44,213 bases of DNA from a virus (IMGVR_UViG_3300032397_000027:1-44213), one strand, 5' to 3'. Positions 1 to 44,213 are shown, counted from the first letter of the stretch. A program made the numbers and translations. Notes: generated from the letters alone by a model not told the origin.

Positions 1-404
1 GCCAGGTCGACCAGCTTGCGGTGCTCAGGACCGTGCCACTTCTCCTTCTGCCAACGGAAGGTCCGGCCAGCCTTGTCTGCTTCGGCCCGTGCCGCGAAGA
101 AGCGCTTCCGGCGGTCCACATCGTGTGCATAATGGCTCACTTCATGGGCCACGGTCAGGACGCTGAGCATGGACGGATGGAAGACAATCTCTCGGTCACC
201 ACGAGAGGAGTACCAAGACTTGGTCTTCTTAACCCTTGAGAATCGCTTGGAATTTTTGTCCATGAGGGTGACGGAGATAGGCATCAGGTCGAAGAACTGA
301 AAGAGCTTCGAAGACATCTCCTTCACGTTCTCGAAGGTAGTCACCATCCCGTTGGCGGTGGCGTGGCGAAGGTTCTCCATCCGGTAGTACTTGAGGTAGG
401 CCAT
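1..404 (-). CDS. Zinc metallohydrolase-like protein, partial (C-terminus beyond left edge)
   Basis: Reading leftward from ATG at 404, an open frame of 134 codons runs off the window. It contains HEVSH (residues 87-91), the HExxH zinc-binding and catalytic signature, followed by WHGPEHR (123-129), whose H124 and H128 are candidate further metal ligands. HExxH followed by HGxxH resembles the SprT-like and phage or actinobacterial metallohydrolase families (TIGR04338-like), so it probably binds zinc; the substrate is unknown. It is divergent from the structural block. A near-consensus sigma-70 promoter sits just upstream, leaving almost no leader, and no Shine-Dalgarno (SD) sequence precedes the ATG. 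A later in-frame ATG (380) also lacks an SD. The metal motif is clear; the family name is less sure. Confidence 0.72.
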   Translation of the reverse strand, partial: MAYLKYYRMENLRHATANGMVTTFENVKEMSSKLFQFFDLMPISVTLMDKNSKRFSRVKKTKSWYSSRGDREIVFHPSMLSVLTVAHEVSHYAHDVDRRKRFFAARAEADKAGRTFRWQKEKWHGPEHRKLVDL

Positions 405-413
405 GGTAGACTG

Positions 414-443
414 TTTCTACAGGAAGGGATCGACACCTGTCAA
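414..443 (-). promoter_or_regulatory. Sigma-70-like promoter for the leftward metallohydrolase gene
   Basis: On the minus strand a perfect TTGACA (443-438) is followed by an 18-base spacer and TAGAAA (419-414), which matches four of six positions of the -10 consensus. The predicted start of transcription falls within a few bases of the ATG at 404, so the mRNA would be leaderless or nearly so. It is the only host-like promoter I could see with a perfect -35 box. Confidence 0.45.
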
Positions 444-451
444 GTGGGCAC

Positions 452-460
452 TTAATCTTT
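452..460 (+). promoter_or_regulatory. AATCTT-type intergenic motif upstream of the structural block
   Basis: TTAATCTTT lies in the divergent gap before the first structural gene, about 62 bases upstream of its start. It matches the AATCTT core of the motif repeated at later junctions but has T instead of C at the first position. Proposed as a late promoter element or RNA-processing signal. Confidence 0.4.
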
Positions 461-521
461 TCCTCGGATAGGCCGGGGTTGATGTAAGTCCCCCAGGCCG
501 TCTACAACCCAAGGAGTGCAA

Positions 522-905
522 GTGGCTAATATCGCGGTGGAGTTTAGCGTGTCAGTGACCGGTGAAACGACCGGTGAGATGTTCAAGGGTGTCTTCAAGG
601 CGATTCCCCGCCTGAGCCATAGCGCGAATCTGCGCCGTGACCAGCTGCGTCGGGACATCCTGGGCCCCAAGCCTGAGGATGCAGGTCCAGATGCCCAGAA
701 CGTGGCTGCAGTCTTTTCGAAGATTTGGGTCCATGTGACCGAGGCTCCGTCCTGGTGGAAAGACAGCCGGAACGGACTCGAACTCCTGGATGAGACCCCC
801 GTGGCTGCCGTGTACGACAATGTCGCACGTATTGAGCGCGAGGCCGTTGAGGCCGTTCGTAAGGCGGCCGAGACGGCCCAGGAAGAGCTGAAGAAGGCCC
901 CATGA
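522..905 (+). CDS. Hypothetical tail-region protein, first gene of the structural block
   Basis: A 127-residue protein of unknown function. I prefer GTG 522 as start because AAGGAG (511-516) lies 5 bases upstream; the in-frame GTG at 516 overlaps that site and has no usable SD of its own. The N-terminal half looks beta-rich (residues about 1-20, SVSVTGETTGEMFKG), the middle holds APSWWKD, and the last 35 residues form a charged Ala/Glu/Lys helix. The stop overlaps the next start (ATGA), so these genes are translationally coupled. Its place just before the tape measure gene suggests a tail completion or assembly role, which is inference. Confidence 0.6.
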   Translation: MANIAVEFSVSVTGETTGEMFKGVFKAIPRLSHSANLRRDQLRRDILGPKPEDAGPDAQNVAAVFSKIWVHVTEAPSWWKDSRNGLELLDETPVAAVYDNVARIEREAVEAVRKAAETAQEELKKAP

Positions 906-1129
906 AGAATCTTGACGACATCAAAATCGTAGCAGGTAAGGTCGGGGCTAGGACCAAAATCTACGTCAATGGCGAGCAGATTGGTAATTGCACCAGGGTC
1001 GAGTTTGTCGCCCAGGCCGGTGGCATGAACAGGGTGGTCTTTGAGGTCATTCCCGAGAACGTGCTCATCGAGCTTCCCAAGGGCCATTCGGTGCTGCGCA
1101 TGAAGGAAAAGAAGCTGAAGACTCCATGA
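902..1129 (+). CDS. Small beta-rich tail-region protein
   Basis: A 75-residue protein coupled at both ends by ATGA overlaps. It carries the pattern IYVNGEQIG followed by RVEF, a beta-hairpin opening that recurs in the 147-residue protein at 21696 (VYINGRPFG, then REFSF). Small beta-sandwich proteins of this kind occur among phage tail-tube and tail-completion components, but the similarity here is only a short motif. The C-terminus is basic. No enzymatic motif is visible. Function is unknown; a structural tail role is inferred from context. Confidence 0.55.
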   Translation: MKNLDDIKIVAGKVGARTKIYVNGEQIGNCTRVEFVAQAGGMNRVVFEVIPENVLIELPKGHSVLRMKEKKLKTP

Positions 1130-1665
1130 ACCATTATGACGCCCTGAAGTTGCTGGCCCTCAGGGCTGTCATGAAGCCGGATGGTGAGGCCAGCTATCGT
1201 AGCATCTGCCGCTGGTACAGCACCACCCTCCACACACCTCTACATCTAGTCGACGAGCTGCCCGAGGATGATGTCCTTCTGGCCTACTTCGAGTCGACCT
1301 ACGAAGACATGGAGGAAGACAAGCGGGAGGAGGTTCTCCAGGGGCTTCTGGAGACGGATGGGGACAGGAAGAAGAGGGCCCTCGACAAGGACGCAGAGAA
1401 CGCCGACGCCTTCGAATTTGCCCGTCAGATGGCCTATGAAGAGAAGCAAAAGCAGGCCAAGGCCAAAATCTCCGATGTCAAGGTCGAGAAGAAGACCTCC
1501 ATGCTCAGTCATACAGACCGCAAGGAAGCCAGCTTGGGGCAAGCGACTGTAACCCCAGCCTTTGAGAAGCTAGAGCCCGAAGTCAGTATCAAGTTCGTGG
1601 ATGCGGCTGAATTTGAGAAGGAACTTGAAGGATTTGGCACCATGAGCCCCAAAGATGGCAAGTGA
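1126..1665 (+). CDS. Putative tail assembly chaperone-like protein
   Basis: A 179-residue protein directly upstream of the tape measure gene, the usual position of tail assembly chaperones. The N-terminal third is a compact helical region with RSICRWYS (about 25-32) and an acidic stretch YEDMEEDKREE. The rest is highly charged and probably coiled or disordered, with a GTMSPKDGK tail. I looked for the programmed -1 frameshift typical of such genes: the upstream junction is a plain ATGA overlap without a convincing slippery heptamer, so the chaperone assignment rests on position and composition only. Confidence 0.5.
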   Translation: MNHYDALKLLALRAVMKPDGEASYRSICRWYSTTLHTPLHLVDELPEDDVLLAYFESTYEDMEEDKREEVLQGLLETDGDRKKRALDKDAENADAFEFARQMAYEEKQKQAKAKISDVKVEKKTSMLSHTDRKEASLGQATVTPAFEKLEPEVSIKFVDAAEFEKELEGFGTMSPKDGK

Positions 1666-1672
1666 CAATCTT
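1666..1672 (+). promoter_or_regulatory. CAATCTT motif upstream of tape measure gene
   Basis: CAATCTT begins directly after the TGA of the preceding gene, 30 bases before the tape measure ATG. It is one of the repeated junction motifs of the structural block. Confidence 0.5.
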
Positions 1673-1695
1673 CTCTGTATTCCCAGGGATAAAGA

Positions 1696-4143
1696 ATGAG
1701 TGACACCAAGGCCGTCAGGTTTCAGTTTGTGGTGGATGAGAACAGCGCCAGGTCCGTTCACCGGGTCCTGGACGACCTCATCAAGAAGGCCAATGAGCTT
1801 GGCAAAGCCATGGGCGGTGCAGGTGGCGGTATTCTGGGTGGCATCCGAACCGGTGGCGGTACCCCCAGTGCTCAGAGCACCCTAGCTGGACGTGGGGGCG
1901 TGGCCAGTAAGCAGGGCGGTGGTAGCATCACCCAGGTCCTGACGTCAAACGTGGACATCTTCAAGAAGATGGCCAACGATGGCAGTGCGGCAATGAAGGT
2001 GATGGGAGATGCCGTTCAGCGGGGGGTCAACCAGCAGCGGGGGGAGATTAACAAGCTCAAGGAGTCCCTGGACGCACTCGTTAGAACCTACGAAAAGGTC
2101 GGCGGCAGTGCCAGCGGGGCAATTGGGGAGAAGATTCAGAACAAGGTCCTCCAGATTCAGTCCCGGATCGGAGCCGGACAAAAGCAACTTGGGGCTCTTC
2201 GGGACATTCAGGGCTCAGGAAGAGAGCTGATGCCGGAAATCCCCTGGCCGGGAAGTGGAGCCGCCAAGGAAGGTCTCTGGTCGAAGCTGACGCGCAGCCG
2301 CGCTATGCCTGGTATGGGCATGGTCGACAGCGCCATGGAGGGCAGCTCCATTGGGCAGCTGCTCGGTGGCATGGGCATCACCAAGGGTATGGTCGGCGGT
2401 GCCGGGCTTGCCATGGTGGGTGCCTGGGGCGCCAAGAACATCTATAAGCAGCTCAATGAGGCACCCGACCAGCTTCTCAGCTCTGACTCTAGACAGGCCA
2501 CCATGTTGGCGCAGCGGTCTCTGGAGCTTCGCAACGGGGAGCTTCGGAACAAGACAGCTGAACAGCAAATCTTCCTGGATACCGACAAACGCAAGGATTA
2601 CGAGAGTCTGGGTAGCGGTTGGCGTCGTTTCGGTCACAGTGCCGGTGCTTTCTTCAGTGGAGAATTTGCAGATGCATTTACGGGCAGAGCTGCTGACCAG
2701 GGAGTCAAGGCTAGACGTAACAAGCAGATTGAAATGGAAAGGGCCACTGACCCTTTGATGGATGCCGTTAAGGGCGATGCTCAAAACTTTCGCGCAACAC
2801 TCGGCAGCATGCGTGCTATGGGTGTCTATGCCAAAAAGGGCCTGACTGGATTCGAGGCCCTGGCTTCGCATCGTAACGCCTACTCAGCTTTTGATGATAG
2901 CGAAATCGCCGCTGCATTTCAGGGCATCAGTGGGGCTGGCACTCGCGGAGCTGCTTATGGGCTACAGGGCTCTGCAATGCATGCTACTGCCGCAGGCATT
3001 CATGGCGCAGCCGGCAGCATTGGAACGATGTCTAAGTTTGGCGGTGGCGGAGCATTCGCAAATGCCATGCTGCAGATGGCTGGTGGTGGAAAAGTTGATG
3101 CAACCACGACCGGCATCATGACCCAATACATCGCTCAACAGCAAGACCGTCTTGGCATGAACACGGGAGCGGGTGCTGGGCAATTCCAGGGTCAGGGCCT
3201 CATGGACATGATTGCCAGGGGCACTCAGGGCCAAGGAGGCCGTCTCATTGCCGAGCAAAACATGAGGGGTGTCGACTACCTTCAGCGCGCGATGACAGGG
3301 CAGACCAGCCCCTACCAGCAGGCTCGTAATTTCATGATTGCAGGTGAGGCTGCCCCGGGTCTGAATGTGTATGGTCAAGGCTTCTTGTCCAGCAAGATGA
3401 GTATGACCGAGCTGGCCGATGCCGCTGAAGGCCGGGGCGGGGGCGTCTCATCCATCTTCAAGGCTTTGGGTGGTAACAAGGCTCAAGCCAAGGAATACTT
3501 CAAGGGTGTAACCTCCAGTCTCTTGGAAGGTGTTACCTCCGAAGGCATGGGTGGAAGTGACTCCGGGATTCTCATGAAGGCCATGGCTCAATCTGGCATG
3601 GATCCCAGAGAGTTCTTCAAGAAGGGCGGCTACAAGAAACTCAAGGGTGAAAGTGGGAAAATCATGACCCAAGAGCAGGCCATCGCTGCCTATGGCGGAG
3701 CCCTGACAGCCAGTGATGCCGACATGGACCCGGCCGCTGCCTTGGGTATGGCCAGAGCCATTGCAGGTGTCAGTGAGGGTCCAGGTAAGGGCAAGGGTAA
3801 GGCCGGTGCGGGTGGGATTCCAGAGACCGAGCTGGCCTCTCAGCAAATGAAGGTGTTGGCTGAGCAGGCTCGTGGAGCTGCAGGCGCTCTCACTGAGCTG
3901 ACCAATGCCGCCAAGTCAAACGCTGCCATGGCCAAGTTCGAGATGGACCATCGGGATGCGGGAAGTAAGATTACAGAGGCAGAGCGAGTCGCTGTAGGAA
4001 ACGCATTTGCCAGAAATCCAGAATTGACGGCCGAACAAGCGGAGCAGTATCTTGCGGAATTGAGGATTAAAACCGAAATAGCAAACAAGAACAAACCCTC
4101 TGTTACTCCCTCTTCGATCAAGAAAGAGGCTGGAGCATACTAA
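1696..4143 (+). CDS. Tail tape measure protein
   Basis: An 815-residue protein rich in Gly, Ala, Gln and Met, with no enzymatic motif. The N-terminal region (about 1-45) is helical, followed by Gly/Ser-rich linkers (about 40-80). A hydrophobic glycine-rich segment sits near residues 225-250, compatible with a membrane-active or tube-lumen segment. The second half alternates amphipathic helices with Gly-rich loops. Length, composition and position before the hub and spike genes fit a tape measure protein, which sets tail length and occupies the tail lumen before DNA ejection. It overlaps the hub gene by one base (TAATG). A weak AGGG lies upstream of its start. It is short for a very large phage, so a second tape-measure-like gene outside the window is possible. 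Confidence 0.68.
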   Translation: MSDTKAVRFQFVVDENSARSVHRVLDDLIKKANELGKAMGGAGGGILGGIRTGGGTPSAQSTLAGRGGVASKQGGGSITQVLTSNVDIFKKMANDGSAAMKVMGDAVQRGVNQQRGEINKLKESLDALVRTYEKVGGSASGAIGEKIQNKVLQIQSRIGAGQKQLGALRDIQGSGRELMPEIPWPGSGAAKEGLWSKLTRSRAMPGMGMVDSAMEGSSIGQLLGGMGITKGMVGGAGLAMVGAWGAKNIYKQLNEAPDQLLSSDSRQATMLAQRSLELRNGELRNKTAEQQIFLDTDKRKDYESLGSGWRRFGHSAGAFFSGEFADAFTGRAADQGVKARRNKQIEMERATDPLMDAVKGDAQNFRATLGSMRAMGVYAKKGLTGFEALASHRNAYSAFDDSEIAAAFQGISGAGTRGAAYGLQGSAMHATAAGIHGAAGSIGTMSKFGGGGAFANAMLQMAGGGKVDATTTGIMTQYIAQQQDRLGMNTGAGAGQFQGQGLMDMIARGTQGQGGRLIAEQNMRGVDYLQRAMTGQTSPYQQARNFMIAGEAAPGLNVYGQGFLSSKMSMTELADAAEGRGGGVSSIFKALGGNKAQAKEYFKGVTSSLLEGVTSEGMGGSDSGILMKAMAQSGMDPREFFKKGGYKKLKGESGKIMTQEQAIAAYGGALTASDADMDPAAALGMARAIAGVSEGPGKGKGKAGAGGIPETELASQQMKVLAEQARGAAGALTELTNAAKSNAAMAKFEMDHRDAGSKITEAERVAVGNAFARNPELTAEQAEQYLAELRIKTEIANKNKPSVTPSSIKKEAGAY

Positions 4144-6206
4144 TGGGCTCCTACAATCTTATCAATGAGCATCAGGCCCAGGCCGTCGATTCCAGCAAAC
4201 AGCTGGAGGCGGACAGTCTTGACTACGTGAGCACGTCGCCAAATTGGATCCTTATGATTGTCAGATTCAGGGAACCACTGACTTCAAGCCTGAGCCGTCT
4301 GGCGAAAATGAGCCACTACAATACCGGTGACGTATCTCTTGATAGCGATAGCTTCAAACTCACCGACACGAAGCCTCCGCTCATTATCACCAGTTCTTGT
4401 GTGCAGATGGATATCACTAGCTCCAAGGCGAACTACACGCAAAACCTCAATGCCGTCCTCAAGCCAGGGAAGGTGGAGTTTCTCTCTGCTATCATGCCTG
4501 GTGATTGGTGTCTCTGCTGGACGATGAACAGCAGGGAAAAGTACAGGGAGGTCCTGGACAAAATCAAAGCTGGTCAGGAGGCAGTAAATGGCTTTGAAGA
4601 CGGGCTCAAGTTTGTAGGGCGCGTTCACGATATTCGCGAGGTTCTAGCTCAAGCTCCGGGCGGACTCAAGACCATTCAATACAACCTCTCCGGCGTTGGC
4701 TTTGGGGAGTTGGACTCCAGCATCTTCTTTGACCCAGCACTAGCACGCAAGAGCACAACTCTCGCCAGAACCCTCCAGGACATGAATATCCTCATGAAGG
4801 ATATCCTGGAGACTGCCGCTAAAGAAGCTCAGGCTGGCAAGGGTGGCATCAGTGTCAACAACGTCATTCCGGCATTCCTGACAGCCTTCCTTGGCCGTGG
4901 CATTTCTGGCGTCGCGGTCGAGTCTGGAGGCCTAAATCTGGCTCAGGGCGCATCTGTGGCCAGCAAAGAAGCTCCTTTCTCGTATGTGATTCCAAATGGG
5001 GTTGCTAAGCTCCTGGGTGTCCAAGGAGCAAGCAAACCCAATGGTGTCTTCTGTTACGCAGACATCCTTGAGCTTGTTCAGGGTCTGCAGAAGTATCAAT
5101 CCAATGAGTTTCCGCAAATGTTCTATCCCACCGGGACTCTTCTCACCGATGAATCGAGAGGCGGAGCCCATAGGACTCGGCACATCACCAGTGAGCCCTT
5201 GAAGGGGGTCTTCCTCCCCATTCCTACGAGTTTTGATGGCAAGTCGGTCTGGAACCTGCTCAACGAATATCTGAATCCTGCCATCAACGAGATGTATACA
5301 GCCATGAAGTGGACCCCCAGCGGAAGGGTGATGCCGACGCTGGTCGTGAGGCAGCTCCCTTTCAGCTCCCCCATCATGAGTCAGAAGCTAGGGAATGATG
5401 TGACCGCCTACCACGAACTTCCCCGGTGGGTAGGAGACAAAACTCTCATTCGGAGTTTGGACGTAGGCCGTAGCGATGGGGCTAGGACGAACTTTGTCCA
5501 CATCTACGCACAGCCTAACAAGAAGACCCTGTCTTCAGCTCAGAGCTACCAAATTGTCCAGTGGCCGCCAATCAACGACCCCCAAGACATGAAGAGACAT
5601 GGCTTGCGTCCTCACATGGGGTCCATTCAGGCTGCGGCCACGGATTCGGTGACCGGTGGGCCAGGTCTCTGGATGAAAATCAAGTCTGACTTTCTTCTTG
5701 GTCAGCACATGATGTTGACGGGAGCCGTGTCAATGGTCGGGGTCACCCTCCCCATTGTGCCCGGAGACAACTTCGAGTTCAATAACATTCTCTACCATAT
5801 TGAGACCGTCAATCACCATGTGGAAATTAGAGCTGACGGTCACAAATCCTTCACGACACAGCTAAATCTCACTCATGGTCTTAGGGCTGATGTGCCCTCT
5901 GCTATCGAGAAGTTCTCCCCTGAAAGAAAGACGGTTAGCGGTAAGCCCCATCTTCGAAAAGATAGGATTAGAATTGGTGAATTCGTGGCTGCCTTCAAGG
6001 ACGGCGCCGGACGCGACGCGGCTTTCAAGACTTTAGGTGGCAAAGAAGCCTTTGTTCAAGCTGAAGTCGAAGATATTAGTGGGGAGACCAGTATCGAAGT
6101 CGGACAGATGGGCGAGAATCTGGACATCTATCTATACTCGGGTATTGACGCTGAAGACAATCGAGAGCTGGAACCCGGCGTTTTGGTCGTGGATGAAGAG
6201 GACTAA
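4143..6206 (+). CDS. Baseplate hub protein (gp27/late-control-D-like, tentative)
   Basis: A 687-residue protein between tape measure and spike, where the trimeric baseplate hub is normally encoded. Beta-rich segments near the N-terminus include PGDWCLCW (about 120) and FVGRVHDI (about 158). The middle has an Ala/Gly-rich helical insertion (about 225-285). The C-terminal third contains LPIVPGDNFEF and a histidine-rich strand near YHIETVNHHVEI, followed by a long acidic tail. No lysozyme catalytic motif is apparent. The start is ATG 4143 in a TAATG overlap with GGAG upstream. A CAATCTT motif lies within codons 4-6 of this gene, so the regulatory element overlaps coding sequence. The hub assignment rests on context and fold-like features, not on a diagnostic motif. 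Confidence 0.6.
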   Translation: MGSYNLINEHQAQAVDSSKQLEADSLDYVSTSPNWILMIVRFREPLTSSLSRLAKMSHYNTGDVSLDSDSFKLTDTKPPLIITSSCVQMDITSSKANYTQNLNAVLKPGKVEFLSAIMPGDWCLCWTMNSREKYREVLDKIKAGQEAVNGFEDGLKFVGRVHDIREVLAQAPGGLKTIQYNLSGVGFGELDSSIFFDPALARKSTTLARTLQDMNILMKDILETAAKEAQAGKGGISVNNVIPAFLTAFLGRGISGVAVESGGLNLAQGASVASKEAPFSYVIPNGVAKLLGVQGASKPNGVFCYADILELVQGLQKYQSNEFPQMFYPTGTLLTDESRGGAHRTRHITSEPLKGVFLPIPTSFDGKSVWNLLNEYLNPAINEMYTAMKWTPSGRVMPTLVVRQLPFSSPIMSQKLGNDVTAYHELPRWVGDKTLIRSLDVGRSDGARTNFVHIYAQPNKKTLSSAQSYQIVQWPPINDPQDMKRHGLRPHMGSIQAAATDSVTGGPGLWMKIKSDFLLGQHMMLTGAVSMVGVTLPIVPGDNFEFNNILYHIETVNHHVEIRADGHKSFTTQLNLTHGLRADVPSAIEKFSPERKTVSGKPHLRKDRIRIGEFVAAFKDGAGRDAAFKTLGGKEAFVQAEVEDISGETSIEVGQMGENLDIYLYSGIDAEDNRELEPGVLVVDEED
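4154..4160 (+). promoter_or_regulatory. CAATCTT motif inside the first codons of the hub gene
   Basis: CAATCTT starts 10 bases after the tape measure stop codon. Because the hub gene starts on that stop, the motif falls inside hub codons 4-6. Its distance from the upstream stop is in the range seen elsewhere, which argues that spacing from the upstream gene matters. Confidence 0.4.
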
Positions 6207-7310
6207 ATGGCGAATAGATATACAAACAGAGGTGTAACGCCGAGCTACCTAGAATCTCGATTCATGGGCGGCACCTCTCGTTCTCCAATGCAGGATGAGA
6301 CCTTCCAACTCCTCATGGGAGAGGTGAAGGAAATCATACCCGCCAGCAGCCCTAAATCTCTGAGCCGTAAGTATCTTGAGTACAATGTCGAGGTCCAATA
6401 TCGAGAGGCCGGCGGCCCCACCTCGTTGGTCACTTTTTCAAACTGTCTCCTCATCAACTCCCTGGCTGGGGTCGCTGACAAAAACCACTTCACTCTTCGT
6501 AGCGACAAGCGAGCGCCCGATGTAGACCAGACCAATACCACCGGAGCCAAGGTCCTGCTTCTTTGCATCCAGGGCAATGCAGGCCAAGCTTTCATTATCG
6601 GTGGGGTCCGAGAGGATGCCGGTGGGGATAAGGCCGATCATCACTACTTCTTCGAATTCAATGGAGCCCAGGCCACCATCAATAAAGATGGCGAGCTGCA
6701 GATTCGGTATCGAGGTGCCACCAAGGTTGATGGCAAGCTCGCCGATAGCGCGAATGCGGACGCTGAAGGTAGTACGGTCATCTTCAATAAAGACGGTGGA
6801 ATCAAGCTCTACACCAAGGACGAGAAGCAGTTCATTTTCCTGAATCACAAAGACAAGAAACTCGAAATCCTAGCCGATGAAGAGTGGAATGTCAAGGTCA
6901 ATAAGAAGCTCATCTTCGAGGCCGGCGACGACATTAGTGTTACCGGCAAGAAAGCCTGTAGCATCGAAATCAAAGACAACATTACCGTGCTTTCCTCTGG
7001 GGTTCTAGTGGGTGCTGCAACCGACTACTGGCTCCTAGCCAATGCCTACCGAGCGGGTGAGACGGCCATGATGCAAAAGCTCAGCGGGCTCCTGAAGACC
7101 ATTCAGTCCCAGATGCAGACGGCTGGTGCCAGCTTGGCAGCTGCTGCAGGTGCTAATTCCAGCTCAGGCTCCTCAGCGGTGACTCCATTCAACATGGCAG
7201 CAGCAGCCCTAAATGCTTGCGGGCCGCTTTTCGCACAAATGGCCGATGCGGTCGATACATTCGAATCTGGAGCTGATTCATATTTGTCGAAAAAGAACAA
7301 AAACGATTAG
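6207..7310 (+). CDS. Baseplate central spike protein (gp5/gpV-like OB-fold plus beta-helix)
   Basis: A 367-residue protein immediately after the hub gene; GAGG lies 6 bases upstream of the ATG. The N-terminal part (about 35-135) alternates short beta strands and ends in QAFIIGGVRED, typical of the OB-fold of phage spike proteins, where a conserved GG-V strand closes the barrel. Residues about 145-265 are short repeated strands (INKDGELQIRY, FNKDGGIKLYT, VNKKLIFEAG) consistent with a trimeric beta-helix. The C-terminal 100 residues are Ala/Ser-rich and helical. It would form the membrane-piercing tip below the hub. I see no lysozyme domain and no terminal HxH metal motif. Confidence 0.68.
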   Translation: MANRYTNRGVTPSYLESRFMGGTSRSPMQDETFQLLMGEVKEIIPASSPKSLSRKYLEYNVEVQYREAGGPTSLVTFSNCLLINSLAGVADKNHFTLRSDKRAPDVDQTNTTGAKVLLLCIQGNAGQAFIIGGVREDAGGDKADHHYFFEFNGAQATINKDGELQIRYRGATKVDGKLADSANADAEGSTVIFNKDGGIKLYTKDEKQFIFLNHKDKKLEILADEEWNVKVNKKLIFEAGDDISVTGKKACSIEIKDNITVLSSGVLVGAATDYWLLANAYRAGETAMMQKLSGLLKTIQSQMQTAGASLAAAAGANSSSGSSAVTPFNMAAAALNACGPLFAQMADAVDTFESGADSYLSKKNKND

Positions 7311-7315
7311 CGGAG

Positions 7316-7322
7316 CAATCTT
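7316..7322 (+). promoter_or_regulatory. CAATCTT motif upstream of the LysM-gp25 fusion gene
   Basis: CAATCTT starts 5 bases after the spike stop and ends 6 bases before the next ATG. The downstream gene has no SD at normal spacing; GGAG is 13 bases upstream. The motif therefore occupies the place of a ribosome binding site. Confidence 0.5.
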
Positions 7323-7328
7323 TCAGCC

Positions 7329-9842
7329 ATGGCCATTGATAAAACCAACACAACCCAGCAAAATGTCGTGGCCACGGCTAATCGTGACAATACCGACATC
7401 GAAGATTCGGCTAAAGCGAACGAAGATCCGTTTTGGAGCTACGCCGAGCTGTCCACTGAAAAACGACGCTGGAACAAAGTCTATCCCTACAGGCTCTGTC
7501 TTTGGACTCGCAACGAAGACGGGAGGTGGGAGCAGGATTACTCTGTTCTCCAACCCTTCACGCTCCCCATCGCTCCAGAAAGTCTGACCATCAGCACTCC
7601 TTTTGCGATCAATACCAGCGTCACCCTTGGTGGCATTGTAGAAGAGCATAATGGGGCTCCTCTTCGCACCATCAGCATCAGTGGAACCACTGGCGTCCTG
7701 CCTTTGCGTGGTCGGGCTGAGGGAACCGCCGCTAATCGTTCCAGCACGGGCACTCTCAATGCTGTTTTTGCCGGAACCCTGAGGGGTGCATCTCAGGTCA
7801 AAACAGCTATCACTGGTACTGGAATTGGTGCGACTAAAAATACTCTCGCCGCAGAAGAGTCTGAGTCCAGCAGCGGGTATGCCCAGTTCAAGCTTCTTCA
7901 GCGATTCTTAGAGGCCTACGTCACCTACAAGAAAAAGATCGGGGCTCGAAACACGGTTCTGGCTTTGGAGATGTTCAAGGACCAGGAGACTTATTTTGTC
8001 TCACCGGTTAGCTTCGACCTTCGACGCTCTGCCGCTACCCCTCTGGAATATCAATACTCGCTGACTTTCAGAGCCTGGAAGAGGGTTCTTCCTTCAAATG
8101 GCAATGGACAGCAAATCAGCAGCTACGTCCCCATCTCCCGGGACCCCAACAAGCTTGCGAGTCTCCTCAACAAGCTGAACGCATCCCGCGTCGTCCTAGA
8201 AGGTGCCCGAAACACCCTTACCGGCCTCCGTGGTGACATTAACGCGGCCCTCTTTACACCTCTCAGGGAGTCGATTCTCTTCGCCAAAGAGCTTCTGGGA
8301 GTCGGTCTGACGGCCGTAGACCTGCCTCTGAGCGTGATTTCCGACCTGAAGGGGGTCATCACCGAGGCCTCTGGTGTAGCGGGCCAGCTGCAGGCATTTG
8401 GAGGCCTTGGGAACCGCTATTCTGAGGCTGCCACAGGCCTCGTCAACGCCGGCAAGGACCTTGCCCAGGCCTTCCAGAACCTCAGCATCAGTTCTGGCAC
8501 AGCTCAGACCCTGTCTGGGACTGGTTTGGGGACTGGCCAGCAGGCTCTTGAGGACGGAAATCCCGCTCACAAGGCCTCGGCGAATCCAGACCTCAACTTT
8601 GACTTCTATCAGACCATCCGACCTGGCACCCTGAACCTGGCTCCCCAGACTCAAAAGGCCATCCAAGCTGAGAAAGACCGCGTCAAGGCCCTGAAGAGGG
8701 AGGATTTTGAGGTTCGTCGCGACACTGTCATGGCCACACTCGAAGACTTTGAAAGCTCTGTAGGCCTGGGCAACGCCACCTACACGAGGGTTTATGGCCT
8801 CAGCTCCAAAGCCAAGGTCCGGGAGCCTAACGAGCAAGACTACGACATCATCAATGCCATGAATGCAACTCTCCTGGAGATGAACAGGCTCTGCGTCAGC
8901 TCTGAAATCAACCAAGACGAGGTTTCGTCCATCGATTACATCGCAGGTCTGGCCGCAGGAGCCGGGATTGCCTTCCGCGTCCCTAAATCCAAGTTCCTGG
9001 TGCCATTCCTGTATGGTCATACTCTGGAACAAATCAGTTCCATCTATCTCGGCACCCCAGACAGGTGGCATGAGATTGCAGCTCTCAATGGACTGCAGAC
9101 TCCTTACGTCGATGAGCTTGGCTTTCAGCTCCCATTGCTGACAAATGGCAACGGGAACAACATCACCGTCAGCGACGGCTCGAAATTGTTTGTGAATCAG
9201 CCCATTTGGATTGAAAGCACCGTTATGGGCAGGACTAAGCGTCGCATTACAGCTGTAGAGACTCTCAGTCCAGGTCTTGTCGCCGTGACCGTAGATGGCG
9301 CCGACGACCTCAGCTCCTACACCCTTGGGGCCAGTGCCTTTGCTCAGGCTTTCTTACCTAATACCGTGAATTCACAGCAGTCCATCTACATCCCCAGTGA
9401 TGAAGCTGTCGAAGAGGACGACTTCCGTCTCAAGTCCGTCCCGGGGGTCGACCAATTTGACCCTCTTCTGCGTGTGGGCGGCATTGACCTGCTCCTGACC
9501 CAGAATGGTGACCTGGTCATTACCCCAGACGGTGACACCAGGCTGGCCGTAGGTCTGACAAACATCACTCAGAAGGTTCGCCTGGTCCTGGACACGGTTC
9601 GAGGCAGTCTCCTTCATCACCCGGGCTATGGATTCCCGTCTCTGGTTGGCGAGAGCACTGCCAATGTCGACGCCAAGGGTCTGCTGAAGATTTGCCAGGA
9701 CCTCTTCAAGGACGACCCCACCTTCACTGGGGTTGAATCAGCTGCCATTCTGAAGGATGGACCAGTAATTAGAATCACCCTAAGTGTAGGTGTTCGTGGT
9801 ACCCAGCAGGTGATTCCCATCTCGGTCGAATTCCAGCGTTAA
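7329..9842 (+). CDS. Baseplate protein with LysM-like domain and C-terminal gp25/W-like wedge domain
   Basis: An 837-residue multidomain baseplate protein. Residues about 70-125 contain the PFTLPIAPESL segment found at the start of LysM-type baseplate hub proteins. A helical, Ala-rich middle region (about 280-420) follows. Near residues 563-600, GHTLEQISSIYLG and WHEIAALNGL form a LysM-like module. From about 706 to the end the sequence matches the gp25/gpW wedge fold: IDLLLTQNGDL, a helical DTVRGSLLHHPGYG and terminal beta strands. In T4 and P2 the wedge protein is a separate small gene; here it is the C-terminal domain of a large protein. It precedes the J gene, its expected partner. No good SD is visible. 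Confidence 0.72.
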   Translation: MAIDKTNTTQQNVVATANRDNTDIEDSAKANEDPFWSYAELSTEKRRWNKVYPYRLCLWTRNEDGRWEQDYSVLQPFTLPIAPESLTISTPFAINTSVTLGGIVEEHNGAPLRTISISGTTGVLPLRGRAEGTAANRSSTGTLNAVFAGTLRGASQVKTAITGTGIGATKNTLAAEESESSSGYAQFKLLQRFLEAYVTYKKKIGARNTVLALEMFKDQETYFVSPVSFDLRRSAATPLEYQYSLTFRAWKRVLPSNGNGQQISSYVPISRDPNKLASLLNKLNASRVVLEGARNTLTGLRGDINAALFTPLRESILFAKELLGVGLTAVDLPLSVISDLKGVITEASGVAGQLQAFGGLGNRYSEAATGLVNAGKDLAQAFQNLSISSGTAQTLSGTGLGTGQQALEDGNPAHKASANPDLNFDFYQTIRPGTLNLAPQTQKAIQAEKDRVKALKREDFEVRRDTVMATLEDFESSVGLGNATYTRVYGLSSKAKVREPNEQDYDIINAMNATLLEMNRLCVSSEINQDEVSSIDYIAGLAAGAGIAFRVPKSKFLVPFLYGHTLEQISSIYLGTPDRWHEIAALNGLQTPYVDELGFQLPLLTNGNGNNITVSDGSKLFVNQPIWIESTVMGRTKRRITAVETLSPGLVAVTVDGADDLSSYTLGASAFAQAFLPNTVNSQQSIYIPSDEAVEEDDFRLKSVPGVDQFDPLLRVGGIDLLLTQNGDLVITPDGDTRLAVGLTNITQKVRLVLDTVRGSLLHHPGYGFPSLVGESTANVDAKGLLKICQDLFKDDPTFTGVESAAILKDGPVIRITLSVGVRGTQQVIPISVEFQR

Positions 9843-9847
9843 GACGG

Positions 9848-9915
9848 CAATCTTCAGTAGGACCCTGCCGCAACTGCTGGCAATCTTTGAAGTAGGGTAC
9901 AATCTCTACAGGGAC
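9848..9915 (+). promoter_or_regulatory. Triple tandem CAATCTT-type motif upstream of baseplate J
   Basis: The 81-base gap holds three copies: CAATCTTCAGTAGG (9848), CAATCTTTGAAGTAGG (9881) and CAATCTCTACAGGG (9900). All three share a downstream purine-rich stretch ending in AGG or GGG. The first begins 5 bases after the upstream stop; the last AGGGA may double as a weak SD about 9 bases before ATG 9924. It is the only junction with more than one copy. Confidence 0.55.
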
Positions 9916-9923
9916 TCAAACTC

Positions 9924-12900
9924 ATGGCGACAATTCCAGTTCCAAGGTCGTGGTCGGAAATCACGGGCGACATGCTCGACGCCCTGCTTTCAAAGCTTGG
10001 ACTTCCTAGCGTTCGCGTTGGTTCTGGGGTTCTGTCTATCATTGAAGCAGCAGCTCAATCCGACCTTCGTAGCAGCCAAGATATTTTCAATCTGCTCAAC
10101 TCCTCCAGCCTGGACCGAGCTACCGGCCTAGCTCTGGATAGGATTGGGGCCGACGAAGACGCACCTCGCTTTGGCCAACTCCCCAGCTCTGGCCCAGTGA
10201 CTATCAGCGACTCAAGCTTCGCCAAAATTTCGTCTCGCATCTTCCAGGGTCGTCCAGCCCCCATCATCGGCGCTGACAAGATTTACGTTGCAGACGCCCT
10301 CGCCTTTCCAGCCAGCGGCAGCGTCTACATTGGTCGTGGTACCACGAACTATGAAGGCCCCCTTGCCTACACATCCAAGGTCAACAACACAAACTACTGG
10401 ACCCTGAACCTGGCGGTCAGTAGTTACACCACCAAGTACCACAACTTCAATGAAATCGTAGTCTTGGCTCAAGGCGGGGATCGACTCATCTCAGCCGGGA
10501 CTCTTGTTCAAACCCCCCAAGCCAACACCAGTTCAGCTGTTCAGTTCTCTGTTCAATACGCAGCCAGCATCCCCGATGGTGAAACTAGCGTTGGCAATGT
10601 GAATGTCATTGCCAAGACCCCGGGAGTCGTTGGTAACATCATCGCCGGCAGTATCAACGCCTTCGTCAGCCCTCCGTTCACTGGCGCCACTGTTACTAAT
10701 CCGCTGCCCTACAGCAATGGTCTCGGGACTGAGGATGACAACACTTACAGGGAGCGCATCAGAGCCAAGCGCCAATCTCGTAGTCGAGCCACCCCTCTGG
10801 CCATCAAGACTGGCATCACCGGCATTAGCTCCCTCTCCGAGAACAAGCGCGTTATCAGCTGCTCCATCCTCCGGCGCCAAGACTACCCTACGACTGTCTA
10901 TCTGGACGATGGTAGCGGCTATGAAGAGGCTTCTATCGGCATTCCCCTGGAGACCTTGGTTGACCAAGCTCTGGGCGGGGAGCAGTATTTCCAGCTCATC
11001 CATGGTAGGCCCGTCAGTAAGGCCTGCGTCACGACCGGCTTCCAGGCGCCTTTTACGCTTGAAGCTAACATGAGGATTGCTATCAAAATTGGCGGCAAGC
11101 TCAGTGAACACGTCTTCGCAGCTGCGCAGTTCCGTAGCATTACCAACGCCAGTGCCTACGAGGTCGTAGCCAGCGTCAATTCCGACGTAGACCTCAGCTT
11201 CAGCGCCAGGACTTCAGACGCCGGTACTAGGGTCGTCTTCTTTTCGAAGAGCGACACCGAAGAAGACATCGAGGTTGTGCTCCCCAGCACCGGTGTGGAT
11301 GCGAACACCGCCCTTGGTTTTAGCGGTGGTAAGGTGGACACCCTCCGCCTCTACAAAAATGACATCCTTCTGACCAAAGACGGCCAGCTTGCCATCTTGA
11401 CTGGCAATCCCCAGAGCAACTGGACCCCTGTTGTAAGCGGGGTTACTTTGGAAATCGTCGTTGATGGCATCAACATCGCAACCACGCCACCAAACACCTA
11501 CATCATCACGGATGCCGATTTTGTCAACGCTGGTACCGGCTACAGTGCTGTCAGCGTCTCCAATAGTATGGCAAGCTGGGCTCGGGTTCTGGAATACAAG
11601 ATTCCTGGCATCACAGCCGCAGCCTCAGGTAGCGCCATCACCCTGACCTCGAATCGGGGTCGCACCAGCCGGGCCAGCGTAGCAATTCTCGGCGGCAGCC
11701 TTCAGGCGGCGGGCTTCTTCCCGATCGCCACGGCCACGGGTAAGGACCTTGATTACACCCTGGATAGGAACCTGGGTCAGATTCGCCTCGAAGACTCGAT
11801 GCTCTTGCACAGCGGAGACCGCTTGTCTGCAGGAAGCTACGCAACCCGTGCCTTCTTGCAGTCAGCGGAAATCACCACCCTGAGCCTGGCCGGAGCAGCG
11901 AATACGACCGTCAGCGGTGAGGCGGGGGCAGAGCTTTGGTTTGTTGTCGATGGGGCAGCCGAAATCATTGGCACCACCATTGGTCCCACCACTACAGTGA
12001 CGTTCAACCTCTTCTCTACCCACTCCTGGGGCCAGAGGGCTCGCATTGCCTCCGCTGGCAACGTCTTTGCAAATGCCCAGATCGGCGATTGGATTATCGT
12101 CAGCGATACCGCAGTCAGCTACAACAACCGTGGGGCCTGGCGAATCGCTTCTGTCAACTCCCTCGGAGCTAGCGTTGACATTGAACGTAATGCCGCCTGG
12201 GTTGGAACTCTAGAAACTGCTATCCTCGTGCAGGGTGGCATCTATCTTGTCAGGACCGCAGCGGACCTGCAGCGTGTCTACATCCCCAATGGGGTCAACT
12301 ACACAGCAGCCTCACTGTCAGCCAGTATTGCTTCCCAGCTCAGAGGAGGTACTGCCGCCACCTACCGGACCCGTCAGTTCAGGGTTCGCACCAACACCTT
12401 TGGAGCCGAGGGCGATATCGCCCTGGCGGCTTCCAATGCCGAGGGCCTGAAGTTAACTCTGGCCGTAGCTTCTGCGACTGCCAACAAGACTTCCCACCTG
12501 GCCAGTATTGAGGCTGGTAATCCGGAGACTGGCACCCCTCAATTCGAAGTCAGCTCCATCCTGAGCGCGGGCACCAGTAGCGCCTTCACCCTCGGCGGTC
12601 TTGGTCTCGTGGACCCGGGCTCCATCCTTGTTGGTCTCCGACCCATCTACGACTCCGGCACCAGGTACAGCAATGGTGGACACGTAACCCCTATCGAGTC
12701 CATCACCGGTACGAGCCCCACAGTTCGACGCCCTGCAGTCAAGGTCTGGCTGCCCGCAGACCGTCTCTACGCGGCCACTCCTTACGCAATGACGTCGGCC
12801 GATGAGATGACGGTCGTGGTCGATGGGGATACCTCCAGCAGCCGCTTTGTCATTCCTATGTTCCGTCGGGTGACCCCTGGTTCTGCTGTCTACGGAACCA

Positions 12901-15797
12901 GTAACGATTTCAAGGATGCTGACAACGGGGCCCTGAGCCTCGCGAAGGCCTTCGGAACCACCATGGATTGGCGAGACTTCGCCGTCTTCATGCGGGCTCG
13001 CGGTAAGTCCCACGGTAGCCCCGACACGAACAAGACTCTGATGTGGCGTTACAAGCGCCAGGGCTCAGAAGGCAATCGGGCCCGCGTTCAGTACGTATAC
13101 CCCACGGCTCCCAGCCAGAGTATTCTTGCTTCTTGGACGCCCCTGAACAGCACCTACACGGACATCGCCGTCAGGCTGCCATCTGGCGCTGCACGCACTG
13201 GCGTCACTCTCAGCAATAACACCAGACTGGGCAATGCTACAACCGCGACTGCAGCCGGCCTCTACACTCGCCAGATTATTTACAATCTCAGCATTGCCTC
13301 AGCAACCAGAGAGGTCCGGCTCGACTTCAATAGTAGCGACCTGACGTGGGCTGTCACCAATACCATCTATGGGGTTACCAGTGGCGCTACAGCAACTATT
13401 GCAGCTGGTTCGCAAGTCGGTGCAGCCAGCGGTCACCTAGTTCTAACTGGCGTCATCGGTGTCTTCCTGCCCGGAGAAAACCTCAAGGTTCCCAATGCGG
13501 GCGGGACCGTCAGGGCTGTAGCTACCGGCTCCCAGTACGGCTTCACTTGGGCAACCCTGGCTCTTCCTACTGGCATCACGGCTTGTGGTTTTGTCAACGG
13601 TGCAGTTCTCCACATCGAGTACAACGGCACTGGTACTGGAGCAGGGTTCTTGACCGGCAATAGGACTATCGTCGATACGGACTACGTCTCGCTGATTGGT
13701 TTCGTCGAAGGTACGACCGCCATCGGAGCTACGGCTAGTGTTGGCACGGTCAGCTACGACACCATTGAGGTCAAGACTACTGGTTCCACTGTCGTGGTCG
13801 GTGACATCCAGAACATCAGCTCTGCAACGTACCTCCCGGCCGCATTCACTGGGCCCATGAAGATTCAAAGCATCTCGGCAGGCCTTGTTGTCGGGGAAAC
13901 TACTGCGGTGGCTCCTATCAGTGGGACTATCGCCTGGAATCAAATCAACTCCACGGCCAATCTCTCCTGGTACCCGTTGGGCACCTCGACCATCGTTGCT
14001 ATTGCAGCTGCGGTCAATGCTCAGACTGACTGCCCGGTGTCGGTATTCCTCGCCGGTGACGGCCTTGGTGACACCAGTGGTAGCATCACTTACGCCACCT
14101 ACGAAGCCGTGCCGAACGGCCTGGGTGCAAGCTCCGATGACACCCCCTGGTACTACCTAGCCGACGGACTGAACTGGGTCCGTAGCCACTCTACTCCCGT
14201 CAGCGACGCTGTGGATTTCAACTTCACCTTCAAGGCTCCTATCACGGCCGGGCTGTCCACAAACAGCGACTGGGCCAACGAAGAGGTCTGCCTTGTCCCC
14301 ATCACTGCTGAAAACATCAGCGAATACCTGAGTACGTCTGGGCCCGGTGGCCTGTTCTCCAGCGGGGAGTCCGTGGTCAGCAATCAGGGTGGCAGACCTC
14401 AAATCACCACTCTGACAGCTGGCAGTGGCGGCAGCGTTCAGGTACAGGGCGGGACGGCCAACAGTATCAGCTGTGCAGTCCGTGGACAGGCTCAGCAGGC
14501 TCTGACCACCTCGGTCGTGACCGTGGCCACTAGCGACACCAACGGCCTCAGCGCAGGCCACTGGATGGTCCTGCAGAACGTTAATGCACTCCCTAAGGAC
14601 CGCATCACCTCTATGACGGACCTGGACAGCATCGGCACCAACGGTGTCGTCATCTTCGACGGTGGCGGCACCAAGGCCTGGGAGTTTGCAACCACCAGTT
14701 TGGCAACGACTTACTATCTCACCTGGCAAATTGAGAGGCAGGGTAGGTTTGTGTGTTACCAATATGTAAGCGGTGGCGCCCCAAACCTCACCGGCGCCCA
14801 GGAGGGTGACTGGGTCTTCATAACTGCTGACAGTCTTGGGACTGTCAATCTCCGCAATACCGGGTGGTATCGTATCGTTCGAATCGATAACACCACAAAG
14901 ACTTTCTGGGTCGAGAACGACAACGCCCTAGAGGAGACTGCCACGGCAAGAATGTCCTTCTTGACCTACGACAGTATTATCCCCGGGGACGAGCTGTCCA
15001 TCAATACCGACCTCTGGGGCACAGGGAACCTCGGCACCTGGGTTGTAGAGAGTGTGGACCTGGTCTCGACCGGTGGGGCTGACAACAAGTGGAAGTTCAC
15101 CCTCAGAACCCTCGACAGGACCCCTGAGGCCGTAATCACCCCAGGCCCAGGCGCTCTGGGTACCAATTCTAGTCTGATTCGAGTCGTCGAGAAGGCTCCC
15201 AGCCGTCTCATCAAGAAGATTTCTACCATCAGCCCCAATCCGCTCGACTCTACCCTTTCAGACATCAAATTCGACAGCTGGGCAGGGGGTACCAAAGTCA
15301 GTGAGGCGGCGGGGACCGTCCTGTCCAGTCTCGACAAACTCGCGTTCAGTACGGTCCTTGCCGCTGGCATCGACGGCTACCGCCATAGCACTGGTCTCAT
15401 TGAGGAAGCCAACAAGGTGGGCTATGGAGTCGACTCCGACCCCTCGGCCTATCCGGGGTTGATTGCCGCCGGGGCTAACGTGAACATCGAGGGGCCGTTG
15501 ATTCACCGCATCCAGGTGGCACTGGCGCTTCGGATTCGTTCAGGTGTCAATGCTCGTGACATCAAGACCGCTGTTCGTTCTGCAGTGGCGGCTTCGGTCA
15601 ACCGGGCGGGGGTTGGAAAGCAGATTGCCCTCTCGGACCTGGTGTCCGTTGCCCAGGCCGTCAACGGTGTTGTAGCCGTGACTGTTATCAGCCCGAGCTA
15701 CGGTCCTGGTTCAGACGTCATCTCTGTCCAACCGTATGAAAAGCCAATGATTTTGAACCTCGACGACGACATTCTGATTTCGTTCGTCGGAGAATAG
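9924..15797 (+). CDS. Giant baseplate J-like wedge protein
   Basis: A 1957-residue protein. The N-terminal 330 residues carry the J-family pattern: a helical start, then GVVGNIIAGSIN, PFTGATVTNP and EDDNTYRERI. The last 100 residues are the matching C-terminal J domain (GVNARDIKTAV, QIALSDLVSVAQAVNGV). J proteins form the baseplate wedge that links gp25-like domains to the baseplate periphery and are usually about 300-660 residues. Here roughly 1500 residues of beta-rich sequence are inserted between the two halves. The insert contains at least three modules of GDW or GDE type with a following IxxV strand (encoded about 12073-12205, 14790-14940 and 14970-15117). It is probably a decorated wedge carrying fibre-like or carbohydrate-binding domains. 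Confidence 0.8.
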   Translation: MATIPVPRSWSEITGDMLDALLSKLGLPSVRVGSGVLSIIEAAAQSDLRSSQDIFNLLNSSSLDRATGLALDRIGADEDAPRFGQLPSSGPVTISDSSFAKISSRIFQGRPAPIIGADKIYVADALAFPASGSVYIGRGTTNYEGPLAYTSKVNNTNYWTLNLAVSSYTTKYHNFNEIVVLAQGGDRLISAGTLVQTPQANTSSAVQFSVQYAASIPDGETSVGNVNVIAKTPGVVGNIIAGSINAFVSPPFTGATVTNPLPYSNGLGTEDDNTYRERIRAKRQSRSRATPLAIKTGITGISSLSENKRVISCSILRRQDYPTTVYLDDGSGYEEASIGIPLETLVDQALGGEQYFQLIHGRPVSKACVTTGFQAPFTLEANMRIAIKIGGKLSEHVFAAAQFRSITNASAYEVVASVNSDVDLSFSARTSDAGTRVVFFSKSDTEEDIEVVLPSTGVDANTALGFSGGKVDTLRLYKNDILLTKDGQLAILTGNPQSNWTPVVSGVTLEIVVDGINIATTPPNTYIITDADFVNAGTGYSAVSVSNSMASWARVLEYKIPGITAAASGSAITLTSNRGRTSRASVAILGGSLQAAGFFPIATATGKDLDYTLDRNLGQIRLEDSMLLHSGDRLSAGSYATRAFLQSAEITTLSLAGAANTTVSGEAGAELWFVVDGAAEIIGTTIGPTTTVTFNLFSTHSWGQRARIASAGNVFANAQIGDWIIVSDTAVSYNNRGAWRIASVNSLGASVDIERNAAWVGTLETAILVQGGIYLVRTAADLQRVYIPNGVNYTAASLSASIASQLRGGTAATYRTRQFRVRTNTFGAEGDIALAASNAEGLKLTLAVASATANKTSHLASIEAGNPETGTPQFEVSSILSAGTSSAFTLGGLGLVDPGSILVGLRPIYDSGTRYSNGGHVTPIESITGTSPTVRRPAVKVWLPADRLYAATPYAMTSADEMTVVVDGDTSSSRFVIPMFRRVTPGSAVYGTSNDFKDADNGALSLAKAFGTTMDWRDFAVFMRARGKSHGSPDTNKTLMWRYKRQGSEGNRARVQYVYPTAPSQSILASWTPLNSTYTDIAVRLPSGAARTGVTLSNNTRLGNATTATAAGLYTRQIIYNLSIASATREVRLDFNSSDLTWAVTNTIYGVTSGATATIAAGSQVGAASGHLVLTGVIGVFLPGENLKVPNAGGTVRAVATGSQYGFTWATLALPTGITACGFVNGAVLHIEYNGTGTGAGFLTGNRTIVDTDYVSLIGFVEGTTAIGATASVGTVSYDTIEVKTTGSTVVVGDIQNISSATYLPAAFTGPMKIQSISAGLVVGETTAVAPISGTIAWNQINSTANLSWYPLGTSTIVAIAAAVNAQTDCPVSVFLAGDGLGDTSGSITYATYEAVPNGLGASSDDTPWYYLADGLNWVRSHSTPVSDAVDFNFTFKAPITAGLSTNSDWANEEVCLVPITAENISEYLSTSGPGGLFSSGESVVSNQGGRPQITTLTAGSGGSVQVQGGTANSISCAVRGQAQQALTTSVVTVATSDTNGLSAGHWMVLQNVNALPKDRITSMTDLDSIGTNGVVIFDGGGTKAWEFATTSLATTYYLTWQIERQGRFVCYQYVSGGAPNLTGAQEGDWVFITADSLGTVNLRNTGWYRIVRIDNTTKTFWVENDNALEETATARMSFLTYDSIIPGDELSINTDLWGTGNLGTWVVESVDLVSTGGADNKWKFTLRTLDRTPEAVITPGPGALGTNSSLIRVVEKAPSRLIKKISTISPNPLDSTLSDIKFDSWAGGTKVSEAAGTVLSSLDKLAFSTVLAAGIDGYRHSTGLIEEANKVGYGVDSDPSAYPGLIAAGANVNIEGPLIHRIQVALALRIRSGVNARDIKTAVRSAVAASVNRAGVGKQIALSDLVSVAQAVNGVVAVTVISPSYGPGSDVISVQPYEKPMILNLDDDILISFVGE

Positions 15798-15802
15798 CGA
15801 AG

Positions 15803-15809
15803 CAATCTT
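15803..15809 (+). promoter_or_regulatory. CAATCTT motif upstream of the 15827 gene
   Basis: CAATCTT starts 5 bases after the J stop codon, 24 bases before ATG 15827. A separate good SD (GAGGA, 15818-15822) follows it, so the motif is not the ribosome binding site here. Confidence 0.5.
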
Positions 15810-15826
15810 CTACACCTGAGGAACAC

Positions 15827-16300
15827 ATGCCATCACCTATTCCTGGACCCCCACCAATTGCCTCTGCCACCGTAGCTGGGCTCTTGTCTTCTTTGGGTAG
15901 TCCCCCTCAATACATTGCTGGTGTCAAGCACTTCACGGACTACACCATCTTCGATTACCCAGTCGTCTTTATGATGACAAATCGTTATTCCAGCGACAAC
16001 ACGCTGTTGGCATTTGCGGGCGGTGGCTTTGCTGGGTCCTTGAATGTCGTACCTGTAGCTGAGGTCAACTACATTGCCTCGAACAGTCCAGGTGATTCAG
16101 TCAATCTCGGAGCCGGTGGGGGCCAACGGGTACTCATCTTCAATACTGGTCCAAGTTCCATGGACATTTACCCAAATGCAGGCGGCGACATCGACGGTTT
16201 GGGCCTCGACGGATTTGGCGATCCAAACCCCTATACCTTGCCAGCCGGACAAAGTCGTGAATTCTGGGGCGAATATGCGTTTCAATGGAGAAGCCGCTAA
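15827..16300 (+). CDS. Small fibre- or baseplate-associated protein
   Basis: A 157-residue protein with GAGGA at good spacing before its ATG. It starts with a Pro-rich stretch (PSPIPGPPPIAS) and continues as a beta-sandwich-like sequence with glycine-rich turns (NLGAGGGQRVLIFN, near residues 94-107) and a C-terminal LPAGQSREFWGEY. The last pattern resembles the ends of small phage or virion beta-sandwich proteins in which an aromatic strand closes the fold. It lies between baseplate J and the large Kelch/LamG protein, so a structural adaptor or fibre-associated role is likely. No homolog is recognised. Confidence 0.55.
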   Translation: MPSPIPGPPPIASATVAGLLSSLGSPPQYIAGVKHFTDYTIFDYPVVFMMTNRYSSDNTLLAFAGGGFAGSLNVVPVAEVNYIASNSPGDSVNLGAGGGQRVLIFNTGPSSMDIYPNAGGDIDGLGLDGFGDPNPYTLPAGQSREFWGEYAFQWRSR

Positions 16301-16755
16301 TGTCATCCCCTAAAATCGAAGTTTTCTTCTTATACAACGCAAGCACCGGCGTTCCATTGACCGGGGCGGTGCCGACCTTTGATACCTACAAGGACGACCT
16401 TGGCTTCAATTTGACCCAGCCGGCCATCACGGAGATTGGTGGCGGAGCCTATGGGTTCACTCCTGACATCACCACGAATCCAGACCGAGGCGTTGTCTAC
16501 GTCGTCAACGGCACGATCTCTGCAATGCCACAGCGCCTGGCCCGGTTCATCCGACCCGAGGACTATGCCGCCGACCTACTCCCCGACATGTACGCCATGG
16601 ACTTTGGCAAGTGGGAAATCAAGACTGCCGGGCTCGACATCAACAGGCTGCTGACCTACAAGCTGGACGGTTCCACCATCTTGAAGAAGTTCAACCTCTT
16701 TGATTCCGCTGGAGCACCGACCAGCATCAATCCGTTTAAGCGCGATCCCATCTAA
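16300..16755 (+). CDS. Small fibre-associated protein, unknown
   Basis: A 151-residue protein. I choose ATG 16300, which overlaps the upstream TAA as TAATG with GGAG 10 bases upstream. An in-frame ATG at 16285 has no SD and would lengthen the overlap. The N-terminal 80 residues look like an Ig-like or carbohydrate-binding beta fold with alternating strands (KIEVFFLYNASTG, GGAYGFTPDI); similar domains sit at the N-terminus of some phage fibre proteins. The C-terminal part (WEIKTAGLDINRLLTY) has mixed structure. It is coupled to both neighbours. Function is unknown. Confidence 0.55.
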   Translation: MSSPKIEVFFLYNASTGVPLTGAVPTFDTYKDDLGFNLTQPAITEIGGGAYGFTPDITTNPDRGVVYVVNGTISAMPQRLARFIRPEDYAADLLPDMYAMDFGKWEIKTAGLDINRLLTYKLDGSTILKKFNLFDSAGAPTSINPFKRDPI

Positions 16756-16757
16756 CC

Positions 16758-19700
16758 ATGTCCTTCCCAATCACACGGGGCCTTGGCAATCAAGGTGATG
16801 GTAGCAACTCAAGCCTCATCAGTACACGAGGCTATGGGAACCCAGGACCTACCACAGGGCCTGCTGGCTTCTATGTTGCTTCTGCGACTCAGATTACCCC
16901 AGGTAGTGTTCGCGTCACATACAGCGCGATTCCAAAGGCCAGCTCGTCTCTTGCCGTTGATGACGCACTAAATCTTGGCAACTATACCCTGGCCGGACCT
17001 GCGGGTTACAGCATTGTCTCAATTCAGCCTGTCAGCGGTGACCCTTTCAGCGTGGATATCGTCCTCACCGTGGGGCTTGTCATTGGCACTTGGGTGGTTC
17101 AGGTCTACAACGTCAAAACGACGAGCAACGGACTTCTGATACCCCCTACGGCAACTCAGTTCCAGGTCATCAGCAATGCGACCTTGACCCCGCTTAGCGC
17201 TGGCGCCGAGAACGATAACCCAGAGAAAATTATTCGCAAGCACCTCAGCCCCGCTCTCAAGGGGGGCAACTGGGATGCAGTTATCAAGGCCCTGAGCGTT
17301 GGTGACGACATCAACTGGAACAACGCAAGAGCGGCCTTTGACCAGCTCTTCTTGTCCTCCGCATCTGGCACCTACTTAGAGCGCAAAGCTGGTGACCAGG
17401 GCCTAACCAAACCCCAGAATGTCGGCATTGACGATGAATCATTCAGGAAACTGGCCATCAAGACCAGCGCCAACAAGGTCGTTCATGAGGCCATCCGAGA
17501 AATTCTTGAGGTCTACTACGGCCAGGACAGTCTCCGGGCCTTTGTAGAGACCGGGCTTGATGAGAAATACAACCTCAGCGGCAATCCCACACTCAGCTGG
17601 ATTCTGGACGAAAAAGAAGAGTTCACTCACACTTTCATCGGCTCTCAGCTCAGTGCCCCCACGGCCGGAAAGGCTTTGGAAGTTGCGATCGCTCTCACGA
17701 AGACCATGCGGGAGGCGGGGAGCAAGGGTTTTGCTTCTGTCTACAAGTCCCCGCTGTCGGGTGGATACAAAGTTCGCATTTACAGCGGCAGCTTGGGTCT
17801 TGGTTCTTTTGTCCGAATCACCGGTGGCACCGCCCAGAACATCTTCAAATTCCCTACCGAGCTTCCCACCTATAGCGGCATCACCACAGGTGCCGGTTGC
17901 AACTGGATTTACACCCAACCCAGCCAGGACGTGACGCGGGTCAGTCTCACGATTACCGGCTCCCCCTTCCTTGTTGACCTCAGCATTGTTCAGGAAGGGG
18001 ACTACGTTGTCATTGGCGAGGATGCCCAAATCGGCACCACTGGCACCTTTGCTGTCAGAAGTGTGTCGGTTAATTGGACTAGCGGGACCCAAGTCGTTCA
18101 AAGTTTTGATATCGACCGCATTACTTTCAGCGGGACCGCAAACCAAGCCAGCAACGACGCTTACCGGTTTTATCGACCAACAAAAAATAGCATTGCAGCC
18201 AGCGCAGGTCGAACTGTGGTTGTGGCGCAGACCAGGCCTGGCCAGATTGACATCAACATTCCGGCCACGACCCAGATTGTTTCCCGTGGCCCTGGGCAGG
18301 CTTTCTACGGTCGTCTGAATTCCAGCCTTGGCATCGCCCGTCTGCTTCGAGATGGCACCGGGCTCCTAACCATCACCACCGACGCTTCGCATGGACTCAA
18401 TGTGGGCGATTGGGTCAGATTGGATGACATTGTTCCGTCTCGGACTTTGGCATACATCGATTCGGGCAATGCAGCGGTTTATCCTGCAGCCTTCACTTAT
18501 GCGGCCAGCTACGCCAGCATCTTTGCAAGAAGTCAAACTCCAGCTGTACCGGTAAACGAAGACGCAGCAGCTGTTACCCTCAGCAACGGCCAGATTCTTT
18601 TTTGCGGTGGTTTTACTCGTGGCGTCGGGAATGTCATCAACTCGGCCGGCTTCCTGACCTCCACCAGCACTCCAGCCACCACCACGGATTGCAATCGATA
18701 CGAAGCCGGAGCGACGACCCTCATTACTGATGCCACGGAAGCCGATGGGGCCCTGAGAAGTGGCCATTCTTGGATTGCCACTTCAAGTCTGAATGGGGCT
18801 CGGGAACGTCATGCGGCCAGCCGCTATCTGACCGGTGCCATTGTCAGCGGCGGTATGACCGAAAGTCCAGATACTATCCTTGCCAGTGCCGAGGAGTACT
18901 CCCTGGGCGGGGCCTGGACTGTTCTAGCAAGCATGGGCTCACCTCGGGCAGGGCATTGCCAGGTGGAATTGAATTCCGGGGACATCATTGCTGTCGGCGG
19001 TGCAACGACTGAGGGCATTGCGCTCAAGACGACGGAGGTCTTCAGTGGTGGTGGTGCTTGGAGTGCCGGGGCCACCATGAATGTGCCCAGGACTGACTTC
19101 CAGGTTGTGAAACTCAGCAACGGCGACCTCATGGCCATCGGTGGTCGCACCATGGGCCAGGGCTGTCAGATGGACGCCAAAACCCTAGCTCTCTGGCGTC
19201 TTGATGAAAGTGCTGGACCTACGGCGGCAGACGATACGTCCAACTTTCCGCTTACCCACACCAACGTACCTGTCCCGAGCATTCAGGGCAAGGTCGACGG
19301 CTGTCTCGATTTCAATACCATTACCTCACACCTGACGGGAGCTGGTTCGGCTGGGGCTGCAGCTGCCCTGCTCGGCGAGTGGACTTTGGAGGCCTGGTTT
19401 AAGCTGAGTGCCAACACCAACCCTCCTCAGGTCTTCGCTTCCTATGGCGCAGCTGGTGGCGGCAGCGCCAACAATCTGCTCTTGAATGCTGGCATTGATT
19501 CGACGGGTCGCATCTACTGGCAATGGCAGTATGGCGGAAGTATCTACGTTTCTGGTACCCAGACGGACCCCATCACCAGCAATGCGGTTTACCGCCCCAC
19601 CTTCTTCAATCACGTTGCTGTCAGGAAGAGCTTCAGCTCTCCGCAGAGAATTGTCAGTGGCAGCCGACTCACGAATGTGACGACGCTGAATTTTGCTTCG

Positions 19701-21695
19701 CCTCATGGATTCCTGTTTGGTGATACTGTCTTCGTTGAATTTGTTGGTTATGCGCCCCTATTCGCGGGTGGCAGCAAGACCCTGACCGCTGTGACTGCCA
19801 CGAGCATCAGCTACGCCGAAGTCGCAACTGATGACGTTTACCGCGTTCTCGATGGCAATGTCGGCAAGAATTTTGACGTAACCCTCTTCGTGAACGGGAC
19901 CCAGATTCAAACCTGGACCAACCAAATCAATGCCAGCGATGGCATTTCCGGTGCCTGGTACATCGCCAAGGACCCTAACATTGCCACCGGGTTTGAGGGC
20001 TTCCTGGACGACATCCGTGTCAGCACCATTGCTCGCTCTGAGGGTGAGATTCGAGAAACCTTCCTTCGTGGCTGGGGCAATCACAAGCCCCTCTCTGCGG
20101 GTGACATGGCCATCGGTGCCTGCACGGACACCTGCGAAATCTACAACGGGAGCAGCTGGACCCAAGTGGCTAGGATGAGCAAGGCCAGGGCGTTCCATCG
20201 CGCTGTTGTGCTCCCTGGTGACTACATTCTTGTACACGGCGGTTTGGGCTACGACGCGACTCAGACTCCGGCGAGCGCCGTTCCGGCAACGCTGGGTCTC
20301 TGGCCTAGCAACAGCCTTCGGGATGCAGAAATCTACGACCCCACCGTCAATCGATGGCTCCCCGTTGCTGCCTCTGGAATCAGGCGTCATGGCCACATCA
20401 TGGCCTATTTGCCTACCACAAACAAAATTGTCGTTGCAGGTGGTGTCAGTCTCAATCAAGACATCCTCGATGTCGACAATGCAGGCTGTGCGGAAATTCT
20501 CGACCTCGCCTCCAAAACCTGGCAGACGGCTCCTGCCAAGTATCGGCTGGCCGCAGGTCCTGTAGCTGGAGCCGCAACCCCCTCTGAAAGAGAGGTTGTC
20601 GTCTATGGCGGCTTTAACTCAACTGGGGCCACCAACCCCTACGCTCTGACGTACATTGACGCAAGCAACAGCCTCTCCAATGGCGGTCTCAACGGCGAGC
20701 ATCGTGTTCTTGCTGTCCCATCGTCTACCACCATTCAAATTCAGACTGGAGAGCTGGGTTACACCAGCAATTTCGGTAGCGCCTACATTGGCGACGACGC
20801 CGCTCAAATCTGGACTGGCGGCTACTGGAACAATGTCATTGGCTCCAGAACGGCCGGGGTCACCACCCTCATTGTGGGCTTCCCAGCGGGCTACAGTACT
20901 CATGGATTCGTTGTGGGCGACCTGGTGTATGCGAACCTGAAGACCCCACTCTTTGCCTCAGGCCTTAAAACCATCACTGAAGTGACCAGTACGAGCATTA
21001 GCTACATTGAAGTGCTCGCTGACCAGGCTACTTTGGGTTTCACTGGTAGCATCAGTAGGAACTACAGCCCAGACGCCATCCTGGTGGACCAGGGGGCAAG
21101 CACCCAAGCTCTCAACGACCCAGGCCCTTACATCTTCGCCCCGGATGACGGACTTGCCGTCACCTCCACGGAGTCGGCTGTCTTGGGCTTCCCTTTGTAC
21201 GCCAACCAGAACTACGAAGAGGTGGAAATTGATGACACTCTTGGTGAGGGCTCCTTGTTCCCAGATGCACCGGGTTACATTGTCGTGGGCTTCGGCACCA
21301 ACTCCCAAACTCCTCCCATCAAGTACCTGGGACGTTACAAAGATAGCCCGACCACCGTCAGGCTTACATTGGACTACAGTTACAAGTTCACCTCTGACCA
21401 AGTTCTTGGCACCAAGGTCACCCTCCTGAGCCAGAGAAGCCCATACGCCCCGCTGGAGGCCCCTGGCAGCGCCTACGTGACCGCCAGCAGTGCAGGTAGG
21501 GTTGCGGCCCAGGCAGCTGCCGAAGCGGCCTTGGCGGCCGGCGTAGAGCCCCACGTAACCATCGCCTTCCCTGGCGACCGAGGTCTCGGTGGCGAAGGTT
21601 TGCCCAGCCACGGTGCCCAAAAGCTCAGCGACAAGGTGTCCGTCTTTGGCGGAGACAACCTTACTGAAGAAATTCAAGATGATAGGGAGGCCTAA
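16758..21695 (+). CDS. Large tail protein with Kelch propeller and embedded LamG domain
   Basis: A 1645-residue protein. The N-terminal 310 residues begin with a beta sandwich and then a helical section around residues 150-240 that looks like a tail-attachment domain. Kelch-type repeats, marked by GG followed by small residues and ExY (for example NGDLMAIGG and REVVVYGG), lie near residues 680-810 and 1130-1290. Between them at about 810-1105 is a LamG/concanavalin-like domain (WTLEAWFKL, VTLFVNGTQI, FLDDIRVS). An HG-x-GD beta module occurs near 535 and is duplicated near 965-1025 and 1360-1425. The C-terminus is Ala-rich. It probably is a receptor-binding or cell-surface-binding tail component. 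No SD precedes ATG 16758, which is 2 bases after the previous stop. Confidence 0.72.
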   Translation: MSFPITRGLGNQGDGSNSSLISTRGYGNPGPTTGPAGFYVASATQITPGSVRVTYSAIPKASSSLAVDDALNLGNYTLAGPAGYSIVSIQPVSGDPFSVDIVLTVGLVIGTWVVQVYNVKTTSNGLLIPPTATQFQVISNATLTPLSAGAENDNPEKIIRKHLSPALKGGNWDAVIKALSVGDDINWNNARAAFDQLFLSSASGTYLERKAGDQGLTKPQNVGIDDESFRKLAIKTSANKVVHEAIREILEVYYGQDSLRAFVETGLDEKYNLSGNPTLSWILDEKEEFTHTFIGSQLSAPTAGKALEVAIALTKTMREAGSKGFASVYKSPLSGGYKVRIYSGSLGLGSFVRITGGTAQNIFKFPTELPTYSGITTGAGCNWIYTQPSQDVTRVSLTITGSPFLVDLSIVQEGDYVVIGEDAQIGTTGTFAVRSVSVNWTSGTQVVQSFDIDRITFSGTANQASNDAYRFYRPTKNSIAASAGRTVVVAQTRPGQIDINIPATTQIVSRGPGQAFYGRLNSSLGIARLLRDGTGLLTITTDASHGLNVGDWVRLDDIVPSRTLAYIDSGNAAVYPAAFTYAASYASIFARSQTPAVPVNEDAAAVTLSNGQILFCGGFTRGVGNVINSAGFLTSTSTPATTTDCNRYEAGATTLITDATEADGALRSGHSWIATSSLNGARERHAASRYLTGAIVSGGMTESPDTILASAEEYSLGGAWTVLASMGSPRAGHCQVELNSGDIIAVGGATTEGIALKTTEVFSGGGAWSAGATMNVPRTDFQVVKLSNGDLMAIGGRTMGQGCQMDAKTLALWRLDESAGPTAADDTSNFPLTHTNVPVPSIQGKVDGCLDFNTITSHLTGAGSAGAAAALLGEWTLEAWFKLSANTNPPQVFASYGAAGGGSANNLLLNAGIDSTGRIYWQWQYGGSIYVSGTQTDPITSNAVYRPTFFNHVAVRKSFSSPQRIVSGSRLTNVTTLNFASPHGFLFGDTVFVEFVGYAPLFAGGSKTLTAVTATSISYAEVATDDVYRVLDGNVGKNFDVTLFVNGTQIQTWTNQINASDGISGAWYIAKDPNIATGFEGFLDDIRVSTIARSEGEIRETFLRGWGNHKPLSAGDMAIGACTDTCEIYNGSSWTQVARMSKARAFHRAVVLPGDYILVHGGLGYDATQTPASAVPATLGLWPSNSLRDAEIYDPTVNRWLPVAASGIRRHGHIMAYLPTTNKIVVAGGVSLNQDILDVDNAGCAEILDLASKTWQTAPAKYRLAAGPVAGAATPSEREVVVYGGFNSTGATNPYALTYIDASNSLSNGGLNGEHRVLAVPSSTTIQIQTGELGYTSNFGSAYIGDDAAQIWTGGYWNNVIGSRTAGVTTLIVGFPAGYSTHGFVVGDLVYANLKTPLFASGLKTITEVTSTSISYIEVLADQATLGFTGSISRNYSPDAILVDQGASTQALNDPGPYIFAPDDGLAVTSTESAVLGFPLYANQNYEEVEIDDTLGEGSLFPDAPGYIVVGFGTNSQTPPIKYLGRYKDSPTTVRLTLDYSYKFTSDQVLGTKVTLLSQRSPYAPLEAPGSAYVTASSAGRVAAQAAAEAALAAGVEPHVTIAFPGDRGLGGEGLPSHGAQKLSDKVSVFGGDNLTEEIQDDREA

Positions 21696-22139
21696 ATGCC
21701 CAGAGCAAGAGTAATTTCAGGGGCTTCGGTCTTTGTCTACATCAACGGTAGGCCTTTTGGCCGTATCCGGGAATTCAGCTTCAGGTCGATGACTCCCCGC
21801 CGGGCCATCTATGGCATTGACAGCATGTCCCCATACGAGCTGGCCCCCAGCCAGACCAAAATTACTGGCAGCATGAGCATCTATCGAACTGTGGGTGACG
21901 GTGGCGCAGAGGGCGCAGGCATTACCGCCACCATCGAAGACCTTTCCAGGGAAAGGTACTTCAGCATCATGCTCATTGACCGTGGCACGGACATGGTCTT
22001 GTTTCAAGCTGATTCCTGCAGCCTCAATGGTCAGTCTTGGAGTGTGCCCAGTCGGGGTATCATTACAGGAAGCCTAGAGTTTGAGGCTTTGACTTGGAAC
22101 AACGACGTCAAGCCTACTGGTATCAGCTTTGGTGGTTAG
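21696..22139 (+). CDS. Tail-tube-like structural protein
   Basis: A 147-residue beta-rich protein with GGGAGG 6 bases before its ATG, adjacent to the upstream stop. It opens with VFVYINGRPFG and REFSFRS, has ITGSMSIYR in the middle, and ends with ITGSLEFEALTW. The alternating strands and repeated ITGSxS/LEF edges resemble the beta-sandwich fold shared by tail-tube, tube-initiator and some baseplate proteins. In this order, after the large adhesin-like protein and before the glycine-rich fibre, a tube-related or fibre-anchor role is possible. Position argues against it being the main tube protein, which should lie left of this window. Confidence 0.5.
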   Translation: MPRARVISGASVFVYINGRPFGRIREFSFRSMTPRRAIYGIDSMSPYELAPSQTKITGSMSIYRTVGDGGAEGAGITATIEDLSRERYFSIMLIDRGTDMVLFQADSCSLNGQSWSVPSRGIITGSLEFEALTWNNDVKPTGISFGG

Positions 22140-22142
22140 CAG

Positions 22143-22149
22143 CAATCTT
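22143..22149 (+). promoter_or_regulatory. CAATCTT motif upstream of the glycine-rich fibre gene
   Basis: CAATCTT starts 3 bases after the upstream stop and 59 bases before ATG 22202, which has its own CGGAG. The 62-base gap contains nothing else recognisable. Confidence 0.5.
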
Positions 22150-22201
22150 TCACTCGGGTCCGGTCGCAGCCGCACAGACCTAAATCCCCGGAGATATTAG
22201 A

Positions 22202-25200
22202 ATGAGCGTCCTTCGCCAGTTGAACATTTTGGGGTCCATGCGGCTCGATGTACCACATTTGCGCTCAGTTGAAAGCTCGATCGCCGCCGACTTCGATGTC
22301 GTTGCTGGTCGAGTTCAGGCTGGTGAGAGAGCCCTTGTCGTCCGTGGTTTCACGCTGACCAACTTTACAGCCGGCACGATGGCCACGAGCCTCCAGCTGG
22401 TCACCGCTGATGGCATCCTCTACAACATGAATGCCAGCGAGGCGGGGACCTTCCTTTGGGTACCGGCAGATCGTGACGTTGAAATTCTGAATTCGGCGAC
22501 CAATGCCCGGGTTGATGGCAGTTTTGCGGCTGGCCAGGTCAATTACATCGGCCTCGACCTCCGACGCACCGCTGATGCCACGACTTCGGACCTTGTGCAG
22601 TTCTTGGACCCAAACACCCTCCTGGAAAACCCCAAGACCGTCCCGCTGGGTCGTACCCTTGACTACCGCATCGTCATCAGCACCACGCCTTTTAGTGCTT
22701 CTCCGAACCTGGTTCCCATCGCCAAGGTCGTGACTGACGCCAACAGCAACGTTTCTGCAGCCACTTACAGCGTTCAGGACGCTCGAAACATCATGTGGCG
22801 GCTGGGTTCGGGTGGAGACTTTCCGAATCGCTACAGCAGCTTCAACTGGGCTCAGAATCGCACCGAATCTGTTTCTGGCCCCACTGTCTTCACCGGTGGC
22901 GACAAGGCCATCGAGAGCCAGAAGGACTGGATGGATGCCATCATGACCAGGCTCTGGGAGCTTGGTGGTGGTGAGAATTGGTACAGTGGCACGGCTGACC
23001 GCAATGTTCGCATGGTTCGTAATCCCGGTCTGGTATTCGCCAGCAATGGCGACAACTTCGAGTGGGTGACGAGCAACCTCCATTGGCAGGGCTTGAAAAT
23101 TGTCTTCGACAACGCCAACACGGGCGGTGTCTATTACAACAGCGTTGTCGACCAGCTCGGCGACCTCGCAGGCAAGACCGACCTCGCTGACGGCGAATGC
23201 ATCTACGTGGACATCGGCAGGACTGGGAATGTCGGTGTCACAGCTCAGAAATCCACCCTGCAGGCTCTCTCTGTTCCCTCGACCCCGGGCTCAAGGTATG
23301 TTCTTGCTTGGCGAGTCAACGGCAACATCCACACCAGGGACGCCTCTTGGCCTGTCAACGTTCTCTTCATGCAGCCTGCGACCACAACTGTCGCCGGTGC
23401 CGTGCGTCTAAATGAGACCCCCAATCCGGTTCATGCGGGAGCTGGTGTTCCTACCGTCGCCACCCTGAATGCTAACAATAGCGTTCAAATCGGCGCAGGA
23501 CCCTATTTTGTCAGTGGTAGTGCATCGGCAATTATCGGTTGGGGCGGTTTTGTTAATGGCACAGGCCTTGACGGGCATGGTGGCGGTACAACGGGCATCG
23601 GCGTTACTGGCTGGGGTGCCAGTGGTGGCGGGTGGGGCGGCTATTTCGAGGGTGGAGGAACGGGCACCGGCTGTGTTGGTGAAGGTTCAGCTACAGGTGG
23701 CATGGGTGTTGCTGGCTATGGAACTATTGGCCAGAACGGTGTCTATGGCAGCTCAGACACTGGAACGGGCGTATACGGCAGCTCTGGAACGAGCGGGCTT
23801 GCTTCTTTTGGTGTCTATGGTCAGGGCAACAGCGTCACCGCTACTGGCGTGTACGCGAATGGTTATACGGCAAGCATTGCCGGTAATTTTGCCGGTGGTC
23901 TCGCTCTCAATGCCCGTGGTGGTGACGGTTATAGCTCGGGTGGTGCTGGGACTGTCGTAGGTGGAGATGGCGGTTATCTCTTCGGCGGCAATGGCAACAG
24001 CAGCTCTGGTGTTAGCGGTGCTGGTGGATGGGGTGCTTGGATTCAGGGCGGTTCAGGTGGCGGCACTGGTACCCGTGGGGCAGGTGGCCGTGGAGCTTTA
24101 ATTATCGGTGGCTCTGGCGGCGGTTCAGGTGCTACACGAGGTCAGGGTGCTGCAGCTATTATTGCAGTCGGTGGAGACGGTGGTACTGCCGGAGCTGGTG
24201 CTGGTATCAATGCCACGGGTGGCTCTGGTTCTGGCGGAGGAACTGCTGGTGGTATCGGCGGCATCTTCAGGGGTGGTGCTCACGACGACACCCCAGGTGT
24301 GGGCATTAGCGTCTTTGGCGGTACAATCAATCTGTTCGGCAATGGCAATGGCGCTACTGCTGCCATTTTCCAAGGCGGCGCCGCCGGTGGCTTCAGTGCC
24401 AATGGCGGCAATGGCATCACAGCTACTGGTGGCACCAAAGCTGGTGTCGGAACCTCTGGCTATGGAGCTTATCTCACCGGCGGAGCTTCCGGCGGTGGAG
24501 GCTTGTTTGCAACTCCCGGAGGCAATGGCAATGCCATTGATGCCACAGTTACTGCAGGAACGGGCCGTGGTGTTAACGTGTCGATGGGTGCCGCCACAAC
24601 CGGCAATGGTATTGCCGTCAGTTTGATCGCTGGTAGTACGGGGCCTGGAATTTTAGTACTCCCAAATGGTTCAGGCGCCGGCATTAGCGTGAGTGTGACT
24701 GGTACTGGATATGGTGCATATATTCTCGGTGGCGGCAGCGCACCGGCGCTTCGTGTGGAGGCAGGCAACACTCAAATCGGTATTTCTGCTCTCGGCTCCA
24801 ACACCCAGCCAGCCATCGTAGCAAACGGCAACTCGGCAACCCAGCCCGCACTTCGTGCCACTGGCTCATCAGCAAAGCCCGGTATTCATGCAAACAGTTC
24901 CGTCAACAGTGTTCCTGTCATTCAGAGTGATGGCTTTATTGACCTGGCAGGAGCCTCAACTCCAGCCACGACTGCAGGCGATAAAACTCTGACTCCGCAG
25001 GGTGTCTTGCGAGCCTCCTGTCGATTCACAGTCACTGCCGGCCCCTATGCGATAACTACGAATTCCTCTTTCAACCTTAACAGCGCACCCACCATCGATG
25101 TCGGCGGCCTGGTTGTTATAGTCACACTCGAACACGTTGTTGGTACTGAGTGTATTGTTCAATTCACTCCCTTCAACAACACCGGGGCAAATTACGGCGC

Positions 25201-25345
25201 GACCTTTGTGGTCTCGGCCGTAGACAATCTCGGGCCAGGATCCAGAACTAGGGTTGTTTTGCTGTCCATCAATACCACCACCGGCGCAGGCGCTCCCGCG
25301 ATTGCTAACGTCGGCGGCTTCCTTTCCGTCTACTCAATGAACTAA
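22202..25345 (+). CDS. Glycine-rich tail fibre protein
   Basis: A 1047-residue fibre. The N-terminal 400 residues are ordinary beta/alpha sequence with a conserved-looking fibre motif TTVAGAVRLNETPN near residue 400, reminiscent of the TPGVVQL-type joints in phage fibres. Residues about 435-800 are extremely Gly-rich, with irregular repeats (GVYGSS, GGSGGGTG, GGNGNS) suggestive of polyglycine-II or beta-helical sheets as in other Gly-rich phage fibre tips. The last 130 residues form a beta-rich head (TAGDKTLTPQGVL, VVSAVDNLG), possibly a trimerisation or binding domain. It is likely a receptor-contact fibre. It has its own CGGAG and an AATCTT-type motif upstream. Confidence 0.65.
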   Translation: MSVLRQLNILGSMRLDVPHLRSVESSIAADFDVVAGRVQAGERALVVRGFTLTNFTAGTMATSLQLVTADGILYNMNASEAGTFLWVPADRDVEILNSATNARVDGSFAAGQVNYIGLDLRRTADATTSDLVQFLDPNTLLENPKTVPLGRTLDYRIVISTTPFSASPNLVPIAKVVTDANSNVSAATYSVQDARNIMWRLGSGGDFPNRYSSFNWAQNRTESVSGPTVFTGGDKAIESQKDWMDAIMTRLWELGGGENWYSGTADRNVRMVRNPGLVFASNGDNFEWVTSNLHWQGLKIVFDNANTGGVYYNSVVDQLGDLAGKTDLADGECIYVDIGRTGNVGVTAQKSTLQALSVPSTPGSRYVLAWRVNGNIHTRDASWPVNVLFMQPATTTVAGAVRLNETPNPVHAGAGVPTVATLNANNSVQIGAGPYFVSGSASAIIGWGGFVNGTGLDGHGGGTTGIGVTGWGASGGGWGGYFEGGGTGTGCVGEGSATGGMGVAGYGTIGQNGVYGSSDTGTGVYGSSGTSGLASFGVYGQGNSVTATGVYANGYTASIAGNFAGGLALNARGGDGYSSGGAGTVVGGDGGYLFGGNGNSSSGVSGAGGWGAWIQGGSGGGTGTRGAGGRGALIIGGSGGGSGATRGQGAAAIIAVGGDGGTAGAGAGINATGGSGSGGGTAGGIGGIFRGGAHDDTPGVGISVFGGTINLFGNGNGATAAIFQGGAAGGFSANGGNGITATGGTKAGVGTSGYGAYLTGGASGGGGLFATPGGNGNAIDATVTAGTGRGVNVSMGAATTGNGIAVSLIAGSTGPGILVLPNGSGAGISVSVTGTGYGAYILGGGSAPALRVEAGNTQIGISALGSNTQPAIVANGNSATQPALRATGSSAKPGIHANSSVNSVPVIQSDGFIDLAGASTPATTAGDKTLTPQGVLRASCRFTVTAGPYAITTNSSFNLNSAPTIDVGGLVVIVTLEHVVGTECIVQFTPFNNTGANYGATFVVSAVDNLGPGSRTRVVLLSINTTTGAGAPAIANVGGFLSVYSMN

Positions 25346-25353
25346 GCCGGCGA

Positions 25354-25360
25354 TAATCTT
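25354..25360 (+). promoter_or_regulatory. TAATCTT motif upstream of the last structural gene
   Basis: TAATCTT starts 8 bases after the fibre stop, 30 bases before ATG 25384; the downstream AGGAG is separate. It has T rather than C at the first position, as at 452. Confidence 0.4.
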
Positions 25361-25383
25361 ACACAAGTACCAGGAGAACTACC

Positions 25384-25695
25384 ATGGCAGGAAAAATCAC
25401 CGCAGCAGTCCGAGCAACCGTTACCGCAGCTACGGCTGGGGGCTATCTGACCGTCGCCTCAGCGGCCAATCTTTACGTCGGAGCCCGGTGCTGGCTGTCA
25501 ATCACTGCCGGAACCACCATGGACCAGGTTGAAATTACTGAGATTTCTGGCACCAGCGTGGGTGTGAGGAAGATTCCGCTCCCCGGAGCTGGCCCGAGCT
25601 ACGGTCGGTCTGATGTCAGTGCTTACAATGGCGGCGGCTATTTGGACCAGGAAAGCCAGTTCGTCTACAACCGCGAAGACAAGCCCGTCACCTAA
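25384..25695 (+). CDS. Small structural protein at the end of the late block
   Basis: A 103-residue protein with AGGAG upstream. It looks like a small beta-barrel (AANLYVGARCWLSI, VEITEISGTSVGV) ending in SAYNGGGYLDQESQ and a charged tail. Short beta-barrel proteins of this style are found near phage fibre genes. Its stop codon overlaps the stop of the opposing gene by a few bases, and transcription probably ends at the terminator just downstream. Function is not known; a virion or fibre-associated role is inferred from position. Confidence 0.5.
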   Translation: MAGKITAAVRATVTAATAGGYLTVASAANLYVGARCWLSITAGTTMDQVEITEISGTSVGVRKIPLPGAGPSYGRSDVSAYNGGGYLDQESQFVYNREDKPVT

Positions 25696-25982
25696 AGGTT
25701 TCGGCGCTTAGCATTCTTGGCCCGCCAGGCGTCTTGGCGGGCTTTTTCATTTTCTGGGCTCTCGTAGCAAAGGGCCATGTAGCCATCAGAAATGGCGCAG
25801 GTGAAGGAACAGAACACGGGGGCATCGTCCGGGGTGTCGATGTAGACATCGACGCTCTGGGTGCCCCTGGGCTCATCTTGACGCTCCCAATGTACCCGCC
25901 TATTGCCGCACTCGGGGTAGCAACAGGGAAGCTTCTTAGTCGGGAATGGCCAGCCTGGAAGCTCGGTAGTGTGCGCGCTCAT
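25692..25982 (-). CDS. Small zinc-finger protein at the end of the minus block
   Basis: A 96-residue protein whose start is embedded in the last codons of the exonuclease gene (ATGA overlap, with AAGGAG five bases upstream). Cysteines C20, C21, C25 and C58, C62 suggest a zinc-binding site of treble-clef or ribbon type. The C-terminal helix (about 75-96) is strongly basic and coincides with the coding sequence of the late terminator. Probably a small nucleic-acid-binding or regulatory protein; the exact function is unknown. Confidence 0.62.
   Translation of the reverse strand: MSAHTTELPGWPFPTKKLPCCYPECGNRRVHWERQDEPRGTQSVDVYIDTPDDAPVFCSFTCAISDGYMALCYESPENEKARQDAWRAKNAKRRNL
25720..25747 (+). 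terminator. Intrinsic terminator of the structural block
   Basis: An 8-base-pair stem (GCCCGCCA 25720-25727 with TGGCGGGC 25735-25742), a 7-base loop, and TTTTT at 25743-25747. It lies 25 bases after the last structural stop and inside the C-terminal coding sequence of the opposing zinc-finger gene. It has no T tract in the minus direction, so it acts on plus-strand transcripts only. Confidence 0.8.
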
Positions 25983-26557
25983 CGAATCTCCTTCATTCGG
26001 TAACGTTTGACCATCTCTCCAAGAACCCGAGCTGCATTCACAGCGTCATCGACCCCACTATGAGGCTTGCCCTCAAATTCCATCCCCATAGAGCGCAGAG
26101 ACTTCCTCAACCCGCTGCTCCGTTGCCCACGAAAAACGCCCAACAAGCTTTTGATGTTGAAGTGTGTGGTACCGAGGGGGTATTCGACACCAAATCGCTT
26201 GCACTGAGAGCGAAGCATGGTGCAGTCCCAGTCTCCAAAACTGGCCCAACTAATCGGCTTGTTCATCTCTTCAATGTCGTGACCAAGAACCCTCAATCGC
26301 TCTATGGCTTGCTCGAAAGTCACACCTTCCTTGTCAAGGCGGGCCTGGGTGTGTCCCGTCAGTTCTGTGCAAAAGTCGCTGACAGTCGAATACCGGGGTA
26401 GGACGAGAATTGACGGCTGTGCAACTACGAGATACTTGTTCTGATCCAGGTGGAGGTACGCGCACCCGATCTCAATGATTTCCTGCTCTTGACCATTGTT
26501 GGTGTTGCGAGGAAACCAACAGGTTGCTTCCAGGTCGACGACGAGAATGGTGTTCAT
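25979..26557 (-). CDS. DEDDh 3'-5' exonuclease (ERI-1/KapD-like)
   Basis: A 192-residue exonuclease. Motif ExoI is DLEAT (D8, E10), ExoII lies in SFGDWD (D109 or D111), and ExoIII is HSGVDDA (H166 to D171), the DEDDh arrangement. The length and the WASFGDWD and SGVDDA patterns fit the ERI-1/KapD-like group, which acts on RNA or short single-stranded ends with two metal ions. It is coupled upstream to a 33-codon gene (ATGA) and downstream to the zinc-finger gene (ATGA). Possible roles are RNA trimming or nucleotide recycling; DNA repair is not excluded. Confidence 0.8.
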   Translation of the reverse strand: MNTILVVDLEATCWFPRNTNNGQEQEIIEIGCAYLHLDQNKYLVVAQPSILVLPRYSTVSDFCTELTGHTQARLDKEGVTFEQAIERLRVLGHDIEEMNKPISWASFGDWDCTMLRSQCKRFGVEYPLGTTHFNIKSLLGVFRGQRSSGLRKSLRSMGMEFEGKPHSGVDDAVNAARVLGEMVKRYRMKEIR

Positions 26558-26655
26558 TGGCGATCTTTCTTGTTCAGGTATCGGATACGGCGGTACAGAT
26601 AGACCATGGCGGCAACATAGCCACCGACGAGAAGACCAAAACAGACCCAGTTCAT
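26554..26655 (-). CDS. 33-residue single-pass membrane microprotein
   Basis: Below the size of most gene callers, but exactly fitted between two genes: its ATG overlaps the peptide deformylase stop (ATGA) and its TGA overlaps the exonuclease start (ATGA). The product has one hydrophobic segment (about residues 2-20, WVCFGLLVGGYVAAMVYLY) followed by a basic tail RRIRYLNKKDRQ, the positive-inside signature of an N-out, C-in membrane peptide. A spacer RNA would be unlikely to stay open and coupled at both ends. Function is unknown; small membrane peptides of phages often act in superinfection exclusion or lysis control, but nothing here shows that. Confidence 0.6.
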   Translation of the reverse strand: MNWVCFGLLVGGYVAAMVYLYRRIRYLNKKDRQ

Positions 26656-27155
26656 TTCAGTAAGCCCTGTCTGCGCAGTGATTGCATCTGGCCCATGATG
26701 GCACCTCTACGAACATTCGGCAGATGGTCCAGATAGAGCTTGCCATCCAAATGCTCCATCTCATGCTGTAGAACATGGGCCATGAAGCCGTGAAGCCGAA
26801 CCTCATGGTGACAGACCATGCTCTCGTCGTAATAGTCAACAACCACCTCGGGGGCCCGGGGGATGTCCTCAAAGAAACCCGGCACAGAAAGACACCCCTC
26901 CCTCATCTTCACTCTTTCACCACAAAACTCCAGGATATGAGGATTCACAAAGACGCTGGGACCAAGAACCCCACTGTCTACGACCACAAGCCTCTGAGCT
27001 ACTCCGACCTGGATGGCCGAAAGTCCGGCGCCCTTGTGTGCCCGCATGATAGCTTTCATTCCTGCTACAAGCTCAGTGGCTGGGGGCTGCTCCAAGCGCA
27101 GGGAGACCTTTCTCAGAATCCCTGCAGGCCAGTAGATGAGCTTAAGGGGTTCCAC
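26652..27155 (-). CDS. def: Peptide deformylase
   Basis: A 167-residue protein if it starts at GTG 27155, which gives a typical N-terminus (EPLKLIYWPAGILRK) and follows AGG at short spacing; longer upstream frames overlap the AAA+ gene. All three family motifs are present: GAGLSAIQ (43-50), EGCLS with C88, and HEMEH (131-135). C88, H131 and H135 should bind the metal and E132 act as base. It removes the formyl group from new proteins. Phage deformylases are known from marine phages and act on host or phage ribosome products. It is followed, with ATGA coupling, by the microprotein gene. Confidence 0.88.
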   Translation of the reverse strand: MEPLKLIYWPAGILRKVSLRLEQPPATELVAGMKAIMRAHKGAGLSAIQVGVAQRLVVVDSGVLGPSVFVNPHILEFCGERVKMREGCLSVPGFFEDIPRAPEVVVDYYDESMVCHHEVRLHGFMAHVLQHEMEHLDGKLYLDHLPNVRRGAIMGQMQSLRRQGLLK

Positions 27156-28056
27156 GGCTACCTGTCTCTCCAACTCCCCAGTATCCCATGTCGACCAGGC
27201 TGCCATTACCAGACGACAGTGGGGACATGTCTGCCACCTTGAGGCGTTCCAGGACCGGTGCCAGTGGCTGCTCAAGACAGACAGTAGCCACGATGATTTC
27301 TTTCAGCTGGGCGATGCTCAGGCCTTCGGTGCGGCTCGCAAGGTCGTGTGCTGCAGACTCTGATACTCCAATCTGGAGCAGGTACTGAAGGCGCACTGCC
27401 ACATTAGGCTTTCCAATCTCTAGCAGGCGGTCAATGCGTGAGGGTCGATCCTTGATACGTGATGGGATACCGTCCAGGTTGTTGGTGGTCGCGACCAGGA
27501 CGAAGTTGTCCAGACCTCGCTGTCCATCAAGGAATTCCAAGATGGATTCCTCGAAGTCCGACACGAAAGAGTCGATGTCTTCGCATACGACCATGATTGG
27601 GCGGACGGGTTCGTACTTTCGGATGTGCTCGACGTAGAGCTGGATTCCAGAGCCATTGTCCCAGAAGAGGACGATGCCACCGTAGGTCTCTACGAAGGTC
27701 TTCTCAAGAAGACGGAGCGTGCAGGACTTTCCACACCCAGGAGGTCCGTGGAGGAGGTATCCACGCTTGTGGGCGAAGCCCATCTTCTGGAAGATGTGCC
27801 GCCGATCGAAGAAAACCCCAATCTCCTTGGTGATTTCCTTAACGCTGTCGTCAATCTCCAGGGGTTGGTCGTTGGTGACCTCTACCGGCTCAAAACCTGG
27901 CAGGCGTGAGCCGTCGATGGACACTGAGGCCATTTTGTAAAGGCCCGCACCGAGAGTGTTTCGGTCCAAAGCCTCAGTGTAGTAATTAGTGGTGCCCTGG
28001 ACGGCAATGACCGTCTTGGGCTTCTGTCCGATGTTCTCAGCCAATGTCGTCGTCAT
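27142..28056 (-). CDS. AAA+ ATPase, BCS1/FtsH-type
   Basis: A 304-residue ATPase with Walker A GPPGCGKS (104-111), a hydrophobic Walker B ending in EDID, a sensor-1 like TTNNLDG and the following RIKDRPSRID arginine region. The arrangement matches single-domain AAA+ proteins related to BCS1 and FtsH. The N-terminal 95 residues are not a recognisable transmembrane or substrate-binding domain. It overlaps the DNA ligase upstream by 20 bases and the deformylase start by 14. In phages such ATPases may remodel replication or assembly complexes; which is not visible here. Confidence 0.78.
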   Translation of the reverse strand: MTTTLAENIGQKPKTVIAVQGTTNYYTEALDRNTLGAGLYKMASVSIDGSRLPGFEPVEVTNDQPLEIDDSVKEITKEIGVFFDRRHIFQKMGFAHKRGYLLHGPPGCGKSCTLRLLEKTFVETYGGIVLFWDNGSGIQLYVEHIRKYEPVRPIMVVCEDIDSFVSDFEESILEFLDGQRGLDNFVLVATTNNLDGIPSRIKDRPSRIDRLLEIGKPNVAVRLQYLLQIGVSESAAHDLASRTEGLSIAQLKEIIVATVCLEQPLAPVLERLKVADMSPLSSGNGSLVDMGYWGVGETGSRGTP

Positions 28057-29335
28057 GTCGAAATCCTTTGAAAATTGGAAACCTCGGCTTACCGTCGTCG
28101 GTCAAGCCGAAATACTTGTACGTCAGCTGCTCTGGCAAAGTTCCAGCGTTGAAGTCCTTCCAGTATGCCTTACGCTGCTCATCGCTGAAGCCGCTGCCAA
28201 TCTCAAACAGCTCCCCGCCCTTCGTCTTACATTGGAGAGCCCCAAGAGAGCCGGCATACTTACCATTCCCCACGACTGCACCGAGCACTGCGGCCTCGTC
28301 GTCAATGAATGACTTGACCTTGAGAAGGGACCGGCTGCGCTTCAAAAGGACCGGCTCTTGGCCACGACGGTACATAGCCCCCTCGAAGCCCTTGTAGACG
28401 TAATCAGTGCTGTGACGAACCATGCGCTCAGGGTCCGGATCGACAGTCTCAAACATGTCTACCACGCCGAGACGTGCGACTGAGCCGGGCACATCGCGCA
28501 GAGCCTTCTGAATGAACTCCCGAGCAAGGTCGTAGCGTTCACGATACAGCTTGGTGGGCTTCTCCCAGTCATCCTGGGTGGTTGCGTCAAAGAGCAGGTA
28601 CTTCAGGTGCTGGGTATCTCCGCCCTTCTTGAAGAGAACGTGCTGGAGGGCTTGGAAGTCGATTCGGTCATTGATGACGACTACGACTTCGCCATCCAAA
28701 ACCAGACTCTGGGTCGGGTTCCTGGTGTCGTTAATCTCCTGAAGCTTCTCACGGATAGGCTCGAAGTTCAGCCACTCCTTGCCAGTGCGGCTGTAGAGAT
28801 GGACCCGACCTCGGTTGGCAGGTAGGAAAGCCACACAGCGGGCTCCATCGAGCTTGGGTTCAACACACCACTTCCCAGCCAACAGATTGGGCTTCACCTT
28901 GGAAAAGTCCTCGGCCAGTGGGACCGTGAATTGGAAGATGGTGCCCTCACCAAGGGTGTTGTTGACGTCCTTGGCGCCAAGGTCCAAACGCAGGTCCTGC
29001 TTGATAATGCGCTCGGCCCACTTTCGCTCAGTATCGTTGCAAAGGCCCAGGAAGGAGGCAATTCGGTCCTGGGCGGCATTACCGGTCAGCTGGCGACTGC
29101 TAAGCTCATCCAGAATCAAGAGAAGCTCCCGGTACCAGCTCTTGCTGTCGTTGAAGACAGAGACCTGGGCTTCAGCGGGCTTAGGGAGCTTTTTGACTCC
29201 GAATGTAATCTGGGGTGAGAGCGCCAAGGTCAACACCTTTCGGAGCTGGGGGCTGTCGGCCTTCTTCAATGCCTCCAAACGAGCATTGCCACGGGGTGCG
29301 GACTCAAGGCTTTCGAGCGACTTTACAAGGTCCAT
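28037..29335 (-). CDS. ATP-dependent DNA ligase
   Basis: A 432-residue ligase. I take ATG 29335, which has GGAG five bases upstream; an upstream in-frame extension overlaps the helicase stop and has no SD. An alpha-helical N-terminal domain (about 1-135) ends in DLRLDLGAKDVN as in T4-type ligases. Motif I is KLDG with K161 as the adenylated lysine; later motifs include DGEVVVV, EGAMYRR and LLKVKSF. The C-terminal OB-like domain is about 335-432. It seals nicks during replication and repair and lies in the same block as the helicase and primase. The substrate is inferred to be DNA from domain order; an RNA-active enzyme is encoded separately. Confidence 0.85.
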   Translation of the reverse strand: MDLVKSLESLESAPRGNARLEALKKADSPQLRKVLTLALSPQITFGVKKLPKPAEAQVSVFNDSKSWYRELLLILDELSSRQLTGNAAQDRIASFLGLCNDTERKWAERIIKQDLRLDLGAKDVNNTLGEGTIFQFTVPLAEDFSKVKPNLLAGKWCVEPKLDGARCVAFLPANRGRVHLYSRTGKEWLNFEPIREKLQEINDTRNPTQSLVLDGEVVVVINDRIDFQALQHVLFKKGGDTQHLKYLLFDATTQDDWEKPTKLYRERYDLAREFIQKALRDVPGSVARLGVVDMFETVDPDPERMVRHSTDYVYKGFEGAMYRRGQEPVLLKRSRSLLKVKSFIDDEAAVLGAVVGNGKYAGSLGALQCKTKGGELFEIGSGFSDEQRKAYWKDFNAGTLPEQLTYKYFGLTDDGKPRFPIFKGFRHDDDIG

Positions 29336-29366
29336 CGGTTCTCCAAACGCAAATGGGTGAATTCGA

Positions 29367-30614
29367 TCATGTCCAGTAAACTCTAATCCTCTCACGACTT
29401 CGTGTCAAGGCCGTGTAGCACCAACGTCGCCCCTCTTCGGTTGCAAGGCGCACACTGTCCTCGATCACAATCAAAGCCTCGGGCCATTCACTGCCCTGGG
29501 CCTTATGACATGTGAGCGTGTACCCGAGGTTGGCGTGCATGTGGTTTTTCTTCGCCGGAAGTTCAGGATAGGCCCTCTTCATAGCAGCACGACTGGCCTT
29601 TGCAATCATGTCTGGGTCTAGGCCTTGGACCCGACCAAAGACCTCCTCGGGGCTAATTACGGCTTCACAGGGGGTATCCTTGAAAGTGACCTCCTGGAAG
29701 CCCATGTAGTGACTTTTTCCTCCCTTTCGGTCGGTGACGGCCACCTTAAGATGGCTACGGCCAAACTCTCTGATGGTAAAAACCTCCCCATTGAAGACGT
29801 CTAGCTCGTAGTTGTTCTTTACAACCATGAGAGGTTCATCCTCCCGGAGGAGCCCCTTAGGCAGCCCCCGCAGCTCTCTGATTTTCATGTTGAGGTCGTG
29901 CCTGGTTGCGTTCTTGTGGCAGATGATAACACCACCGGCAGTCCAGTTGTCGAGCAGGGCCTGGTCGAGAGCTGCATCGACGACGATTGGCAGTTCCATG
30001 ATGGAGGCCATCAGGTTGGAGTTGGTCCTGATGTCATTGCTGATACGGATAATGGGCGAGTCCAGAGCCTGACGCAGGATTTCAGTCAGGTTGACCTTGA
30101 AATCGGCCTCAAAGTCCGGAGCGAAGACGCTGAAAGCCTTCTTGTTGGGGTCCTTCTCAACCGGTGGCAGCTGAAAGCCATCCCCAATGAAGACTAAATT
30201 CAGCCCAAGGGCCTGGGCAAAGAAGTGGAGATGCATAAAGACCTGGCTCGTGACCATTGAAGCCTCATCGATGATGAGGGTTTTGTTGGGCGGCAGCCTG
30301 AGTTCCTTGCTGGACTTCATCATAAAGTCGTACTCCCCGGTAAACTCGTCCTTGATCGGGGTGTACTGATACCGATGTATGGTCATCGCCTCACAGCCAG
30401 CAGCTTCTTTGACCCGCACAGCGGCTTTGCCAGTAGGAGTGAGGACGAAGAGGTCTGGGGATTCTTCTGCAAGGACCTTCAGGAGGGTGGTCTTCCCGGT
30501 ACCTGCATACCCACTGATGACAGCAATGCCCCCACCGCCGGGGAACTTGTCCTTCATTCCTCTGATTACAGCCAGGGCCTCTGCCTGGCCGGCGGTAGGG
30601 GCAAAATCGCTCAC
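29367..30614 (-). CDS. SF1B DNA helicase (Dda/RecD2-like)
   Basis: A 415-residue helicase. The start is GTG 30614 in a GTGA overlap with the preceding gene. Motifs in order: GYAGTGKTT (Walker A, 35-43), LTPTGKAAV, a tyrosine/histidine-rich strand, IIDEAS (Walker B), GDGFQLPPV, a TEILRQ motif, TCHKAQGSEW and YTALTRS. This is the order of Dda and RecD-like 5'-3' helicases, which strip proteins from DNA and help origin initiation and recombination in T4. It is a second helicase beside the DnaB-type one. Confidence 0.86.
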   Translation of the reverse strand: MSDFAPTAGQAEALAVIRGMKDKFPGGGGIAVISGYAGTGKTTLLKVLAEESPDLFVLTPTGKAAVRVKEAAGCEAMTIHRYQYTPIKDEFTGEYDFMMKSSKELRLPPNKTLIIDEASMVTSQVFMHLHFFAQALGLNLVFIGDGFQLPPVEKDPNKKAFSVFAPDFEADFKVNLTEILRQALDSPIIRISNDIRTNSNLMASIMELPIVVDAALDQALLDNWTAGGVIICHKNATRHDLNMKIRELRGLPKGLLREDEPLMVVKNNYELDVFNGEVFTIREFGRSHLKVAVTDRKGGKSHYMGFQEVTFKDTPCEAVISPEEVFGRVQGLDPDMIAKASRAAMKRAYPELPAKKNHMHANLGYTLTCHKAQGSEWPEALIVIEDSVRLATEEGRRWCYTALTRSRERIRVYWT

Positions 30615-30955
30615 TTGCTCTTCTTGACCCCGATGACGGTGGGCTTCTTAGCCTTAGCACGGAGCTTGATGGCTCTGGGGATTCCATCTTGCTTGGCCCA
30701 TTGGTCGTAAAGTGAGTCCCTATCTAGGGCCACCGAGGGCGCGACCACTACATTGTCATCCCGAAATGCTGGATACCACCGATCCCCACAGCATTGACAG
30801 TCCCCGGCACCGCCAAAGTAGAGGCCCAAGACGGAGGTAGCCCGGTCGTTCGCTTTCTCGGCTGAAGACGCTTCCACGAAAACCTCAATTGCAGGCCCCT
30901 CAAAGTATCCACCGCTGTTGTTCTGATGAAAGTGATACCACTTGTTCTTTGTCAT
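30611..30955 (-). CDS. Conserved phage protein of unknown function, Cys-rich centre
   Basis: A 114-residue protein. I start at ATG 30955, with AAGGAG 6-7 bases upstream; a longer frame upstream would run into the tRNA-like gene. The N-terminal WYHFHQNNSGG and the central DCQCCGDRWYP are distinctive; the latter may bind metal. These motifs resemble a family of short phage proteins of unknown function (DUF7296-like by memory), usually found beside replication or nucleic-acid genes. The C-terminal 25 residues are basic. Translation is coupled to the helicase gene by GTGA. The SD lies only about 14 bases after the 3' end of the tRNA-like element. Confidence 0.6.
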   Translation of the reverse strand: MTKNKWYHFHQNNSGGYFEGPAIEVFVEASSAEKANDRATSVLGLYFGGAGDCQCCGDRWYPAFRDDNVVVAPSVALDRDSLYDQWAKQDGIPRAIKLRAKAKKPTVIGVKKSK

Positions 30956-30969
30956 ATTCTTCTCCTTTG

Positions 30970-31043
30970 CCCCTGTCATGGGACTCGAACCCATGTGTAA
31001 CCAGGTCGAATGCTACCGACCAGGCCAGTTGCACCCGCCAGGG
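30970..31043 (-). tRNA. tRNA-like gene, non-canonical or degenerate
   Basis: 74 bases, minus strand, no CCA encoded. The T arm is perfect: ATGGG/CCCAT with loop TTCGAGT. The acceptor stem is CCCTGGC/GACAGGG with one G-A mismatch and a G discriminator. A perfect 5-base-pair stem GGTCG/CGACC (31017-31021 with 31004-31008) sits in the anticodon position but closes an 8-base loop, GTAGCATT. The D arm is weak and the variable loop about 9 bases. U33-like T and A37-like A can be assigned, giving AGC as a candidate anticodon, but I would not rely on it. It could be a degraded tRNA, a tRNA mimic, or a tRNA with an enlarged anticodon loop. A 6-pair hairpin (31051-31073) lies just upstream. Confidence 0.5.
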
Positions 31044-31157
31044 ATAGTGCCCCCGAAATGGTCACGCTCGGGAACCACACGTTATCTTTTCAAGACGGTT
31101 GAGTCCACCACTAATCGATGGAACCCTTAAAGCCTTCGACCATTTGCTTGGACGGTA

Positions 31158-31394
31158 TTACCCCTTGCTGGCGGTCTGGGAGTTACCCTGCCCCGTTACC
31201 TTGGCAGTAGATGTATTCTTGCCGTCGCGAATCTTGATGCGGAGCGCCAACTTCGCGCGCTCCTTCTTGGCCACGCACCCCGCCGCATCCAAACGGGCAA
31301 GCTGCTGCTCGGGGGTACGTCCAGCCGATTCCAGGGCCCGGACTGCGGCTGCCTGACGTCGAACCTCTGCTTTGTTGCCACCATTCGTTGCCAT
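31158..31394 (-). CDS. Small basic protein of a recurrent phage type
   Basis: A 78-residue protein with AGGAG 6 bases before ATG 31394. It has RTPEQQLARLD, then KKERAKLALRI, then a Ser/Thr-rich tail. This EQQLxxLD...KERAKL pattern recurs in short proteins of other phages whose role is unknown. It is rich in Lys and Arg, so it may bind RNA or DNA, but no fold is identifiable. The gene stands between the phosphoesterase and the tRNA-like gene. Confidence 0.5.
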   Translation of the reverse strand: MATNGGNKAEVRRQAAAVRALESAGRTPEQQLARLDAAGCVAKKERAKLALRIKIRDGKNTSTAKVTGQGNSQTASKG

Positions 31395-31432
31395 TGCTGA
31401 CTCCTGGGTTTAGTTGGACTGCGTTGAAGGAC

Positions 31433-32236
31433 CTACTCTACCACTGGCGAATCCGGGATGTCAATACCAATTCGGCTCCAGAAGTTTGGATTTGCATATT
31501 CACCCGGGTAGCCGCGCGGATTTGCATAAATCTGCATCTTGGAATTCCCCACCGTCCTAGTGTAGTCGACGGAGGCGTGGGTGTGACCATGTACCCAAAG
31601 CTGAGGGAGCTTCGCCTCCTCCAGCCATCCGGTCATATCGGCCAAGAAGAACGGATTAAGGGGTGAATCGTAGTACCTTGGGTCGATACTCCCGGGCAAG
31701 GGAAGGTGGTGAGTAAGCACAACATCATTCTTCCGCAGCCCCTGGGCGACACGAACAATAAAATCGTAGTGTCGGCCATAGACGGTTGGCTCAAATGGGC
31801 AGCTCTCGTCTCCAATCCACCTGAAGTCGGGCATCATTCGTTTGGCCAGAACGTCCGGGCTGTCGGGGAACCACATTGTGTCACCCACAAAGCGGACCCC
31901 ATTGAAAGTGAACGGTCCATCGTGGAGCATGACCAGATTGTGGAGGTTTGGGTTTGTCCGCAGCCCGCGAATGAACTGGTCCACGTACTCGAAGCTAGAT
32001 TCGTAGTACTCGTGGTTACCGGGTACGTACAAAACCTTCTTGTAGAAGCTGCAAAGCTGGGCCATCTGGGCCTTCCAGAAGCCTTCATGTCGAGCTACTT
32101 GGCAAATATCTCCCGCCAGGACCAGAAGGTCCGCTGGGTCCCGGAGTTTGAGCGCATCGACTCCATGGAAGAACTCTTCCCCGTCCGATGCGGACATCTG
32201 CTCAAAGTGCAAATCGGACATCACATGGATTCTCAT
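31433..32236 (-). CDS. Calcineurin-like metallophosphoesterase
   Basis: A 267-residue enzyme with the full five-motif set: SDLHFE (D8, H10), AGDI (D43), PGNHEYY (N74, H75), THH and HGHTH. These bind two metal ions and hydrolyse phosphomono- or diesters. Members act on nucleotides, cyclic nucleotides, nucleic-acid ends or proteins; the sequence does not tell which. It is coupled by ATGA to the membrane protein gene upstream and lies in the region that also holds an RNA ligase and a cREC-like protein, so end-processing of RNA is a reasonable but unproven role. Confidence 0.85.
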   Translation of the reverse strand: MRIHVMSDLHFEQMSASDGEEFFHGVDALKLRDPADLLVLAGDICQVARHEGFWKAQMAQLCSFYKKVLYVPGNHEYYESSFEYVDQFIRGLRTNPNLHNLVMLHDGPFTFNGVRFVGDTMWFPDSPDVLAKRMMPDFRWIGDESCPFEPTVYGRHYDFIVRVAQGLRKNDVVLTHHLPLPGSIDPRYYDSPLNPFFLADMTGWLEEAKLPQLWVHGHTHASVDYTRTVGNSKMQIYANPRGYPGEYANPNFWSRIGIDIPDSPVVE

Positions 32237-32568
32237 TTGGGCACCAAGGCTGTAAGCGTTTGAAAAAGCTGGTAAATCAGGTAGATTTGGTACGTGACAA
32301 GCGTCACATAGCCAACCAAGGACAGACCAAGGGTTGCCCAGGCTGACGGGCTTTGCTTAATCTTCCAGAATGCGTATGAGCATGCAGCTGTTGCCAGGGC
32401 CTTGACTAGCCCAAACACCAGCGGACCTTTCGTCAGAAAGTAGGCCATGAGTGGATTCTGCTCCTCCGCCACCCTGATAGTGACCAGGGTTACCGTGGTG
32501 AAGAGGTCGAAGGCGTTGAGTGCCACAAAGACACTAATAGCCGCCGAATAGAGCTTGTCATTCTTCAT
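32233..32568 (-). CDS. DUF5658-like small membrane protein
   Basis: A 111-residue protein with four hydrophobic segments at about 7-28, 45-55, 57-72 and 78-98. LNAFDLFTTVTLV, EEQNPLMAYF and FGLVKAL match the DUF5658 pattern, where an N-terminal helix carries an Asp and a Glu/Asn-Pro turn precedes the second helix. Its gene overlaps the cREC-like gene by 11 bases and the phosphoesterase by ATGA. Function is unknown; it could be a phage membrane protein that modifies the host envelope. Confidence 0.62.
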   Translation of the reverse strand: MKNDKLYSAAISVFVALNAFDLFTTVTLVTIRVAEEQNPLMAYFLTKGPLVFGLVKALATAACSYAFWKIKQSPSAWATLGLSLVGYVTLVTYQIYLIYQLFQTLTALVPK

Positions 32569-32944
32569 AGGGGCCGTACCTTCCGATGAAGCCCTTCATC
32601 GTCTGCTGAGCAACCGGATTGGCACTGTGAACCTTGGGCTTGTTCTTCGGCCAGTAGCCATTCTCGTGGATCCACTTCAGGAAGTCATAGCCGGAGGGCT
32701 CCGGAACATGGCAGGTACAACCGCAGATGGGCTCGCCATTGTCGTTGAGGCAGCTCTCCTCGCCCGAACTAAAGGCGCACGGAATGCAGTAGCAGAGGCC
32801 CAGGTCGTGGTCCAAGCTGAAGTCGGTGATGCCATCTTCTTGGTGACGCTCCACAAAGCGCTGGGCCTCACGGACATTCCGACACACGGTCCAGCTGTTG
32901 TCTGGGGGATTACGAAGGTCGTCAAGGTAGAGCTTCAGTGACAT
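32558..32944 (-). CDS. cREC-like receiver-fold protein with Cys-rich insertion
   Basis: A 128-residue protein; ATG 32944 has GAGG 4 bases upstream and overlaps the lipoprotein stop. It has KLYLDDLRNPP (4-14), FSLDHDLG (42-49), SGYDFLKWI (84-92) and KVHSANPVA (104-112), the pattern of the cyclic-phosphate-processing receiver (cREC_REC) family. That family is proposed to act on cyclic phosphates in RNA-repair contexts; this prediction is from the literature and not shown here. Residues 51-79 hold seven cysteines and a histidine between the DHDLG loop and the next helix, likely a zinc-binding insertion. It is not a standard two-component receiver: no phosphorylation partner is nearby. Confidence 0.68.
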   Translation of the reverse strand: MSLKLYLDDLRNPPDNSWTVCRNVREAQRFVERHQEDGITDFSLDHDLGLCYCIPCAFSSGEESCLNDNGEPICGCTCHVPEPSGYDFLKWIHENGYWPKNKPKVHSANPVAQQTMKGFIGRYGPYEE

Positions 32945-34107
32945 GTGGCCTCTTGGATGAGAGTTTCCAGAGCACTCTGCATTGCCGAGGGGAGTCCTGT
33001 CAAGGTCTGAACGTCTAATTGTCCAAGTGGGCCACAAGCCTGCCATTCAGTAAACAGGCTCACGAGGGTAAAAACGTGAACCCTGAGGTTAGGGCTAGAG
33101 GCCGCGATGTCCTGGGTGGTGCTCATCGGAGTAGCCAATGGGGTGGCATAACTCTGGGGCTCTTCATCCGTGAACATAACCATGTGACGCCGCGCGTTAG
33201 GACGCCAATTGATACCCAGGGGGTTGGCAGGACTGGCGAGCTTGTGGATGGCGTCCAGGGTGGGCTCTTCGCCGCCTCCAGAGGAGCCCTGCTTCTGCAT
33301 CTCAGTATTGAAGGTCACTGGGTCGGTGAGGTTGAGGGCGAGCCTGACCTCTCCGTCATAGTAGCTGTCCCTGTCTGGGGCGACAACCAGGGCCCATTGA
33401 ACCTCAGGACGGGTGGCATAGGCCGTAGCAAAGCCAGCCACAGCCATTTTGACGGCCTGAATGCTGTCGGTCATGGAGCCGCTGTTGTCAATGACAAAGA
33501 CCATATCTGTGGGGTCATTTGTATTCAGGTTCTCATCGCTGCGTCCATCGCAATTGTCATCCTTGCCATTGCAAATCTCCGGACGCGGGACAACCTCTCC
33601 ATAGCAGACCTTCTTGCCATACTCGCAGCGGGTGACCCCAGGGCGACATTCTCCGAAAGCCGTGGTCCCAGGAGGGCCGTCGTAGCAAAATTCCATTGGA
33701 AGGTCTTCGGTTTCATCGACCTTGCCATCACAGTCATCGTCGAACCCATTACAGACCTCTGGGGAGGGCTGGGGAGCCGTACAACCAGCCCAGACACCGT
33801 TCTTGCAGGTCTCAGTGCCAGTACCACAGGGGTTGTCACAGGTCTGCTTCAGGAAGACTCCATCCACCTTGCCGTCGCAATTGTTGTCGATGCCGTCACA
33901 GACCTCGGGGTCTGGGCCAATCTGACCCTCGCAGGTAGCCTGGCTCTCATCGTCGTTAGGACAAGCCCAGGCTCCAGCTCGGCAAGGGCCAGTGCCAGCT
34001 CTGCCGGGAAGGGTGTAGCAAGGTTTCCCACACGCGGAGACCGTCTGAAGCTGGCCCCTATCCCTACAGCCTGCGAGGACCAGAAACAGAAAGATGTATG
34101 GGCGCAT
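32935..34107 (-). CDS. Predicted lipoprotein with MopE-like repeats and a VWA domain
   Basis: A 390-residue secreted protein with AGGA 6 bases before ATG 34107. The N-terminus (MRPYIFLFLVLAGC) is a signal peptide with a lipobox, so C14 should be lipidated. Three Asp/Cys repeats (CDGIDNNCDGKVD, CNGFDDDCDGKVDE, CNGKDDNCDGRSDE) lie at about 70-82, 119-132 and 179-192; they match the MopE-type putative metal-binding motif common in Myxococcota. From about 200 a von Willebrand A domain begins with MIDAS motif DNSGSM (207-212). It would sit in the host envelope and bind calcium or a ligand. It is a cellular-looking gene inside a phage replication block; likely a moron acquired from a host. Confidence 0.78.
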   Translation of the reverse strand: MRPYIFLFLVLAGCRDRGQLQTVSACGKPCYTLPGRAGTGPCRAGAWACPNDDESQATCEGQIGPDPEVCDGIDNNCDGKVDGVFLKQTCDNPCGTGTETCKNGVWAGCTAPQPSPEVCNGFDDDCDGKVDETEDLPMEFCYDGPPGTTAFGECRPGVTRCEYGKKVCYGEVVPRPEICNGKDDNCDGRSDENLNTNDPTDMVFVIDNSGSMTDSIQAVKMAVAGFATAYATRPEVQWALVVAPDRDSYYDGEVRLALNLTDPVTFNTEMQKQGSSGGGEEPTLDAIHKLASPANPLGINWRPNARRHMVMFTDEEPQSYATPLATPMSTTQDIAASSPNLRVHVFTLVSLFTEWQACGPLGQLDVQTLTGLPSAMQSALETLIQEATCH

Positions 34108-34114
34108 GTGATTC

Positions 34115-34351
34115 CTAACGGGGTTTGATTTCTACTCTGCCTTCCAAAAGGGCGTTGCAGAGTTCTTGCAGACAAGCGTCTTCGTAGCGGTAAATTTCCT
34201 CTTGTTCCGGGAGAGGACTCCCATCTTCATCATCGAGTTGATAGTCCCTGCACTCGTAGATGTCCTTCAGGGGCTCGCTGTCCATCATCCAACCACCGCC
34301 AATGCATTTGTGAACTGCATTGCGGATTTTCTCTTTCAGTTCTGGGGTCAT
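34115..34351 (-). CDS. Small acidic protein, unknown
   Basis: A 78-residue protein. The start is ATG 34351, overlapping the RNA ligase TGA as TGATG with GGAG about 7 bases upstream; the in-frame GTG at 34354 is the alternative. It has a Cys-bearing start (IRNAVHKCIGGGW), an acidic middle (DDEDGSPLPEQEE) and a Cys pair near DACLQELC. No family is recognised. It is coupled with the RNA ligase gene and precedes the lipoprotein by only 7 bases. Confidence 0.55.
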   Translation of the reverse strand: MTPELKEKIRNAVHKCIGGGWMMDSEPLKDIYECRDYQLDDEDGSPLPEQEEIYRYEDACLQELCNALLEGRVEIKPR

Positions 34352-35256
34352 CACAGTGCTCCGACTCTCTTTGAACTGGAGTGGAGGAAGAGCTTCGCGG
34401 CTGCAGAGCTGATGGCTTTCCTGGCTTCAGCAGACTCTACAATTTCGCCCTTGGCCTCCCGGGTGACATCCTCGACCATGGCATCGATGACCAGGCGGGT
34501 GTCCTTGGCGTCGGGCTCTCGGCCCAAAGTGCCCCTGAGCTTGTCAAGGACGTGTTCCAGGCGCATCGGCACAACCCACTCAGCGGCAATGTCCTCAGCC
34601 TTGGCAAGAAGCTCGGCCTTCCCCGGGTCAAGGGCGGTGTCCTTCTTGGAAGCTCGTTCGCTGAACTCCGGCCTCTTGTGCTTGGCAACGATGCGGGCCC
34701 CATTGTTGGTTGTAACCTCAATAGGTGGACGCAGAACCACCCCTTCTGCCATCCTGGGCTCAGTGATGCCGTTACGAACGGCCTGGCGGCTAGGAAGGTC
34801 TCGCTCAGCATCCAGAGACGCGGGGTCGGTGCTGACCAGGTTCCAGGCTACGAACTCCAGCCCCAGCTTGGTGACCAATCCGTTGGCAGATTCTACGCCC
34901 AACCAGCGGTCACCAATGAGCACGTCGAAAGCGATGAACTTCAGCTTCGGTCCATAGGTATCCCTCATGCCCTGCTGCTTGCCACCGTAAGCTTCCCCAT
35001 AGACAATCACCTTCTCTGGACCAGCAAGAAGGAAGTCTCTCTTGAGGGCTTCCTGGTCAAAGAGAGCTAAAAAGTTCTCGTACTTCTCCCCACCACTAAA
35101 GAACCCCAACTCAACTTCTACCAAGCCCCACGGGGCGGTCTTCCTTCTGAAGCTGATGTGTGCGGAGGTGCCATGAATTTTCTCTAGGGCGTAGCATTCC
35201 CGGAACATGCAAATCAGCTTGTTGCGTCCAAGGTTTTCGATGTGTGCATACCCCAT
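34351..35256 (-). CDS. RNA ligase, Rnl2-type
   Basis: A 301-residue ligase. ATG 35256 has a near-consensus GGAGG 5 bases upstream; the upstream in-frame GTG (35262) sits on that SD and is less likely. Motif I is EKIHGT (K26 adenylated), motif III VYGEAYGG, IIIa FIAFDVLI, IV EGVVLRPP, and V IVAKHKRPEFSER, closely resembling T4 Rnl2, including the KxxxFSE ending. The C-terminal 80 residues form a helical extension. Rnl2 enzymes seal nicked or broken RNA, such as tRNAs cut by host anticodon nucleases. Neighbours include a cREC-like protein and a phosphoesterase. Whether the substrate here is tRNA is inference. Confidence 0.86.
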   Translation of the reverse strand: MGYAHIENLGRNKLICMFRECYALEKIHGTSAHISFRRKTAPWGLVEVELGFFSGGEKYENFLALFDQEALKRDFLLAGPEKVIVYGEAYGGKQQGMRDTYGPKLKFIAFDVLIGDRWLGVESANGLVTKLGLEFVAWNLVSTDPASLDAERDLPSRQAVRNGITEPRMAEGVVLRPPIEVTTNNGARIVAKHKRPEFSERASKKDTALDPGKAELLAKAEDIAAEWVVPMRLEHVLDKLRGTLGREPDAKDTRLVIDAMVEDVTREAKGEIVESAEARKAISSAAAKLFLHSSSKRVGAL

Positions 35257-35258
35257 AG

Positions 35259-35663
35259 TCACACCTCCGTCTTGAAGTTAAACTTCTGATTGTATTCCCG
35301 GTCCAACTCCTCTTCGGTTTCCTTCAGTGCGGCCCTGATTTCCTTCTTCGAGAAACCGTTCTCCGACATGTCGCTGCGAATTGCCTCGAACATGTCTTCC
35401 TTGATTTTCTTGAAGGCAGCTTCACGGTCGGCCCGGAGTTTGACCGCTTCGGGAGATTCAATGATGCGATCCGCCTCGGCACCGACCAGCTCACCGAACG
35501 CCTTCAGCCCCTCAGCGTCAGGCGCATCCTCTGAAGACTGACAGTCGGGGCAGGCATGGTCTTCGTGGTCGCCCTCGACCCAGCCATTGTCTACGACATC
35601 GATTGGTTCCATTTCAGACAGCTTCCCGCACGCATCGCACCTGGTTCCGATGAACTCACTCAT
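35259..35663 (-). CDS. Zinc-ribbon protein with charged helical tail
   Basis: A 134-residue protein starting at ATG 35663 in an ATGA overlap with the upstream gene; a longer open frame upstream overlaps that gene and has no support. CDACG (C10, C13) and CPDC (about 39-42) form a four-cysteine zinc ribbon. Residues 65-134 are a charged, probably coiled-coil helix. Such small ribbon proteins often bind nucleic acid or act as transcription co-factors. It precedes the RNA ligase, coupled through overlapping ends. Confidence 0.6.
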   Translation of the reverse strand: MSEFIGTRCDACGKLSEMEPIDVVDNGWVEGDHEDHACPDCQSSEDAPDAEGLKAFGELVGAEADRIIESPEAVKLRADREAAFKKIKEDMFEAIRSDMSENGFSKKEIRAALKETEEELDREYNQKFNFKTEV

Positions 35664-35998
35664 TTTTCCACCCTTCGATGACCACAGTTCATGCAGACGG
35701 TCAGCAACCCGATGGGGAGCTGAGCAGTCTTGATTTCTGAAGACCCGCACCCCTCACAGCCGCCAGGGATGAAGCCCGAGGCGGTGGTAGGCGTCTCAGT
35801 TTGTTCTTCGGACGCCATTTGCTGGATGACCATGTGCGATTCTACCATCTTGGCAATCTGCTTTCTAAGCTTCGAGAGCTGCTTTTTGAGAGACCTATTC
35901 TCCTGCTTCAGGTCCCTGTTTTCCTTCACGGATGAAGCTTTGTCCCGCTTAGGCTTATGCTGGGTAATCCGACCACTCTTGGTTACCTTGGACTTCAT
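35660..35998 (-). CDS. Coiled-coil protein with C-terminal zinc ribbon
   Basis: A 112-residue protein with GAGG 5 bases before ATG 35998. The N-terminal 25 residues are very basic, residues 25-60 form a heptad-rich coiled coil (KENRDLKQENRSLKKQL), and the C-terminus has CEGCGSS and CMNCGHRR, a four-cysteine zinc ribbon. Basic tail, coiled coil and ribbon suggest a dimeric nucleic-acid-binding protein, perhaps regulatory. It is coupled by ATGA to the next ribbon protein. Confidence 0.6.
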   Translation of the reverse strand: MKSKVTKSGRITQHKPKRDKASSVKENRDLKQENRSLKKQLSKLRKQIAKMVESHMVIQQMASEEQTETPTTASGFIPGGCEGCGSSEIKTAQLPIGLLTVCMNCGHRRVEK

Positions 35999-36021
35999 TT
36001 GACCTCATTCAAACGGTGAGC

Positions 36022-36264
36022 CTACTCAGACTGAACAGCCTCCATTTCGATGGACCAGTTTTCGCCGGTGTGTTTCATGGAGAGCTTTTGGAATGGCTTG
36101 AAACCACAGTTCATTAGTTCGATATTCTCGGTCAGCGCCCTGAGAAGGTCCACCTGGGCCTTCCGACCCTCGATGGTACCAACTTCACAGGGGTCAGAAT
36201 CCAATCGCACGGTGACCCTGCACTGTTCGCCACCGATACTAACTCTAGAGGTTGTGCGTTTCAT
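36022..36264 (-). CDS. Small protein, unknown
   Basis: An 80-residue protein starting at ATG 36264 in a TGATG overlap with the gene before it; the in-frame TTG one codon earlier is less likely. It has two Cys residues (C15, C26) and a beta-rich composition with RVTVRLDSDPCEVG. No family is recognised. It lies in a run of small genes between the CYTH enzyme and the zinc-ribbon genes. Confidence 0.5.
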   Translation of the reverse strand: MKRTTSRVSIGGEQCRVTVRLDSDPCEVGTIEGRKAQVDLLRALTENIELMNCGFKPFQKLSMKHTGENWSIEMEAVQSE

Positions 36265-36443
36265 CAATCCTCGTAGTCATCAGACTCCTCATCGGAGTCC
36301 CCGTCGTCTTCGACGTCCAGCCCCTGCTCCTGAAGCTCCGTGAGGAGGGCTGCGAGGAACTCCTGTACGTCTGCCGACTTCGTCTTTGGCAGAAGCTCAG
36401 CGAAGACGTCTACGCCAACCTGCTTAAATTCTGATCGAGTCAT
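36264..36443 (-). CDS. Small acidic-tailed protein
   Basis: A 59-residue protein. ATG 36443 lies inside the last codons of the CYTH gene, an overlap of 20 bases. The first 40 residues look helical (EFKQVGVDVFAELLPK, VQEFLAALLTELQEQ) and the last 17 are almost all Asp, Glu, Ser and Tyr. Acidic tails of this kind can mimic DNA or bind basic partners. Only a weak AAAGG is upstream, so translation is probably coupled to the CYTH gene. Function unknown. Confidence 0.5.
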   Translation of the reverse strand: MTRSEFKQVGVDVFAELLPKTKSADVQEFLAALLTELQEQGLDVEDDGDSDEESDDYED

Positions 36444-37074
36444 TTGTTTGTTTACCTTTCGAGTAGATTTCGAACAGCGATTCGTTAAGAGGACCTTCGA
36501 CTTCAAGGCCATTCTTGACGATTCGAATCCACCTGTCAAGAGCTTTTCTTCCGACCTCGACGGTGCAGGGGCTGCTGGCCTCAATCTCTACTTCGAGAAA
36601 TCGACGGGTCTTGTCATCTTCGTCGGTGACATCATAGAGAGCGATGACAGCAATGTAGCGGGGGTCACCTACATTGTCAGCCGACAGCTGCCCAGTGACA
36701 TGGTAGATGTAAGAGGTCTTGTGGATGTTGAAGACCTCCTTGCCGCCCAGGTAGGAAATCATCGTGTGGACATCGTTTGGGCTGACCTTGCTACTAAACG
36801 GGAGGTTGATTTCTACCCGGTCAGCAATGCTCTTGTCCGACTTGCGCTGCTTGTAGGTCAATTCCCCACCAGCCATGTCTCCTTCCCTGTATCTGAGCTT
36901 GGAGCCGTTCAGGTCGTAGTAGGTGTCTTTCCCGCTGACAGCCTTGTAGGAGTCGATGCGGACCACCTTTGTGTTGATAAACTCGCCACTCTGACCAGAA
37001 ATGAAGTCGTGGTACTGCTTCAGGCTGACCTTGCTGGCATCGAATTTCGCCTCTACTTCACTGTGTAGGTTCAC
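36424..37074 (-). CDS. CYTH-domain (triphosphate tunnel) phosphohydrolase
   Basis: A 216-residue protein starting at GTG 37074 with AGGGG about 7 bases upstream. It begins with SEVEAKF, the ExExK signature (E6, E8, K10) of CYTH/triphosphate-tunnel enzymes, and has the later alternating charged strands expected of the beta-barrel tunnel (LRYREG, ELTYKQRK, DRVEINL, FLEVEIEAS). Family members hydrolyse tripolyphosphate, RNA 5' triphosphates or thiamine triphosphate, or make cAMP. RNA 5'-end chemistry would fit the neighbouring RNA ligase, but the substrate cannot be read from the sequence. Confidence 0.78.
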   Translation of the reverse strand: MNLHSEVEAKFDASKVSLKQYHDFISGQSGEFINTKVVRIDSYKAVSGKDTYYDLNGSKLRYREGDMAGGELTYKQRKSDKSIADRVEINLPFSSKVSPNDVHTMISYLGGKEVFNIHKTSYIYHVTGQLSADNVGDPRYIAVIALYDVTDEDDKTRRFLEVEIEASSPCTVEVGRKALDRWIRIVKNGLEVEGPLNESLFEIYSKGKQTNDSIRI

Positions 37075-37115
37075 TGGTACGCCCCTTGTTCCGATTTCTT
37101 CGCAATTGAGTCTTC

Positions 37116-37718
37116 TCAGGGCAATTCAAAACCCACCTTAAGTCCGCCCATGCCGGCGCCCGCCGTAGTTCCCATGCCCCAGACACCAAGGAACAGGGGC
37201 CCCACGATGCGGCGTTCGACCTCACCGCCTACAGCCCAGGAGGCTACGCCAATGCTAGGGCTAAACTGAGGCTGGACCCCGCCAAGAACCCCCACATGCC
37301 ATTGGGCCAGGACGGGAGTGACGATCTTCTCCTTGAAGACCTCCTTCTCGACCACGACCTCCTTGACCACCTCAACGACCTTGACCTCAGTGCTGTTTTC
37401 TCGTTCCTTTACGATGGAGTCGATGTTCTTGTCTTCGACCTCCTTGGTGGTGACAGTCCCGTCAGGCTTCCTCTCCTCGGTCTTCTCCCGGTGCCACCGC
37501 TCCACGACCTGGGTGTCCTTAACCTTGACAATTTCTACCCGAACAGTCTCGTGTTCGACCACGACCTGTTTTTCGACTTCGACAACCTTCAGAACCTCTC
37601 GGGTCTCGACCTGAGATGGCTTTACACCCCAGCCAATAGCAATACCGACCACCAGAACAGCGATGTACGGCAGGGCTTTCGGGGCCAGCTCCTTCAGCTT
37701 GTCGGTCACAATGCTCAC
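37116..37718 (-). CDS. Inner-membrane coiled-coil protein with glycine-rich C-terminus
   Basis: I choose GTG 37718 (200 residues): it overlaps the ClpP-like stop as GTGA and has GGAGAG 4 bases upstream, whereas the in-frame TTG at 37730 lies ahead of that SD. The N-terminus has a short basic start, then a transmembrane helix (about 16-31, IAVLVVGIAIGWGV). About 100 residues of V/E/K-rich coiled coil follow (KVVEVEKQVVVEHE and similar). The last 60 residues are Gly- and aromatic-rich with beta-like alternation (FLGVWGMGTTAGAG). This anchored-rod-plus-tip layout could span the periplasm, as in some spanins, but no lipobox or lysis partner is seen. Confidence 0.62.
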   Translation of the reverse strand: MSIVTDKLKELAPKALPYIAVLVVGIAIGWGVKPSQVETREVLKVVEVEKQVVVEHETVRVEIVKVKDTQVVERWHREKTEERKPDGTVTTKEVEDKNIDSIVKERENSTEVKVVEVVKEVVVEKEVFKEKIVTPVLAQWHVGVLGGVQPQFSPSIGVASWAVGGEVERRIVGPLFLGVWGMGTTAGAGMGGLKVGFELP

Positions 37719-38293
37719 AGGTCTCTCCAATCTTCGGCAAGGCCGTCAGCCAGGCCCAGTTCAACTGCAGCTTCAGCACGGAAATACTTCTCTTCTCGAC
37801 AAAAGGCTCGGATTTTCTCTACCGCAATCTCACTTCGGGTCGCAATGGCCTCATGGTAGCGTGCGTTGTTCTGAGCAGCTTCGCGTCCCAGCTGTTCGAC
37901 CTTGTCGCTATCCATTGACCCGCCACTTTCGATGCCGATGCTGCCATTGTGCATCATCACCTGAGAGTGTGGGGCCAGGAACCTTAGACCTCCGGCTTGA
38001 AGAATGAGAGCTGCGATGCTGTAGACTCCACCAAAACCGTAGATGCGGACGTCATTTTTTGTCAGGCGGAGCGCGTCAAAGATGGCAAATCCAGCCGACT
38101 CATCGCCTCCATGGCTGCTGAGGAAGACCTTGATGGGTCCCTTGCTCTCATCGAGGAGTCGGACGACTGGGATTAGCCCAAAGGATTTCTCATCATCAAT
38201 GTTTCCGATGATATAGATAGTTCGCGTAGACCAATCAACGCCCTGCTCAAGAATGTTGATTAGCCGGTCGGTCTGGTCCTTGCCCTTAGTCAC
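37715..38293 (-). CDS. ClpP-like serine protease
   Basis: A 192-residue protein; GTG 38293 has GGAG 6 bases upstream. The ClpP/crotonase fold is clear from PIKVFLSSHGGDESAG (53-68), GGVYSIAALILQAGG (88-102) with S92 as the likely nucleophile, and PHSQVMMHNG with H115. Aligned without gaps to the end of E. coli ClpP, the catalytic Asp position is occupied by Glu (E168). Phage ClpP-like proteins usually serve as capsid maturation proteases; this one lies in the replication block, next to the DnaB-type helicase, so that role is unlikely here. It may process phage or host proteins, or be weakly active. Confidence 0.75.
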   Translation of the reverse strand: MTKGKDQTDRLINILEQGVDWSTRTIYIIGNIDDEKSFGLIPVVRLLDESKGPIKVFLSSHGGDESAGFAIFDALRLTKNDVRIYGFGGVYSIAALILQAGGLRFLAPHSQVMMHNGSIGIESGGSMDSDKVEQLGREAAQNNARYHEAIATRSEIAVEKIRAFCREEKYFRAEAAVELGLADGLAEDWRDL

Positions 38294-38294
38294 T

Positions 38295-39794
38295 TTAGAC
38301 TCCGTTCCCCTCGAAGAGATCTAACTTTTCGGATGTTACGAGCTGCCCTTTGAATCCTTCCATGAGCCCGGCACTCTTTTGCCCGATAGACTCAGTACCA
38401 CGGTAGTAGAAGGCTCCCATGTCGTTACTATGAATTCTACATCGATCGTAGTCCGTATTGCAAACCACAGCCCAGCCAGTTTCCCCACTCCTGGATTTAC
38501 AGAGCAAATACGTGATTTTATGGAGTGCTGCGTCTTGGTCGCTGCGATTCAAGCTGATGACGATGGCAGCGGCAGTCATAGGACCCCAGGCTTCCATGAC
38601 GTCCTCCATCTGCAGGAGGCGGGTCTCGTTCTTCATGCTGCCAACCTTCCGGTTGACCTTTGACCCCTCTCGGTTGGTCTGGATGGCCGTTAGGACATGG
38701 AGCATGTGTCGGAGGCCCATCTGCACAAACTGGTTGTAGACCTCCTCCTGAATCTGACGGGGCTGCATATTGCCGCGAGAATTGGCCATGCAGGTCAGCT
38801 TGGCTGCATAGTCATCGACAAGGAGGTCATAACCCCTACCGGTGAGCATCCGACGCTTCTCTTGAAGCTTCTCAACCTCGACAGCCACTTCCTCCACCAT
38901 GAGCCCCGCTTTGTACATGGGTCGATAGGTCAGAAAACGCTGGAGAATTAACTCCCAGTTTCGCATCACCTTGGCTAGGGTCGGGTCCAGGTACGCGCGA
39001 AGCATCTCGGGGTTGGTCATGCCCGAGATACACCTCATGAACTTGTTCTTTAGCTCCTCAGGGGTGCCCTCATGAGCCATGAAGAGCACCGATTTTCCCT
39101 GCATGATGTTGGCACAGGAGATGGTAATGAGGGCGCTGGTTTTACCGACGTTGGTCGGCGCTAGGAGGATGGTCATGTGACCCGGAAGCATGCTGCCACC
39201 AGTCCCGTTGGGCTCGATGAGGCGGTCCATGACCGACACACCGAAGGTCAGAGCCTTGCTGCGGTCTTCCTGCTCCTTCGCCAGGTCGGCACCGTAGTTG
39301 AGGAAGCTAACCTCACCATCTTCCATGAAGTGGATGTCATGGTAATCCTTCACCATCTTGTTCAGAATGGCTACACTGTCTCCGAGCTTCTGGCTGTTGA
39401 AGGCCTGAGCCGCCTTAGGAAGAGAAGTCTGAATGAGCCTGGCTTTGAGCCAGACTTCCATCTCATCCAGCAGGGGTTTCATGTCGTACTGCAGCCGCAA
39501 CGCCTTGATGGCGTTTACGGCGTTCTTGATTTGAACGATTTCTTTGGCATCGAGCTTCGTAATCGATTGAGAATCAAGCAGCTCGTTTTCAGTGGGCGGC
39601 TTCCCCCAGCGGGTGTTCCATTTCTTGAGAGCATCGTAAATGCGGCAAAGAAGGGCGTCGCCAAACCACTCTGGCTCCACCTTGGTGACAACGGTCTGAA
39701 AGAACTTTTCATCAAAGAGAATGTGACCTAAGACGGCCTTCTGCTTCTCGATACTGAATGGAAGGGAGTCTGTGTCAATTCTGTCACCCGACAT
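38295..39794 (-). CDS. Replicative DNA helicase, DnaB/gp41-like
   Basis: A 499-residue helicase with GGAG 7 bases before ATG 39794, overlapping the primase stop by one base (TAATG). The N-terminal 170 residues include the helical domain and linker of the DnaB family (LPFSIEKQKAVLGHILFDEK). Walker A is APTNVGKTS, and later motifs include SVLFMAHEG, LLVDDYAAK, and arginine- and glutamine-rich loops of RecA-like hexamer helicases. The C-terminus has GQKSAGLMEGFKGQ. It would unwind the replication fork and form a primosome with the primase. Confidence 0.88.
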   Translation of the reverse strand: MSGDRIDTDSLPFSIEKQKAVLGHILFDEKFFQTVVTKVEPEWFGDALLCRIYDALKKWNTRWGKPPTENELLDSQSITKLDAKEIVQIKNAVNAIKALRLQYDMKPLLDEMEVWLKARLIQTSLPKAAQAFNSQKLGDSVAILNKMVKDYHDIHFMEDGEVSFLNYGADLAKEQEDRSKALTFGVSVMDRLIEPNGTGGSMLPGHMTILLAPTNVGKTSALITISCANIMQGKSVLFMAHEGTPEELKNKFMRCISGMTNPEMLRAYLDPTLAKVMRNWELILQRFLTYRPMYKAGLMVEEVAVEVEKLQEKRRMLTGRGYDLLVDDYAAKLTCMANSRGNMQPRQIQEEVYNQFVQMGLRHMLHVLTAIQTNREGSKVNRKVGSMKNETRLLQMEDVMEAWGPMTAAAIVISLNRSDQDAALHKITYLLCKSRSGETGWAVVCNTDYDRCRIHSNDMGAFYYRGTESIGQKSAGLMEGFKGQLVTSEKLDLFEGNGV

Positions 39795-40804
39795 TAGGAA
39801 ACTCCAAAGTGATTCTTGAGATAGAAGACGATGTGAGCTGGATTCAGGATGGGGGCGTTGTCAAAATGAGCTTTTACGGCTTCAAGTGTCATTTCTCCAA
39901 GGTCCTTGAAGGCAGCTGGGGGGCGGAAGTCGTAGAGTACCATGTCGAGCTTCATCTTGCGAATACGCTCAATCTCCAGGTAGGCGTCCGGGTCGAGGCC
40001 CAGGTAGAGCTTTTCGACACCAGCATTACGGATCAGCTCAAGCTGCTGCTTGGCCACGGCCTTTCCCAGGGAAGCTACGTTGCCGCCACAAAGATGGGCC
40101 TTCAGAGCGTCAAAGGGGCCCTCACCCAGGATGCAATGACGACTCCCATTGAGCCGGTCGGCGAACATGAGCACCTGGTCGCGCTTTAGGTCGGTGCTGG
40201 TGACTGCCTTCAGCGGACGAACCATCTTCTTTCTGTGTTCATCCCAGTAGGGTTTATCGTTCTCCACTAAGCGGGACTGCCACCCGTAAAGAACGCCCTG
40301 GGACTGGACCGGAAAGACCACGCTGGTCTTTGCTGGGTGGTATCGGACTCCATATTCCATAGCCAGAGCCGCAGGAATTCCACGCCCCATCATGTACCGA
40401 AGCCCTTTGGCACTCAGCTCGTGGTCCAGCGGGAGGAAGTCCGATGGCCAGGCAACCGGCTTGAGGCCGGGCTCAACATCTATGAAGTCGTCGTCGTCCT
40501 CATCATCAAAGTCTTTGATGTCAAGGTCGAGGTAGATTTGGGTCGGCTGGCCTGCGCCATCTCCGTACAATCGACGCCGAACTTCCCCCACGGGGAGGCC
40601 GCAAAGTTCGCTGAGGGCGAACTCCGGACGTCCATGGAAGCCGTCGATTTCCTTACAGTACCAGCAAACAAACTCCCCGTCAGTCTTCCTGATGTAGAGC
40701 TTCTGGCTCTTCCGACATCGAGGACAAGACATGATGAAGGACTTGCTGTTCGGTTTGAAGCTAACCCCGTGTTCCTGCAGTAAGGCTCGAATTTCGGCTT
40801 CCAC
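39794..40804 (-). CDS. DNA primase with zinc ribbon and TOPRIM domain
   Basis: A 336-residue primase starting at GTG 40804, with GGGAG upstream. The N-terminal zinc ribbon is CPRC (C27, C30) and CWYC (C47, C50). An acidic linker (DIKDFDDEDDDDFIDVE) separates it from the TOPRIM domain, where GEGPFDALKAH and LGLDPDAY carry the catalytic and metal-binding acids. Order, size and position before the DnaB-type helicase match phage DnaG/gp61-like primases. It synthesises RNA primers for the lagging strand. Confidence 0.85.
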   Translation of the reverse strand: MEAEIRALLQEHGVSFKPNSKSFIMSCPRCRKSQKLYIRKTDGEFVCWYCKEIDGFHGRPEFALSELCGLPVGEVRRRLYGDGAGQPTQIYLDLDIKDFDDEDDDDFIDVEPGLKPVAWPSDFLPLDHELSAKGLRYMMGRGIPAALAMEYGVRYHPAKTSVVFPVQSQGVLYGWQSRLVENDKPYWDEHRKKMVRPLKAVTSTDLKRDQVLMFADRLNGSRHCILGEGPFDALKAHLCGGNVASLGKAVAKQQLELIRNAGVEKLYLGLDPDAYLEIERIRKMKLDMVLYDFRPPAAFKDLGEMTLEAVKAHFDNAPILNPAHIVFYLKNHFGVS

Positions 40805-40815
40805 GGACTCCCTTT

Positions 40816-41970
40816 CTACTCCTTCGGCTCGAAACCAGACTCGCGAAGCTCCTCTGTAGTAACGGTCTCTCCACCATAGAGACCAGCCATGTCGCGGGCC
40901 TTCAACTCCTGGAGAATCTTCTGTTGGAGCTGGACGTCATCCTTGAGAGCGGTAAGCATGGCCTCCTTCCCTTTCCACTGCCTGCCACCGAAGTCGTATA
41001 TGACGTTGTTCGGCTTAGTGATGATGCCACGATTCATGCCCAGGTGGAATACCTCCTCGTGGACATTGATGATTCCCTTGTTGTAGTCCAAAGTGAAGTT
41101 CGCCGAACGACCCTTGGGTCCGATAGTGGAGTCCATGACGCGAGCGCGAATCTTGTGGCCGGTCCTGTCTGCATTGCCCTGCATATCGACCATCTCGCTG
41201 TCCTTAAAATCGTTCCCCAGTTCGTCCTTTTTGCCTTCTGCGCCACCTGCGGGGCTAACATACATGAAGTACTCGCAGTGGTGCATTACTGCCCAGCTGA
41301 CAGCCGGACGGACAGCGGTGTCGTGGGTCAGGTAGACGTTCGCTGCATTGGCGGCCTTCTTGTCCATCACCGAGCGCACATGGCTAGTGAGGATAAGACC
41401 GAATCGATGCTTGCGCTGGATAGGAAGAATGCGACGCAAGCCCTCCTGAATGGTCGCAGCATTGTCTCCGACCTGCTGTTGCATAATCGTCTCGGCATTG
41501 GCCCCTCGCCGGCCCTGCATCATGTTGAGCGAGTCGATGATGACCAACTTCAGTTTCATCCCGTCCTGGCAGTTGGCGGCCAGGTCCTTCTCAATGTGGT
41601 CGAAAATTTCAGGGTCGTTTCGATCGTATCCGATGTAGCGGTTGGGGTCGATGCCCCAGATTCGACGCTGGCTATCATCGAGCTGGGCATCTTCGCGGAA
41701 CTCCGTGTTGTACTTGACCACGAAGGCATCTGGGTCGTTCCTGTGAAGCTGGCCAGCCATTGCGGAACAGATGATGCTCTTACCTCCACGAGGAGGCCCA
41801 TAGAGAAGCATCGAATACGCAGCGGGGAGCCCCTGACCGTTTCCGAAGCAAAAATTTAACGCCGGGCTGGGGCTGCTGATGACATCAGAATGGACGTTGC
41901 GGGTTTCGAGTACCGCCCCCGGTCCCTTAAGGAGGCGCTCCATAAACTTGCGGTTGGTTTTCTCACTCAT
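40816..41970 (-). CDS. RecA/UvsX-type recombinase
   Basis: 384 residues from ATG 41970, which overlaps the preceding TGA as ATGA; an in-frame ATG at 41982 would add four residues. Walker A is GPPRGGKS (58-65), Walker B LKLVIIDSLN (about 147-156), and the L1/L2-like DNA-binding loops follow RRGANAETI. The C-terminus is acidic. It is shorter in the core than E. coli RecA and closer to phage UvsX in organisation. It binds ssDNA and promotes strand exchange and recombination-dependent replication, beside the ssDNA-binding protein and helicases. Confidence 0.85.
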   Translation of the reverse strand: MSEKTNRKFMERLLKGPGAVLETRNVHSDVISSPSPALNFCFGNGQGLPAAYSMLLYGPPRGGKSIICSAMAGQLHRNDPDAFVVKYNTEFREDAQLDDSQRRIWGIDPNRYIGYDRNDPEIFDHIEKDLAANCQDGMKLKLVIIDSLNMMQGRRGANAETIMQQQVGDNAATIQEGLRRILPIQRKHRFGLILTSHVRSVMDKKAANAANVYLTHDTAVRPAVSWAVMHHCEYFMYVSPAGGAEGKKDELGNDFKDSEMVDMQGNADRTGHKIRARVMDSTIGPKGRSANFTLDYNKGIINVHEEVFHLGMNRGIITKPNNVIYDFGGRQWKGKEAMLTALKDDVQLQQKILQELKARDMAGLYGGETVTTEELRESGFEPKE

Positions 41971-42572
41971 TTTGTTTCCCATTCAGCTGTCCCGAAGAAG
42001 TCGTCATCGGGCGGAAGAGGCTCTTGGGGAGCCTGATTGTTGGTTCCAGACAATGGTACGATGAGATTCGGATTCTGTCGAGAGAAGGAACCCATTGCAT
42101 CACTGCCCATGATTTTCTTGACCGATTCGTAGCAGTTCTGAAAACATTTGCGGAAATCCTGGATCTGCGTAATGCGACACTGCAGATTCATCGCCACTGT
42201 TGTAGCCCGACTGTACTCTGGGTCTTGTTCGTAAACGGCTTGGCGAATATCCTCACTACCCAGAGGGCTTCGGGCATTCGCAAGGCCCTTAGATTCGAGG
42301 AAATCCTTCATCCGGTCCAACAAAATGATGGACTTGATTTGCCGAACCTTCTGCTCGGCCAGTTGATATTCGTATTCCAGGGCATTGATTAGCCGGCTGG
42401 CATTGAGGTAGGCGACGTTGAACATCGACAGAAGCTCGGGGGCCTTGTGCGAGTTAACGATGGCCACTTCTTCCTTCCTACCCATGGCCATGTAGATATC
42501 TGCCAAGTCGAGGACAAGTGGAGGCAAGGACGGATCTGCCCGAGGGACTCGGATGACTGAAAGTTCGTTCAT
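41967..42572 (-). CDS. Unknown replication-associated protein with acidic C-terminal motif
   Basis: A 201-residue protein between the ssDNA-binding protein and UvsX. The middle (about 60-160) is helical with charged surfaces (YEYQLAEQKVRQIKS, LESKGLANARSPLG). It ends in PPDDDFFGTAEWETK, and the DDxFFG part is almost the same as DDLDDFFGQ at the N-terminus of the neighbouring ssDNA-binding protein. In T4 the analogous place holds UvsY, the recombination mediator; a mediator or loader role is possible but not shown. No SD precedes its ATG, and a strong hairpin ends 8 bases upstream. Confidence 0.6.
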   Translation of the reverse strand: MNELSVIRVPRADPSLPPLVLDLADIYMAMGRKEEVAIVNSHKAPELLSMFNVAYLNASRLINALEYEYQLAEQKVRQIKSIILLDRMKDFLESKGLANARSPLGSEDIRQAVYEQDPEYSRATTVAMNLQCRITQIQDFRKCFQNCYESVKKIMGSDAMGSFSRQNPNLIVPLSGTNNQAPQEPLPPDDDFFGTAEWETK

Positions 42573-42579
42573 GTGGGCA

Positions 42580-42620
42580 GAGCCTTGGCCGCCTTGCAGG
42601 TAGCTATGCGGCCAAGGCTC
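42580..42620 (-). other. Strong RNA hairpin between the ssDNA-binding protein gene and its downstream gene
   Basis: A perfect 13-base-pair stem, GAGCCTTGGCCGC (42620-42608 on the minus strand) with GCGGCCAAGGCTC (42592-42580), and a 15-base loop. It begins about 10 bases after the ssDNA-binding protein stop and ends 7 bases before the next ATG. There is no T tract, so it is not a standard intrinsic terminator. It could stabilise the 3' end of an abundant upstream message, mark a processing site, or block ribosome access to the downstream start. Confidence 0.75.
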
Positions 42621-42629
42621 TCTCCGTGA

Positions 42630-43817
42630 CTAGCGCTTGTTGGGGTCCGGGAACATGGCCAGGAACTCCTGGGGGTCGAGCTTCATCAGGTCGCCCACAG
42701 GGGCCTGAGCAGTCGCTGGAGCGGCCTTCTTGACCTCAGGAGCAGAAGTGGTCACGGAGACTACCTTGTGACCGGTAGCTGCTTCGAAGCCCTTAGCCAC
42801 GGCCTGGGCGGCGTCCAGGGCTGCGAGCTGAGCCAGGAGGGCCGCACGGGGGTCCACCTGCGCCGGAGCCGCCTGAGAGGCAGCCACGGGGGTTGCCGGG
42901 GCAGTCTGGACCTGAGGCTGCGGGGTGGGTGCTGCTGCCTGGGTAGGCTGCTCCTGACGCCGGTTGGACTGCCCAAAGATAGTGGCGACCACGGTCGGGT
43001 CACCACCAGAACGAACCAGAGCCTGAATCTGGTCGTAGCTGAGCACCTTGTTATCGTTCAAACGTGCCAAGTCAGGGCACTTCTTAAGGGCCTCAGCGTC
43101 CAGCCGGGTCAACGTTCCAGGCTTACGCTGGAACTGGCCATTTCCGAGGTCTTCCAGGGCCAGCTTGGCGGTGTAGCGAGTATCGAGATTCTTACCCTGG
43201 CGGGTGAACTCGAACCAATATCCGCTCGCTGCGTTCAGGGGGTCCTCACCTCCGTTCTTCTTCATGAAGGCGTTGCGCTCATCGTCGAGAGCCGTCATGG
43301 CGCGGTGGCCAAGCTTCAGGGTCCCCCACTCGCCGGCCAGATTCTTGGCCAGCAGGTACCACTTCTTGTCCAGGTTGTAGGGCTTCAGAAGCTTCCGCGC
43401 TCCACGCACGTACTCCTCGGCCTCGGTCTCAGACTTACCCTCGGAGATATACTTGGCCTTGAGGGCCTCGACCTCTTCGTTCTTTGCCGCCATTCGCGAA
43501 CATTCCGGGCAGTCCTGCTCCACCATGCCAGTGGCTCGATTCTTCTTCTCGATGCACTTGAAGGGGCGGTGACGAGGCTTATCGGGGTTCTGGTCGTTCG
43601 GCACGGTGTAACCGTAGTGCAGGCGGTCATAAACCTTCCACTTGCCGACGCTCTTCAGGCTCTTTACGGGTGGCGCAATCCGGAAGATGTTTGGCTCCGT
43701 CTCCGACAGAGCGTGAGTCTTCCAATTCATATCGCTGCCACCATTCTTCGCCTGGCCGAAGAAATCGTCGAGGTCGTCACCACCGTCGCTGCTGTTGCCG
43801 TTGTTGTTTGAGTCCAT
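42630..43817 (-). CDS. Single-stranded DNA-binding protein, gp32-like
   Basis: A 395-residue protein. The N-terminus is acidic (DDLDDFFGQAKNGG, 14-27). The core at about 45-230 includes a likely zinc site: H67, C88, C103 and C106 in the order H..C..CxxC, as in T4 gp32. Aromatic and basic strands around WKVYDRLHYGY and GYWFEFTRQG are typical of OB-fold binding surfaces. From about 290 the protein is Pro/Ala/Gln-rich and flexible, ending in LDPQEFLAMFPDPNKR. It protects ssDNA and coordinates UvsX, primase and helicase encoded beside it. AGGA lies upstream of ATG 43817. The gp32 assignment is by layout, not by a strict motif. Confidence 0.68.
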   Translation of the reverse strand: MDSNNNGNSSDGGDDLDDFFGQAKNGGSDMNWKTHALSETEPNIFRIAPPVKSLKSVGKWKVYDRLHYGYTVPNDQNPDKPRHRPFKCIEKKNRATGMVEQDCPECSRMAAKNEEVEALKAKYISEGKSETEAEEYVRGARKLLKPYNLDKKWYLLAKNLAGEWGTLKLGHRAMTALDDERNAFMKKNGGEDPLNAASGYWFEFTRQGKNLDTRYTAKLALEDLGNGQFQRKPGTLTRLDAEALKKCPDLARLNDNKVLSYDQIQALVRSGGDPTVVATIFGQSNRRQEQPTQAAAPTPQPQVQTAPATPVAASQAAPAQVDPRAALLAQLAALDAAQAVAKGFEAATGHKVVSVTTSAPEVKKAAPATAQAPVGDLMKLDPQEFLAMFPDPNKR

Positions 43818-43854
43818 AGTTTTAGGTCCTGCTCTGATTGGGTTGGTTGTGGTA

Positions 43855-44208
43855 CTACGCTTGGTTGTTCTTCTTCTGCGCTTTGAGTGTTTTCTTGATG
43901 TTGTTGAGCGTTTCGAGTACGAACTCCGTTGTCACTTCCTCCTTGTCGGTACGGACCACAGCGTTCCGTCCCTTGTGAAAGGTCTTCGTCAAAAACTCGG
44001 GCTCAAAGCCCTCATCGAGACCCGTAAGGACCACAGGCACTGTGTTACGTTCCTCTCCAATACTCAGGGCCTGGTTAAGGATTTGACGACTTACATAGAG
44101 TGCCACCAAGTCGAGGCCGACACTGGAGTTTACCATGCCTGTAATGTGCTTCAAGAGCCCCTGTGAATCGCCGACGTTGACGGGTTCCGACCACTTGGGA
44201 CTGGGCAT
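43855..44208 (-). CDS. Unknown protein at the right edge (possibly N-terminally incomplete)
   Basis: A 117-residue protein if it starts at ATG 44208, only 5 bases from the window edge, so the real start may lie outside. It has a helical N-terminal half (LLKHITGMV, DLVALYVSRQILNQALS), then beta strands with NTVPVVLTGLDEG and a basic tail KKTLKAQKKNNQA. No family is recognised. It precedes the ssDNA-binding protein gene. Confidence 0.5.
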   Translation of the reverse strand: MPSPKWSEPVNVGDSQGLLKHITGMVNSSVGLDLVALYVSRQILNQALSIGEERNTVPVVLTGLDEGFEPEFLTKTFHKGRNAVVRTDKEEVTTEFVLETLNNIKKTLKAQKKNNQA

Positions 44209-44213
44209 GCTGA

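Follow-up and report, generated by a model that had tools for sequence, protein, structure and literature searches.

What is the function of a seven-base word, YAATCTT, that recurs at the gene junctions of a phage structural block? The question is raised by a 44,213-base virus contig (the window, by which we mean the whole stretch analysed), which belongs to a large myophage, a relative of Myxococcus phage Mx1, and is probably a genome fragment. Between about 453 and 25,695 its plus strand carries tail, baseplate and virion genes, while replication genes such as those for a ligase, a helicase, a primase and an RNA ligase lie on the minus strand. On the comparative sequence evidence set out below, we consider it very likely that YAATCTT is the -10 element of an Mx1-like late promoter, probably read by a truncated phage sigma factor and often giving rise to leaderless mRNA.

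Since BLASTN with the window DNA matched no phage record, relatives had to be sought by protein searches. These matched Mx1 (169.6 kb), the first Myxococcus phage ever isolated, with 39% identity in the baseplate gene; the closest large IMG/VR contig was IMGVR_UViG_3300049489_000707 (168.9 kb, 67% identity; hereafter G001). Further relatives were retrieved by two separate routes, one through the baseplate protein and one through the sigma protein, with genes in the metagenome contigs called as longest ORFs. The GC content of the relatives tested ranges from 40% to about 70%.

The motif in the window

All copies listed in the first-pass annotation are present to within one base, with YAATCTT at nine positions and CAATCTC at 9900, and its statement that every longer plus-strand gap contains the motif holds for seven of the seven gaps exceeding 2 bases (Table 1). 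Three plus-strand copies of YAATCTT had escaped that list, one within a plus-strand gene (25467) and two lying antisense within minus-strand genes (32358 and 37728). The word had also been judged rare, with only two or three occurrences expected by chance on one strand. Here the total is unremarkable, as the nine CAATCTT in the window compare with 5.4 ± 2.2 in shuffles counted on both strands, and 7 of 100 shuffles reach nine; it is strand and position that carry the signal. All nine lie on the plus strand and none on the minus strand, and the plus-strand gaps, which comprise 371 bases, hold eight YAATCTT, whereas 5000 shuffles of the gaps gave 0.089 on average and never more than 2.

Two further claims about position stand in part. 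The copy placed inside the next gene at a gapless junction, at 4154, does exist, but it may be a chance occurrence or an internal site, because the orthologues in G001, Mx1 and G005 have no motif in the 75 bases ahead of their starts. The motif was also said to track the end of the upstream gene, and in the window it does fall 0-8 bases past the stops, where it is held close by the shortness of the gaps; what the relatives conserve is the distance to the downstream start, which is either exactly 6 bases or larger with a Shine-Dalgarno sequence. Only one window copy, at 7316, has the exact 6-nt spacing. Generic sigma-70 promoter and terminator scans of the plus strand rose barely above shuffled sequence, the exception being the terminator at 25719.

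Table 1. Motif copies and associated features in the window, with the state of the same site in relatives.
Feature	Position	Strand	Context	Relatives
TAATCTT, candidate late -10 element	453..459	+	divergent gap 405-515; predicted +1 466; heads 516-1665	TAATCTT at same junction in G001 and Mx1 orthologues
CAATCTT, candidate late -10 element	1666..1672	+	predicted +1 1679; 17-nt leader to ATG 1696	motif at 25 nt in G001 orthologue
CAATCTT within gene starting 4143	4154..4160	+	possibly chance or internal promoter	
CAATCTT	7316..7322	+	ATG 7329 follows at exactly 6 nt; promoter of baseplate/tail-tube-initiator gene, predicted leaderless	
Baseplate/tail tube initiator-like protein	7329..9842	+	predicted leaderless	
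CAATCTT, tandem copy 1/3	9848..9854	+	before baseplate wedge gene (9924)	
CAATCTT, tandem copy 2/3	9881..9887	+	36 nt to ATG 9924	36 nt also in Mx1 orthologue
CAATCTC variant, tandem copy 3/3	9900..9906	+	17 nt to ATG 9924	CAATCTT at 18 nt in G001 orthologue
Baseplate wedge (J-like) protein	9924..15797	+	1957 aa	
CAATCTT	15803..15809	+	17 nt to ATG 15827; heads 15827-22139	
CAATCTT	22143..22149	+	52 nt to ATG 22202; leader with CCGGAGA Shine-Dalgarno	motif in L002, L004, G001 and G004 orthologues; TAATCTT in Mx1
TAATCTT	25354..25360	+	23 nt to ATG 25384; leader with CAGGAGA Shine-Dalgarno	same 23-nt distance in L002 and G001
Strong intrinsic terminator-like hairpin	25719..25743	+	ends plus-strand late block	

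Conservation, spacing and predicted start sites

The signal recurs in related genomes. Among the hexamers that precede late genes, AATCTT ranks highest both in the window (7 of 14 genes, 0.29 expected) and in Mx1 (14 of 49, 0.79 expected), and it takes first or second place on the late strand of G001, G004, G007, G008, G012, G013, G014 and G015, as it does in G019, G022, G025, G028 and G029, all of which were retrieved solely through the sigma gene. One clade (G009, G010 and G017) has CAATCA and AATCAT as its top words, corresponding to a CAATCAT motif, and G011 has AATCTA, from CAATCTA. The motif is weak in G005 and in G006, a 34-kb fragment, and is not among the top-ranked hexamers of G027, whose sigma protein is the most divergent full-length one. 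It is restricted to regions upstream of genes on the late (structural) strand; the early-strand genes are without it and are preceded instead by TTGACA-like words. As a control, the same pipeline run on T4 returns TAAATA/TATAAA, which is its known TATAAATA, and AATCTT is ranked neither there nor in Mx4, which has no late-strand motif.

The spacing to the start codon was counted independently of gene calling. Among 214 late-strand copies of YAATCTT, an ATG lies at exactly 6 nt in 37 and a GTG in 14, with few at any other distance, although such pooled counts overstate independence because the contigs share ancestry, and the per-genome ranks given above are the safer evidence. The same peak appears with the variant motifs, for 12 ATG and 10 GTG among 62 copies in the CAATCAT clade and for 9 of 17 copies in G011. 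Viewed from the start codon, AATCTT is the most enriched hexamer at -12 to -7 of ATG (42 against 4.6, p ~5e-26). The arrangement CAATCTT-N6-RTG before the baseplate gene is kept in the window, Mx1, G001, G004 and several other contigs, most of these orthologues being only ~38-44% identical to the window protein. T4 has no 6-nt peak before its start codons.

A gap of 6 nt also separates a -10 hexamer from the point where transcription starts, and mRNAs from such sites should therefore begin at the start codon itself. The copies that lie farther from their genes point to the same position: in 61 leadered copies (12-75 nt to the start), a pyrimidine-purine step occurs in 34 where the ATG of the leaderless copies would stand, compared with 6-17 at other positions. 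A Shine-Dalgarno sequence is found at 32 of 46 sites that lie 12-40 nt from the start, against baselines of 30% for late ORFs lacking the motif and 11% for random 15-mers; its low frequency at short distances arises partly by construction, as the motif there occupies the Shine-Dalgarno site. Upstream of the motif there is no conserved -35 element, with no column beyond -4 (relative to the motif) exceeding 0.15 bits and only weak enrichment of a G directly before the motif and of a purine 4 bases before it. Placed at -12 to -7, AATCTT retains the A of position -11 and the T of position -7, the best-conserved positions of a -10 element.

The promoter reading proposed earlier is thus strongly supported by the 6-base spacing, the start-site signature, the restriction to the late strand, the conservation at orthologous genes, the clade-specific variant and, as described below, a truncated sigma factor. 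Conservation, spacing, strand bias, the variant motif, the occurrence of the sigma family and its truncation are read directly from the genomes, and on them we build the following model. YAATCTT, at about -13 to -7, would act as a -10 element with no -35 partner, and transcription would start 7 bases after the motif, the exact start site being a prediction. Where an ATG or GTG falls exactly at this position the mRNA would be leaderless, as predicted for about one in three of the promoters mapped here; elsewhere a leader with a Shine-Dalgarno sequence would be made. Host RNA polymerase would be directed to the motif, probably through binding of a phage sigma-70 family protein, and the genes headed by the motif would presumably be expressed late.

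A candidate reader and the competing explanations

The Mx1 gene at 2071-3078, close to the terminase, is annotated as a putative sigma factor. Its family is present in every near-complete contig that was searched for it and in 30 IMG/VR contigs; the gene lies outside the 44-kb window and was taken from the relatives, so that its connection to the window copies is indirect. The proteins, of about 350 aa, keep regions 2-3 and end before region 4.2, the part that reads the -35 element. The family profile aligns to RpoD residues 375-570 of 617 (E=1e-7), which run from region 2 to the beginning of region 4, the RpoD_Cterm model is matched over 4-188 of 238 and SigBFG over 3-190 of 227; SigBFG is detected in 22 of 22 members and Sigma70_r2, below Pfam's cut-off, in 12 of 22. 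The helix-turn-helix of region 4.2 is absent, the alignments stopping at residue 570 of 617 in RpoD and at position 188 of 238 in the RpoD_Cterm model and the proteins ending shortly after, which fits promoters that lack a -35 element. The AlphaFold model (mean pLDDT 77.5, pTM 0.60) has sigma factors as its top Foldseek matches, at low TM scores of ~0.3-0.4 that serve for family assignment only. We also checked whether the missing region 4 is supplied by the next gene or by a frameshift and rejected this; the following gene, which often overlaps the sigma stop, appears by eye to encode a GroES-like protein and neither gp33 nor a sigma region 4.

The phage sigma-70 family protein is therefore a likely reader of the motif, as far as gene content and motif distribution indicate. 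The tie between the two consists of their co-occurrence, of a variant motif in one clade (CAATCAT) whose sigma proteins are among the most divergent of the set, and of the joint absence of region 4.2 and a -35 element. The same observations would allow a -10-like element read by a host sigma factor with an activator, or by an unrecognised phage RNA polymerase, an explanation that we regard as unlikely but deserving of serious consideration. Against it, tblastn with T7 RNA polymerase gave no credible match, and the annotation of Mx1 lists no subunit of an RNA polymerase but does include the sigma-like gene near the terminase.

The first-pass annotation had put an mRNA-processing site on a par with a promoter, and the position of the motif directly behind the upstream stop in six of the seven window gaps would suit cleavage between co-transcribed late genes. 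A processing site should however lie inside a transcript initiated upstream, and 30 of 143 junction copies, about a fifth, are in divergent gaps that have no co-directional gene upstream to process, examples being 453 in the window and 13010 in Mx1, to which the annotation of Mx1 adds 121392 and 129965. The distance is moreover fixed to the start codon, at 6 nt, and not to the stop, and the leadered copies carry the pyrimidine-purine signature of a start site. Taken together, the divergent copies, the 6-base spacing and the start-site signature favour a promoter and leave processing improbable.

The fixed 6-nt spacing before start codons that lack a Shine-Dalgarno sequence might alternatively reflect a translation-initiation signal that recruits ribosomes by other means. 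This we find hard to credit, since in many cases 12-60 nt and an ordinary Shine-Dalgarno sequence separate the motif from the start codon, the start-site signature falls at the same 6/7 position in these, and the early-strand genes do without the motif. Chance or a codon-usage artefact of a 44-kb fragment, which the total CAATCTT count taken alone would permit, runs counter to the gap enrichment (8 against 0.09) and to the clean negative controls, and is refuted by replication in independently found genomes.

Comparison with known late promoters

If YAATCTT is indeed a late promoter element, its closest working analogue is the T4 late system (TATAAATA; gp55, co-activator gp33 and sliding clamp gp45), in which the element lies at -13 to -6, a sigma-family protein, gp55, is used and gp33 takes the place of domain 4 (PMC1524935, PMC2988020), amounting to a split sigma factor (PMC2988020). 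Both have a single -10-like element and no -35, upstream of structural genes, and both involve a sigma-family protein of the phage from which the -35-reading part is absent, in the Mx1-like phages as the presumed reader. The pairing of a variant motif with divergent sigma proteins likewise has a reported counterpart in phage Aeh1, where a CTAAATA promoter accompanies a diverged gp55, in a co-divergence of promoter and sigma (PMC1524935). The consensus, however, is YAATCTT, YAATCAT or YAATCTA and not TATAAATA; the sigma protein, at about 350 aa with regions 2-3 kept, is larger than gp55, and its profile finds no gp55 chain in the PDB at E<=0.1; and many predicted start sites coincide with an ATG, for which T4 shows no corresponding peak. 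Given these differences in sequence, sigma size and leaderless arrangement, we do not file the system as a T4-type member; by analogy it would work alike while differing in sequence, protein and leader architecture.

The phiKZ-like phages also use short phage-specific late motifs, set at a constant distance from the start site: AACA-N6-TA/G in AR9 and TATG in phiKZ (PMC5312081). There the reader is a multisubunit RNA polymerase of the phage, for which Mx1 has no annotated gene, and AR9 transcripts, with leaders of 26-491 nt, are not leaderless. Compared with the bacterial sigma-70 promoter (TTGACA / TATAAT), the late motif is without upstream -35 conservation. Our literature searches turned up no account in which CAATCTT or AATCTT serves as a phage promoter, and no matching leaderless late system.

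We tentatively suggest a wider significance, although we hold it to be somewhat less probable than its opposite: a widespread and almost unstudied lineage of large phages may rely for late gene expression on a sigma factor that has lost the -35 reader, with mRNAs that often begin at the ATG, and at least one clade may have a second leaderless class, CGTTCGCTATAGR-N6-ATG, on both strands. If true, that second class would make leaderless translation a major mode of expression in the infected cell. The late motif would yield a promoter map, the first one for Mx1-like phages, with Mx1 itself and many IMG/VR contigs among them. The system would couple a short motif to a candidate sigma factor in which the -35 reader is naturally missing, and it would offer many natural late genes that are predicted to be leaderless. 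The spacing would also correct a gene start, placing the ATG of the putative prohead protease of Mx1 at 13023 and not at 13002.

Late elements and gene starts

The late element YAATCTT, the proposed −10 box of the late promoter, stands singly in the other gaps of the window; three copies, one of them the variant CAATCTC, lie in tandem upstream of the gene for the 1957-aa baseplate protein. For the putative prohead protease of the related Myxococcus phage Mx1, the start given in the annotation (13002) is 5′ of a CAATCTT-N6-ATG arrangement; translation more probably begins at the ATG at 13023, which is in frame.

Genes beside the sigma gene and on the early strand

The phage sigma gene is directly followed by a further gene, with frequent overlap between the two; judged by eye, the product of this neighbour appears to be GroES-like. 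An annotated GroEL is also present in Mx1. On the early strand of the window, TTGACA-type promoter-like sites are weakly enriched, the majority of them being found there, a placement that, as read from the sequence, is consistent with early genes being transcribed by host sigma. One such site is antisense within the late block (6895). In the early region, ARAGORN predicts an unusual tRNA whose anticodon has four bases.

A second motif in the CAATCAT clade

Among the related contigs carrying CAATCAT as their late motif, CGTTCGCTATAGR-N6-ATG precedes many genes on both strands and looks like a further, predicted class of leaderless promoter. Another relative, contig G013, has TTTCGCTAC.

Coordinates and sequence records of the features described
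Feature	Source	Position or record	Strand
Tandem late elements	window	9848-9906	plus
Prohead protease start region	Mx1	L012:13002-13023	
Gene following sigma gene	Mx1 and others	L012:3075-3539; L112-L141	
TTGACA-type sites (examples)	window	31464, 29408, 36539, 6895	minus
Four-base-anticodon tRNA	window	30969-31049	minus
CGTTCGCTATAGR-N6-ATG	G009, G010, G017	L109-L111, L075-L079, L059-L067	both
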